From positions 1 through 64,000 of the forward strand of contig JAKQDD010000055.1 in the NCBI GenBank assembly GCA_029556615.1: a DNA stretch of 64,000 bases. The letters run 5' to 3'. The translations under genes and the position numbers were made by a program. Position 1 is the stretch's first letter; each line of letters begins with the position of its first letter. Origin of the DNA: Verrucomicrobiota bacterium. GTDB taxonomy: Bacteria > Verrucomicrobiota > Verrucomicrobiia > Limisphaerales > J093. This document shows positions 1 to 64,000 of the stretch, piece after piece. The notes under the pieces are model-generated. The model saw nothing but the letters and a program-made list of their open reading frames with translations. It ran no database searches and was not told the origin of the DNA.

Positions 1-348
1 GCGAACTTCGCCGGATGATGAACCGATGAAGCCACGATGAGCGGGGCTGCAAGGCGCATTGCGGGTGCCGGCCGACTATGAACCTGGCACTCTGTTCAAT
101 CCGCATCTTCGCTTGGTGCTGTGTCTCGAACGTCCGCCAGCCGTTGCTCCTGGCGAGGGGCCGCCTCAGACCGATGCCGCATCCAGTCCAGCGGAACGGT
201 GCCGCAAACAAGGTGACAGACTCATAGTCTCCCGATTCTCTCCACTACACCGTCAGTGATGTGGCTTGGCCCACGCCATCCTCACGGGCCGATGCTCAAA
301 CTATCGCCCTCCCGACGCGGGCTGATTCCATCCCCCCGTCCAGAAAAA

Positions 349-366
349 GCGGCAGGGGGCTGCCGC
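349..366. repeat. Short perfect palindrome, REP-like
   Basis: GCGGCAG (349-355) and CTGCCGC (360-366) form a perfect 7-bp stem around a GGGG loop. It sits between non-coding sequences and has no T-tract, so a terminator is unlikely. A REP-type palindrome mobilised by a RAYT transposase is possible, since this window carries an intact RAYT gene, but that link is an inference. Confidence 0.5.
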
Positions 367-426
367 ACTCCAAGAACTGGCGTCCGCGCCGACCGCCTTT
401 CGTCCCGCGCGATAGCGTCGTGGGGT

Positions 427-453
427 GCGGTGCCGCGCCTCAAGCGGCACCGC
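427..453. repeat. 10-bp perfect inverted repeat, REP-like hairpin
   Basis: GCGGTGCCGC (427-436) is followed after seven bases by its exact reverse complement GCGGCACCGC (444-453). The hairpin is very stable and has no T-run after it. Together with the palindrome at 349 it suggests a REP-like cluster in this intergenic region. Confidence 0.55.
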
Positions 454-645
454 TTTCCAGGGGGCCCAGCCCCGGAGGACCCCACCGCCTTGGGCCTTGG
501 CCCAAACGGCCTGCCCCGAGCGCCGTCGAGGGCCGGGCGTTGGGGGATCGAATCGAGCCTGCGCAACCCCGGGGACTTCGATTGCGGCGCAGGTGCATGG
601 CCCGGAGTCTGCGCTGATCCAGGCTTGCTGAGCACCAGCCTACAT

Positions 646-728
646 TAGCGAGGCGCGGAGGCAGGGGGCCCCGCTGCCCCACGGTTTTTGGGACTGCATG
701 TTTCATCGGTCTGAGGCGCGCCTCGCTA
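646..728. repeat. 83-bp unit bounded by 12-bp perfect inverted repeats
   Basis: TAGCGAGGCGCG at 646-657 recurs as its exact reverse complement CGCGCCTCGCTA at 717-728. The interior holds a further GGCAG...CTGCC stem around a GGGGCCCC core. The size and terminal symmetry resemble a miniature inverted-repeat element. No target-site duplication is evident, so this may only be a large stem-loop. Confidence 0.4.
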
Positions 729-829
729 GGAGGTTGAGCCCCAAGGGACGCTTACGAGCGGATTTGGGCCCATCAATCCGCCTTTACGCCGTTGCCGGCC
801 GCTGGCATAAACCCCTTCACCATAGGCTT

Positions 830-3418
830 ATGCCCATCCACTCGCTCGCCCAACACCTGACGATCCTGCTCAGCCTCTGCCTCCCCTTGCTCGCCGAGCC
901 CGCCGACACGGCGGCCCCGCCACCACCCATCTTCCCCGGAGTGCAGCCGGACGGCTCCGTGCTCCTGCCCAACCAATGGTCCCTCCGCCCCGCGGGCCGA
1001 CACCTGGCCCTGGGCGATTTCCCCGTCAACATCGCCCTTCACCCGGACGGTCGATTCGCTGCCATCCTCCACTGCGGCCACGGCGACCACGAGATCATCG
1101 TCGTCGATCTCCGCTCGAACCGGATCATCAGCCGGACCCACCTGGACGAGGCCTTCTACGGCATCGCCTTCGCCCCGGACGGCGCCACGCTCTACTCCAG
1201 CGGCTGCGGCGATGAAGTGGTCCATCGGTTTGCGTTCAAGAACGGACACCTCACCGACGCCGCCCAGCTCCGAGTCCGCCCGGCCAGGGAACGCGGCATC
1301 CCCGGCGGCCTCGCCCTCGATCCGAAACGCCAGACTCTCTGGGTCGCCAACGTCTGGGGTCATTCCCTCTCCTGCATCGATCTCGAAGGCGCACGACCCG
1401 TCTTCCACTTTCCCCTCACCGATGCCCTCCGAAGCACCACCAACCTCGTCGTCCCCCCCGCCGACCCCGACCTCGCCGCCGCCACCAAGCGCGACGAAGC
1501 GAAGCAGGATCCCTCGCGACCCACCGACCCCTACCCCTACGCCTGCGTCGTCGACCCCCACCGCGACCGCCTCTACGCCAGTCTCTGGGGAAAGGCCCAG
1601 GTGGCCGTCGTCGACATCGAGAGCCGCCAACTGCTAGCTCTCTGGTCCACCGAGGAACATCCCAACGAGATGATCCTCGCTCCCTCCGGCAAGACCCTCT
1701 ACGTCGCCAACGCCAACCGCAACACCGTCAGCGCCATCGACCCCGATACCGGCCGCGCCCGCGAAACCCTCGTCGCCGCCCTCTACCCCGCCGCGCCGCC
1801 CGGATCCACCCCCAACAGCCTCGCCCTCACCCCGGATGAAACGCTGCTGTTCGTCGCCAATGCCTGCAATAACAACGTCGCCGTGTTCGATGTCTCACGC
1901 CCCGGCGAAAGCCGCTCCCTCGGTTTCATCCCCGTGGGCTGGTACCCGACTTCGGTGCGCGTCACCCCGGACGGACGCCAGCTCGTGGTCGCCAACGGCA
2001 AGGGCCTGGTCTCCCGCTCGAATCGGCACGGGCCCCAACCCGGCCGCGCCGAAATGCCCGCGACCATCCGCGAGTACATCGGCGGCCTCATGCGCGGCAC
2101 TCTAAGCACGATCACCCTCCCCGCACCCGCCCAACGCGACCGCCAGCTCCGTGCCTGGACCGAGCAGGCCTACCGCTGCAGCCCCCTTCAACAGAACGCC
2201 GCCGCACCCCCGCCGCCCTCCCCCGATAACCCAATCCCCGCTCGCCCCGGTGACCCCAGCCCCATCCGCTACTGCCTCTATATCCTCAAAGAAAACCGCA
2301 CCTACGACCAAGTGCTCGGCGACCTCCCCCAGGGCAACGGCGATCCCGCCCTCTGCCTCTTCCCGGAAACCGTCACCCCCAACCACCACGCCCTCGCCCG
2401 CGAGTTCGTCCTGCTCGACAATTTCTATGTCGAAAGCGAGGTCAGCGCCGATGGCCACGAGTGGAGCATGGGCGCCTACGCGACGGATTACGTCGAGAAA
2501 ACCTGGCCCCTCAGCTACGGCCACAACAAATCAGGCAAGTTCAGCTACCCGAGCGAAGGCAAGTTCCGCATCGCCTGGCCCGCCGGCGGCTATCTCTGGG
2601 ACCGCGCCCGGGAAGCCGGTATCACCTACCGATCCTATGGCGAGTTCGTCGATAACGGCGCCACCTCCGCCGACCCCGCCACCACCAAAATCCCCGCCCT
2701 GATCGGCCACATCGACCCCGGCTTCCGCGGCTGGGACATGGACTACCTCGACCAGGGCCGCACCGACCGGTTCCTGGCCGAGCTCCATCGCTTCGAAGCA
2801 GCCGGTGACATGCCCCAACTCCAAATCCTCCGTTTGCCCAACGACCATACCTACGGCACCTCCGCCGGCAAACGCACCCCCCGCGCCATGGTCGCCGATA
2901 ACGACCTCGCCCTCGGCCGCCTCATCGAGGGACTCAGCCGCTCGAAGTTCTGGCCCCAAACCGCCGTCTTCGTCGTCGAGGACGATGCCCAAAACGGACC
3001 CGATCACGTCGACGCCCACCGCACCGTCGCCTTCGTCCTCAGCCCCTACACCCGCCGCGGCGCCGTCGATTCCACCGTCTACTCGACCTGCAGCATGCTG
3101 CGCACCATCGAGCTCATCCTCGGCCTCAAACCCATGAGCCAATTCGACGCCGCCGCACGCCCCATGTACAACGCCTTCCATGCCCGGCCCGATCCCACCC
3201 CCTACCAGGCTCGACCCGCCAACGTCGACCTCGACGAACGTAATACCGCCCTCGCCTGGGGCGCCCAGGAGTCCAGCCAAATGGACTTCACCCGCGAAGA
3301 CGCCGCCGATGACCTCCGCCTCAACGAGGTCGTCTGGCGATCCGTCCGCGGCCCCAACCACCCCATGCCCCCGCCCGTCCGCGCCGCGTTCGTCCGCGCC
3401 ACCAACGACGAGGATTAA
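830..3418 (+). CDS. YncE-type beta-propeller / phosphoesterase (alkaline-phosphatase superfamily) fusion protein
   Basis: 862 aa, probably exported. The chosen ATG at 830 gives a hydrophobic N-terminus (LTILLSLCLPLLAEPA) like a signal peptide; an earlier in-frame ATG at 698 would add 44 unlikely residues. Residues of about 70-440 form a YVTN/YncE-like propeller with recurring blades such as IALHPDGRFAAI, LALTPDETLLFVANA and VRVTPDGRQLVVAN. From about residue 480 a phosphoesterase-family domain follows (YCLYILKENRTYDQVLGD, then VLLDNFYVESEVSADGHEW and FVVEDDAQNGPDHVDAHR), whose Asp/His/Glu residues are the expected metal ligands. This two-domain order is a known bacterial family; substrate unknown. 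It ends 19 bases before the next gene's probable start. Confidence 0.88.
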   Translation: MPIHSLAQHLTILLSLCLPLLAEPADTAAPPPPIFPGVQPDGSVLLPNQWSLRPAGRHLALGDFPVNIALHPDGRFAAILHCGHGDHEIIVVDLRSNRIISRTHLDEAFYGIAFAPDGATLYSSGCGDEVVHRFAFKNGHLTDAAQLRVRPARERGIPGGLALDPKRQTLWVANVWGHSLSCIDLEGARPVFHFPLTDALRSTTNLVVPPADPDLAAATKRDEAKQDPSRPTDPYPYACVVDPHRDRLYASLWGKAQVAVVDIESRQLLALWSTEEHPNEMILAPSGKTLYVANANRNTVSAIDPDTGRARETLVAALYPAAPPGSTPNSLALTPDETLLFVANACNNNVAVFDVSRPGESRSLGFIPVGWYPTSVRVTPDGRQLVVANGKGLVSRSNRHGPQPGRAEMPATIREYIGGLMRGTLSTITLPAPAQRDRQLRAWTEQAYRCSPLQQNAAAPPPPSPDNPIPARPGDPSPIRYCLYILKENRTYDQVLGDLPQGNGDPALCLFPETVTPNHHALAREFVLLDNFYVESEVSADGHEWSMGAYATDYVEKTWPLSYGHNKSGKFSYPSEGKFRIAWPAGGYLWDRAREAGITYRSYGEFVDNGATSADPATTKIPALIGHIDPGFRGWDMDYLDQGRTDRFLAELHRFEAAGDMPQLQILRLPNDHTYGTSAGKRTPRAMVADNDLALGRLIEGLSRSKFWPQTAVFVVEDDAQNGPDHVDAHRTVAFVLSPYTRRGAVDSTVYSTCSMLRTIELILGLKPMSQFDAAARPMYNAFHARPDPTPYQARPANVDLDERNTALAWGAQESSQMDFTREDAADDLRLNEVVWRSVRGPNHPMPPPVRAAFVRATNDED

Positions 3419-3437
3419 GCGGCCGCCACGGGATTCC

Positions 3438-4043
3438 TTGACAGCCCTTCAACCCGTGGAACGTACCCTGCAGCGCCTGCTCGAATCGGTGCGCCAATGC
3501 GCCGCCTGCGCTCCCCGCCTCCCGTTCCCCCCGCGCCCGGTCCTCCGCGTCTCGGCTACCGCCCGATTGCTCATCGTCGGTCAGGCCCCCGGCCGGCGAG
3601 TCCATGAAACCGGCATCCCATGGAACGATCCCTCCGGCGACCGACTCCGCGCATGGCTGCACCTCGATCGCGCAACGTTCTACGACACCGCCCGCATCGC
3701 CATCGTCCCCACCGGCCTCTGCTACCCAGGATCCGGAGCTCGCGGCGACCTCCCCCCGCGACCCGAATGCGCCCCCCTCTGGCACCCGCCCCTCCTCAAG
3801 AGCATGCCCCGGCTCCGGCTGATCCTCCTCGTCGGTACCCATGCCCAGGCCTATTACCTCGGCTCCCGACGCAAACCCACCCTCGCCGACACCGTTCAAG
3901 CCTTCGCCGACTACTTGCCCCGCTTCTTCCCCCTGCCCCACCCCAGCCCCCGAAACCATCGCTGGTTCCAAACCCACCCCTGGCTCGAAACCACCGTCCT
4001 CCCCGCCGCCCGTACCCTCGTCCACAACGTGCTGGCGCTGTGA
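3438..4043 (+). CDS. Uracil-DNA glycosylase family protein
   Basis: About 201 aa. Recognised by the family core LIVGQAPGRRVHETGIPW followed by NDPSGDRLR (from about residue 45), a Cys pair near the N-terminus (QCAACAP), and the later segments ECAPLWHPPLL and FPLPHPSPRN. The last supplies the His-Pro-Ser motif typical of the UDG fold. The likely role is excision of uracil or related damage from DNA, or an undefined activity of this subgroup. There is no ATG at a sensible place: TTG at 3438 is used here and GTG at 3456 is an equal alternative. The frame is open further upstream only because it overlaps the preceding gene. It probably belongs to the same transcript as that gene. Confidence 0.8.
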   Translation: MTALQPVERTLQRLLESVRQCAACAPRLPFPPRPVLRVSATARLLIVGQAPGRRVHETGIPWNDPSGDRLRAWLHLDRATFYDTARIAIVPTGLCYPGSGARGDLPPRPECAPLWHPPLLKSMPRLRLILLVGTHAQAYYLGSRRKPTLADTVQAFADYLPRFFPLPHPSPRNHRWFQTHPWLETTVLPAARTLVHNVLAL

Positions 4044-4083
4044 ACGCCAGACACCACCGTTTTCAAACTGCCGCTTTTAAAAC

Positions 4084-4268
4084 TTGATCGAGGATTCGCA
4101 CCTTCCTAACCTCCAAAACAACTGCAAAACGCCGACCTAACCCGGCGTTGCACCATCGCCAAACTGGCCCGAGCGGGCTGGTTTCCTGTGAATCCGAAGG
4201 TGGTTCCGATCGAACAAGTTGAAATGCTCGACCTCGAGAACGAGGCCGACAGCGAAAGACGATCCCGC
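4084..4268 (+). promoter_or_regulatory. Promoter plus leader, copy A (related to 5199-5385)
   Basis: A TTGATC -35 box (4084-4089), a 17-base spacer and a TAACCT -10 box (4107-4112) are followed by a leader hairpin AACGCCG/CGGCGTT (4128-4134 / 4143-4149). The spacer contains TTCGCACCT, as in copy B. From 4163 to 4240 the leader aligns without gaps to 5283-5360, with about two thirds of bases identical by hand count. The alignment continues to where copy B has its ribosome binding site, but here no ATG follows. The nearest gene starts at 4369. Confidence 0.5.
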
Positions 4269-4368
4269 AGCCAACCGTGCTGCCGCCCGGTGTTCTCGGC
4301 GGACTGTTCCTGATCATCCGTTGCGGCCGGCGCCAATGCCGCCTTTGAATCCCCTCCCCTCCTTGACC

Positions 4369-5067
4369 ATGAACACAGCCTTCACTCGCAGACAATTCAT
4401 GGCCGCCGGCGCCGCTGCGCTCGCCGCCAGCACCACCACCGCGGCAGCAGAAAAGCCGGCAACCCCACCGCTGAAGATCATCGGCCTTGCCTGCAGTATG
4501 CGCCCGGGCAAAACCACCGCCGTCGGCGTCCAAGCCGCCCTCGCCGGCGCCAAGGCGGTCAGTCCCCAAATCCAAATCGAATTCCTCGACCTCGGAGGCC
4601 TGGACCTCTGGTCCGCGGCCCTGGGACGACGGAACCACGACGGCTCGCCCGTCAAGGACGACTTCGAACCGATCCTGCCCAAGCTCAAGGATCCCCAACT
4701 CGCCGGCCTGATCATCGGCTCGCCTGCCTACTACCGGACGCTGAGCGCCCAGTGCAAACTGTTCCTGGAACGATGCGCGGTCTTGCGCGAACCCAAGCTG
4801 CTGCTGGCGGACAAGGTGGTCGGCGTGCTGGCCGTCGGCGGTTACCGCAACGGCGGCCAGGAAATGGTGATCGAACAGATCCAGGCGGTGATGCTGTGTC
4901 ACGAGGCCATCATCGTCGGAGGCAAACCCCGCGCGCACCAGGGCGCCACGCTGTGGAACGCCGCCGACGATGACGTCACCCGCGACACGCTCGGCATGGA
5001 AAGCGCCGCCAAACTCGGTGCCCGCGTCGCCGACGCCGTCCTTAAACTCGCGGCGGCAACCCGGTGA
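4369..5067 (+). CDS. Tat-exported flavodoxin-fold / NADPH-dependent FMN reductase-like protein
   Basis: 232 aa. The start at 4369 exposes a twin-arginine signal (TRRQFMAAGAAALAAS, residues 6-21) followed by an Ala-rich cleavage region, so the folded and probably FMN-loaded protein is exported. The mature part begins LKIIGLACSMRPGKTTAVG, the phosphate-binding loop expected in FMN_red/flavodoxin-like proteins. It continues with IIGSPAYYRTLSAQCKLFLER, the usual active-site region, and GVLAVGGYRNGGQEM. The physiological electron partner is not evident. A 35-base stretch inside the gene (4589-4623) recurs downstream at 6197-6231. Confidence 0.78.
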   Translation: MNTAFTRRQFMAAGAAALAASTTTAAAEKPATPPLKIIGLACSMRPGKTTAVGVQAALAGAKAVSPQIQIEFLDLGGLDLWSAALGRRNHDGSPVKDDFEPILPKLKDPQLAGLIIGSPAYYRTLSAQCKLFLERCAVLREPKLLLADKVVGVLAVGGYRNGGQEMVIEQIQAVMLCHEAIIVGGKPRAHQGATLWNAADDDVTRDTLGMESAAKLGARVADAVLKLAAATR

Positions 5068-5085
5068 CTCGCGCGCGCCTGCATA

Positions 5086-5115
5086 TATAATTCAGATGTG
5101 ACCCTTCTCGTCATG
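5086..5115. repeat. RAYT element end fragment
   Basis: TATAAT (5086-5091) is followed by CAGATGTGACCC (5093-5104) and a CGTC.TGTT tail. The same order is seen at the right end of the intact RAYT element (15973-16004). No transposase sequence accompanies it, so it is a solo end or a degraded miniature element. Confidence 0.5.
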
Positions 5116-5198
5116 TTGCAGTCCGCAAATGCGGGCACGCTCGCGGCAAGGAGTTCTTGGCGCAGGCCAAATTCGGCACCCTGCCTTGCGCTTCAGAC

Positions 5199-5385
5199 TT
5201 GACCAGCGGTTCGCACCTGCCTAGTCTCCACCGTAATCACACAACGCGAAGCCGAACCGGCGTCGCGTTGAATCATTGCGAAATTGGTTGGAGAGTGGTG
5301 GTTCCGTGCGGGCCCGTCGGCGAGTCCGAGGGGACAAGTTGGAATACTCGGCTTTGAGAAGAATGCAGACAGTGATGGAGGATCT
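5199..5385 (+). promoter_or_regulatory. Promoter and structured 5' leader of the PEP-CTERM gene, copy B
   Basis: TTGACC (5199-5204), a 17-base spacer containing TTCGCACCT, and TAGTCT (5222-5227) make a sigma-70-like promoter. The predicted leader of about 155 bases carries a hairpin: AACGCGA (5243-5249) pairs with TCGCGTT (5263-5269) and GCCG (5251-5254) with CGGC (5258-5261), one mismatch apart. A strong GGAGG ribosome binding site (5377-5381) precedes the ATG at 5386. The whole unit has a diverged copy at 4084. Whether the leader is regulatory RNA or just shared promoter DNA cannot be decided here. Confidence 0.55.
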
Positions 5386-6189
5386 ATGAAGCGATGTGCT
5401 CGACAGTGGACGTTGCGTGTTGCTGCACTCACGGCTCTCGTATGGGTGCAGGGCACTCTGGGCGCCGATTGGGCATCGACGATCATCAGCGCTAATCCGC
5501 TGAACTGGTTTCGGTTTGACGATCTCTCCGGCACGGTGGCCCAGGACGAAGGATCGGCGAACATGGATGGGACTTACGTCGGCAGCGTGGGTTTGGGACA
5601 ACCGGGGCTCGTGGGATACGCGGTGGCCTTTGATGCCGGCAGCCACGTGTTCCTGGGCCAGCCGAACGTGCCGACGGACTGGACCCTGGAGACCATTTTC
5701 AAAGCCGACACCGTGACCGGAGGCGTCTCCATGGGATTGGTCGGGACGGACTTCGCGGCGGCCTCGGACCGTATGGCACTCAAAGCTGAACAGTGGAATT
5801 CAACCGGCCAGATGGGGTACACGCGTTTTAGCGTGGTCGACGTGACATTCGCAGATTCCCAGGCAGCCACACCGGCCGACTTTGCCCATGTCGTCTTCGT
5901 GGGGCAAAACTCCGGCGTCAGCCTCTACGTCAATGGTTCGCTTGCGGAGAGCGCCACAACAAGCACGCCCTTGGCACGTTGGGCGATCGGCGCGGGCGCC
6001 ATTCGCGCCGATGGGACGCCCGTTGACCCCTTGACGGGCATGATCGATGAACTGGTGATCTACAACCGGGCGCTTTCCCCTGAGGAAATCTCGGCCCATT
6101 ACTACAGCACGATCCCGGAGCCAACTGTCGTGTCCCTGGGCGTTCTCGGCGGCCTGCTCCTGCTTACCCGCTGCCGCCGGCGCCCTTGA
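5386..6189 (+). CDS. LamG-domain protein with PEP-CTERM sorting signal
   Basis: 267 aa with a signal peptide (residues 1-26, MKRCARQW then a hydrophobic run ending GTLGA) and a laminin-G/concanavalin-like jelly roll. The lectin-fold landmarks are LNWFRFDD, GYAVAFDAGSHVFLG, WTLETIFKAD, FAHVVFVG, VSLYVNGSLAES and GMIDELVIYNRALSPEEI. The C-terminus is IPEPTVVSLGVLGGLLLL then TRCRRR: a PEP motif, a membrane segment and an Arg-rich tail. In known systems this is processed by an exosortase, usually in exopolysaccharide-producing bacteria; no exosortase gene is in the window. The start is fixed by GGAGG five bases upstream. Confidence 0.85.
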   Translation: MKRCARQWTLRVAALTALVWVQGTLGADWASTIISANPLNWFRFDDLSGTVAQDEGSANMDGTYVGSVGLGQPGLVGYAVAFDAGSHVFLGQPNVPTDWTLETIFKADTVTGGVSMGLVGTDFAAASDRMALKAEQWNSTGQMGYTRFSVVDVTFADSQAATPADFAHVVFVGQNSGVSLYVNGSLAESATTSTPLARWAIGAGAIRADGTPVDPLTGMIDELVIYNRALSPEEISAHYYSTIPEPTVVSLGVLGGLLLLTRCRRRP

Positions 6190-6196
6190 GGTAGCA

Positions 6197-6231
6197 ACCT
6201 CGGAGGCCTGGACCTCTGGTCCGCAGCCCTG
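6197..6231 (+). repeat. 35-bp copy of an internal piece of the flavoprotein gene
   Basis: These 35 bases match 4589-4623 of the flavoprotein gene with a single G-to-A change. They lie eight bases past the stop of the PEP-CTERM gene and belong to no open frame of their own. The near-identity suggests a recent duplication or a rearrangement scar. Confidence 0.7.
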
Positions 6232-6248
6232 CTCAGGATCCGCCGATC

Positions 6249-6277
6249 TTGTCAGAGTGCGGACGCCGAGCTAGAGT
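6249..6277 (+). promoter_or_regulatory. Candidate sigma-70-like promoter for the histidine kinase gene
   Basis: TTGTCA (6249-6254) and TAGAGT (6272-6277) are separated by 17 bases and lie about 100 bases upstream of the kinase ATG. The assignment rests on spacing and partial consensus only. Confidence 0.4.
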
Positions 6278-6379
6278 CGCCAGCATGCCCCACGAGGGAA
6301 GGCTCGGCGCATGCGCGGTCGTTTCCCAACACGCCGCTCGCTCCTCGGCCATCGTGGCGCCAGCAAAGAACGTGAGACT

Positions 6380-8095
6380 ATGCCCCCCAAGACCTCGATG
6401 ACTCCTTTGCGCGTCCTCGTTGTTGATGACGATCCCACGGCAGCCATCGAGTTGAGCCGGGTCCTCCGACCGGTCACCCCTGGCGGGATCGAGTTCGACG
6501 TGGACACCGTCCGGAGCGCGGCTGAAGCACTCCCCCAGGTGCAAGCCGCCGCCCGATTCGAGCGACCGTTCTCGCTGGCTTTCGTCGCCCTGAACAGAGC
6601 CCAAGGCTGGGATCCAGTCGCCGTGGCGCGCCAGCTGGCCGCGCCAGACCTCGAGTTGCAGGTGCTCCTCGGCAGCGACGCTCTGGACGAACCGTCCCGA
6701 ACGGACCTGCTCGCCCTGGGCGAAGCAGGCAATCTGCTGCTGATCGAGACGCCGCCTGACGCCATGCGGGTCCGACTCCTGGCGCAGGCCCTGGCGGAGA
6801 AAGCGCGCCTCCATCGCGAGGTCCGACGGCTCGCCGCCTCCGCACCGGCGCCGACCGCCGCTCGACAGCAACAGGAACGATTGGAGGCCATGGGACACTT
6901 CGCCGCATTCCTGTCCCACGACATGAATAACCTGCTCACGGTGATCCAGGGGCGGGCCAGCCTCGCGCTCAACCACCAGCCGCCCGATTCCCCAGGCCAC
7001 CGCGCCGTGGCGGCCATTCTCAAGGCGGCAGAACGAGCCTCGAACCTCACGCGCAACCTGCTGCTGTTCAGCGGCAACCAGGTCCTCAAACGCCGGCCGG
7101 TGAGGTTCCAGGATCTCCTCCGCTCCGTCGAGAAGGCCACGCAGGGCACCTCGCCGGACAACATCGACCTGCGCGTCACGTCGCCGCTCGTCCTCCCCTC
7201 GATCCAGGGAGACCCCGTGCTGCTCCACCAGTTGCTGACATGCCTCATCACCAATGCGCGTGAAGCCATGCCCGACGGCGGCCAATTGGTGCTCACCGCC
7301 GAAGCCGTCGACCTCGACGAAGCCGCCCTACGCCCGTGGCCGGATCGGCGCCCGGGCCGGTACCTTCGAGTGCGCCTCCTGGACACGGGCCGGGGCATCC
7401 GCGCCCAGGACCTGCCGTTCGTCTTCGACCCGTTCTACACAACCAAGGACGTCGGCCACGGATCGGGCTTCGGCCTCGCCCTGGCCTACGGCATCATGAA
7501 ACTCCACCGGGGATGGATCGATCTCGAGAGCACCATCGGCAAGGGCACCCAGATCATGATCTGCTTCCCGGTGGCAGATCAGGATCCCGCCCCGGAACCA
7601 GCCGCTCCTGTTGCCGTTCCCGAATCGGCAACTCCCCAGGCCACTATCCTCGTCGTCGATGACGACCCCGCCGTGTCCGCGTTCCTATCCGAGGTCCTCC
7701 GAAGCCACGGATACACCGTGCTGACCGCCGCAACCGGCGAGGAGGCCATGACCCTCGCAGCCCAGCGCTCAGAACCACTCGACCTCCTGCTCACCGACAT
7801 GGTGATGCCAGGCGGCATGACAGGGGCGGACGTCGCCAGACATCTGGTCGGCCGAAACCCAAAATTGCGGGTGATCTTCACCAGCGGCTACCTCTCAGCA
7901 GGCAACTCCCCCCAGACCGCATCCCTCCAGGGCTTCAGCTTCCTGCCCAAGCCCTATGAACCCGACTACCTGCTCCAGACCGTCGGCGCCGCCCTTGCCC
8001 CAAAGAGCCAGCCCGGCGCCCCTCAACCCCCCGCCACACCCGAGCCAACGCCGCCAACGACGCCAGCCGCCCCAGGCACGCAACCTGTGAGGTGA
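6380..8095 (+). CDS. Hybrid sensor histidine kinase / response regulator
   Basis: 571 aa from the ATG at 6380, which has GTGAGA just upstream; an earlier in-frame ATG at 6311 looks non-coding. Order: an N-terminal receiver-like domain beginning LRVLVVDDDP, where the expected phospho-Asp segment reads FVALNRAQGW and lacks Asp; the dimerisation/phospho-acceptor helix with His180 in FLSHDMNNLLT; an HATPase domain with N box (ITNAREAMPDGG), G1 (LDTGRGI), F box (PFVFDPFYTTKD) and G2 (GSGFGLAL); then a complete receiver with Asp473 in LLTDMVMPG and the Lys of LPKPYE. There are no membrane segments, so the protein is cytosolic. It precedes the GspE-type gene by 40 bases. Confidence 0.88.
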   Translation: MPPKTSMTPLRVLVVDDDPTAAIELSRVLRPVTPGGIEFDVDTVRSAAEALPQVQAAARFERPFSLAFVALNRAQGWDPVAVARQLAAPDLELQVLLGSDALDEPSRTDLLALGEAGNLLLIETPPDAMRVRLLAQALAEKARLHREVRRLAASAPAPTAARQQQERLEAMGHFAAFLSHDMNNLLTVIQGRASLALNHQPPDSPGHRAVAAILKAAERASNLTRNLLLFSGNQVLKRRPVRFQDLLRSVEKATQGTSPDNIDLRVTSPLVLPSIQGDPVLLHQLLTCLITNAREAMPDGGQLVLTAEAVDLDEAALRPWPDRRPGRYLRVRLLDTGRGIRAQDLPFVFDPFYTTKDVGHGSGFGLALAYGIMKLHRGWIDLESTIGKGTQIMICFPVADQDPAPEPAAPVAVPESATPQATILVVDDDPAVSAFLSEVLRSHGYTVLTAATGEEAMTLAAQRSEPLDLLLTDMVMPGGMTGADVARHLVGRNPKLRVIFTSGYLSAGNSPQTASLQGFSFLPKPYEPDYLLQTVGAALAPKSQPGAPQPPATPEPTPPTTPAAPGTQPVR

Positions 8096-8135
8096 CACCC
8101 TTCGCGCCCGACTCCCATCCCCGCGGCAAAAAGGT

Positions 8136-9902
8136 ATGCCAGCTGATAAACCGGAATCCTCCGACCGAACCCCGCCCAGATCCGTTCCGGCAACGCCCCC
8201 GACGGGCGAAAACCTCTTGATCGGCCAGCGCCTCGTCGCCGCCGGTCATATCACGGCCGCCCAGCTCGAACTGGCTCTCCTCGAACAGCGGCGCACCAAC
8301 GCCACCCTCCGCCAAATCCTCGTCGCCTTGCGGCTCGTCACCCCCGAGGTCATCGCGGAACTCCTCGCCAAGGACGCGCTCACCGATATGGTGGAACTGC
8401 GCGAACTCCTTGTTCCGCCTGAAGTCCTGCGCTTGGTGCCGTACCCGATGGCCCGCCAGTACTGCGCCATCCCAATCGCCCGCGCACAGAACACCCTGAC
8501 CGTGGCCTTGGCCGACCCGTTCGACGTGGTCGCCATCGATACGCTCCACCAGGCCACGCAGCTCAGCATCCACGTGGTCACCGCCTCCGACCGCGACATC
8601 CTCAACGCCATCGACCGCCATTACCGCAATACCAGCAACATCCGCCAGTTGATCGAACGGATCATCGACGATGAGCAGCGGGATCCACGACCCATCCGCC
8701 AGACCCCCGCCGTGAAGATCGAGGCCGGCGACGAAGACGCCCCCGTCATCCAATTGGTGGCCGAGATCATCGCCCGAGCCGCTGCTCACGGGGCCAGCGA
8801 CATCCACTTCGAGCCCGACGAGAAGAACCTCCGGATCCGAACCCGGATCGACGGGGTCATGTTCGTCGACGTCCTCCTCCCCAAATCCATGCAGTCGCTC
8901 GTCACCACGCGGCTGAAAATCCTGGGCGACATGGATGTCGCCGAAACCCGCCTGACCCAGGACGGACGGGCTACCGTGTACGTCGATCGCCGCCAAATCA
9001 ACCTCCGCATATCGAGCCTGCCCAACCGCTACGGCGAGAACCTCGTCGTGCGCCTACTCGAAGCGGAACGGGAAGTCCCCAGCCTCCTCAAGCTCGGCTT
9101 CAGCACCCAGGTGCGCCAGGGATTGCTCAACGCCATGGGACGACCCCACGGCGTCGTCATCATGACCGGCCCCACCGGCTCCGGCAAGAGCACCACCCAA
9201 TACGCCGCCCTGACCGAAATCGATACGAGCAACCTCTCCGTGTTCACCCTCGAAGACCCCATCGAATACACCCTCCCCGGAGTCAGCCAGACCCAGGTGC
9301 GCGAGGACATCGGACTCACGTTCAGCAACTGCCTGCGCACCCTCCTCCGCCAGGACCCCGACGTCATTCTCGTCGGCGAGACCCGCGACACCGAGACCGC
9401 CCAGCTCATGGTGCGAGCCGCCCTCACCGGCCATCTCGTCATCACCACCCTCCACACCAACGACGCCGCCGGCGCCATCCCCCGCCTCCTCGACATGGGG
9501 GTCGAGCCGTACCTCCTCCCCGCCAGCCTGATCGCCGTCCTCGGCCAACGCCTCATCCGCGCCGCGTGCCCCGAATGCCGCATGGAAGTCCCGAACCCTG
9601 AAACCGCCATCGCCTCGCTCGGCGTCACGCCCCCAACCGACCTGCCGCTCCGGCTCTGGCGCGTCAACGGTTGCGAGAACTGCCGCCAAAGCGGCTACCG
9701 GGGCCGGCTCGGCATCTACGAACTCATGCTCGTCGACGAGCGGTTCCATGATCCCATCATCCGCCGCTCCGGCGCTCCCGAGTACCTCCGCCTCGCGCGC
9801 GAGCACGGCATGACCACCATGCTCGAAGACGGTGTCCGCAAATCCGTCGAAGGCCGCACCACCCTCGAGGAGGTCCTGCGCATCGTCGGCCCCGCCTTCT
9901 AG
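8136..9902 (+). CDS. GspE/PulE/PilB-type secretion or type IV pilus assembly ATPase
   Basis: 588 aa, the usual length. An N-terminal MshEN/GspE-N-like domain (residues of about 25-170, GQRLVAAGHITAAQLE) precedes the motor: DIHFEP at the domain boundary, Walker A GPTGSGKS at residues 345-352, the Asp-box region TLEDPIEY, the His-box region TTLHTNDA, and Walker B with DPDVILVGETRD. A four-Cys zinc element (CPEC...CENC) is followed by SGYRGRLGIYELM. It powers assembly of pseudopilins or pilins at the inner membrane. No other secretion or pilus genes are present here, so the choice between type II secretion and pili stays open. Confidence 0.92.
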   Translation: MPADKPESSDRTPPRSVPATPPTGENLLIGQRLVAAGHITAAQLELALLEQRRTNATLRQILVALRLVTPEVIAELLAKDALTDMVELRELLVPPEVLRLVPYPMARQYCAIPIARAQNTLTVALADPFDVVAIDTLHQATQLSIHVVTASDRDILNAIDRHYRNTSNIRQLIERIIDDEQRDPRPIRQTPAVKIEAGDEDAPVIQLVAEIIARAAAHGASDIHFEPDEKNLRIRTRIDGVMFVDVLLPKSMQSLVTTRLKILGDMDVAETRLTQDGRATVYVDRRQINLRISSLPNRYGENLVVRLLEAEREVPSLLKLGFSTQVRQGLLNAMGRPHGVVIMTGPTGSGKSTTQYAALTEIDTSNLSVFTLEDPIEYTLPGVSQTQVREDIGLTFSNCLRTLLRQDPDVILVGETRDTETAQLMVRAALTGHLVITTLHTNDAAGAIPRLLDMGVEPYLLPASLIAVLGQRLIRAACPECRMEVPNPETAIASLGVTPPTDLPLRLWRVNGCENCRQSGYRGRLGIYELMLVDERFHDPIIRRSGAPEYLRLAREHGMTTMLEDGVRKSVEGRTTLEEVLRIVGPAF

Positions 9903-9912
9903 CCCCGACAAT

Positions 9913-10156
9913 GGGGTCATATCTCACAATTCTACTATTTCAGCACCTGCCCCATTCGCACCCTCGCCGTGTGGTTTCCGACCCATCGTTGTTCAGCACG
10001 AACCATGCAGCCGGACGCGGCATCGCAGGATCCTCAAGGCCAGCAGTCCCAGGAAGTGCCGCCGATCGCGATCGTCCCGGCAGATCGCTCTCCGTTGATT
10101 GCCGCGGCCACTCACGTGATACCAACCGCCCGCCCGATCCGCAAAGGCCGCGCCAT
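9913..10156 (-). pseudogene. Internally deleted RAYT transposase remnant
   Basis: The left end (9913-9967) matches the 3' end of the intact RAYT element at 14882, including the GTGAGATRTGAC terminus. The right part (about 9990-10156) matches the first 55 or so codons of the intact gene, including its start codon. Roughly 800 bases of the middle are missing, and small insertions destroy the frame. The result is a short two-ended derivative that lacks the catalytic His-x-His and Tyr regions but keeps both ends, like a miniature element. Confidence 0.75.
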
Positions 10157-10256
10157 GAGCGCCACCCTGCCGCTTTGTCCCCAGCCGGAATCCCTCGCCG
10201 CAGCGCCCCTCGCAGTCTGTAGCAGGCTCTCAGGAGATTGGCGCCGCGGTTCTGCC

Positions 10257-12248
10257 TCAGCCGCCCCCGGTCTCGATGGGAAGTTCCAAACGGCTGGCCC
10301 ATTCGACCCACCCGCCGTCGTACCAGCTTACCCGCCGGTAACGCAGAAGGTGGCGTAACAGGAAGTAAGTCTGGCTGGCTTGATGCCCGGTGCGACAGCT
10401 TACGACCACTGGCGAGTCTTTCGATGGAATGAGCTTCGCATACGCTTCGGCCAATTCGGTGAGCGGTTTGAACTGAATCACGGTGTTGTTGGTGGACAGG
10501 TCCGAAGTGTAGGGCCGGTTGACCGTGCCGGGGATGCGGCCGGCTCGTGCTTCGTCCGACTTCTTGCCGCTGAAAAAGTCGCCGGGCCGCACGTCCAGGA
10601 GCACGGCGCTCCGAGTCCGGGAGAGGGCCAGGACTTCCTGATAGTTCACGGTAAACGTGTCGGCACCGGTCGGCACCGGGTACTCCGTAGCCGTGATGGT
10701 TGGCAGCACGGTGTCGACCGGTCCCCTTGCCGCAACCCAAGGCTCCCAGCCGCCGTTGAGAATGGCGTATCGCATGTGCCCAACACGCTCCAAGGCCATG
10801 CCCACCAAGGTGGCGTCCTGCAACCTGTCGGCGGGCACAAGAACCACCGTCGTTTCAGGGGTGATCCCCAGCAATCCCCAATGCCGCGCGATCAGGTCCG
10901 CCGGAAGGAGCATGGACGGCACACCGCCCACGGCGCCGCGGAAATGCTCCACATCCATTCGTACCGAGCCAGGAATGTGGCCGCTATTGTAGGCGGGCTG
11001 CGGACGCAGATCGATGATGCGAAGGTCACTCCGCCCCAGATTCTCCAGCAGCCATGATGTCTCCACGAGGCCCGGGGTGTCGCCCGGTGGTTTCATGGCC
11101 TTGGCAGCGCCAGTCTGCGGTCCACCCAGGAAGAACGTCCGCCACGCGTTCACCCTGGCCGCTTGCGCTTCGGAAAGCGGCGTGCTGCGCAGGGAAACCG
11201 GTTTCAATACCTCTTGCATGAAGCCCTGCAAGCCGTCCGTAAGGAAACAGGCGTTCGCGAATCCCATCCTGGCCAGGGCATCTCGGGCCTGGGCCGGGTG
11301 TGTCATGCCGTTGGAATAGAGCACTATCGTTCCCTGGTTCTTCCTGGATTCAAGAAACTCGGGAAGGTCTGCAGCGGCAACGTTCACTGCGCCACGAAGG
11401 TGAAACGCCGCAAACTCAGCCGGCGTGCGAATATCCACCAGCACCAGGCTGGCGTCCCCGGCCAGCAGGCGGTCAGCAAGTTCATCGGGGTCGATGTGAT
11501 CCTCACCAGCCTCCATGGCTTGGAGCATCTCTGTTTCGGAGAGGGCCGCCGGGGCCGCCGCCGTGGTTGAAGGCGTTGCTGGTGGAAGCAACGCCACCGC
11601 CAACGCTCCGACCAGGATTGTCACGCTGAATGCCTTCAGGAACGGACTCCCCAAGTAAGGGCCGGCACCGGCCGCTCGTTTCTCGATCCACTCCGAGCCC
11701 CAAAATGCCGCCACCGCCACCGCGGAGAAGAGCAGCGCGAACTGCGGACCGGAGATGCCCAGGGCCGCCCACACGAATTGGATGCCGCTGTCACCCCAAG
11801 TCGCCAGCGGCCCGACGATCCCATAGAGCTCATTGAAGAGAATGCTCCCTAGTGCTGCGCCACCGAGAAAGATCAACGCATCGAGCCGTCCGCTGGCGAG
11901 CCCCACGGCCGCTGTGCCGGGACACCACGAACTCACAACGAAGCCCACGCCAAAGAGCAGGCCGCCGATGATCTGCGCCCCATAAACGGTGGGCAGAAAG
12001 TAGATCTGCTCGACGTTCACTACGCCCAGTGCCAGCGCTCCTTGCAGGCCAAGCATCGCCGTGACCATCGCGGTGAACATCACTCGCAGCACCGTCATGT
12101 CGCGAAAATAGAAAATGCCCGCGAGCCGCCGCGAACTGCCGAAGCCGGCCTGCTCGAGCGCAAAACCAAATCCGAATCCGAGCAGCAGCGACACGACAAA
12201 CGCCGCGCTGCTCCCCAGGCCATCCTGGCCAAAGAAAGTCGCGATCAT
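10257..12248 (-). CDS. YeeE/YedE-family sulfur transporter half fused to three rhodanese domains
   Basis: 663 aa. ATG 12248 is chosen because it overlaps the upstream stop as ATGA and has GGAGG eight bases upstream; ATG 12254 is the alternative. Residues of about 1-205 hold several membrane segments with the YeeE/YedE signature SSWCPGTAAVGLASGRLDA, whose Cys is conserved in thiosulfate importers. Then come rhodanese 1 (about 250-345; active loop LYSNGMTH, no Cys), rhodanese 2 (about 395-520; VVLVPADR, no Cys) and rhodanese 3 (about 530-655; VVVSCRTGHQAS, Cys618 present). The last pair resembles a tandem thiosulfate/3-mercaptopyruvate sulfurtransferase. The likely role is import of a reduced sulfur compound coupled to sulfane transfer; the substrate is inferred. 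Confidence 0.82.
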   Translation of the reverse strand: MIATFFGQDGLGSSAAFVVSLLLGFGFGFALEQAGFGSSRRLAGIFYFRDMTVLRVMFTAMVTAMLGLQGALALGVVNVEQIYFLPTVYGAQIIGGLLFGVGFVVSSWCPGTAAVGLASGRLDALIFLGGAALGSILFNELYGIVGPLATWGDSGIQFVWAALGISGPQFALLFSAVAVAAFWGSEWIEKRAAGAGPYLGSPFLKAFSVTILVGALAVALLPPATPSTTAAAPAALSETEMLQAMEAGEDHIDPDELADRLLAGDASLVLVDIRTPAEFAAFHLRGAVNVAAADLPEFLESRKNQGTIVLYSNGMTHPAQARDALARMGFANACFLTDGLQGFMQEVLKPVSLRSTPLSEAQAARVNAWRTFFLGGPQTGAAKAMKPPGDTPGLVETSWLLENLGRSDLRIIDLRPQPAYNSGHIPGSVRMDVEHFRGAVGGVPSMLLPADLIARHWGLLGITPETTVVLVPADRLQDATLVGMALERVGHMRYAILNGGWEPWVAARGPVDTVLPTITATEYPVPTGADTFTVNYQEVLALSRTRSAVLLDVRPGDFFSGKKSDEARAGRIPGTVNRPYTSDLSTNNTVIQFKPLTELAEAYAKLIPSKDSPVVVSCRTGHQASQTYFLLRHLLRYRRVSWYDGGWVEWASRLELPIETGGG

Positions 12249-12769
12249 TGCCATTGCCTCCGAACAAACCAGGCCATGGCGTAGCCGCTGACGAACATCG
12301 ACCCCAGAAACAACAGGCTGCCCGTGGCCAACAGCGCCCCCCCGGTCAGCGCCTGACCCGAGGTGCAGCCCGATGCCACCCGGCTGGCGAATCCGGCCAG
12401 GATGCCCCCCCCCAAGGCCATGACAATGCGACGACTGCGTGACGCCGTCGGCCCGCGCTCCAGTTGTGGCTCGACGCGCCGTCCCAGGATCGCCGAGACC
12501 AGCCCGCCGAGCAGCGTGCCGACGAACATGAACACCAGATAGTAACGGAGCGGGTCCTTGCCCCACGCCCCAAAGTAGGCGCTGTCGGCCACGTGTTGCG
12601 GCATGAGGCAGCTCTGCGCGAATGCGCCGGCTCGCGCGATGCCGGCCGACGCCCCGAGCCCGACACCCAAGGTCAAGAAGCTCGCCAATAAGACCAGACC
12701 CAGCAAGACCCCCGCCAGATAGGGGTTCATGTGAGGTTTGGGACCGGTTACGTGAGGGATGGAGTCCAC
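12245..12769 (-). CDS. YeeE/YedE-family sulfur transport membrane protein (first half)
   Basis: 174 aa with four or five hydrophobic segments (AGVLLGLVLLASFLTLGVGL, YYLVFMFVGTLLGGLVSAIL, IVMALGGGILAGFA, LLATGSLLFLGSMFVSGYA). The motif ASRVASGCTSGQALTGGA holds the Cys conserved in YeeE/YedE thiosulfate importers. GTG at 12769 is preferred because AGGAGG stands nine bases upstream; ATG 12730 would shorten the protein by 13 residues. It is probably the N-terminal half of a split transporter whose other half is the next gene, with which it overlaps by four bases. Confidence 0.82.
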   Translation of the reverse strand: MDSIPHVTGPKPHMNPYLAGVLLGLVLLASFLTLGVGLGASAGIARAGAFAQSCLMPQHVADSAYFGAWGKDPLRYYLVFMFVGTLLGGLVSAILGRRVEPQLERGPTASRSRRIVMALGGGILAGFASRVASGCTSGQALTGGALLATGSLLFLGSMFVSGYAMAWFVRRQWQ

Positions 12770-12793
12770 AGCATCGTTCCTCCTGGGCTCGCT

Positions 12794-14812
12794 TCAGCAA
12801 CCAGCCGACTTTCGCGTGGTCGGCGTTCGAGTTGACGGCGTGGGCGGCGGGGTGGCCGGGCGCGGAGCGCTGCCTGGACCCGGCATGGCTTGCGGACGAG
12901 CGCCACCACCGGGCAACGGCACGGCGCGCACGGCCCGCCTCATTTCGGTCTCCTCCCAGAACGCTTCCAATCCGCCGTGCAGCGCCTTGATGGGACGCTT
13001 GGTTTTCTGCGAGAGAATGCCGGCTGCCATCATGGCCAGTGAACCGTCACGGTCCACGATGATCAAAGGCCCCGCCCCAGTGAGGTAGCCGGGATTCTCC
13101 AGCACATCCGCCAAATCCGCGTGCCGCGCCCCAGGCAAGGCGAAGTCCTGAAACGCTTCGGGCGGGCGTATGTCCACGAGATCGAATGTGCCCGGCAGAT
13201 CCTGGATCAGCCGGCCCAGGTCAGCTGGTGATATCCGCTCGGCGATCTGAACCTGGCGCTGAGGCGCGGAGGTCGCCGTTTGCTTCTCATTCCCATAGAC
13301 AGGATAGCCCGCATCAATCCACGCCGCGCTGCCACCGTCCAGGCTGGCTACGCTCCTGAAGCCCTGCCGCTGCAGGATGCCCGCCGCCAGGCTCGACCGG
13401 TAGGCACTGTTGCACACAGCCACCACCGGCAGGTTCGGATCGAGCTTGCCGGATAGCTCAGCCAGGCGGTTGATCGGCAGGTTGACCACGGTGCCAATCC
13501 GCAGCGCCATCCACTCGTGAGGCATCCTCACGTCCACAAGGATGGGCGCGCTGCCAGCTTGCATCTGCTGGTAGAGCTCGGCGGGCGTGATGGTTCCGCT
13601 CGTCGCCAAAGCCAGCCCCGCTTGGGTCCAGGCTTCATAAGGCAACACCGACCCCTCGTAGGCGACGCGATGCAGGCGGAACACCGCCTCCTTCAACTCG
13701 GCCTCCGAGCCGATCAACACCAACGGCGCCTTCCACGGCACCATCGTCCCGACCCATGTTTCCAATCGACCACGCAGTGCGATGTTCACCGAGCCTGGCA
13801 CATGCCCCGCGGCATAAGGCTTGGCCTCACGCAAGTCCACCAGCCACTGCCCGGTGACCTTGGTGATGGCTTCCTCGGCCTTAGCCGTCGTCGCCGTCGC
13901 ATTCCAATCCACCAGCGGTGGACCAGCGCGGTTCATCGCCGCGTTGTGCTTGAAATACTGCGGGGCATCCGGCAATCCCTCCAGCACCGCCGCGATGAAT
14001 TCGCTGCGGCCCTTCTTCTGCCCATAAGGGTTCGACGACTTTTCCCGGCCGATCGTTGAGGAGGGATCGTCCGATAGATTGGCGCCGCAGAGCGATCCGG
14101 CGCCATGAGCTGGCAACACCACGATGCTCTCCGGCAACTTGGACAGTTTGTTGTGCCACGTGTCGTAACTCATGGACGCCAGCGTGGCGGCGGTCATGGT
14201 GCCCTCCAGCAGGTCCGGCCGCCCAATCGACCCCACGAATAGCGTGTCGCCCGTGAACACCGCCCGCGGCTGTGCTTCGCCCTCGCTGCTGACCAGACCA
14301 CACATGCCGTCCGGCGTGTGGCCGGGTGTGCTGATGGCCTTCACCGTGGCTTTGCCCACCCGGAATGTCGAACCCTCCTCGAGCGGCTCGATCTTGTATT
14401 GCGCGCCACTGGCGGCGTTTTGGTAAATGGGGACGTTCAAGGCCCGGACCGTCTCGAGATGGCCCGCCACGAAGTCGGCATGGGAATGTGTCAGGAACAC
14501 CCCCTTGATGGTCAGACCGTGCTTCGTTGCGTACTCCAAGTACCCGTTGATATCACGGTCCGGGTCTACCAGCACAGCTTCCGGCCCGGATACCAGCAGG
14601 TAGGAATAGTGACTCAAAACGGGAAGAGTAAACTGCACGATTTCAAACCCCGGAAACCGATAGGTGTCGGCGATCTGGTGGAAGGCGTCCTCGGCACCGT
14701 GCGAGGCCGACTCGGAATCTCTGATCTTCGTGCCCCCAGCCGCCATGACCGGCAGCTCCAGGTGCACCGATACGACACACACAAGGACCTGGCTTAAAAT
14801 GAGCATCTTCAT
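12794..14812 (-). CDS. Exported MBL-fold persulfide dioxygenase-like protein with three rhodanese domains
   Basis: 672 aa, first gene of the sulfur operon. A hydrophobic N-terminus (MLILSQVLVCVVSVHLELPV) suggests export. The metallo-beta-lactamase domain (about 45-260) has THSHADFVAGH at residues 108-118, STPGHTPDGM and FTGDTLFVGSIGRPDL, as in ETHE1/CstB-type sulfur enzymes, though the usual DH is DF here. Three rhodanese folds follow: the first (VDLREAKPYAAGHVPGSV) and third (VDIRPPEAFQDFALPGA) lack the active-site Cys; the second keeps it as Cys467 in VVAVCNSAYRSS. A Pro-rich tail ends the chain. It likely oxidises or relays persulfide sulfur for the neighbouring transporter. Confidence 0.8.
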   Translation of the reverse strand: MKMLILSQVLVCVVSVHLELPVMAAGGTKIRDSESASHGAEDAFHQIADTYRFPGFEIVQFTLPVLSHYSYLLVSGPEAVLVDPDRDINGYLEYATKHGLTIKGVFLTHSHADFVAGHLETVRALNVPIYQNAASGAQYKIEPLEEGSTFRVGKATVKAISTPGHTPDGMCGLVSSEGEAQPRAVFTGDTLFVGSIGRPDLLEGTMTAATLASMSYDTWHNKLSKLPESIVVLPAHGAGSLCGANLSDDPSSTIGREKSSNPYGQKKGRSEFIAAVLEGLPDAPQYFKHNAAMNRAGPPLVDWNATATTAKAEEAITKVTGQWLVDLREAKPYAAGHVPGSVNIALRGRLETWVGTMVPWKAPLVLIGSEAELKEAVFRLHRVAYEGSVLPYEAWTQAGLALATSGTITPAELYQQMQAGSAPILVDVRMPHEWMALRIGTVVNLPINRLAELSGKLDPNLPVVAVCNSAYRSSLAAGILQRQGFRSVASLDGGSAAWIDAGYPVYGNEKQTATSAPQRQVQIAERISPADLGRLIQDLPGTFDLVDIRPPEAFQDFALPGARHADLADVLENPGYLTGAGPLIIVDRDGSLAMMAAGILSQKTKRPIKALHGGLEAFWEETEMRRAVRAVPLPGGGARPQAMPGPGSAPRPATPPPTPSTRTPTTRKSAGC

Positions 14813-14833
14813 AACGTCTGCAACGAATGTTGA

Positions 14834-14863
14834 ACCCTATGGGGAAGCCAAGGATCTGTGCAA
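14834..14863 (-). promoter_or_regulatory. Candidate promoter of the sulfur operon
   Basis: Read on the minus strand, TTGCAC (14863-14858) and TAGGGT (14839-14834) are 18 bases apart and end about 22 bases before the ATG at 14812. The RAYT element begins only about 20 bases further upstream, so any more distant control site has been displaced. Confidence 0.35.
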
Positions 14864-14881
14864 CGCCTACTGCGCATCATT

Positions 14882-15994
14882 GGAGTCACATCTCACAATT
14901 CAACCTTTTAAGCACCTGCTGCATTCGTTCCCTCTCCGCGCGGTCTTTGGCCAATCGCCCCGCGTACCGCTTGACGCTGGTCGCCACCACCCCGTAATGC
15001 CGCAACCCCACCGCCTGCGCCACTTCCGCCAACTTCAGCCCGCAGAGCCGCCGCCCCAAGGTCAGCGCCATGTCCCGCCCCGTGTCTCCATAGCGGTCCC
15101 GAAAGTCCGCCCACGGGAGTCCCTTCACCTTCTCGATCGCCGCGATCACGGCCTCCAACCCCGGCCGCTCCGCCAGCAACCGCCCCGCTCCACGCTGCTC
15201 CTGCCGGCTCCCACTCACATGCGCCCTCAGTTCCGCCAGAAACTCGGCCCCGCCCAGCACCACCTGCTCCCGCACGGATTCCCACGGACTTCTCCCCACC
15301 CCCTCCCGCACCGCCCTCTCCACATACTCCCGATACCGCCGACGCCGGTCCCTTTCCGGGCCACCCCCAAGGCTCAACACGTTTTGACACTCCAGCCACG
15401 CGGGCGCCCGCTCCAAGCCAATGTACGCCCGATACGAACTCCACCGGTAGCCCCGCAACAGCGCAATCCGTTCCCGCACTTGATCGGCGTCAGGCGCGGG
15501 GGACAAACCCACCCGCTGTGCCCGCCGGTCCCTCTTGCCCAATCCCAGCGTCCGGATCCGAACCGGATTCAAATGGACATAGCGGCTCAACGCCAGCGCC
15601 CATTCCTCCGGACTGACGGCCACCGATTTGAACCTCCCCTGGAACAAATGCCCGCTGCGCTCATGCCGACGGTTGAACCACACGCTGTAACTCACGTTCA
15701 CCCACTGCACCGCCCGGCTCAGGTTGGCCTCGGTCAATTCCAGCAGCAGGTGGTAGTGATTGTCCATCAGCACGAACCCATGCAGCCGGACGCGATAACG
15801 GAGGACCATCTCGGCGAGCACCTCCAGGAAATGCCGCCGGTCGCGATCGTCCCGGTAAATCGCTCTCCGTTCATTGCCCCGGGCACTCACGTGATACCAA
15901 CCGCCCGCCCGCTCAATCCGCAAAGGCCGTGCCATGAGGCCAGCCTACCGCTCCCGGAATGCGCGTCAATGGTATAATGGTGAGATGTGACCCG
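14882..15994 (-). mobile_element. RAYT (REP-associated tyrosine transposase) element
   Basis: The unit is bounded by GGAGTCACATCTCACAATT (14882-14900) and, inverted, AATGGTGAGATGTGACCCG (15976-15994), which are nearly exact reverse complements. It contains one gene, whose stop codon lies inside the left terminal sequence. The right end has TATAAT at 15973-15978. The same ends occur alone or with deleted interiors at 5086, 9913 and 16009, so the element has been active in this genome. It separates the sulfur operon from the M3 peptidase gene. Confidence 0.75.
14886..15935 (-). CDS. REP-associated tyrosine transposase (Y1_Tnp family) with DnaA-C-like tail
   Basis: 349 aa. The N-terminal Y1/HUH-type domain starts MARPLRIERAGGWYHVSARG and carries the metal-binding His-x-His in LMDNHYHLLLEL, with a candidate nucleophilic Tyr in WVNVSYSVWFNRRH and then SGHLFQGRFKSV. 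The C-terminal part (about residues 255-340, RYGDTGRDMALTLGRRLCG then LKLAEVAQAVGL) resembles the DnaA C-terminal helix-turn-helix found in longer RAYTs. Such enzymes nick and move single-stranded REP palindromes. The gene is intact and complete. Confidence 0.9.
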   Translation of the reverse strand: MARPLRIERAGGWYHVSARGNERRAIYRDDRDRRHFLEVLAEMVLRYRVRLHGFVLMDNHYHLLLELTEANLSRAVQWVNVSYSVWFNRRHERSGHLFQGRFKSVAVSPEEWALALSRYVHLNPVRIRTLGLGKRDRRAQRVGLSPAPDADQVRERIALLRGYRWSSYRAYIGLERAPAWLECQNVLSLGGGPERDRRRRYREYVERAVREGVGRSPWESVREQVVLGGAEFLAELRAHVSGSRQEQRGAGRLLAERPGLEAVIAAIEKVKGLPWADFRDRYGDTGRDMALTLGRRLCGLKLAEVAQAVGLRHYGVVATSVKRYAGRLAKDRAERERMQQVLKRLNCEM

Positions 15995-16008
15995 TCCGTC
16001 TTGTTACG

Positions 16009-16072
16009 CAATGCGCGCCACCCTGCCGCTGCCAGAAACGGCGGCAATTGACTCATCGTGAGATGTGACCCC
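16009..16072. repeat. Second RAYT right-end fragment abutting the intact element
   Basis: GCGCCACCCTGCCGCT (16015-16030) is identical to 10160-10175, just past the start of the deleted RAYT copy. It is followed by CAATTGACTCATCGTGAGATGTGACCCC, which ends in the GAGATGTGACCC terminus. This is an end fragment without a gene, lying directly right of the complete element, so the insertion was next to or into an older copy. Confidence 0.5.
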
Positions 16073-16099
16073 ATGGTCCCACTTTTCTGTCCCGAGAGT

Positions 16100-16127
16100 T
16101 TGACTCCTCCGGACACGGCTTTATCCT
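16100..16127 (+). promoter_or_regulatory. Candidate promoter of the M3 peptidase gene
   Basis: TTGACT (16100-16105) and TATCCT (16122-16127) are 16 bases apart, about 75 bases before the chosen ATG. They lie just outside the RAYT fragments. Partial consensus only. Confidence 0.35.
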
Positions 16128-16204
16128 CGGGCGTCCGGCAACGGCCCGGGGCGCACCTTCGGGGTTGGCTGCCGTGAGCATTGCGGACCGACTGTCTTGT
16201 GACT

Positions 16205-18379
16205 ATGCAACCTGTCTCTCGATGCGGCGCCTTGTGCGCCTGGATTCGTCATCTCATGAACCATGGCCTTCCGGGAATGATCGGCGCTGCCGCCCTGACC
16301 TCCGGTGTTGCCGCCGGCAACGCTGCCGACACCAATCCCCTCGCGGCCGAATGGAAAGGGCCCCATGGCGGGGTGCCGCCTTTTGACCAGGTGGAGGTGG
16401 CCCACTTCAAACCCGCCTTCGCCCAGGCAATCCAGGCCACCCGCGATGAGATCCGCGCCTTGGCGGAAGCCGCCGACCCCGCCGTTTTCGACAACACGTT
16501 CGCCGCCCTCGACCGCGGCGCGCGCATGCTGGATCGCGTCTCGGCGGTATACGGAATCTGGAACTCGACCCTGAGTTCGCCCGAGGTCCGAGCGATCGAA
16601 CAGGAGATTGAGCCCCAACTGGCGGCGCTGCGGGATGAGCTGTACCAGAACGAGAAGCTCTTCCGGCGTCTCGAATCGGTTTACCAATCGCCGGGCAAGG
16701 CCCAGTGGGGCGCCGTGGATCAGCGCCTTGCCTGGCACCACTACACGAGTTTCGTGCGCTCGGGCGCCCGGCTCGACGCCCCCGCGAAGACCCGGGTGGC
16801 CGCCATCAACCAGCGGTTGGCCACGCTCTACACCCAGTTCAGCCAGAACCTGCTTGCTGACGAGGAAGGCGATGCCACCGTGCTGACCAGCGCCGCCGAC
16901 CTGGCCGGGCTGCCCGACGCCTTCCAGGCCGCCCTCGCCGCCGAGGCCGCGTCCCGTGGCCACTCCAACCGCTGGGTGGTCGCCAATACCCGCTCGAGCG
17001 TCGAGCCGTTCCTGACCTACTCGACCCGGCGCGACCTGCGGGAGCAGGTCTGGCGTCGGTTCATCAGCCGCGGCGATCATCCGGGCGACCACGACAACAA
17101 GCCCCTCATCACCGAGATTCTCAAGCTCCGCGCCGAGCGCGCCAAGCTGCTCGGGTACCCAACCCACGCGCACTGGCGCCTCGAAAACACGATGGCCAGA
17201 ACCCCGGACCGCGCCATGGCCCTCATGGAGGCCGTCTGGAAACCGGCCGTCGCGCGCGTCCGCGAGGAAGTCGCGGATATGCAGGCCCTCGTCGATGCCG
17301 AGGGCGGCGGCTTCAAGATCGCGGCCTGGGACTACCGGTACTATGCCGAGAAGGTCCGGAAGGCGAAATACGACCTGGACGAAAACGCGATCAAGCCCTA
17401 CCTCCAGCTCGACCGGTTGCGCGAGGCCATGTTCTGGGCTGCGGGCCAGATCTACGGCTTTGCCTTCGCGCCTGCCCCCGGCATTCCGGTCTACCATCCG
17501 GACGTCAGCGTCTGGGAGGTGAAGAACGAGAGCGGGCAGCACGTGGCCCTGTTCTATTTCGACCCCTACGCCCGCGCCGGCAAGCGGTCCGGGGCCTGGA
17601 TGAGCGCCTATCGCAACCAGGAGCACTTCGATCGCCGCGTCACGCCAATCGTCTCGAACAACTCGAACTTCATGCGCGCCGCGGCGGGCGCGCCGGTGCT
17701 GGTCTCATGGGAGGACGCGCGCACGTTGTTCCACGAGTTCGGACACGCCCTTCACGGCATCTGCTCGGACGTGGCCTACCCGTCGCTCTCGGGCACGAGC
17801 GTGGCGCGTGACTTCGTCGAGCTGCCCTCCCAAATCAACGAGCGCTGGCTCTTCACCCCCGAGCTGCTCGGCCGGTTCGCCCGCCATCACAGCACGGGCC
17901 AGCCCATGCCCCCAGCCCTCGTCGAACGCATCAAGGCCACCGCCAAGTTCAACCAGGGCTTCGCCACGGTCGAGTTCCTCGCCAGCGGCCTCCTGGACAT
18001 GAGACTGCACCTCGCCGGCGACCGCACCATCGATCCCGCCGCCGCCGAACGCGAGGAGCTCGCTGCGCTCGGCATGCCTTCGGAAATTGTCATGCGCCAC
18101 CGCCTCCCCCAGTTCGCCCACATCTTCTCCGGCGACGACTATTCGGCCGGCTATTACAGCTACTTGTGGGCCGACGTGCTGACCGCGGACGCCGCGGAGG
18201 CATTCCTCGAAGCCGGCGGCCTCTACAACAAGACCGTGGCGGCGAACTTCCGGAAGTCCATCCTGTCGATCGGCAACACCGTCGACCCCGCCGAGGCCTA
18301 CCGGCAGTTCCGTGGCCGCGACGCCGCGATCGGCGCCCTCATGCGCGACCGCGGATTCCCGGTGCCCCCCGGATCTTGA
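16205..18379 (+). CDS. M3-family zinc oligopeptidase (Dcp/OpdA-like), exported
   Basis: 724 aa from ATG 16205. An Ala/Gly-rich hydrophobic stretch ending GVAAGNAADT suggests a signal peptide; ATG 16256 would give a shorter signal and TTG 16181 a longer one, and no ribosome site decides. The zinc site HEFGH is at residues 510-514 in ARTLFHEFGHALHGICSDV, with the downstream Glu in RDFVELPSQINERW. The body matches the family: NPLAAEWKGPHGGVPPFDQV near the start, then AWDYRYYAEKVRKAKYDLDE and GYYSYLWADVL near the end. It hydrolyses short peptides, probably in the periplasm. It ends 46 bases from the convergent OLD-like gene. Confidence 0.92.
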   Translation: MQPVSRCGALCAWIRHLMNHGLPGMIGAAALTSGVAAGNAADTNPLAAEWKGPHGGVPPFDQVEVAHFKPAFAQAIQATRDEIRALAEAADPAVFDNTFAALDRGARMLDRVSAVYGIWNSTLSSPEVRAIEQEIEPQLAALRDELYQNEKLFRRLESVYQSPGKAQWGAVDQRLAWHHYTSFVRSGARLDAPAKTRVAAINQRLATLYTQFSQNLLADEEGDATVLTSAADLAGLPDAFQAALAAEAASRGHSNRWVVANTRSSVEPFLTYSTRRDLREQVWRRFISRGDHPGDHDNKPLITEILKLRAERAKLLGYPTHAHWRLENTMARTPDRAMALMEAVWKPAVARVREEVADMQALVDAEGGGFKIAAWDYRYYAEKVRKAKYDLDENAIKPYLQLDRLREAMFWAAGQIYGFAFAPAPGIPVYHPDVSVWEVKNESGQHVALFYFDPYARAGKRSGAWMSAYRNQEHFDRRVTPIVSNNSNFMRAAAGAPVLVSWEDARTLFHEFGHALHGICSDVAYPSLSGTSVARDFVELPSQINERWLFTPELLGRFARHHSTGQPMPPALVERIKATAKFNQGFATVEFLASGLLDMRLHLAGDRTIDPAAAEREELAALGMPSEIVMRHRLPQFAHIFSGDDYSAGYYSYLWADVLTADAAEAFLEAGGLYNKTVAANFRKSILSIGNTVDPAEAYRQFRGRDAAIGALMRDRGFPVPPGS

Positions 18380-18395
18380 GGCCCCACGGACCGTG

Positions 18396-18419
18396 CAGTG
18401 CGTCAGTGCGGCAGTGCGT
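18396..18419. repeat. Three tandem CAGTGCG(T/G) units
   Basis: CAGTGCGT, CAGTGCGG and CAGTGCGT follow each other with an exact 8-base period in the 46-base gap between two convergent genes. No hairpin with a T-run is visible. Function unknown; simple slippage is enough to explain it. Confidence 0.5.
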
Positions 18420-18425
18420 CGTCGG

Positions 18426-20159
18426 TCATGTCAGCCCTTCGTTCAGAATCGGAGCCATCTCGTCCAGCTTGGCGATCACTTCGGGATGCACTTCCTCCGG
18501 TTTCAATTGAGCAGCGATCTGGTGGTAGTCCTTCTTGGGCAATGCCGCTTGAGACTTTTCCAGAAAGCCCGGCAGAACCGACTTGCTGGCCGGTGTTGCC
18601 ACAAGGTAGTCGCTGTCAACCAGGGGCTGTGCGAGTGCTGCCGGAGGGAAATTGGCCTCCAAGTAGCCCTCGCCGTTTTCCCTTCTGGCCCGCGACAGCA
18701 GGTCGGGATCAGGGCCCTCCACGAAACGCAGCAGGGCCTCCGGGTGAAGGAGATAATTCTCAATCTCGTAGCGCTTCCACCGGAGCACGAGTAGGCCCTC
18801 GGCGCCGACTTCACGGTCAGGGAGACGACGATTGTCACCATCGAGCAGCAAGACGCCCATTACGTCTGGGTTGATCGCTCTTAAGCCGAAGAAGTGCGCT
18901 CTGGCTTCGCTCACACTGCGGCCGTGGATCGGACAAAAGAACGGCTGGTCAACGAACTTGCAGAGCTCGTGAGCGCGGACACGAGCGAGAGCCGCCAGGA
19001 TCTTGAAGTCCGATTCGTCTTCGACGTAAAGGACATTACGACGGTTCTCAGCCGCCAGGATGTCCAGCGAAGAAAGCCGCTTGAGAGCTTCGCGCACCTG
19101 GTCTCTGTGGGTGTCAATCGTCAGCCGATGGGGTTCGCCATAGAAGGACAGAATCTGCTCGGCTCCGGTATCCTCCAGGATGATCTCGGAGTGCGTGGAA
19201 ACCAGAAGCTGGCACCGGCGCCGGCGGGAAACCGAACGAAGCAGATCATACACCTGACGCTGCAGGATCACATGCAGGTGCGCGTCCGGTTCGTCCAAGA
19301 GCAACACGGAGGCGGGCCGGGCATAGAAGAAGCCCAGAAGGGTCAGCACTTGATGAAAGCCACTGCCGGCCGAAGCGACGTCAAACGCGGTTCGGGATGC
19401 GCCATGCGTGTATTCGATGCGGATGAAGGGGTCCGTGGACTCGCTATACTGAGGCTCCCTGAGACGGTAGCCAAACAGTCCCCCGACATCTTCCACGAGC
19501 TTCTTCCACAGTCCGGTCTTCGTCTTTTCGTCCGCCCGATAGACTTCCAGTATCAAATTCCGGAGAACATCCCCGGGCTTGCCTTGCCCAACCAAGCGGT
19601 GTTGATAGCCGAGTTGGAGCCCGGTTTCCTCAGCACCGATGCCGGAAAAGGGCGGGACATGCACGATCGTGATCTCCTTCGCTCCGGCAGGGATTTCGGT
19701 CAACGGATTCCCCTGGTTATCCGCGAGCTTCACATACAACTGCTCCTTGTTGGCGTATCGGAGCGTCACGGTCAGGCTCCATTCCTGGCCTTGGGAATCC
19801 CGTCCGTAAAGGGTGATGCCCACGAGTTTCGGCTGCCCCGCCCTCACCCCTTCCTTTTCTCCTTCGCTGTATCCCGTGTCGCGGTCGAACCAGAGCAGGT
19901 TCATTTCACGCAGTGGCACAGCCGTGAAGTCGTTCCGCGAAATGGGAACGCCGGTGCGTTGTTTGGCTCTTTGTTTGGCCTTGGATGATCCAGCGTGTTC
20001 AGCCAGCCATCGCTGCATTGCCAGATTCCACACCGTAACGGCCTGCAACAACGTCGTCTTGCCGGAGTTGTTCGGCCCCGCCAGGACTACATCACCGCCG
20101 ACCTCGAAGGTCGCGTTCGGGAATCGCTTGAAAAACTCCAGTTTGACTCTTGTGATCAT
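18426..20159 (-). CDS. OLD-like AAA ATPase with TOPRIM-type nuclease domain
   Basis: 577 aa. SMC/ABC-type ATPase: VVLAGPNNSGKTTLLQAV (Walker A GPNNSGKT, residues 28-35), signature-like SAGSGFHQVLTLLGF, Walker B SVLLLDEPDAHLH and switch His in LVSTHSEII. From about residue 380 a TOPRIM-like segment follows: NVLYVEDESDFKILAAL (the acidic residue of motif 1) and VMGVLLLDGDNRR (the DxD-like motif). This arrangement is that of OLD-family endonucleases, several of which act in phage defence (GajA, AriA-like). No partner such as GajB or AriB adjoins it, so its role is open. ATG 20159 has no strong ribosome site. A possible coding remnant ends 18 bases upstream. Confidence 0.82.
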   Translation of the reverse strand: MITRVKLEFFKRFPNATFEVGGDVVLAGPNNSGKTTLLQAVTVWNLAMQRWLAEHAGSSKAKQRAKQRTGVPISRNDFTAVPLREMNLLWFDRDTGYSEGEKEGVRAGQPKLVGITLYGRDSQGQEWSLTVTLRYANKEQLYVKLADNQGNPLTEIPAGAKEITIVHVPPFSGIGAEETGLQLGYQHRLVGQGKPGDVLRNLILEVYRADEKTKTGLWKKLVEDVGGLFGYRLREPQYSESTDPFIRIEYTHGASRTAFDVASAGSGFHQVLTLLGFFYARPASVLLLDEPDAHLHVILQRQVYDLLRSVSRRRRCQLLVSTHSEIILEDTGAEQILSFYGEPHRLTIDTHRDQVREALKRLSSLDILAAENRRNVLYVEDESDFKILAALARVRAHELCKFVDQPFFCPIHGRSVSEARAHFFGLRAINPDVMGVLLLDGDNRRLPDREVGAEGLLVLRWKRYEIENYLLHPEALLRFVEGPDPDLLSRARRENGEGYLEANFPPAALAQPLVDSDYLVATPASKSVLPGFLEKSQAALPKKDYHQIAAQLKPEEVHPEVIAKLDEMAPILNEGLT

Positions 20160-20412
20160 GTTGGCGTCGGTGGCCGTTCATTTGCAGGTCAGCTTGTTTG
20201 CGGCCTGCTCAATGGCGTCGGCGAAAACGTCGAACGACCGTGCAACCTTGAATTGAAGGCATGGACATCGCGTGCCTGCCTGATTCTAATGGTGCTCCAC
20301 AGAGCCACGCCATGCTGCATCCGTGTGCGCGGAATTGCAGCACAAAAAGCGCGGACCCGGGATGCATCTCGGGAGTTGACTCCGCGGCGGCGCCGTCGGA
20401 AGAATACCGCCC

Positions 20413-21807
20413 ATGAACAACGCCCACGAACATGCGACCTCGCGTCGCGAATTCATCAAATCCACCGGTCGCGCCGCCGCGGCATCCGCTCTGGCGGGCG
20501 TGACCCTCCCGTACGTTCACGCCGCCGAGAACAGCACCCTGCAGGTCGCTCTGGTCGGCTGCGGCGGCCGCGGAACGGGCGCCGTCGTCAATGCCCTCGC
20601 CACCCGCCAGCAGGGCCCGATCAAGCTCGTCGCCATGGCGGACGTCTTCAAGGGACGCCTCGATGACAGCTACGCCAATCTCTCGAAGAACCACGGCGCC
20701 CAGATGGATGTCCCCCCCGACCGACGGTTCGTCGGGTTCGACGCCTACAAGAAGGCCATGGATTGCCTGAAGGCCGGCGACATCGTCATCTGTGCCACGC
20801 CGCCGGCCTTTCGCTGGGTGCACTTCACCTACGCCATCCAGAAGGGACTGCATTCCTTCATGGAGAAGCCCGTCACCGTGGACGGCCCGACCTCGAAACG
20901 CATGATCGCCCTTGGCGAGGAAGCCACGAAGAAGAACCTCAAGGTCGGCATCGGCCTGATGTCGCGCCATAGCCGGCCGCTCCAGGAGCTCGCGAAGCGC
21001 GTGCACAACGGCGAGCTGGGCGAGATCATCCTCCAGCGCGGGTACCGGATGCACGGGCCGGTTGGGTTCTTCGCGTCGCCTCCGAAACCGGCGGGGGTCA
21101 GCCATCTCATGTACCAAGTCCAGCGCTTCCACAGTTTCATCTGGGCCAGCGGCGGCAATTACAGCGACTTTTACATCCATATCATCGATCACCAGGGCTG
21201 GATGAAGAACGCGTGGCCGGTCAAGGCCCAGGCCCTCGGCGGACGCCACTACCGCCAAAGCCCCGACGGCGTCACCTACGTCGACCAGAACTTTGATGTC
21301 TACGCCGTCGAGTACACCTATGCCGACGGCACCAAGTTCGATTTCGACGGGCGCTGCATGACCGGGTGTGCGGACATCTACTCGAGCTACATGCACGGGA
21401 CCAAGGGCATGGCCATCGTCTCGAAGAGCGGCGACTGCGGTGGCCCCTCGAGCATCTTCAAGAGCCAGACCCCGCGGCGATCCGATCTCGTCTGGGAATC
21501 CAAGGTCGGCCCCGCCGAAGGCGACCCCTACCAGAACGAATGGAACGACCTCATCGAGGCTATCCGCGGCGACAAACCCTATAACGAAGTCAAGCGCGGC
21601 GTCGAAGCCAGCCTCGTCACGTCCATGGGCCGCATGGCAGCCCACACCGGCCAGGAAATCACCTACGACGAAATCCTCAACGGCGACCACGAAATGGCCC
21701 CCGGCCTCGACAAGATCACCGAAGCCTCCGACGCCCCGGTGATGCCCGGCCCCGACGGCAAGTACCCCGTGCCCGAGCCCGGACGCAAGCGCACCCGCGA
21801 GTATTAG
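20413..21807 (+). CDS. Tat-exported Gfo/Idh/MocA-family oxidoreductase
   Basis: 464 aa. The N-terminus has a twin-arginine signal (SRREFIKSTGRAAAASALAG, from residue 10) ending near VHAAENS. The Rossmann fold begins LQVALVGCGGRGTG (GCGGRG at residues 49-54) and the family EKP motif stands at 151-153 (HSFMEKPVTVDG). The C-terminal domain keeps DFYIHIIDHQGWM, with the His commonly used in substrate binding. Such exported NAD(P)-dependent sugar or cyclitol oxidoreductases are abundant in Verrucomicrobia and Planctomycetes; the substrate is unknown. A TTGACT box at 20376 and AAGAAT at 20400 may be its promoter, which would leave almost no leader. Confidence 0.9.
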   Translation: MNNAHEHATSRREFIKSTGRAAAASALAGVTLPYVHAAENSTLQVALVGCGGRGTGAVVNALATRQQGPIKLVAMADVFKGRLDDSYANLSKNHGAQMDVPPDRRFVGFDAYKKAMDCLKAGDIVICATPPAFRWVHFTYAIQKGLHSFMEKPVTVDGPTSKRMIALGEEATKKNLKVGIGLMSRHSRPLQELAKRVHNGELGEIILQRGYRMHGPVGFFASPPKPAGVSHLMYQVQRFHSFIWASGGNYSDFYIHIIDHQGWMKNAWPVKAQALGGRHYRQSPDGVTYVDQNFDVYAVEYTYADGTKFDFDGRCMTGCADIYSSYMHGTKGMAIVSKSGDCGGPSSIFKSQTPRRSDLVWESKVGPAEGDPYQNEWNDLIEAIRGDKPYNEVKRGVEASLVTSMGRMAAHTGQEITYDEILNGDHEMAPGLDKITEASDAPVMPGPDGKYPVPEPGRKRTREY

Positions 21808-21846
21808 ACCGACCCGGAGCCGCTTCGAGTCGGGTGAGTGTCAAAC

Positions 21847-21880
21847 ACGGCCCCTCCCCCGGGCGGGGCCGTTCCTTCTT
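21847..21880 (+). terminator. Rho-independent terminator candidate after the oxidoreductase gene
   Basis: ACGGCCCC (21847-21854) and GGGGCCGT (21865-21872) form a perfect 8-bp GC-rich stem with a 10-base loop, followed by the T-rich TCCTTCTT. It starts 40 bases past the stop at 21807 and ends just before the next gene's ATG. Confidence 0.6.
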
Positions 21881-21884
21881 GGAC

Positions 21885-22271
21885 ATGAAAGCCACGCTGG
21901 GGATCATCATCGGCTATGTTGTCTGGACGATCGTCTGGCTCGCGGGCAATGCTGGATTGTCGGGCGCGGGCCTGATCCCGCGCGCCTCGGGAGTGCGTGT
22001 CGAGGGTTGGGTTTCGCTGACGGCGTTGCTGGTTCTGAGTGTCGTTGCGTCTCTGGGGGGAGGGTACATGGCCCGCACAATCGCCAAGACCGGGCTGGCG
22101 CCCGTCATTCTGGGAGTGCTGCTGCTGCTCACGGGAATTGCCGTGCAATGGGGCTCCCGCGACCTGATGCCAGTCTGGTATCACGTCGTCTTCCTGGTCC
22201 TCCTGATGCCCCTGACGCTCCTGGGGGCGAGGCAGAGTGCTGCGGGAAGGCCAGCCAGGCCGACTCCCTGA
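21885..22271 (+). CDS. Small integral membrane protein, function unknown
   Basis: 128 aa with four predicted membrane helices: LGIIIGYVVWTIVWLAGNAG, SLTALLVLSVVASLGGGYMA, LAPVILGVLLLLTGIAVQWG and VVFLVLLMPLTLLGA. The start at 21885 directly precedes the first helix; an in-frame upstream extension to 21834 runs through the terminator hairpin and is disfavoured. I do not recognise the family. The charged ends (a short ARQSAAGRPARPTP tail) suggest a cytosolic C-terminus. Confidence 0.65.
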   Translation: MKATLGIIIGYVVWTIVWLAGNAGLSGAGLIPRASGVRVEGWVSLTALLVLSVVASLGGGYMARTIAKTGLAPVILGVLLLLTGIAVQWGSRDLMPVWYHVVFLVLLMPLTLLGARQSAAGRPARPTP

Positions 22272-22329
22272 CATACCCGCCTCCTGGCCGCCCCTTTCGC
22301 TTCTGTCCCTTCTTGCGGCAGGGTCGGTC

Positions 22330-24927
22330 CTACGGCTCTGCAGTCCGGCGGGTCGGCATCGGGGCGTTCACCTTCTCGCGCCAGGCGCGGAGGTTCGCCT
22401 GCAATTGCCGGGTTTTCTCCGGCTGCTCGAGCGCGAGGTTCCGGGTCTCGCCCGGATCATCGCGCAACTGGTACAGCTCGAGGCGGCCGTCTTCGAAGAA
22501 CTCGAGGAGCTTCCAATCGCCGGCCGTGATCGTCCCCACAGGGGTGGTGCGCCAGGCGCCCGCGCCGGCGCCGAGGTAGCCGGGGAAATGCTGGTAGATG
22601 GCCGCGCTCGACGGCTTGCGTTGCGGGTCGCGGAGGAGCGGGACCAGGCTCGCGCCATCGAGCGGTTGACCCGCGGGCGGCTTGGCCCCGGCGATCTCGA
22701 GGAAGGTGGGGAACAGGTCGACGTGGATCGTCGGCGCCTCGCACATTGCCTGCGGGGGAGTTACGCCCGGCCAGCGCACGATCAGCGGCACGCGCGTTCC
22801 GCCCTCGTAGAGGCTCCCCTTGCCGCTTCGGAGCGGGGCGTTGTCGGTGACATCGCCGGTCTGGCGCAAGCCCTCGCGGACGTAGCCGCCCACGCCGCCA
22901 TTGTCACTCGAAAAGACGAGAACAGTCCGCCCGGCGAGTCCTTCCTCCTCGAGCGTCCGCATGACCCGGCCGACACTCTGGTCCAGACTCGAGATCATGG
23001 CGGCGTAGGTCGGGTTTCGGTGGCCGCCGACGCCCGGTTTGTCTTTGAATTTCTCGATCAGCTCCGGCTTCGCGTGGTGCGGCGAGTGGACGGCGAAGTG
23101 CGGCAGATAGAGAAAAAACGGTTCATCCCGATGGCGCCGGATGAAATCCACCGCGCGATCGGTGAGCCAGTCCGCGAGATACGCGCCCGGCGGGATGTCC
23201 GCCGGCGGTTGGGTTTTGAACTCGAAGTGAGCGCCCATCGAGACGATGGCCTCGTTGAATCCCCGCTGGGCGGGGTGATGGGGTCCCTGTTGGCCGAGAT
23301 GCCACTTGCCGAAGAGGCCCGTGGCGTAGCCTGAGGCTTTGAGCGCCTGGGCGATCGTGGTCTTCCCGAGGGGCAGCTGCTCGACGTTGTCCGCCGGCCG
23401 CAGGGGGCGCGATCGCCAGTTGAACCGGTCGATGCTGCCCACCGTGTAAACGCCGGTCCGGGGTGCGTACTGGCCGGTCATCAGCGCGGCGCGGGTCGGT
23501 TGGCAATTGGGACTCGAGTGGTAGTGCGTGAACCGGAGCCCTTCCGCGGCGAGCCGATCGATGTTGGGCGTTTCGTAGTACTGGCTGCCATAGACGGCGG
23601 TATCGGTCCAGCCGAGGTCGTCGGCGAGAATGAAGACGATGTTGGGCTTCGGGGCCGGCGCGGGAAGCGGAACGTCCGCCGGGCCCTGACCCGTGGCCGA
23701 TCGGGTGAAACGTTCGCCGAACGGCGTGAAGCCGTCCACGAACCCGCCGTGGCTCAGGAAGAACTGGCCGCTCTCGACCCCCATGAACCGATCCCGACGA
23801 TCGTTCCGGCCCGTCGGATCGTGGCTGAAGGAGGCTGTGGTGAGCTCGATCCACTCGCCGGCGTCGGTGCGGATCCACTGGCGGCCAAAGAGCGCTTTGC
23901 GGACCAGGTGCCCGTTGCTGCCCCAGAAGTTCTCGCTGAAGCTGTGCAGGCCCCGGAGCCAGCCCCCCTCCTTCGGCGCTTTCCAGGAGGAGATGAGGAA
24001 CCACTCCTTCCGGTCCGGATGGAAGTAGTACCCGGAGAAGATCGTCTTGGTGCCGTCGACGGGCTGGGCCGTGACGAGGAACCGTTGGGTCTCACCGGTT
24101 TTCCACGCGTACTTGAGGTGGCTGTGGCCGCCCGTGCCTTCGTTGCCGAAGTCCCCTGAGGTGACACCCTCGCCCTTGCCCACCAATTGCACCCGGTTCT
24201 CATCAGCCACCTTCTTCCGGTCCACCGCCTCATCGCCGCTGTCCCAGACGGAGAAGATGATCCTCCTCTCGGTGGGGCTGTTGACCTGCATGCCAAAGTA
24301 GCCGCGGTGCCAGCCGCAGGCCATGTAGAACGTCGCCGTCGGATCCTCGACCGCAGTGACCTCGCAGTAGAACGCCGCCACGCGGGTCTCCCGGGGGACG
24401 GGATACGCCAGGTGCACGGACGCAGCGTTGCGCCGCTCCTTGAGGTTGAAGTGGGCTTCCTCGATTCCAGGCCCCGACAATCGCAGGGCATCGAGATCAC
24501 CAAAGGGCTTGCCCTGCTCGTTGAGCGACTCGAGGCTCCAGCACTGATACCCGGCGCTGGGAATGTCGAACGCGCCAAACGCGGCGGTCACGAGCGTCTC
24601 CTGCCCCGCCCCCCGCACGGTGACCTCCCGCGACTGGCCGGCGACGGTCAACCGCAGCTTCGATTCGGCTTCCGCCGGCAGTCGAAGGTCGACCGCAGCC
24701 GTCACCGGGCCCGTCCGCGGGAACTGACCGTACCAACAGACCTTGAGCGCCGGATCCGTCCAGCGCGTCACGCCCCGCCGTTCGGACACCCGGGCCCCTT
24801 CCGGGTCAGGCACAATGTAGGCGGTGAAGGCCGGGACACGCACTTCGGCCGCGCTCAGGGCGGCGTTCACGAAGGCGAGGACCGCCAGCAGCAGGAGGCG
24901 TGTGCGCGTAGCCAAGCGGGACATCAT
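22330..24927 (-). CDS. Sulfatase with N-terminal DUF5077/DUF3472-like domains
   Basis: 865 aa. ATG 24927 gives a clear signal peptide (RTRLLLLAVLAFVNAALSAAE) with GAGG a few bases upstream; an in-frame start at 24993 is less likely. Residues of about 30-400 resemble the DUF5077-DUF3472 pair (SAGYQCWSLESLN, FYMACGWHRGYFGMQVNSP, FLISSWKAPKEGGWLRGLHS). The sulfatase begins KPNIVFILADDLGWTD at about 425; Cys475 in CQPTRAALMTG is the formylglycine site, and KWHLG and SSDNGG complete the active site. It would remove sulfate esters from exported or environmental glycans. The DUF domains may bind carbohydrate. Maturation needs a formylglycine-generating enzyme, not present here. Confidence 0.9.
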   Translation of the reverse strand: MMSRLATRTRLLLLAVLAFVNAALSAAEVRVPAFTAYIVPDPEGARVSERRGVTRWTDPALKVCWYGQFPRTGPVTAAVDLRLPAEAESKLRLTVAGQSREVTVRGAGQETLVTAAFGAFDIPSAGYQCWSLESLNEQGKPFGDLDALRLSGPGIEEAHFNLKERRNAASVHLAYPVPRETRVAAFYCEVTAVEDPTATFYMACGWHRGYFGMQVNSPTERRIIFSVWDSGDEAVDRKKVADENRVQLVGKGEGVTSGDFGNEGTGGHSHLKYAWKTGETQRFLVTAQPVDGTKTIFSGYYFHPDRKEWFLISSWKAPKEGGWLRGLHSFSENFWGSNGHLVRKALFGRQWIRTDAGEWIELTTASFSHDPTGRNDRRDRFMGVESGQFFLSHGGFVDGFTPFGERFTRSATGQGPADVPLPAPAPKPNIVFILADDLGWTDTAVYGSQYYETPNIDRLAAEGLRFTHYHSSPNCQPTRAALMTGQYAPRTGVYTVGSIDRFNWRSRPLRPADNVEQLPLGKTTIAQALKASGYATGLFGKWHLGQQGPHHPAQRGFNEAIVSMGAHFEFKTQPPADIPPGAYLADWLTDRAVDFIRRHRDEPFFLYLPHFAVHSPHHAKPELIEKFKDKPGVGGHRNPTYAAMISSLDQSVGRVMRTLEEEGLAGRTVLVFSSDNGGVGGYVREGLRQTGDVTDNAPLRSGKGSLYEGGTRVPLIVRWPGVTPPQAMCEAPTIHVDLFPTFLEIAGAKPPAGQPLDGASLVPLLRDPQRKPSSAAIYQHFPGYLGAGAGAWRTTPVGTITAGDWKLLEFFEDGRLELYQLRDDPGETRNLALEQPEKTRQLQANLRAWREKVNAPMPTRRTAEP

Positions 24928-25495
24928 CTTGCCCTCACCGCTGCGATTGGAACGGGATGTCGGGCGGAGGGTACTCAGCGAAATCGATTTCACTCTGTCA
25001 GACGGTGGTGGCTACCAGCCGACGTGTCAAGGCCAGGGCCTTTGCAGTGCAATGGGTGAGAATCCCGCACGGCCGACAAGATTTGCAGACAGCGACATGG
25101 GGAAGTGCTTCACCAATTCGGGGCGGAGCGCACATGGGGCGGCGGGAGGACAAGGGAATCGGAGGCAGACTCCCGGGGCCCTATTCCTTTGTACCCGTTC
25201 CATGCGCGACAGCGCCTTCGCAGCGCGGCGACCCGCGGGACCGTCGGAGCCGGACGCGGACGCAAGGGCTCGGGGCTTGGGTTGCGGCCAAGCCGCGCTG
25301 CGCAGTCTGCGCCTCTTGGCGGCCGTCCCTCTTCCCGTCCTTCGTGCCTTCTGGGGTGCACCTCCCCGCGAACCCGGTCCGCCCGAATGTTCACTCCCAT
25401 CTTGCGGCCGGAGACGAGCCCCGGTAGCGTGCTGGAGTTTCGGAGGTGCAGCCCCCTCAGCAACCGGGCGGCTCCGGAACAGATTCGAGATCACG
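24928..25495. other. Intergenic region between divergent sulfatase and phosphate genes
   Basis: About 570 bases without a convincing gene. In-frame extensions of the DUF47 gene run through it but contain low-complexity Arg/Pro/Gly-rich translations unlike the family. Next to the sulfatase start lies a 12-base palindrome (24980-24991). I saw no recognisable riboswitch or Pho-box-like direct repeat. Confidence 0.55.
24980..24991. promoter_or_regulatory. 12-bp perfect palindrome, possible operator
   Basis: GAAATCGATTTC reads identically on both strands and stands 53 bases upstream of the sulfatase start, inside otherwise GC-rich sequence. Position and symmetry suit a dimeric repressor or activator, but no regulator gene is adjacent. 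Confidence 0.3.
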
Positions 25496-26125
25496 ATGTT
25501 CTCTTTGCAGGCTCTGTTTGGGAAGGCGGACCGCTTTCATCGACTCCTCGAAGCCAGTGCCGAGGAGGCGCACGAGAGCGTCCGGTTTCTGGTCGAGCTG
25601 TTGAAGTCTCCCGCCCCCGCGCAACTATTCGACGAGGTCGCTCTGACCCGTCGCAAGGAGAAGAAGATCGCCGAACAGATCGGGGAGGAGCTGGTGCGCA
25701 CGTTCATCACCGGCCTCGAGCGCGAGGATATCGAGGCGCTGTCGCACGCGCTCTACAAGATCCCGAAGTCGGTCGAGAAATTCGCCGAGCGTTATCTCCT
25801 GGCAGGGCCGCATCTCAAGGGCTTCGATTTCACGCGGCAGGCCGAGATGATGGAGAAGGCGGCGGGCACCGTGGCGGCCCTGGTCAAGCAGCTCGCCGAC
25901 GTGAGCCAGGTCGAGCGGGTCAAGGAACTCAACGACCGCCTGCAGTACATCGAGGGCGAGGCTGACAAGCTCATGGTCGAACTGCTGCGGGAGCTCTACG
26001 GAGGCCGGCTCGAGCCGCTCCAGGTCGTGATCGTCAAGGACCTCTACGAGCTGATGGAGAAGGTCATCGACCGCTGCCGGGACGCGGGGAACATCGTGCT
26101 GCAGATTGTCCTGAAGAACTCCTGA
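25496..26125 (+). CDS. DUF47 / PhoU-like phosphate transport regulator
   Basis: 209 aa, all-helical and highly charged: MFSLQALFGKADRFHRLLEA, then EEAHESVRFLVELL, TRRKEKKIAEQIGEELVRTF, DIEALSHALYKIPKSVEKFA, DKLMVELLRELYGG and KDLYELMEKVIDRCRDAGNI. This is the pattern of DUF47 proteins, relatives of PhoU whose genes adjoin PiT transporters and which are thought to modulate them. ATG 25496 matches the family's usual start; the frame is open much further upstream but that part is not family-like. The stop is 13 bases before the transporter gene, so the two form an operon. Confidence 0.88.
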   Translation: MFSLQALFGKADRFHRLLEASAEEAHESVRFLVELLKSPAPAQLFDEVALTRRKEKKIAEQIGEELVRTFITGLEREDIEALSHALYKIPKSVEKFAERYLLAGPHLKGFDFTRQAEMMEKAAGTVAALVKQLADVSQVERVKELNDRLQYIEGEADKLMVELLRELYGGRLEPLQVVIVKDLYELMEKVIDRCRDAGNIVLQIVLKNS

Positions 26126-26138
26126 GCGACGCCTGCCG

Positions 26139-27209
26139 ATGACTCTGGTCTTCTTGATCATCCTGGCGGCGCTCACGTTTGAGTTCATCAACGGCTTTCA
26201 CGACACCGCGAACGCGATCGCGACGACCGTGGCCACCAAGGTCCTGACCCCGCGCCAGGCGGTGATCATGTCGGCGGTGTTCAACCTGCTGGGAGCGCTC
26301 GTCGGTACCGCCGTCGCCACCACCATCGGCCGGGAGCTGGTCGACATCCAGCAGGTCAACAGCACCGTGATCCTCTGCGCGCTCCTGAGCGGGATCTTCT
26401 GGAACCTGCTCACCTGGTGGTTCGGCCTGCCGTCGAGCTCGAGTCACGCCCTGATCGGCGGTCTCTGCGGCGCGACCCTCGCGGCGGCCGGGGGCCGGTG
26501 GTCGGTGCTTCATTGGTCGGTGGCCAACGCGGCGACCGGCAAGCTCGAGGGCCTCTGGCCGAAAGTCGTCAAGCCCATGGTGCTGTCCCCCGTCTGCGGC
26601 GCTCTCATCGGCTTCCTGGTGATGGCTCTCCTTCTCCTGTGTGTCCGACACTGGAGGCCCGCCCGGGTCAAGTCGTGGTTCACCAACATCCACCTGCTCA
26701 GCGCCGCCTGGATGAGCTTCAGCCACGGCACCAATGACGCCCAGAAGACCATGGGGATCATTGCCCTGACTCTCTTCACCGCCACCCAGACACCGGGTGT
26801 CTTCAACAATCTCCCGGACTGGCTCAGCTTTCTCCGATCACCCGTCTTTCACGTCCCGCCATGGATCAAGGTTGTGTGCGCCCTCACCATGGCTGCGGGC
26901 ACGGCCACCGGCGGGTGGCGGATCATCTCGACGCTCGGACGCAAGATGGTGAAGCTGCAGCCCATCCATGGGGTGGCGGCCCAGACGACGGCGGCAGCCA
27001 TCATTCAGATCGCAAGTCATTGGGGCATGCCCCTGTCCACCACCCACGTCATCTCGAGCTCGATCATGGGCGTGGGCGCCACCCGCCGGCTGAACGCGGT
27101 CCGATGGACCGTCGTCGAGCGAATGGTCTGGGCGTGGATCATGACCTTGCCCCTCACCGGCGCCTTGGGATACGGGCTCGCCTGGCTGGTCATCCACGGG
27201 CTGCGGTGA
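26139..27209 (+). CDS. pit: PiT-family inorganic phosphate transporter
   Basis: 356 aa, about ten membrane helices. Both halves carry the PiT signature: FINGFHDTANAIATTVATKV near residue 15 and SFSHGTNDAQKTMGIIALTL near 195, each with the Asn/Asp residues of the transport site. LPSSSSHALIGGLCGA and MPLSTTHVISSSIMGVGAT are the matching Ser/His loops. It imports phosphate (or metal-phosphate) with H+ or Na+ across the inner membrane. It is coupled to the upstream DUF47 gene and ends 90 bases from the stop of the convergent giant gene. Confidence 0.92.
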   Translation: MTLVFLIILAALTFEFINGFHDTANAIATTVATKVLTPRQAVIMSAVFNLLGALVGTAVATTIGRELVDIQQVNSTVILCALLSGIFWNLLTWWFGLPSSSSHALIGGLCGATLAAAGGRWSVLHWSVANAATGKLEGLWPKVVKPMVLSPVCGALIGFLVMALLLLCVRHWRPARVKSWFTNIHLLSAAWMSFSHGTNDAQKTMGIIALTLFTATQTPGVFNNLPDWLSFLRSPVFHVPPWIKVVCALTMAAGTATGGWRIISTLGRKMVKLQPIHGVAAQTTAAAIIQIASHWGMPLSTTHVISSSIMGVGATRRLNAVRWTVVERMVWAWIMTLPLTGALGYGLAWLVIHGLR

Positions 27210-27227
27210 GAGCCTCGGGGGGGCAGC

Positions 27228-27251
27228 GACGCGCGCGATCCCGCGTGCGTC
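27228..27251. terminator. Hairpin between convergent genes, possible bidirectional terminator
   Basis: GACGCGCGCG (27228-27237) and CGCGTGCGTC (27242-27251) pair over ten bases with one G-U wobble and an ATCC loop. It lies midway between the stops of the phosphate transporter and the giant gene. There is no T-run on either side, so termination would be weak or Rho-assisted. Confidence 0.4.
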
Positions 27252-27299
27252 CTGCTGTGCGAATCCTCCCCACGCCCGCCTGCGGCTACCCGCACCCTG

Positions 27300-30200
27300 T
27301 CACAAGGCCTGCAGGGTGGCCAGCCGCTGCGGATGGCCCCGTGCCGGGATCACAGGCCGCGCGGGACCATAGATCGTGGAGCCGTCGTCATCCGCCCACG
27401 CCGGGGGAACCAGCAGAGCCGGCGTGAGGCGTGCCGGGCCAAGGCTCACCGGCGACTCCCGCGTGAGCTCGATCACCGGAGCGATCCGCCGGTCCGATGT
27501 CAGCGCCGTGCCCGGCGTTGCCAGCGGCGGGTCGAGCTGCGCGCGCGGCGCCGGCTCCACCGCGCTGGGCACCGCAACCGCTGGTGACTCGATTGGCGTG
27601 GCGGTGGCCGCCATGGCGCTCGACAATGGCGTCGCCAGGACCGGCTGCGTAACCGGTTGCGGGACGGGTCGTGGGACGGCAGGCAACGGCGGCGCGACGG
27701 TCACGGGAACCGGCGGAAGACCAAGCTGCGGGTCCGCCAGGACGATCTTCGGCGGGAGCATCTCGGGCGCGAGCACGGAGAGGTAGTGCGCCTGGAACAT
27801 CCCGCGATCCGTCGCGTCGACGACCCCATCCTGGTTCACGTCCAGGCTCGTGGCGTATTGCGCGTCGCCCGTCGCCCGCCCATAGGTCCGCTGGAACCAG
27901 TACGTATCCAGGAAGTCCACATCCCGGTCGCCGTCGGTGTCCCCAAAGTACCGGAAGAACCGCTGGAACCCGTCGTCGCCGCCGATCCCGTCGCCATCGC
28001 CGTCGAAGGCGTTGCCGGCGGCATCCGCCGTCCGGGTGGCGACGATTGTCAGCGTGTAGTTGCCGTCGGGCAGCGAGCCGGCCGGGAGCGTGGGGAAGGT
28101 CATCATCACACGGTTGCCAGCGCCCCGCGTGATCTCGAGGGCCGACGGCGCCAGTGTCTCGCCCGTGGTGGTGTTGCGCAGGCTGAGGCTGCCCGCGCCA
28201 AGGCTGTCGAACACGTCTTCGGTGAACACCAACGCCAGCGATGTGACCCTCGACCGCTGGGCTTCGCCCCCGTTGACCTCGAGGCCGACCAGCGTCGGCG
28301 CCGTGTCATCCAACCGGATCACGCGCTCGACCTCGCGAGCCCCGCTCGCGTTCACAGCCCGCAGACGGATCCGGTTGTCGCCCGGCTCGAGAACGATCCC
28401 CGCAAACTGGAACTGCCCCGTGCCGTCCGCGGTCACCGAACCGTCGTCGAAGCCGTCCCCGTCCAGGTCGAGGGTGACGAGTTGCAGCGGATCCGTCGTC
28501 CCCACCAGCCCAATGGTGGGCCAGTTCGTCAGGTCATCGCCCTGCACGCCGGAATCGAACGCGGGATCCAGGGCAAACTCGAGCGCCGGCCCCGCCCGGA
28601 ACTGCACCGTGTCGATGACCACCCGGCTCTGGCTGTCCGGCCCGATCACGTTGAAGTAGAGCGCCACCAACCGGCCCGGTGAGACCCCTGCCAACGCGAC
28701 CCGGACGACCACCGGGAGTTTCAGAACCGCCGTCTCGCCGCTGGCGCCCGCGCCCGGAACCACCACGCCCTCGCTGTAGCTCACCCGGTTGTCTCCCTGA
28801 ACATTCAGGATGGCATCCGTGCGCTCCAACACCGTGATCGCCGTGGGCAGCGGATTCCCGCTCGACGCGTCGTGCAGGGCGAACTCGAACGCCGCCGGCA
28901 GCCGATCGTTGGCGGGATCGAGCGTCAGGGCGGTCAGCGTGAACTCGAGGAACCCGACCTCCTCGGGCACGAGGAAAACCTGCCACACCTGGCTCACTTC
29001 GTCCGCGCCGCCGGACAGGATCACCGCCCCGTTCACCACCGCCGCGTTGCCGCGCAACATCCACCCGAAGTCGGGCGCCGTGCTATCGGCTTGATCAAAG
29101 CGCCCGTTCAGGAAGGTCCGCGCGCGATTCCCGAAATCGAGGGACTCGAGCGTCTCGCCAGCCGGGGTCACCACGACCGCCCGGGCCAGGTTCGCTGGAG
29201 CTGTGGGCACGAGTCCCGGCTCGGCCACCTGGCACAGCGTGTAGGACCCCGGCGCCACACCGCTGAAGACGTACGCGCCAGCCGTATCCGAACGCGCCGA
29301 GCGCTCGAAGCTGTCGAGCCGCCTGTTGCCGTTCCCATCCAGGAACACCACGGCGTTCAGCACGCCAGGCTCCCCCGCATCCCTGAGGCCGTTGCTGTTC
29401 AAATCCACATACACCGCGCCCTCGATCCGTCCCAGGTTGACGACGGCAAGATCCAGATCGGCAACGTCAATCCCACTGCGAACCGCAAGGGCCCGCCCGG
29501 TGACGGAGCGCTCCGTCAGGGAAACGAGCGTCAGGATGCCCTCGCCCGCGCCAGCGCCGGCCAGCGTGAATTCGCCACCCGGGCCCGTCGCGGCGGTGAG
29601 CTCGCCCTCCTCCACTTGCCCGTTGCCATTGCGATCCAGCAGCACCGTGAGCCCGGCCAACCCCTCCTCCCCTGCCTCGCGCGTCCCATTGCCGTTCCGA
29701 TCGAGGAACACCACGCCCGCGAGGTTGACCGTGTGGAACACGCCGAAGTCGCGCCCGCCCAGGTTGGCGCCGCCGAACGCATCGATCGTGTACTGGCTGT
29801 AGTTCTCCGGGTTCGGCGTGATGAGCGCGTAACCGGGGGCGAGAGTCAGGGCGACGCGCACCGACGTGCCGGCCAACACCGGCAGCTCGTACCGTCCGGC
29901 ATCATCCGTGAACGTCGAGGTCTCGCCGACATCGAAAACACCGTTGGCATTGGCATCCAGGTAGACCGTCCATCCCGATCGCGCAGGCTCTCCGCCATCC
30001 CGCGTGCCGTTGCCGTTGACGTCCTCGTAGACCTGGCCACTGACGGCGACGCTGGGCCCGGTCACTCGCACTCTGCCGGCAGCGTAGTCCGAGAAGACGG
30101 GCACGTGGCCGTCCGCGAAGATCGCGGCGTAGAGGTAGTAATCCCCCGGCGCCAGGGCCGACGTGTCCCAGGTGTAGCTGCCAGCCCCGTCCTTCTCGGC

Positions 30201-33200
30201 CAAACCCGACGCCAGCACGGTACCGTCGTATCCTGAGCCGTCACGGTCGTAATACAGCACCACCGCCGCCTCCGTGCCCGGAGCCATGGCGTTGTAGCCG
30301 ATCTCGACGCTCGGTCCCGTCTGGTCCGCCGTCGGCGCCGTCAGCTGAATGACCGGGTCCGGCTCCGGATTGTCGCGCAGGGCGTTGAACCTGACCTCGC
30401 CCAGCTCGCTCGCGTCCGGCACGATGATCCGCCAGGCACCGGCCGCGGGATTGGCGATCACCACCGTCTTCTGAGTGGCGCTGGTGAGCGACTCGACCAC
30501 CGCCATCCCGTTGGCCGCGAGCTCGGCCTCGGTCACCCGCGTGCCATCCGGCTTCTCGATAATCACGCCGGGCGCTGAGGCGGCGGCTTCGTCCCAAGCC
30601 GCGTTGAGCAGCAGGTACTCGGCCCCCGCCCCGACCTCGAAGGCACTCGAGGCTTCGCCCGGTGGCGCTCCGGCGATCCCGGCGCGACGGTTCAGCAACG
30701 CGACCAGAGCCGGGCCGGTCAACGCGGCCACCTCGTCCGCTCCAAGCCGGCGATAGCTCCCGTCGAAATTGACCTGGATGCCGACGATCTTCTTGCCGAC
30801 CAAAGGCAGGTCGACCTCGCCCCAACCCGCCACGAGTCCCCTTCCCGCTGAATACTGGAACATGGCCTGTGCCGTCCCGAGCGTGCTGCCGCCGATCACC
30901 GGCACGATGCTGGGGATGATCACCGAAGCGCTGCCCCGGCCGCTGATGCTGAAGCCGCTCGGCGTGCTCGAGATGTTGAAGCGCGCGGTCTCGGTGATCA
31001 GCCCGCCCAGCAACCGCAACGTGCCATCAATGTAGAACGTCCCAGTGCGCCAGTTCAGGCCCGCTTCCAGATTGCCATCAGCCAATCCAACCATCTCCTC
31101 GATGTCGCCCACGACCACGACCTGGCCTTTGCCCTTGATCCCATCCAGACTCAGCGTGGCCGAGAGCCGCAGGGCGAGCAGCGTGCCCTCATACGGACCG
31201 CCCGCCCAGGACGGGACCGGCACCGGGATCGTCGGCCCGGCGGTGAACGCCAGGCTGCCCGTGATCTCGACCGCGGCCTCCGGATCGGAGATGTTGTCGA
31301 TCTTGGCGCCGATGCCATAGAGGAAGGCGCCGGTGGTGCCGATGGCGATGCCGGTTGGATACGGTGGGATGGGCTCGATTGTGAGGCCGACCGTGTTCAG
31401 CTTCGACTTGTAGAAGCCGAGCGTGACTTCGAGATCGATCCCCGGCGGGAACGTCAGCTTCGCGGAACCGGCGTAGAGGCTCTTCTTGGTGTCGATCTCG
31501 AATACCGTCTCCTTGAGGATCCACTGGCCCGGGACAATCTCGATCTTGCCGACTTCGAGCTTGCCGGCGAAATTGACCTCGTTCTTCTCGGCGCGCCGGG
31601 CGATCTCGATGTAATAACCCTTGGCCTCGGAAATGTCCGCGCGGACGGTGAACTTCTTGATTGTGATCGCAATGATGCCGTTGACGCGGAAGCTGTCTTC
31701 CTTGGTCTTCGCGTCGCGGGCGTAGGTCAGCTTCAGCTGTTCGCCGGTCACCTCGATCTCGTTGAAGAGCGTGAACCGGATGTTGTCGAAGGTGACACTG
31801 CCGCCGGTGAAGTAAACTTCCTCCTCATTGATCACCAGCCAGTTCTTGTCCTTGACCTCGCCCTTGATGCGGCCGCCGCCGATCAACTTGCCGAATTTTT
31901 CCGGCAATTCGAGCGAACCCTGGAGTGCGATCTGCGGTTCCCAAGTATCCTGGTTGCTATCGTCCCGATCGGGCTTGAACTCGAAGCCAAAGATCGTCAG
32001 CGTGACGCCGAACACGCCGAGCTTCACGCCCTCTGACTTCGTCAGCGTGATCGTGTCCACCTTGCCGTTCTTGAACACGATGGTGAGCGCGGCGCTGTCC
32101 TTGTCCGGGCTGTGGACTTCGGCAGAGGCTGACAGTTCACTCTCAGTGCCGTCAGGGTTGAGTTTGTAGGTGATCTCGATCTTCTGGAGGCTCCACCCGC
32201 CCTTGATGTCGATCTTGTCCTTGCGGATCGCGAGGTTGGCCGAGAACACCAGGCCCTTGTCCGTCGCCTCGACGGTCACGTGCCGGTCTTCCTCGGTTTC
32301 CGGGTCCTTGCCGCTGATGTCGATTTCGAGGTCGCCGAGGCTGGGGATGATGAACTTGCCGCCGAGCACCGCCTTCTTCTCGTCCTGGGTGTAGGTGAAG
32401 GCGAGGGTGGCGTCCTTGGTCTGGACCTCGATCTTGCCGAGGAGCTTGAACGGCTTGTCGCCGGCGATCGTCAGCAGGCCGCTCTGGACTTCGATCCCCT
32501 CGTTGTGCACCAGCAGCCACGTCTCGTTCCCCTCGTCGTCCGTGCCGCCGAAGCTGACCTCGATCTGCGGGTCAGCCCACTTCTCGGGGAGCTTCATCGT
32601 GCCTGCAAACCCGAGCTGCGGATCCCATTCCGGTCCTTCCTCGGTATTGCGGTCGGTCCAGAACTTGACATCGGTGATCACCATCTCGATCCCGAGCAGG
32701 GTGAACTTGAAGCTCTCATCCGGTGAGATCTTCAGCGTGAACTCCTGCGGCGTCAGGTGGGCCTCGAAGTTGTACTCCTTGGTCGCGCCGCCGTCGGTGG
32801 TCGGCGCGATGACCTTCGCCTTGCCGTCCAGCACCGGCTTGGCCGGGTTCTCGGGCTCCGAGATGTCCACCGTCAGAACGATGTCCTTGACCTGCCATTT
32901 CCCATCCTTGGTGATGTAGAACGGACCCGTGAGCGTGATCTCGCCCTTGACCTCGATCCCGTCGCCCCGGAACCGGATGTACTTGTCCGTCCCGGTGAGA
33001 TCGATGATCACGTCGCGTTCCTTGCCGCCGGCATCGGTGGCGTACATGGTCGTCAGCGTCACCTTGACCTGGAACTGGACGTAGTAGCCGTCCGCGTCCT
33101 TCCCGAACTGGAGCGACGGATCATCGAACTTCGCCTTCAGACTGCGGAAGACCTTCCCTTCCGCATCGTCCTTGAGCTTGAGCGGTTCGTTGTCCTTGCC

Positions 33201-36200
33201 GTTCTGGATCCCCTGCTCGTTGATCTCGAGGCGCTTGCCGTCCGCGTCCGGGACGTTCACCTTGAAATCGTTGTCCACGTCGCCCGGGTTCCCGACGACG
33301 GCAGACGGCAGGTCGCCCTGGCCAGCCACTTCGATCTGCGGATCCCAGCGGTCGGTGTCGCCGTCGTTTCGGTCGTTGTCGAACAGGATCTTCAAGCCTT
33401 CCTTGAACTTGATCGCGTTGACCTCGATCTCCTCGGGCAGGTTGCTGGTCTTCCACTCGAGCTTCGCGGCCGCGCCATGGCCGGTCTTCTCGAAGGAGAC
33501 GTCGAAGACCGCCTGGCCCTTGGGCCCGTGCACCGCACCCGCCCCGGTGACCGTCCATTCGGCCCCGGTGCCGCGAGTGATCTTCACCTTGAGATTGCGC
33601 ATCGACCACTCGTCGTTGATCCGGGCCTTCTCGATCAGGCCTTCGCCCTTGAACTCGACGCTGGGACCGCTTGAACCCTTCGTGATCAGGAGACTGCCAT
33701 TGACCAGATCGAGCTTCAGAATCGCGTCGCCGAGGTCGGGCAGGGTGTATTCACCGCCGAGGGCAAACGACTTCGCCGCGTGGTCGTACTTGAAGCTGAT
33801 CTTCTTCGCCACCAGCTTGAAGCCGTCCAGATCGAACGTCACCCCGAGGTTGGTGCCGAAGTCGTCCGGAACCTCGAACGCGCCCTCGAAAACCACCCCC
33901 GACTGGCTGATCCGAACCCCGTCGGTCGGAAAACTGTTGAGGTATCTCTGCCCTGACGCATTCAGCGCCGATGGAATCTCGATGAACGGATTGAACCGGA
34001 TCTCGCCCGGGTAGTCCGTGGCCCCCGCCACCCTCGGGGCGGCGTTCAGCGAGATCGTCAACTGCTCGGTCCCGCCCGCTGTGTTGAACGTCATCGGGAT
34101 GCCCGCCAACTCGAGCAGGTTGCTGATCACCCGTCGGAACTGGCCCATGGACTTGCCGATCTCGAAGACCGCGACGCCGTCGACGAGGTCGCTGCCGACA
34201 TCCCCGACCAGCGACCGCCACGTGCCATCGAGCGTGATCCGGTTGGCAGCGCTCGCCGGCACGCCGTCCGCCGGGAACTGAATCGTCACCGTGCCGATCA
34301 GCTTCGCCAACGGCACGAAGGTCCCGCCCCCCTCCGGCTCGAGACCAAACTCGGTGGTCCCCGTGAACCAGGCCTTTCGGGTCTTGTCGTCCGTCTGCCA
34401 CTTGCCATCGGGCTCGAACCGCAGCGGCGAGGTGTCGCCATAGGGCGCATTCTGCTGTTCGGTGTTGTTGTCCTTGTCCTTCTCGGCGACGGCGGAACCC
34501 TCCTGGGCCGCCACCGGCGGATCGCCTGCGAGTCCCACCTGGCCCGGAACCATGGCGGTGCCCGGCCCCGTCGCCTGCGGCACGTCAAGCCGGATGATGT
34601 ACAACAACGCCTCCGGATCGATCCCATTCGGCACGACGATATTCTCGAGATCCAGGGTCAGCATCCGCTCCCGCGTGTCGAGGGGCAGGAACACGCCGCT
34701 GAATTCCACGCCGCCCTTCAGCTCGGCCACCCGGTAGTGCCACACGCCGTTCGCCGGGTCGTTCGGCGCCTCAACGTCCTCGTCCGTGCCGATCCACACA
34801 TCCTCGACCCACGCGACCCCGTCACGGACCTTCGCATCGCCCTGATTCGTCACCTTGTAGGCGAGTTCGGGCGCATCGCTGAGCAGCACGAACTTGCGAG
34901 TCTCGGAGTCGAACCAGAGCCAGGGCCGTTCAATTTGCGTCACCGCCAGGTCCGGCAGCAAGAGCTTCACGTCCGCCCGGAACGTGTTGTTCACCTCGTT
35001 CCCCTCGACCAGCACGTTGTCGACATCCAGCCGCACCTCCCACTTCAGCCCCGCCAGGACGTGTTCGATGGGAATGCCCGGATCGCCCTTCTTGAGCGCA
35101 ATCAGCGGGAAATCGACGGTGATCGCCCGCAGCCCGGCATCGCGGTAGACGTCGGCGCCCATCCATTGCTCATACCCCCGGTCGTTGACCAGGTAGAGCT
35201 GCTCGAGCCACAGCACGCCGCCCGTGGCTGAACCCTCCGCCAGGCTCACCACGTACTGGACCGTCACCGTCTCGCCCGGCTCGAACGCCTGTTCCGGAAA
35301 GACCTCGACCTTGAGATCCTCCGTGATGCTGACCCTCGAGACCAAACCCTGCGGCCGGCCGTTGCCGGTCTCGATGCGGCCCAGGAAAACCTCGGGGTTG
35401 ATCTGGTCCAGCGGCTTCCGGGCGAGCGTGGCGGCGTCGGCTCCCTTCACGGTGGCGATGAGCTTCTCGACGTCATACACGTACACGCCGCGATCCTGGC
35501 CGCCCCGATACCCGGCAAACAGCTTCGTGCCGTCGGGTGACAACACCAGGTTGTCCGGGAAACTCAGCGGCACCATCTGCGTGGCCGCCACCAGCCTGGG
35601 CGTCCCAAACGGATCCTCGATGATGCCAATGTTGCCGCCCGCCGTGAATGGACGGATGTTGGGATCGTGCGACGGCAGATCCTGGATGAACTGATTGAAC
35701 GCGGTGACGAAGGCATAACTGTTGTCAGGCAGCACCACGACGCCGATGGCGTTGTTGACGTCGAAGGCATCCGTCACCAGGCCCAGAATCAAGTCGGCAA
35801 ACCGCGTGACATAGCCATCGAGAGCGCCGAACCCACTGCCGTCCGTCTGCCGGTTGACGAACACGATCTGGCCCGGCTCCATGCTCGCCGAGACGCCGTA
35901 CGGCTCGTTCGCGGCTGTATAGGCCGCCTGGAACTCCAGCGGCCCGTGAATCGCCGCCCCCTCCGGCAACACACGGAACGCAAAGATGTAACCCGCCGCG
36001 TGATACCCCGGCCGCCCGAACATGACCGAGTTCGGCGCCGCCACATACACACGGCTGTCATCGGCATCCACCGCGATCCCGCGCAGCCCGCTCGGAGCCG
36101 GCCCGACGCTGGCCGCCTGGATCATCCGATGGTACTCGGCGGAGGCAGGATCGGCGTCGATGACGTAGACCGTGCCCACGGCTTCGTCGGTCACGTAGAC

Positions 36201-39200
36201 GTACTTGTTCGAGTTGTCGGCGGCGATCCAGAACGCATTGGCCCCCGAGGGCAGCATCACGGGGTCGATCTCCAGCGTCCCCGGATCGGCATCGATCGGG
36301 CGCAAGCCCACCGCATCGAACACCGCAACCTTGTTGGTGCCGTGGACGGCCACGTAGATCCGCGTCAGATCCGCCGTCAGCGCCACCGCCCGCGGCGTGC
36401 CCCACGGCACGCTCAGCCGCGCCACCGGCAGCGGAACCGCAGCGCGGGCGTCGATGACGAGGATCTGGTTCTCGCCCGATAGCGCGGCGAAGACGTACCG
36501 GTTCTCGATGGGCAATCGGACCGCCTCACTCTCGACGGTCACCGTCTCCGTCACCATCGCCGTGCCCGTCTCGTTCTCGACCAGGACGTTCTGCTCGCGC
36601 GCAATCCGGATCTCGACCGCGCCGACCGCCACGCCCGACGGCACGGTGCACTTCACCTTCTTCTCCGCAGGACTGTAGACAAGCCTGCTGCCGTCGACGA
36701 AGTACTCCCGGCCCGTCGCCTCGGCGCCAAACCCGGCCGTGCCGGTCTCACGGAAGATGACCGTCAGATCCTCGAGCCGGGCGCCGATCCCATCCGGCGC
36801 ATCCGCCCAGAGCAGGCGCTCGACGGTGAACGACAGCACACCCTCGGGCCCGCCCCCGAGATCCTCCCAGGCATACGTGACCCGCGTGACAACCGGCGGC
36901 TTGCTCGGATGATCGTCGGGCAGCACGGTGTTCTTGAATGTGCCGGAGACACTCACCTCGTCGTCCGCCAGGACTTCGACCGTGGTCGTCGTGTACACCG
37001 GCGCCGGCGTGTCAATCAGCTTCTCACAGTGATAGATGTCCTTACGCCCCGGCGTCGTGCGCAGGATGTACTCGTAGATCCGGTCGATCTCCTGCTCCAT
37101 CACATCGTAGACCAGGGTCTTGACCAGCATGAACGTCCCGAGCGCCATCACCGGAAAACTCTGCGTCGCCGCCCCGCCGGCCCCGTGCAGACCCGTGCCA
37201 CCCGCCGACGGAACCATGAGGACATAGAAACCCGTCGAGGTCGCCGCGACGGGGCTCTCGAGCGACACACGGCCCTGCACCACGCCCGTGCCACCCGACG
37301 GCGCCGCGCTCACCAGATAGTCCCCCGATTCGAGAATCCCGGTCGTCGCCTCGCCTGTCCCCGTGCGCGCCAACCCATCCGCTCCCACCGTGCCGAAATC
37401 CGCCTGCAGCCAAACCCGCACCGGGTTGCCATCCGGTCCCGCCAGCGTCGCCGCTCGATAGAACGCCACCTCGGTCCCCGCCGCCAGACCGGTCACCGGC
37501 ACCGCCACATCCGCCGGCCTCAACAACACCGCCGATCCCATCTCGAGCCGGAACGCGCCTCCGAAGATCTGGCCCTCGAGCAGGCCGAACGGCAGCTCGG
37601 CCGGCGTCAACCCCGCGAAGTTGACCAGCGTGTCCCGCTCGAGCGCGTGGGGCGCGATCGACAGGATGGCGCCGTTCGCCGCCTGCAGCAGGCCGCCAGC
37701 CGGCCCGACCACCTTCGGCATCGCCTGCGGCGTTGCGACGCGGACGGACACAAGCTTCTCCGCGAACCGGTAGATGACGGTGATCGTCGTCTCCCCCACC
37801 GCTGCACCGCTGACAACACCCGCCGCGCTGACCGTCGCCATCGTCTCGTCCCCGGAGAGGAACAGCGCGCCCGCCGCCGGGTCGGTCAGATCCGTGCCGT
37901 CCGGATGCTCGACGTAGAGCGATTGCGACCCGCCTTCCGGCACCGTCAGCGCGTCGGACTTGAGCCGCAAGCCCACCTGATCCAGCTGAACGTCAGCCGC
38001 CGATGCCGCCGGCCCGACGCGGAACGCCGTGGCGGCCCGCAGCGAGCCGCGCGTGACGATCAACGCCCCGTACCCGTCCGCCAGGGCAGCCAGCACGCCG
38101 CGCGACGTGACCGCGGCCGCCCCCGGATTCGTCGACGCAAAGTCGAGGTACGACGCTGGCAACACCACCCCGGTCTCGTCGGTGAAGTCGCCCTGCACCC
38201 GGACCGCGAACGTGCCGCCCGCCTCGAGGCGCGGACCGCGCTCGATCAGCTGGATCCGCACCAAAGGCGCAGCACTCACCTGGACGGTCACCGTCGCTTC
38301 CGCCGACCCCAGGGTGCCGTCGTCGGCGACGTACGTGAAACTCGCGGGACCAGTGTAGCCCTCTTCAGGCAGGAAGAGCACCGTGCGCCCATCAAGGTCG
38401 AATCGGGCGATCCCGTGCGCAGCCCCAACGATCTGGAACATCAGCGGATTGCGATCCGCGTCCTGGGTGAGGCTCGCCAGATCGACAGCAACCTCGAGCC
38501 CCAGATGCGTGCGCACCGTGCCGGCGCTGGCGACCGGGGCGCGATTCGCGACAAACCCATAGCCCGCAGTCCCAAGCTGGAGGTCCGTCGCGTTGATCCG
38601 GCCGTCCCGGTTGATGTCGGCCGCCCTGACATAGCCGGCTTGGCCTTCCACCGAGCCCTGCGCCGCAGCGATTCGGGCGGCGTCAGTCCCGTTGACCGCT
38701 CCATCGCCATCGACGTCGCCAGCGAGCGTCACGGTCACTTCAAACACCCCCGCACCCCCCGTGGCGCCGGACACTCCGAGCCGGTGCAGCCCCGCCGCGT
38801 CGATCCGGTACACCCCGTAACTCTCTCCCGCCGTCACGCTGCCCAGCACGAGCTGCGCCCCGGGAATCTCGGCGAGCGCCGGCGCGAACCCGCTCTTGCC
38901 AGTCACCGTGACCCCGAGCAGAACCTGGCCGGTGGTCGAGGTGGCGAACTCGGCCTCGCCGATCGCGAACGCGTACCACTGCGATTGGCCCGCCGGGACC
39001 GTGCCGCTCTGCGCCATGCCGAGGAACAGACGCAGCGACCCGAGCGCCGACCCAATGCTCTCCGTGCCGGTAAAGCGGCCCGCCGCGTCGTAGTGCACGG
39101 CCACACTCGGACCCGGGGACGACAGAACCGTCGTGAGGCGCGATCCGGCATCCGCGGCGTAGGCAAAGAACTGGCGCGCGCCGGTCTGGAGGTTGGCCAC

Positions 39201-42200
39201 CCGGGTGAGGCATCCGGTGTCGCCGTACGTGTAGACGAGTCGGGCGCCGTTCGAGGCGCTCAGGCCGGTGATGCGTCCCTCCGCGTCGCGTTCGAGCGCG
39301 ATCCGATCGCCGCTGGCCGCGACGAGCCCCGACTCGCTCGCCACCACCTGGGCGCCGGTCGAGGAACGAATCGTCCTCAGGCCGAGCTCGAGATCGTGGT
39401 CATACCGCGTGCCATCGGGGGCAAGGAGCGTAAAGTCGGCGCCGTCGAACTGGCCGCTGGCGATGTTGTACGGCCGGCCGGTTCCAAGCTGGTAGAAACC
39501 GCCGGAGGCCAACTCGAGGACCGCGGGAGCGGTTTGAAGCTGATAGTCAACGCCCGGGTCGGCCACCCAGGCCGGGCGGTAGATGGCGTTCAGACCGGCC
39601 ACGGTCAGCGTCGGCTGGAAGGTGAACGCCACCCGCCGGCCATCCGGCAGGTTGACATAGGCTCTCGAGCCCGTCCTGTAAGCGGCATAGACCCCCTGTT
39701 CCTCGTTGCCGGTGGGAACGCCGTTGGTGCTCCACTGCGCGTCGAGCAAGCCCAGCGTCCAGCCGGGCCCAAAGCTGCCCGCAACCGCACCGCCCAGGCT
39801 CGTGTAGTGCCGCGTGAGGCTGATCGTGACGCCGCCCAACGACAGCGTGACGTCCGTCATCCCAGTCTGGTAGGCCCCGCTCTTGTCCGCCGAATTCATC
39901 TCGAACACGCGCGACGTGCGGGTCGAGCGGCCGCTGATGTCGGTCGCAGTCAGGGTGAGCTGGTACGCGCCATTGACCCATTCCGCAGGATCAAGACGGG
40001 CGAGCGTTCCGTCGATGGACTCCTGACCGCGCGCGAGCGTGGTGGCCGTGCCTCCAGCCAGCGGGGCGAGTTCGAGGATGTACTCGTCCAGGTTGGTGTC
40101 CCTGACAATCCCCGCGAGATCGAACGCGGCGCCGATCACCATGCCGTTGGCAAGGTTGGGCAGACTGACCACCGGCGCGTCGGCGTCGAGCGGGTCGCGC
40201 ACCTTGAGCGTGAGCGTGGTCGTGCCGGTGACGCCGTCGAGGTCCGTCGCCCGGGCGACAATCGTATAGCGGCCCGCCTCCGCGGGGGTGATGCGGACCC
40301 GGTTGAACGCGTCGAGGGTCTGCGCCTGGCCGTCGATCGCCACGGCAACCGAGATGATGTCCGAGATCCCCGACGCCGTGGCCTGGATCCAGACGGATTG
40401 ACCCAGGCGGAGGGCGAAGCTCGGCGTCAACTCGATGTGCACCGCGGGCGGCACCGGCGCGGTGGACACCACCAGCCGGAACGTGCGCGAGGCTTCGAGC
40501 TCGCCATCGGTCACGACCGCTCTCAGGTCGAACGCCCCGAGTTGATCGCCCGTGGGCGTCCACCGGAACAAGCCGGTCGCGCGATCGAACGTCGCGCCGT
40601 CAGGGATCCCCTCGAGCGCATAGGCAAGCGTGCTGCCCGAATCGGGATCGCCGGCGGGAATGACCAGCTCGAACGGCTGGTTGACGAGCAGCACGTGGCT
40701 GCTGATCCGGTCCATCTGCGGCGCCCGGTTGACGTTGACGACCTGGATCGTGGTCGAGACCGTCGCCGTCAGGCCGCCGCTGTCCAGCGCGCCGAACGTC
40801 ACCGCGTGCGCGCCCGCCTGGTCGTATCCGGGCGTCCATTGGAACTCGAGGCTCGCCGGATCGAACGTCGCGCCAGCGGGCAGAGCGCCGACGACGTAGA
40901 CCTGGATCGTGTCGCCGTCGGGATCGCCCGCCCCCAGGGCAAACGCCAGCTCGAGCCCCTCGAGGGTCATGAAGCCCGGCAGGGCCGTCAGGCGCGGCCC
41001 CTGATTCAGGTTCAGAACGGTCAGCGTTACCACCTCCGCCGAGACGCCGCTTCCATCCGTGGCGCTGAACTCGATCGAGTAGACGCCCGCTTGAACGAGG
41101 TCCGGTGTCCAGGTGAACACCCCGGTCGCCGGGTCGAGTGCGGCGCCCCTCGGCAGACTGCCGGCACGGTAGGTCAATGCGTCGCCGTCGGCATCGGTCG
41201 CCCGCAGGGTGAAGTTCAGCGCCGTCTGTTCGACGATCTCGCGGCTCCCGACCGGGGCCAGAACGGGCGCGGCGTTCGCCGCGCGCACCACGAAGCGGAC
41301 GGTCTCCGTGTCCGCCAGGCGTTGCCCGGGATCGCCGTGTCCGTCGTCCGTCACGGTGAACGTGGCGGTGTGCACCCCCGCGTCAGCAGCGCCGGGTGTC
41401 CAGGCGAACTCGGCCACGCCGTACACGGCCGACGGCACCAAGGTCGCTCCAGCCGGCAGCCCTGCCAGCTCGAACACCAGCGGGTCCTCGTCCAGATCGG
41501 CGGCGCGGACCTGGAACCTCAACTCCTGCCCGATGAGGGCAATGCGGTCGCCGATCAACTCGAACACTGGCTGGGCGTTCACGAGGCGGGCGGTCAGAAT
41601 GAACGTGTAGGAACCGGTAAGAGCGGCCGCCGGATTGCCATTCCCGTCGTCGGTCGCCTGGATCGTCACCGTGTGACTGCCGCGGTCGGTGAGGGTGGGT
41701 TGCGCGCGCAACGTCGCTGTCCCGTCGCCGTTGTCGGTGAGCGTCGCAAAGCGCGGCAGACCCGCCGCCGAGAACCGCGGGATCGTGCCGTTGGGATCGG
41801 AGGCGCTGATCGTCACCGTGAGCGTCTGGCCGGCGTCCACCGCCTGGTTGCCGATCGGCGTGACCACGGGCGGGGCGTTCTCGTCGAGCACCGTGACCCG
41901 CAGGAGAGCGCTGTCCTGGGTCGGCGTTCCGGTTCCATCGCTGTCGTCCACCACCGTCACGGTGATGAAATACTCGCCGCTCTGGGTGTAACCGGGAGTC
42001 CACCGCAGCAGACCGGTCTGGGTGTCGAAGGCGGCCCCGGTGGGCAGGCCGGTCGCGCTCCAGGTCAAGGGGGCAGCCTGGGCCGACTGCTCGACGGTGC
42101 CATCCGGCAGCAGGTTCACCTCGCTCGCCGGGTAATCCGGGTCGTACGCGGCAAACAGGATCGAAAGCGCCTGGCCCTCGTACACGATCCAACGGTCCAC

Positions 42201-45200
42201 TCCCGCCAGATCCACCGGCCCGTTGACATTCAACACCGTCAGATCGAAGGCCTGCGTCGACACCGAGGCGCCATCGCTCGCCTGGAACAGCACCCGGTAC
42301 GTGCCGTGCTGATCGTAACGCGGGGTCCACAGGAACACGCCTTCCTCGGGCGCGAGCGTGGCGCCGGCCGGAAGACCGGTCGCCGTGAAACGAAGCGCGT
42401 CGCCGTCGACATCCGTCGCCCGCAGCACCAGGCGCACGGTGTCGTTCTCACGGACGGTTCGCGCGGCCATCGGTTCAAGCTGCGGCGCCTGATTCGCGTT
42501 CGTGACGACCATCTCGAACGACTGCCGGACCACGTGGATGCCGTCGGTGACAAACACCTCGACCCCGGAGTAGCGCCCGGCCGACGTGCCGTCCGTCTGC
42601 CAGCGGAGCGCCCGGGCGACGCTGTCGAACACCGCGCCCGCCGGCAGGCGATCGACGCCAAACACCAGCGCGTCGCCGTCCGGGTCGACCGCGGTGAAAC
42701 CGACCTCGATCCGGTCGCCCTCGCGGGCCGTGACGTCCGCAACCTCGAACAGCACCGGCGCCGCGTTGCCCCCCGTGACCGTAACCGTCCAGCGCTGCAC
42801 CGCGGATCCGCCCCGGCCATCGTACGCGCGCAATTCGAAGCTGACGTCCCGGCCGTCGCGCGATTGCGGTGTCCAGGTCAAGCCGGTCTGTGGGTCGAAG
42901 ACGGCCGTCTCGGGCGCGCCAATCAACACGTACGTCACCGAGGGGCCGTCAGGATCGGTCGCCTGCGGCTGGTAGGCGTACGCCTGCCCGACCGTCGCCG
43001 TCAGCCCCGGGGCGGAGCTGAACACCGGGATCACGTTGGGCGGCACCGCCGCCAGGACCTGCGACCTGAGATCGAAGCTGATCCCGCCCGGGTTCCGGAC
43101 CGTGATCGTGTCCCCCAGCGATTGTCCCGCCGGCAGGGTCCCGCCGGTGCTCGAGAGCAGATCGACGTACGGATGCCCGTCCTCGGTGATCCCATCGGCG
43201 CTCAACAGGGTCGCTCCCGCCGGATCCGTCCCCAGCCCGAGGAACACGACGCGCACCGGCGAAAGGAGCGGGTAGACGAGGCTGTTCGTGATCCACAGAT
43301 CGACGGAGACCGTCTCGTTGACGCGGTCGATGCGAGTGTTCGTGTACTGCGTTTGGATCTGGACGGTCACATCCTGCAGCACCGCAAATGTGACTGTCAT
43401 CGCCTTCTCGAGGCCGACCCCCGTCTCGCTCTCGATGCCGGCGGCGATGGTCAACGCATAGCTGCCGGGCGCGAGGGCCTCGAAGGTCAACACCACCGTC
43501 CGGCCGGCCCGATCATAGCTGGCCGCCACCGGCGCCCGGGTCTCGCCGGTCCCGAACCCCTGCAGCGTGTAATTCGCCAGCGCGGTCACGGACGTGGCGC
43601 TGGCGTCATCGAGCATGTCGATGTTGAACGTCACCGTGGCGCGGTTCACGATCGGCAGGACGCTGCTCCCGTTGACCGGGGTGGTCGCCACAATCCGCGG
43701 CGGAATCACCGGCTGCAACACGTCCACTTGCCCGCCGTGCGCCACGTACACGCTGCCCGCGGCCGATACCTCCAGGAACTCCGCGCGCCCGCCGCCCGTG
43801 GCGATGTTCACTTGGCGCATCGAGGCGGCCTCGATCATCGTCAGCGAACCGCCCGAGGCGTGCGCGACAAAGAGCAGGCCCGACAGCGCGCTGCCCGCCG
43901 GGCCGAACGCCAGCCCGGTTGCGGGATCATCGAACTGCGCCATGACCTCGGCAACGTGCACGCGGTTGAACCGGACCAGGTCGCCGCCAGCCGGCCACGT
44001 GGTGCCCCACAACGTCCCGGTCGCGTCGAAGGCGAGACTGTGAACCCGCGTGGTCGAGTAGTTCGTGAACGCGCCGGTGTCAGGATCGAAGACCCGGACC
44101 CCCGAGCTCGCGGACAGGTAGATCTCGCCGGTGGTCGGGTGCACCGCCAGACCGAGCTCGATGCCGTCTGAATGCCGGGCAAGTATCCCGCCGGTCTGCG
44201 GGTCCAGCTGGACCAGCGGCCCGCCGCCCGTCGTCGCCCAGAGCCGGCCCGCGGCGTCAAAGGCCATGGCGTAAATCGGAACATCCAACGTCGCCAGCGG
44301 CGTGCCCGCCCCGCCGCCGCTGACGCCAAACCGGTACAGACTGCTGCGCCCCGCCCCGCCGCTGATGTAAAGGGTCTCGCCGTCGGGCGCCATCGCGATG
44401 CCCAAGGCCCCAATCCCGGCGCCCGAACCCGGAATCGCCCGCACGTAACTCATCGCTGTGAACGGTTCGTAAACGAAGTCGAAACCGGTCGGGAACACGC
44501 TGGATTGCCTGCCGGGGATGCCCAGCTGCGCGTGGAGGAAGACCGCATTCGTCGCGGCCTGCGTGGGCGGGGCCGGCGTGTCGGTGGCGGTCTCGGGCTC
44601 CGGTTCCGTCGGGAGTCCGCCGAGGTTGACGCCGCTGCCGGCGGTGGGGAGCGTGACGCCCATCGGGCCCTGCTCCCGGTTGCCCGCATTGTCCATGGCC
44701 AGGACGATGAACTCGGCCGTGCCGCCGGGCACGCCCTGGTAGGTGGCGGAGGTTTCGGTGAGCCCGGACTTCCAGGTCACGTACGGAGCCCCGTTGAGCG
44801 AGAGATAGACCGTGTAATCCTTGATCCCGGACCCCTCGGCATCGTCGGCGCCCGTCCACGAGAGCGAGTAGGTCGCCGATCCGACCTGCACGACCGCGAG
44901 TTGCGTTGCCGGCGCCGTGGCATCGACCGTGCCGGTCACCGTGTTGGTGTCGATCGGGGCAGCATCGCCGTAGATCACCCGGGCCGAGGCGGTCAGGGCA
45001 GCGCCGGTCACCGATTCAGGATTGGCCTTGATCGTGTAGGCGAGTTGACCGCCTTCAGTGCGGTCCTTGTTCGGGAAAAGCAACCCAAGGCTCGGGTCGG
45101 TGGCCGGCAGCCCGGTCAACGGGTCGATCGCCGTCATCACCCAGGTCACCACGTTCGCGGTGATGTCCAGACCCGCCGTGACCTGCAGAATAATGCCCCG

Positions 45201-48200
45201 TTCCTCGGTCAAATCGAACTCGCCCGAGAACGACGCGCGATCCGACGGGATGTGCACGAGGATGTCACCCAGGCGGATGTCGCCCAACCGGAACGAGCGG
45301 ACGTCGACCGCGGCGGGATCCAGCTGCTGAACGATCCGGAGTCGGGACACGGGCGAGCTGGCGTTGGCGGGGTTCTCGAAGGTCACGGTGAACGGCAGCG
45401 GCGTGTTCACCGGCACCCAGTTGTCATCGCCAAACCCCGACGGTCCCGTCATCGAAACCCACTCGCTGCGGGCGCCGATGATGCCGAAGTATTGGCCGTA
45501 GCTGGGCAGATCGATCGGCGCCGGGGCCGACTCCGGGGGAGTGCCCACCTGGATCACGAACGCGGCGTAGTGCGTCCGGTGCGAAAGCCCCAAATCGAAT
45601 TCCGACGCGGCCGGCGGCGGGGTTCCCGAGGTGCTCGCCTCCGCGTCGTGACCGTACCACACCCGCACTTGTTCGAAGAACTCGACGAGATTGCCAGCCG
45701 CGATCAGGTCCGCCCCGCGCGGGCCGCCGAGGATGCCGGCGTTCAGAACGGCCATCAGGCTGACGAACTCCGGCAGGTCGCGAATCGCCGGCGGCTCGTC
45801 TTCGGGCCGCAGGAGACCGGAATCGGTAAGCGCCGCGAGGTAGGCGTTGGCCCACGTGGCCGCGTCGGCCGCCAACGCCTGCAGGCCTTGCCCGGCGTCC
45901 GGATCCGCCAGGATCTTCACCCGCAAAGCCTCGGCTTCGTTCCGTTGGTATTGCACATACTCGGCCGCCGTCATCGGTGTCGCCGCGGCCTGGATGTAGA
46001 ACTGGAAGGCCAGGTCCTCGAGCTCGAAGTCCATCAGATCCTCGAGGAAGTCCGGGTCCTCCGCCAGAATATCGCGCAGCGCGGGGTAAGTGTCCGCAGT
46101 AAAGGTCAACGCCGCGTAGCCCTCGTTGATGAAATCATAGGTGAACCCGGCCGCAATCAGGTCGCCGTCAAGGTTCACGATCGAATCCAATTCCGCCCAG
46201 GGAACGTCCGCAAGATCCGGATTCCCGCTCAGGTTGGTGCGGAACACCAGTTTCTCACCCGGGATGATCCCGCCCTCCGAAGGCGAAAGGCGCGGCAGGC
46301 CGAACTCGATGTGGACATAGGGCGCACCGACATTGGTCAGGCTGTAGATGCCCACCCCGTACCAGCCGACTTCCCCGAGCTCGAGCTGGGATGGTCCGCC
46401 GATCCCGACGGTCAAATCGAGCGGCAGCGCCGCCTCGATCAGGTACCGATACGGGATCGTCGCCACCTGGCCATTGGGATTCGTCACCTGGACGTCGTAC
46501 AGTCCATGCACAGCCTCCCGCAGGTCGAACACGGCGATCATCTCGGTGGCGCTGACCCGCTTGCTGTTCACCGGGATGTATTCGGCGATTTGCGGCCGTA
46601 TCAGTTTGACCGTCGCCGCCGGATCGAACTTCGCGCCCTCGATGCGCATCGTCACGTAGCGGCTGTCGCCGCCGGTGTCCGGTTTCACCGACGTGATGCC
46701 AAACGGCAGCACGCGGGCCTTGAGCGTGATCCCCTGGGTTCCCGTCGAGCCCGCGGACCGCACCAGCACGTAGTACGTGCCGGCCTGGGTCGTGGGGACA
46801 CGGACCGTCTGATCCGCCCACAGGTGGCCCTCGTAGGCGGCGTCATAGCGGATCGAATCCGGCAACCCCGCATACCGGATGAACAGCTCGTTCGCCGCGC
46901 CGTCCGAGTCGCTGTCCAGCACAACCTCGAGCGTCTCGCCCGCCGGCGCCTGCAGCTGATAAAGCTGCTCCTGGCCGCCGCCGAGCGTGTCCGCCGCCGG
47001 CACGTCCAACACCAGCGTCTTGACCTGCAACGTCAGCAGATCCGTCGACGCCCGGCGGTTGTTCTGGTTGAAAGCCCCCTCGTTGATGTCGTCGTAGATG
47101 TCCGCACGCACGATCACCCGGTAGGCCTGCGGCAGGACCGTCGGCAGGGTCGCGGTCAGCGTCGCCGTGTAGCTCTCGCCGGGCAGCAGCGTCACCGTCT
47201 TCTTCTCACTTCCCCTCGCCGCCACCCCGATCAACCGGTCGCCAATGTCCCACACCGCGTCCGCCGACAGGTAGACCGCGTCCGCCCAGAAACCCTGGGC
47301 CTTCTCCGTGCTGTGGTTCTTCACCGTCCACGAGATCGACACGGCCTCGCCCACCAACCCGGTCGACGGCACCGCGATCGAGTCCTCGACCTGCAGGTCG
47401 GCCGGCGGCGGCAGCTCGATCAGCATCGGCACGGCCTGGGCCCGGGCATTGTTGCCCTCGCGCGCCCCCTCGTACACGGCGGTGAGCGGCGCGATCCCGC
47501 TCGGCACGTCGGTCACCACGATCACGTAGTAGGCCCCAATCAAACCGCGCGGCACCGCCAGGGTGTCGGCGACCGAATACGACCCGCCCGCACCGAGAAC
47601 GCCCGTGTGTTGCACGCTCCGTACGAAGTGGTCGCTGGCGGCATCCAGGTACTGGTCGCGCGAGAGGTAGATCTGGTCTTCCCATTTCGGCTGCCGATCC
47701 GGGACCTCCCCCAGCGCCACGTTCGTCACGGTGTAACTCATCGTGAAGGCGTCCCCGACGAACACCCGCTCCTGCGAGGTCACGGCTGTCACCTGGAGAT
47801 CCGGGAGTTCCTGGAGCTGCACCTGGATCGACCCGATCACCGTGTTGTCGCCCTCCTCCTGGTACTCGCGCACCGCGCCGCTCCCCGAGCCGTCAATGCG
47901 CGGAGTGCCCTTCACCAACGGGTACGGGTAGTTTACCGCCCCCGTCGCGGTTTGCGGCGAATCCGCCACGATCAGCAGGTAGAACGTCCCCTGGATATCG
48001 TCCGGCAACCGCACCGACGTGCTGACCGTGTACTCCTCACCGATGCCGAGCGTGCCGTTGTGGCGGACCGTCCCCAGGAGTTGGTCATAGCCGTCGAGCG
48101 AGCGATCCTGCGAGATGAACACCCGGTCGAACCACACGGCCACCCGGGTGGCGCGCGTCCCTTCGTTGACAACCTTCCACGAGATCGGGATGGTCGATCC

Positions 48201-51200
48201 GGACAGCGCCTGGTCCGCCGCGCCCAGCAGCACCGGCCTGAGGTCGGGCTCGCGGAACAAGACGTTGATCGGCGCCGAGCACGCCATGTTGTTCTGGTTG
48301 GCGCCGTCTTCCCAGACCCGCTGCGCGAATCCCTCCCGCCAACCCGGGTAGTCGCCCGGCCCCAGCGCGGAAGCGTCGACCGGCGGCGGGCGCCAGCGCG
48401 CCGGGTTGTAATCGGTCAACACGTAGATGAACCGTCGACCCGAAATCCCGGCGGGCAAGGTCACCGTCGTCGTGGCGACGTAACTCTCGCCCGGCTCGAG
48501 CGGCTCGGTCGCGACGTGATACACCCGCGTCAGGAAGGTCGCGCGATCGACATCGAACGGCCGGTCGGGCGGGTCGGGCGACAGGAAGATGTTGTCGTAC
48601 CACCGTTCGGTGCCCGACCAGACCGCGCCCAGGCCGATGTTCGTCACCTTCCAGGTGATCTGGATCGGGTCGTCCGAGGTCGCCGTTGCAGGCACCTCGA
48701 TCACCTCGGCGATCAAGTCCGCCGGCACCTGGGTCACGGCCGACGACGACGCGCGCGCGTTGTTCCCGGTCCACGGCCCCTCGTAGACCGTTCGCGCGAC
48801 GTCCACCGCCGGCCCGACCAGGATGTCGAGGATGTCCTTCTTGCTGAGGCGGCCCAGGTCTTCGTTGCTGACCTCGTCGAGCGGCTTCCCCATCTTCGAC
48901 TCCAACCGGTCGAGCACACCCTGGAATTGCTCCGTTAGCTCCCGCATCGTCTGCGCGTCGAAGTCCTCGTCCGACACGATCTCGATCGGCGCGAGGTTGG
49001 TCTTGACGATGATGTAACTGCCCTCAGCCGACGGCGGCAGCATGAACGTGGCCGTCTGCGTGTACGATTCGCCCACCTCGAGCCCGCCCTCGTGCGGCAC
49101 CGCGAAGATCAGATGGCTCTCGCCCTGCCCATTCTCCAGGTCCGCGTCCGTCGAGAGGAAGATCGAGTCGCCCCACACGTCGAGACTCGTCCGCGTGGCG
49201 CCGTTGTTGGCCACGGTCCACGACACCGTGATCTGCTGTCCCCCGACCGCCTGGGCCGGCGCCTGGATCGCCGTGACTTCCAAGTCCGCGGGCGGCACCA
49301 GCAGGATGTTGATCGGGGTGAAGTTGAAGTTCGAGCTCTCGAGGTCGTTCGGCACGTCCGGGTTCAGGTTCGTGTCGAACGCCAGCTCGTACACGGTATC
49401 CGCCGCGTCCGCCCAGACCGCGAGATGGTAGACCCCGTTCACCGTCTTCGGGATCGTCACCGTCACCGCCGCGTCGTAGTACTGCCCCACCTCGAGCGCG
49501 CCCCCGTGGCCGAAGTTGCCCAGCAGGATGTCGCCCGCGAGCGGGTTCTGCGGGTTCGGCTTGGGCCGGCCCTTGGCGCGCACCAGCCAGATCGCGTCGA
49601 TCCAGCTCCCCGGGTAGGTGATGCCCGCGCCGCTGTTGGTCACCCGATACCGCACGGTGATCTGCGAGCCCTCGAACGTGTCCACCGGCCCGTTGATCTG
49701 GGTCGCCACCAGATCCGGCGGCGGCACCGGCGTCACATCGACCGCCAGCGCCCGCGACCGGTCGTTGTTGCCGTCCATGGGGTGCTCGTCCACGGCCCCG
49801 CCGGAATCGGCCCTGACCACAATGTAGACGGTCCCGGCGACACCCAGCTCGACCTTGAATCGGCCGCGGCTGGTGTAGGCTTCGCCCGGCTCGAGTGCCG
49901 CGCCGTTCGGCAGCGAGCCCAGCAACCGGTCGCCCCCGTCCCACTTGTGGTCCAGCGAGAGATACACCCCGTCCGTCCACCGCGACCCGCCGGTCGGCGT
50001 CGCCACCGTCCCCAAATTGTAGACCGTCCACTCGACATCGATCAGGCCGCCGCTCGTTACCTGGTCGGGGATGGTCAGCGCCACCACTTGCAGGTCCGGC
50101 CGCGGCTTCATCGCCAGCGACAACGCCTCCGACGCCGACGCCTGGTTGTTGTTCTCGTTGGTCTCAATCAGACCGCCATCCGCATCCGTCACCACCACCA
50201 CCTGGTAGACCCCCGGCGACCGCGGCAGCGTCACCAGCTCGCTCCGGGTGTAGGTCTTGCCCGCTTCGAGCCCGATCGACCTCGAGTACCGCCCCAGCCG
50301 GATCGCCTGCGACATCGCGCCATTCGGCGCCAGGTAGATCGCGTCCGTCCAGAAACCGGTCGCCGTCTCGGGCCCCGCATTCCGCACCGTCCACGCGATC
50401 TCGACCGCGTCCCCGTCCCATCCCTCGACCGGCGCCGTCACCGCGATCACTTCGAGATCGACCGGCGGCGGGGGCGTGTACGCCACCGTCACCGCCTCGG
50501 AACGCGCCGTGTTGTTGCCCGTGTAGATGAACTCGAACGGGCCGCCCGTGCTCACGAAGATGTAGTAGGTCCCCTCCGCGTCCTTGGGCAGGGTGACCTC
50601 GGTCGTGCGCGGATAGCCGTCGTTCACCGCCAGGGCGCCCAGGTGATCGACGTGCGCCAGGGTCTGCCTCCCCGTCGCCCCGGTCGGATCCTTCGACCAC
50701 CAGACCACGTCGCTCCAAGCATCGGAGCTCGTGATCCCAATCCCGACGTTCGACACGGTCCAGCTCACCCGCAACGGTTGCCCGTTGGCACCCATCGCGT
50801 CCGCGCTTACCTCGTCCACCACCAGGTCCGCATACGGTATGAACATCACATCCACCACCGCGGGTGCCTCGGCGACGTTCACGCCCGCGTCGGTATGCTC
50901 GTACACCGCATCGGTCGCGTCCGTCTTCACCAACAGATGGAACCGGCCCTGCAACCGCGACGGCAGCGTGATGATCCGCGTCTCGGCATACTCGGTCCCC
51001 ACCGGCATCAGCCCGTCGTGGACAAACTCGCCCACCACCCGATCATCGCCGTTCCCAAACACCGCGTCCCCCGACAGCACCACCCGGTCCACCCACGAGT
51101 CCGCACGACCCGGTCCCGTGCCATCATTCGTCACCTTCCAGGAGACGGTCAGGTCCACCGGATCCCCGATGAGCAGCGTCTGGCCCGTGACGTCATGAAC

Positions 51201-54200
51201 GCGCAGGTCGGCGTACGGCGCCAGCGTCACCGCGAACGGCAAGGACGCGCTCACGTTGTTCCCTTCCTGGGAGACTTCCGGGACCCTGCCCGTGGCATCG
51301 GTCTGGACCAGCAGCCGGTACTCCCCTTGCACCCCGTCCGGCAACCGGACCGTCAACTGCACGCTGTATTCCGCCCCGGGCGCCAGCGCCGTCCCCTGCA
51401 CCGCCTGCCCCAGCAACAGGTCGTTGCCGCTCAACACCGCGTCCGCCGACCAATACACCCGGTCCGTCCAACCGCCCGAGGCGGCGCCCGTCCCGTCGTT
51501 CCGCACCACCCAGGACACCGCCACGTCGCTGCCGGACGTGGTCGCGGCCGGGGTGCTGATCGTGCTAACGACCAGATCCGCGCTCGTCACTGCCGTCTTC
51601 ACCTCCGCACGACCGGTGTTGTTGGACTCGCCTGCCCGTTCGAACACCTTGTCCGTCGCATCGGTCACCACCACCAGGGTGTAGGCCTGCGCCTTCATCG
51701 ACGGCACCGTCAGCGTCTCCGTCCGCGTGTAGCTCTCCCCCGCGCCCAGCACGCCCGTCTGCTCGTAACTCCCCAGCTCGACCGCACCGGCGACCGAGCC
51801 GTCCGCCGACAGGTAAACACGATCCACCCAAGAGCCGCTCGCGGCCGCCGTCCCCTCGTTCCTGACCGTCCACTGGACGCTGACCGATTCGCCCACGACC
51901 GCAACCGCCGGGCCCGTGATCGTCGTCACCCGCAGGTCCGCCGTCGGCGAAAGCGCCACGGTCACCGCCGAGAGCGTGATGCCAAAGTTCGGGCGCTCGC
52001 CCGGCGCCTCCGCCACCTCGCCAGCCGCGTCCGTGACCACAAACACCCAGTGCGGACCGGCGTCGAGGTTGATCGGGAGGGTCACCGACTGCGCCACCGC
52101 GTAGCTCGCGCCCGCCGCCAGCGTCCCGATCCGCCGCACCGCGCCCACCTCCACGTCGCCGCCCAGTACGGGATCCCTCGAGACATACACCCGATCCCAC
52201 CACGCCCCCGCCGCGGTGCCCGCGGAACCCGCATTCACCACGCGCCAGGTGACTGACACCGTCTCGCCGGTCATGGCCGCGGCCGGCCCCGTGACCCCTT
52301 CGACCGCCAGATCCGGCGCTCCAATCTGAAGGGCGCGCGCATTCTGGTTGTTCGATTCGTCCGCCTCCGTCTGCTGGCCCGCCGCATCCGCAACCAGAAT
52401 CAGATACTGACCGCCCACCGGCGTTCCCGAAGGCAGCGTCACGATCCGGGTGATCTCGTAGCTGGCCCCCGCAGCCAGCGGCGTCTGCGTCGAAACCGTC
52501 TCTGTCACCAGCAACCGGTCGCTCCCGTCAACCACCAGGTCCGACGACAAGTACAAACGATCCACCCAGTCCGCCAGCGCCGCCGCGCCGCCGGTGTTCT
52601 TCACCGTCCAGGCCACCTGCAAGGACTCGCCCCAACCCGCCGCCGCAACCGCCGCAAAAGCGGTCACTGCCAGGTCCGGCGCCGTCACCACCACCGCCGC
52701 AGCCCGGACATTGTCTTCCTCGACCGACTCCGTCTGGGCCCCGGATGCGTCGGCAACCACCAGCAGATAGCGTGTCCCAATCCCCGCCTGCGCAGGCACC
52801 GTGACGTTCTGCGTCACCGTGTACGTGCCATCCACCGCCAACGGCGACCGCGCCGCCGCCGACTCCGTCACCAACGCCAGATCGCCGGCATCGAGGATTT
52901 CGTCCACCGACCAGTAAACCGTGTCCGTCCAGTCGGCGAAGGCGCTGCCCTCGCCGATGTTCCGCACCGACCACGTGACCGTGATCGTCTGGCCCCAGCC
53001 CACCATCGCCGGCACCGTCGCGCTCGTCACCACAAGGTTCGGCCCGCGCACGGTCAGCACCCGCGCCATCCCGTTGTTGCCCTCGTCCGTCTCCGGTTGC
53101 GCCTGGCCGTGATCAAGAACCACCAGAAGATAAGGGCTGACGACCGTGTCCTGGGGGATCGTCACCGCCGCCGTCAGGGTGTATGAGGCTCCCGCCGCCA
53201 ACGGCGCATGCGCCGCCGCGCTCCGGCTCGCCAGGAGAATGTCCGCTTCGTCCAGAATCGCGTCCGCCGAGAGATAAACGCCGTCGGCCCAGCGGCCGTT
53301 CGCAGCCACCAGACCCGGGTTCGTCACCGTCCACGAGAGGCTAATGCTCTCGCCCCAGCCCGCCGTCGCCGGCACGCTGAAGTCCGTGACCGCCAGATCC
53401 GGCAGGACCACCGCAACCCCCCGGCCCAGAGCGTTGTCCCCGTTGTCCGACTCGGGCTGCATCCCCTCGGCGTCGGCCAACACCAGCAGATAAGCCGTGC
53501 CCGCTCCCGCCATCGGGAGCGTGACGGCCGTCTGCAATGTGTACTCGGCACCGACCGCGAGCGGCGACGCCGTCTCCGCAGACACCGTCGCAAGAAGCAG
53601 GTCATCGACGCTCCACGTCGCGTCCTGCGACCAGTAAACACCGTCGCTCCAAATCGCCGACGCCGGCTTCGCCCCCAGGTTCGCCACCGTCCAACCCACC
53701 GTCACCGTCTCCCCCGTCGCAGCCGTCACTGGCGCGGTCACCGAGCGCACCACCAGATTTGCCGGCACTGCCAAGTCGACCACCGCCTGGACCTGGGTCG
53801 TGTCCCGGGTGTTGTTCCCGCGCGAGCCCACGACGAAATCCAAGGTGTCCCCCGCGGCCACCGTGATGGGACCCTGCGACGCGAACCGGGTATCGACGCC
53901 GTAACCGTCCACCGCGCCGTCAAACAACGGCTGCCCATTGAGCAGCACATGAACGTCGGTCGTGGTGCCGCGGGTGCAGACCCCCCGGAACACGGCGCTC
54001 ACCATCGCGATGCCAGCCTGGCTCGCCGTCCAGCGCAGGACCGCATACTGGTTGTTTGCCCCCGGATGCAACGTCAGCGCTCCCGGGGCCCAGACCGTGC
54101 CGTCCGCAGTGATGGTCGCCGCCGTGCGGTTGTACTGCACGGCGGGATGGATCGTGCCGTTCTGATTGCCCAGCCAGCCCTCGATACCGCCGATCGTCCT

Positions 54201-57200
54201 CGATTCCATCGCCCGCGCAAACGCGCCGCCCAAGGTCGGGCTCCAACCGTAGCTCCACAGCCCCGCCGGATTCTCCGTCCCCCCGAATTCGAGCGCGGCA
54301 TCGAACCGCTCCTGGACCGTCACCGACGCCTTCACCGCGTCGGCCCGGGCCGGCGCGTCCGCGTACGCCGCCCGCACCTCGAGGACCCGACGCGCTCCCA
54401 ACGCGACCGATTCGGCCCGCACCACCACCCGCACATCCCTCGATCCACCCGCTTCAATCCCTCCCGTCAGCCACCCCGCGCCCGTCACCGCCTCCGTCAC
54501 GTCCGCGTCGCCCCCCGCCACGTCGTAATAGGCCACCTGCCATCCCTCGCCGCTGCCCGTCCCCTGGACCACAAAGGCATCGACCGCGCTCCCCCGGTTC
54601 ATGATCCGCACCACAAACCCGGCTTCCTGACCCGGGCGCAGGGCCTGATGAACCGTCTGCCCGGCCGCCGTCGCGTCGTATACCGTGCCGCCTGCATACT
54701 CCGTCTCCCACGAGTTCCGGATCATGAGATCGGGCGCCGACAACACCTCGACCGGCGCCGCCTGCACGTTGTTCGCCGAGTCCGCCTCGAATTGCACATC
54801 GGCGCCATCCGTCACAAACAGCAGATACCACGTCCCGGCCGCGACGTCGCCCCCGAGCGCGAACTGGCCCTGCCGGGCGTACTCGGCGCCGGCCGCCAGC
54901 GGGCTCGAAGCCGCGACCGGCCCCATGAGCAACCGGTCGTTCCCGCTCCACACGGGGTCCGCCGACAGGTAGACGGCATCGGTCCAGGCAGCGCCCGCAT
55001 CGCGATTGCCCACGTTCCGCACGACCCAGGCAACCGACACGGTCTGTCCCCAGAACAACGCGGCCGGACTGGCCGGAGACTCGAGGCTCAGGTCCGCCGT
55101 CCGCAACAGCACCGCGGCGCTGTACACGTCCAGCGTCGCCTCCCCGTTCGCGCCGTTCTGGTTCTGGTCCATCGCGTTTCCGGCCAGATCCGTAATCCCC
55201 GGCCCCAAGGTCAGGGTGTACGTCCCGGGCGCATGCTGCGCCGTGAAGCTCACCCGGAACGTGGTCGGGCCAAGAGCCGTGACCCCGCTGACCACGACCG
55301 GCCCGGCGGGGCCGTTCAGGACCGCATCCTCGACCGTGAACGACGCGGCGCGCACCGGCTCGTTGAAGCTGACGTCAAAGCTCGATAGCGTGTCGTTAAT
55401 GCTCTCCGCCGGCGTGATGCCCGTCACTCGAGGCCCCGACCGCTCGATCGTGAAACGGCCCGTGTACGCCGCGGGCGTCGCCGGATCGCTCACAAACACC
55501 CGAACCCGATCGATCCCCCAGCTCTCGTCGCCAATCCCCTGGAGGTTGCTGCCGCGGAAACTGACCTGCAGCGCGGCCCCCGTGTGCGGGAACACGTAGA
55601 GGACGTTCTGGTAAACGTTCTCGTTCCACCCGGAGCGATAGACGTTCTCCGCCCTGTCAGGCACGCGCGGGAAGGTCTGGTTGGCCCAATCCAACGTGCT
55701 GAAGGTGTACGTGAACTCGTCCGCCGGCCGGTCCGGCGCCAGCACGCCAAAATAGTCCGGGCCCGGACTGCTGTTGCCATCCCAGCTGTCGATGATCAGC
55801 AGGTCCCACTCGAGCCAGACCTGCGCGTGCGACGGCAATTCCCCGAGAGAGAGCACCACGGTGAGGTTGTCGAAGTCGCCCAGGAACTGGCTCAACGCGG
55901 CGTTTCCGGACACGGTGGTCACACTCCACTCGGCTCCCGCGCCCGCCTCGAAGTCCGTGTAGTAGGCCGGCTGCGCCATCGGGTTGCCCGCGAGATCCTC
56001 GAGGTCGGGTCCCACCACCACCAGGTAATCCCCGTCCGCCGCCTGCACCGGGAACCGGATGTCGAAGGTCGTGCTCTCGGCATCGACGACGATCACCTCG
56101 ATCGCCGCGGCGGGAACAGCCCCGTTGGGCCCGGTCACGCTCACATCCGCAGCGGTGAACGTCTCCGCCCGCACCGGCTCGTTGAACACCACTCGGACGC
56201 TCGAGACCCCCGAGTTCACCGGCCCCGATGGTGTCTGCTGCACAAGGTACGGCCCGCGACGATCCTCGACGGTTAACGGCAACGCCACGACGTTGTTGGT
56301 CTCGTTCGACTCGGCCTGCGCGGCGCCAACGTCAGCGACCACCAGGATGTACCAGGCGCCGGGTGCAATCATCGGCACAACCACGCTCCGCACAGTCAGG
56401 GTCTCATAAGCACCGCCCGCCTCCAGCGCAGCCGCCCCAGCCCCCACCGTCGCGAGCCACCGCTCTCTCCCCGTCAGAGTCGGATCCGGCGAGAGGTAGA
56501 CCGCGTCCGACCAGCTCTTCACCGTCCTGCCATCGCCGTCGTTGCGCACCCGCCAGGCGACGTCCAGTTTGCCACCCGCCACGGTCACCGCGGCATCGAG
56601 CGACGCCTCTGTCACCGCCAGATCCGGCGCCCGCAACGCCAGCGGCACCGACCGCACGTTGTTCGCCTCGTCCGACTCCGGTTGGGCGCCGGCCAGGTCC
56701 GTAATGAACAGGAGATGGACGGCCCCCAGTTGGGACGGAATCGGGAGCGCCACCTGGACCGCAACGTCGTAGGTGGCCGAGGGCAGGAACTCGGACGCGG
56801 ACCGCCCCCGATCGAGCAGCACCGCGAAAATGTCTGCCACCAAGGTCGAACTCGAGAGCGCCACCCGATCGGTCCACGCCGCCAGCGCCGGGCCCGTTCC
56901 TTCGTTGCCCACCGTCCAAGCCAACGTCACGGTCTCGCCCCACGCCGCCGTTGCCGGCGCCGAAGCCGCCAACACCTGAAGGTCCGCCCCCGGTATCTGG
57001 ATTGCCTGGATCCATTGGTTGTCGTTCTCGCGCACTTCCGGTTGCGCGGCGTCATCATCCGTGACGATGATCAGATAGCGGGTCCCCAGCCCGCTGGTCA
57101 TCGGCATCGTCACCGGTTGCTGCAGCGTGTAGGCCCCGCCACCACCGACGAGCGGGTGGAACTCCACCGGCGGTTGGCCTGCCAGGGTCGCCAACACCAC

Positions 57201-60200
57201 ATCGTTCGCGTCCAGGATCGGATCCACGCTCAGGTACACCCGGTCCGCCCAGTGACCCAACGCGTCGCCCGCACCCGTGTTCGACACCGTCCAGCTCACC
57301 GAGAAGCTCTCGCCCAGCCCCACCGACGCCGGAGCCGCCGCGGACGTCACCTCGAGGTTCGGTCCCGGCAGGTCGATCGCAACCGCCCTGACATTGTTCG
57401 TCTCGGCGCCTTCGCGCAGCGTGCCGAATGCATCCGTCACCACCAGCAGGTGCTCGAGCCCGGCCGCAGCCAACGGCACAATGACCTCCCGCGTGAACTC
57501 GTACTCGCCCTGCTCGGCCAGCGGCAGGACCACCACCGCATCCGCCGACGTCAGCAGGACATCCGACGCATCCCACTGATCGTCAGCCGAGAGGTAGACG
57601 CCATCAAACCAGCCCTTCACCGCGGTGGCGTTCCCCACGTTGCGGACTTTCCAGGTGACCTCGATCGTCGAGCCCCAGTCCGCCCTCGCCGGCGCCGTCA
57701 CGGACACGACCACCAGGTCGGGCTGGCTCGTGCTCACCACCTCGACCGCGACCGCCAACGCGTTGTTCCCTTCCGCGAGCTCGCTCTGCTCGTCCCACCG
57801 ATCCGTCACCACGAGCACATGATACTCGCCCGCGTCGACCATCGGTATCGTCACCTTCGTGGTTGCCAAGTACTCGCCCCCGGGGGCGAGCGGCGTGGTC
57901 TGGGAGCGCACCACACTGCCCAGGAAGAGATCCGTGCCATCCAACGTGCTGTCGACCGAGAGGAACACCGCATCCGTCCAGGTCCCCTGCATGTCGCGCG
58001 AGCCCCGGTTCACCACGGTCCAGCCCACATCGACCTTCTCCCCCGCCGTGAGTCGCGTCGAGACCGTCACCTCGGACACCGCGAGGTCCGCGCCCGCCAA
58101 CGGCGCCGTCGACGGCACGCGGGCCGGCTGCTGATCCGCATTGCCACCCCCCAGCGTGGCGTGCACGCCCAGCGCGGTCTGGTCAAACGCAACCGCGCCG
58201 TGCGTCTCCGTAAACCGCCAATAGCCTGCCAAGCCCGCCGTCGCGTCGTCGAGCACACGGTCCCAGTCATGGAGTATCTGCTCCACCGTGCGCGCCATCG
58301 TCCACACCCGCACCTCGTCAAGATCGCCGGCAAAGAACCGGCGCGATCCGTACGCACCCTCGTCGTCGTTGTGCTTTCCGATCGACCACGCGGTGGCGCC
58401 GTCCGGCGCTTCCGCAACATACGCAAAATCATCCACCAGCGCCCCGTTCAGGTAGGTCCTGATCGAGTTGCCCTCGTACACCACCGCCACGTGGTTCCAT
58501 TCCCCGGCAACGACCGCCAGACCCGTCAGCTCCCGCAGCCCGTTGTGGTACTCAACCGTCAGCATCGAGCCGCCTTCCCAGACGTTCAGGCCGAACCCGT
58601 GCCCGTACTTGGACTGGACATCGCTGCTGATCACGTTGCTCGGGAATGCGGTCCCGTCCGTCCGCAAGGCGGGCCGCACCCAGGCCTCGAGCGTGATCGG
58701 CAACTGGTTCGTGACCGGCGTCGTCGCCGTCGTGGCGTAGTCGTCAACCCCGTCAAACCGCAGAGCGTACCCGGCTGGGTTCAGTGTGCGTATGAAGAAG
58801 CCCAACGTGCCCGCCCCGCCAGCCTGATACCCGCCGCCGCCGGCCACCGTGCTACTCGCGAATCCCTGGAACCCGGCGCCGTCGGCATAGTACACCGCGA
58901 TCCGCCCGCCGCCGCCCCCGCCGGCCCAATACGCGCTCGAGGCCGTACCCCCTTTCGCCTCGAACCGCCCACCCCCGGTCAGCACGTTCGTCGTCACCCA
59001 CAGGCTCCCGCCCGCACCGCCCCCGACCTCGACCCCGCCATAATCGACCATGGACTGGCCGTTCGCCGAGATGACACCATCGAGGGTGAGCGTGCCCGCG
59101 ATCTGCAGTCGGATCGCCCCGCCGCCGGCGCCGCCCGCAGACTCATTATCAGGTGCCGCCCCCGATCCCAGATCGACCGGCTCGAACACGCTGCCGTAGG
59201 TGATCCCGCCAGCCCGACCTCGACGATCCGATCCGCCGCGGCCTCCATGGCCGGCACCGGGGCTGATGTCGTCCGGCCGGGCCGTTGTCCCGGGCCCGTT
59301 GCCCGAAGGACCACCTCTCACTCCACCCGTGTAGCCCAGCGCATCCGCCGTCATGACCGAACCCGAGTCCACCGTCACCGCGAACGCCCGGATGGTGACG
59401 CCCGCTCCAACCCACGCTCCCTGGACCTCCGCCGCCTGGTTCTCCGAGTAACAAAGCAACGTCGAGTTGCCCTTCAGCCACAACGTCGTGTCGACCGTCA
59501 GCAGCGCTCCCCCCGCCATCTCGACACGCGCGCCGTCATCCAGCGTCACCGCCCCCCAATGCAGGGCGTCGGCCTTCGCCAGCACCGCGCGCTCGAACAC
59601 CTTCAGATGCCCACCGGAATACGCGGTGTTGAAAAAGAGTACCGTGCCGGTCCCCCCGGCGTTGTAGCCCGCCCCGCCAGCCGCCGTTGACGCCGTGAAC
59701 CCCGTGAATCCTGCGTCGTCCGCCGCATACACCGCGATGCGCCCGCCGCCGCCGCCGCCTGCCCAATACGTGCTCGAGGCCGTGCCCCCTTTGGCCTCGA
59801 ACCGCCCGGAGCCCTTCAACACATTCGTCGTGACCCAGAGGCTCCCGCCCGAACCGCCCCCGACCTCGACCCCGCCGTAGTCCACCATGGACTGGCCGTT
59901 CGCCGAGATCACCCCGTTCAATTCGAGGCTCCCCGCCACGATCAGCCGGATCGCACCGCCGCCCGCTCCGCCCGCGGATTCGTTGTCCGGCGATGCTCCC
60001 GACCCGAGGTCCGTGGGTTCGTACTGGCTCCCATAGACACTCCCCCCAGCGCGCCCCCGCCGGTCGTAGCCGCCCGCCCCGCCGTAGCCCGCGCCAGGGC
60101 TGATGTCGTCCGGCCGCGCCGTCGTGCCCGGGCCATTGCCCGAGGCGCCGTTCCTCACCCCTCCCGTGTAGCCCTGCGAATCCGCCGTGATCTTCGATCC

Positions 60201-63200
60201 GGCCTCGACCACGATGTTCCCGGCGTTGAAGGTCACCCCCACACCCGCCCACAGGTCTTGCACGAGTCCCGTCCGGTTCTTGCCCCCGCAGATAACGGTT
60301 GAATCGCCCGTCACTTGGAGACTCGCCGCTTTCAACGTCGAGCCGCCACCGAGCGCCAGCGTCGAGCTCGACATCAACCGGATCGTCTCGGCAATGTTGA
60401 TCACGCTCCCCTCGCCCCACGTGAGGGTCGCTCCCGGGACTCCCTCGGTGCCCAGGGTCACTCCGCGCAGGCTCGTGGTGGTGTCGCCCCAGAAGGCGAA
60501 ATGCTCGAAAACGTGCAACACGGTTTGCGCCAGAGCCAGTCCCGCGGTTTGATCAAAGAACCCTGTAGTTCCCCGCGCGCCGGCGTTGCCGCCCGTGCCC
60601 CCGGCGGCTGTTGATGCCGCGAAACCGGTGAAATCTGCGGCGTTCTGATAGTACACGGCGATCCGCCCGCCGCCGCCGCCGCCGCCATGATAGGTGTCCG
60701 AGGCGGTGCCGCCCTTCGCCTCGAACCGGCCAGCCCCTTCGAGAACCTTCGTCTTCACCCAAATGCTGCCCCCCGACCCGCCCCCCGCCTCGCCTCCCCC
60801 GGAGATCATCTCGCCATTGGCGGAAACGACCCCGTTCAACGTGAACGTGTCCCCGACAACCAGCCTGATGGCCCCACCACCCGCGCCGCCCGCTCGCTGC
60901 TGGTCTGGCGCGCCGCCCGAGCCCAGAGCCGCCGGTTCGTACGGATCGCCATAAGCCGCGCCCCCGGCCCGGCCACGGCGGTCGTATCCGCCCGCACCAC
61001 CGTAACCCGCACCGGGCGCGATGTCGTCAGGACGCGCCACGCTCCCTGGGCCGTTGCCCGAGGGCCCATTCGCCACACCCCCCGTGTACCCCTGCGCGTC
61101 CGCGGTCACCCACGAACCCGCGTCGAGGATCAGGTTTTCAGCCTGAATCGTGACGCCCACGCCCGCCCATTGCCCATCGATCGCGGCCGTCGTGTTCTTC
61201 CCCAGCAACGTGATCGTCGAGTTGCCCGAGAGCCGCAGTGTCCCTTCCACCACCAACACACTGCCCCCCCCCAGAACCATCGTCGCTGCGTCGTCCATCG
61301 TCAGCGCGCCGAACCGCAAGGCGGTGTCCTGGCCAAAGACCACGTTCTCGAACACCCGCACGTGCGCGTTGACAACCGACGTGTCGACGAACACCGCACT
61401 CCCCACCGTGCCGTTATGCCAACCCGCACCCCCAGCCGCCGTCGTCGTCGTGAACCCGCTGAACGCCTCGGCTTGCTCGTAGTAGATCGCAATCCGCCCC
61501 CCACCTCCCCCGCCCGCCGCATAACCGCTCACCCGATTAGCCCCCTTCGCCTCGAACCAACCCGCCCCGCTCAGCACCTTCGCCGTCACCCAAATCGATC
61601 CCCCAGACCCCGGACCGCCATGCTCCGTCGACATCGCCCCGTTCGCCGAGATCACGCCCTCGACCCGCAGCGTTCCCGCCACAATCAGCCGGATCGCCCC
61701 ACCGCCCGCACCGCTCCAGCGCCCTTCCCAACTCGATCCGCTCGATCCCAAATCCACCGGCTCGAACACCGAACCATACGTCGGCCCGCCCCCCTTGCGC
61801 CACTCGCTCCCATAGCCACCCGCTCCTCCGTAACTCCCGCCGCCTCCGGCATACGCTGAGTGCGGGAAGGTGGCACCGCCCGGACCAACACCCGCCCCCT
61901 GGCTTCCCGCATACCCCTGACCGTCCGCCGTGATCTTCGAGCCCGAGTCCACCGTCAGGTTCTCGACCTGCAGCGTCACCCCAACACCCGACCATTGCTC
62001 ATCCACCTGCGCACTGGCGTTCTTGCCGCCCAAGGTCAACGTCGAGTTGCCCTTCAGCCGAAGGAGTCCCACGACTTTCAGGTTGCTGCCGCCCCCGAGG
62101 AACACCGTCGCGGCATCGTCCAGCGTCACCGCCCCAAACTCGAGAGCCGTGTCATTCCCGAACACGGCGTTCTCGTAGACATACAAGTGCGATTTCGCCA
62201 CCGACGTGTCGATGAACACCGCGCTCCCCACCGTGCCGTTCTGCCAACCCGCACCCCCAGCCGCCGTCGTCGTCGTGAACCCGCTGAAGGTCTCGGCTTG
62301 CTCGTAGTAAATCGCAATCCGCCCCCCACCTCCGCCGCCCGCCGAATAACCGCTCACTCGATCAGCCCCCTTCGCCTCGAACCATCCCGCCCCGATCAGC
62401 ACCTTCGTCGTGACCCAAATCGATCCCCCAGACCCCGGACCGCCATGATCTGTCGACATCGCCCCGTTCGCCGATATCAAGCCCTCCACCCGCAGCGTCC
62501 CATCCACGATCAGCCGGATCGCCCCACCGCCCGCACCGCTCCAGCGCCCTTCCCAACTCGATCCGCTCGATCCCAAATCCACCGGCTCGAACACCGAACC
62601 ATACGTCGGCCCGCCTCCTTTGCGCCAGTCGCTCCCATAGCCACCCGCGCCGCCGTAGCTCCCCCCGCCACCGGCATACGCTGAGTACGGGAAGGTGGCA
62701 CCGCCCGGACCAACACCCGCCCCCTGGCTCCCCGCATACCCCTGACCGTCCGCCGTGATCTTCGAGCCCGCCTCCACCGTCACATCCTCCGCCTGGACCG
62801 TCACCCCCACGCCTGCCCAAAGCCCATCCACCTGCGCACCGGTGTTCTTACCGCCCAAGGTCAAGGTCGAGTTGCCCTTCAGTCGAAGGAGTCCCACGAC
62901 TTTCAGGTTGCTGCCGCCCCCCAGGAACACCGTCCCGGCGTCGTCCAACGTCATCGCCCCAAACTCGAGAGCCGTGTCATTCCCGAACACCGCGTTCTCG
63001 TAAACATACAGGTGCGATCCCGACACCGACGTGTCGATGAACACCGCGCTCCCCACGGTGCCATTATGCCAACCCGCACCCCCCGCCGCCGTCGTCGTCG
63101 TGAACCCGCCGAACCCGACCGCCTCCTCGTAGTACACCGCAATCCGCCCACCCCCTCCGCCGCCAGCCCCGTAACCGCTCACCCGATTAGCCCCCTTCGC

Positions 63201-64000: not shown

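Follow-up and report, generated by a model that had tools for sequence, protein, structure and literature searches.

Results

The locus and its reading frame

We analysed a 64,000-nucleotide stretch of DNA (the window), which corresponds to bases 1–64,000 of an 88,229-base contig (C78) free of N. The contig belongs to a binned 7.2 Mb draft genome of 260 contigs, with 94.7% completeness and 7.45% contamination. The minus strand of the window encodes an 887-aa protein in which a sulfatase is fused to DUF3472 and DUF5077 domains (22330–24993), as well as a protein with three rhodanese domains fused to a metallo-beta-lactamase domain (12794–14812).

The remainder of this study concerns one very large minus-strand gene. 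The ORF listing of the window contains a 12,220-aa frame starting from a GTG (27300–63962), and 12,232 codons without a stop extend from 27,300 to 63,998, still open at the window edge. The first-pass annotation had described this open frame but understated it. The frame extends beyond the window edge on this contig as far as an ATG at 69,870–69,872, with an in-frame upstream stop at 69,933, and an alternative GTG start lies thirteen codons upstream of the ATG. From the ATG, the 42.6 kb gene encodes 14,190 residues with a mass of 1.468 MDa, a pI of 4.4, and a Cys content of 0.08%, in agreement with the earlier estimate of more than 1.2 MDa and a missing N-terminus. Reading the contig past 64,000 thus provided the start that had been anticipated; however, the expected signal peptide is absent, and a LEPR-XLL motif is found instead.

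An equally long open frame would arise by chance with a probability of ~1e-146 at 66% GC. The GC contents at codon positions 1, 2, and 3 are 0.66, 0.51, and 0.86, and this pattern holds in each 1,000-residue block. Because this pattern is consistent with coding on the minus strand alone, we assign the gene to that strand. The antisense plus-strand ORFs within the gene, which include 36909–44171 (2,420 aa) and 44172–48938 (1,588 aa), exhibit mirrored codon-position GC and 19–23% Arg; we rejected them as real genes, as mirrored GC and ~20% Arg mark them as shadows of high GC3. Only one tandem array, a weak one, was detected in the window part of the gene, and promoter and terminator scans at both ends of the gene found nothing. 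Collectively, the frame is a genuine single coding gene on the minus strand, and a false frame is excluded.

Table 1. Features of the giant gene and of its product (window coordinates unless stated otherwise)
Feature	Position	Strand	Residues	Remarks
Window part of gene	27300..64000	-	1,958-14,190	followed by TGA stop
5' part of gene	contig 64,001-69,872	-	1-1,957	outside window
LEPR-XLL motif	outside window		10-29	NCBIfam NF012209, 21.5 bits, cut-off 17
Gly-rich repeats, first array	outside window		143-999	
LamG/pentraxin	outside window		about 1,108-1,264	
Big_13 and Big_5	outside window		1,432-1,955	
Gly-rich ~275-residue repeats, second array	58779..63821	-	2,018-3,698	beta-helix-like; no Pfam family
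Laminin_G_3	58275..58754	-	3,707-3,866	lectin-like
Six CARDB with interspersed Big_5	54768..58088	-	3,929-5,035	
Seventeen consecutive CARDB	47058..53759	-	5,372-7,605	variable-number, putative stalk
PPC, ~650 residues of no known family, beta-propeller-like stretch, Big_5	43383..46970	-	7,635-8,830	
Nine He_PIG	40500..42989	-	8,962-9,791	Ig/cadherin-like
Rhs/YD-repeat-like stretch	38733..39905	-	9,990-10,380	weak match
Dockerin type I	38577..38723	-	10,384-10,432	found in most orthologs
Big_9/Cadherin_5	38283..38546	-	10,443-10,530	
YncE/PQQ-type beta-propeller stretch	36063..36500	-	11,125-11,270	
Lys-rich all-beta module	30693..34175	-	11,900-13,060	three ~200-residue repeats; no Pfam match
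Three SdrD_B	29232..30032	-	13,281-13,547	
C-terminal dockerin type I	27804..27944	-	13,977-14,023	
Pro/Ala-rich C-terminal tail	27303..27725	-	14,050-14,190	no known family, RTX repeat, or sorting signal

Domain organization

Based on Pfam and NCBIfam scans, the chain combines domains characteristic of extracellular proteins and of adhesins, the latter as the first-pass annotation had proposed (Table 1). It contains 23 CARDB domains in total (residues 3,929–7,605), and its dockerins match PF00404 with 49.4 bits over two stretches. The YD-like stretch reaches 14.4 bits with YD_repeat, under the cut-off of 15.8, and matches Tse5, an Rhs protein in the PDB, with an E-value of 0.016. No glycosidase, peptidase, lipase, nuclease, or other catalytic family was found in the same scans, and PDB sequence searches gave no usable match.

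Neighbouring copies of the second Gly-rich array share 81–84% identity in protein and 80–82% in DNA, with a dN/dS of 0.27–0.32 and an excess of third-position change. A copy could have been collapsed or lost in the assembly, and the Gly-rich copy number given here may be wrong. AlphaFold predicted a beta-helix-like Gly-rich repeat (pLDDT 70) and an all-beta Lys-rich module containing long strands (pLDDT 49.5); both models are of poor quality. The former has no significant match in the PDB. For the latter, the fold matches (LptD, ApoB, and ushers) were weak, with none under an E-value of 0.001, and were discarded. Similarly, a nanobody match to the Gly-rich profile (E 0.0087) was disregarded as probably due to chance.

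The LEPR-XLL class

The LEPR-XLL motif begins ~10 residues past the ATG and scores above the curated cut-off of 17, with 21.5 bits for the protein and 28.5 bits in the genome search. The giant therefore belongs to the little-studied LEPR-XLL class of giants (NF012209), although the motif comprises only ~24 residues and is uninformative on the rest of the chain. In relatives, the motif likewise lies near the extreme N-terminus and is preceded by a short basic stretch.

Eight LEPR-XLL hits were found in this genome, two of them below the curated cut-off. The seven other frames, located on contigs C118, C30, C255, C209, C12, C219, and C127, span 10,132, 9,535, 8,357, 7,365, 6,293, 4,301, and 859 aa, the last being truncated by a contig end. 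With eight such hits in one genome, the earlier suggestion that this protein is the main fibre or matrix scaffold of the cell is unsupported. The seven share little with the giant beyond the motif and some CARDB, Big_5, He_PIG, and SdrD_B domains. RTX-type repeats are numerous in four of the seven (25–64 each), and the giant has no strict match to the RTX nonapeptide GGxGxDxL. Several of these frames end in a dockerin-like EF-hand.

Within the order, 20 of 97 genomes carry LEPR-XLL hits, one of them having nine along with a frame of 17,972 aa; in a phylum-wide draw, the proportion is 24/388, and single-contig genomes in this draw contain LEPR-XLL frames of 14,158, 17,103, and 19,216 aa. LEPR-XLL frames in other genomes include ones of 17,972 aa (G053:C21), 19,216 aa (G341:C1, single-contig), and 20,466 aa (G338:C142). 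A LEPR-XLL giant of Vibrio bears C-terminal RTX and serralysin domains (PMC10868602).

Orthologs and selection

Colinear orthologs of the giant are present in independent genomes. The ortholog in G024 has 10,043 aa, with 30–60% identity across residues 5,400–10,800 and lower identity up to about residue 12,000; that in G118, a single-contig genome of 4.73 Mb, has 10,034 aa. Over 10,024 codons, dN/dS between these two is 0.099, and the pair is thus under strong purifying selection. The ratio falls to 0.05–0.06 in the segment with the PPC and propeller core; most replacement changes fall within the first 2,000 codons, and codons 3,001–6,000 have the fewest.

A core of PPC, propeller, nine He_PIG, YD-like stretch, and dockerin is arranged in identical order in Verrucomicrobiota, Lentisphaerota, and Planctomycetota, as judged from ten orthologs, two of which are from one genus. 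Its most conserved portion runs from PPC to Big_5 (residues 7,635–8,830). Core identity is 61% for the named relatives in Verrucomicrobia, about 52–54% for the three best loci in Lentisphaerae (44% for a fourth), and 58% in the best segment of a Planctomycetota draft genome. The Lentisphaerota frames span 11,283, 10,950, 10,299, and 9,123 aa, while the Planctomycetota frame is broken by a frame change.

The He_PIG block numbers nine in every ortholog examined, with a tenth hit outside the block in G321:C6. The CARDB number in complete frames is 16, 22, 23, 30, 34, and 34. Both counts rely on profiles trained on this chain, and G016, G285, G320:C116, G321:C6, and G322 have incomplete or broken frames in which the N-terminal side is undercounted. 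The presence of the Gly-rich repeats and of the Lys-rich module also varies among orthologs. Of 313 genomes from the order, 5 contain the Lys-rich module, which is also present in the Planctomycetota record. The C-terminal dockerin was not seen in the closely related orthologs G024 and G118. Since He_PIG is fixed at nine and the CARDB number and other modules vary, these data are most simply interpreted as a constant head on a variable stalk.

In the core tree, the Verrucomicrobiota sequences are not monophyletic (AU p 0.0015), and a further analysis gave a similar result. Two Lentisphaerota genomes carry two copies of the core each. Either transfer between phyla or an old duplication would explain the non-monophyly. 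Separately, two orthologs have broken frames, G016:C3 (L092) and G322:C375. An in-frame TAG within the Lys-rich module breaks one of them and a frame change the other; these interruptions reflect either sequencing error or decay.

Possible export and cell attachment

A hydropathy scan revealed no signal peptide, transmembrane helix, or anchor in the giant, whose highest hydropathy window (1.89) is below that of a shuffled sequence (2.31). No autotransporter beta-barrel or TPS domain was found in Pfam and NCBIfam scans. The first 60 residues match no Pfam family at E-values up to 10, including Planc_extracel (PF07595), the planctomycete extracellular motif.

The type I exporter models HlyD (TIGR01843) and LssB (TIGR03375) gave no match over the cut-off in G000 and 19 relatives, whether or not the genome has LEPR-XLL; divergent exporters may be present. 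The type II secretin GspD is uninformative because it is matched in all 20 genomes. From the RTX and serralysin domains of the Vibrio giant, different LEPR-XLL proteins may use different export routes.

Cohesin domains above the cut-off are present in this genome in three proteins of ~2,100 aa, one in each. Cohesins also occur in genomes without LEPR-XLL hits (G032 and G083) and were not seen in the core-bearing G008, G016, and G024. Judging from these domains, calcium-dependent docking of the giant's dockerins onto cohesins of its own genome is possible. In another genome, a cohesin-type domain (G081:C298:2580–2957, L133) is the convergent neighbour immediately downstream of the G081 giant ortholog.

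Discussion

The combination of LamG, CARDB, He_PIG, SdrD_B, and dockerin modules suggests an extracellular adhesive chain, and an adhesive or structural role outside the cell is likely on the basis of these domain assignments. More specifically, we favour, with some reserve, an extracellular adhesive fibre of the LEPR-XLL class whose 14,190 residues come from one gene. For its export, orientation, and adhesion, we infer the following arrangement. At the very N-terminus, the LEPR-XLL motif would act as an export mark. The fast-evolving Gly-rich repeats and the LamG lectin domains would form a distal end that binds ligands or polysaccharide, and the CARDB array would be a stalk with its length tuned by copy number. 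The core from PPC through the propeller, the nine He_PIG, and the YD-like stretch to the dockerin, together with the dockerins, would be the functional part, probably attached to the cell or matrix, and possibly docking in a calcium-dependent manner to secreted proteins that bear cohesins. Such a chain would most likely be one of several giants with which the cell attaches to particles, to polysaccharide, or to other cells. Evidence that weighs against this reading is the lack of a signal peptide, transmembrane helix, or anchor in the hydropathy scan and of a type I exporter over the cut-off, the missing C-terminal dockerin in G024 and G118, and the uneven distribution of cohesins relative to LEPR-XLL and the core.

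Among the alternatives, an artefact, in which repeats were wrongly joined or the frame is an antisense shadow of plus-strand genes, can hardly be right. The genome is a contaminated, binned draft of many contigs and the Gly-rich copies are similar in DNA; however, the longest exact direct repeat in the gene is 107 bp, the codon-position GC matches the minus strand only, colinear orthologs exist in independent genomes, one of them single-contig, and dN/dS of the ortholog pair is 0.10. The repeat length and the orthologs likewise make it very unlikely that the repeats are an assembly artefact, a concern raised in the first-pass annotation. That the giant stays inside the cell, as an intracellular or periplasmic structural protein, is very unlikely. 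The missing Sec signal peptide and transmembrane segments would fit such a protein, whereas the domain families and the low Cys content are those typical of proteins outside the cell, many RTX-type repeats occur in four of the genome's seven further LEPR-XLL frames, and the Vibrio LEPR-XLL giant has C-terminal RTX and serralysin domains (PMC10868602).

Two further readings concern what the exported chain would do. A role as predatory weapons has been suggested for giant proteins of the PVC superphylum (PMC12057145, PMC10066038), and the present one could be a wall- or polysaccharide-degrading predation protein, not an adhesin, as proposed for Omnitrophota giant genes. The weak match of its YD/Rhs-like stretch to Tse5 points in this direction, but the scans found no glycosidase, peptidase, lipase, or nuclease domain, and the transmembrane helices, 42 in the V. 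archaeovorus giant, are absent; we regard such a weapon as unlikely. Slightly less probable is a cellulosome-like scaffold, in which the dockerins plug into cohesin-bearing scaffolds or the giant organises secreted enzymes. The giant has two dockerins and its genome has cohesins over the cut-off, yet these are three single cohesins with no array seen in this genome, the giant itself lacks a cohesin, and dockerins are known as non-cellulosomal modules of giant ORFs (PMC10066038).

Beyond the adhesive fibre that we favour, LEPR-XLL could be the address label of an unrecognised megadalton export route in PVC bacteria that is independent of Sec and type I systems, and the core a cross-phylum adhesion device moved between Verrucomicrobiota and Lentisphaerota. 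We put this forward as a doubtful but not negligible extension.

The overall plan resembles that of type I secreted RTX adhesins such as LapA, BapA, and MpAFP, in which binding modules sit at one end of a long, repetitive Ig-like stalk; in contrast, the giant has no RTX repeats, and the HlyD and LssB models gave no match over the cut-off in 20 genomes. Ebh of Staphylococcus aureus, a 1.1 MDa surface adhesin of a Gram-positive bacterium, shares the megadalton size, but its domains are unrelated. Compared with other LEPR-XLL giants (NF012209, LEPR-8K), the N-terminal motif, very large size, and repeat richness are common, whereas this giant lacks RTX and has its own conserved core. The planctomycete Fuerstia marisgermanicae likewise has many giants per genome, with predictions of adhesion and carbohydrate binding; it belongs to another phylum, and its largest giant gene is 36,239 bp, shorter than the gene described here.

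PVC bacteria are enriched in huge proteins, in which Dockerin_1, Big_9, and cadherin-like domains rank among the commonest modules (PMC11573180), and many giant genes occur in Planctomycetes (PMC5177795). Lengths of up to about 85,800 have been cited for giant proteins (PMC12057145), and peptides were detected for an Omnitrophota protein of 39,678 residues with 42 predicted transmembrane helices (PMC10066038). This protein, from V. archaeovorus, and other Omnitrophota and PVC giants share with ours the superphylum, giant size, and LamG and dockerin modules. Our giant is smaller, has another architecture, and lacks transmembrane helices, and the Omnitrophota giants are reported with few annotated domains. 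As PVC, Omnitrophota, and planctomycetal giants have already been described, size alone is not new; the conserved core family appears to be new within a known kind of giant, no description of it having been found in the literature searched.

Descriptions of PVC giants usually present them as strain-specific and difficult to classify. A giant of 10–14 kilo-residues with true orthologs in three phyla allows comparative study instead of a case-by-case approach, which is feasible because these orthologs combine purifying selection in the tested pair with a core of fixed number and a varying stalk. Furthermore, the question is sharpened to how 1.5 MDa chains are exported with no recognisable signal peptide, RTX, or classical type I exporter over the cut-off, and the single-contig relative G118 is a place to look for the route. 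As a minor observation on the window itself, a small LamG protein on the plus strand (5284–6189) ends in a hydrophobic stretch followed by CRRRP, which appears PEP-CTERM-like by eye and is unlike the C-terminus of the giant.
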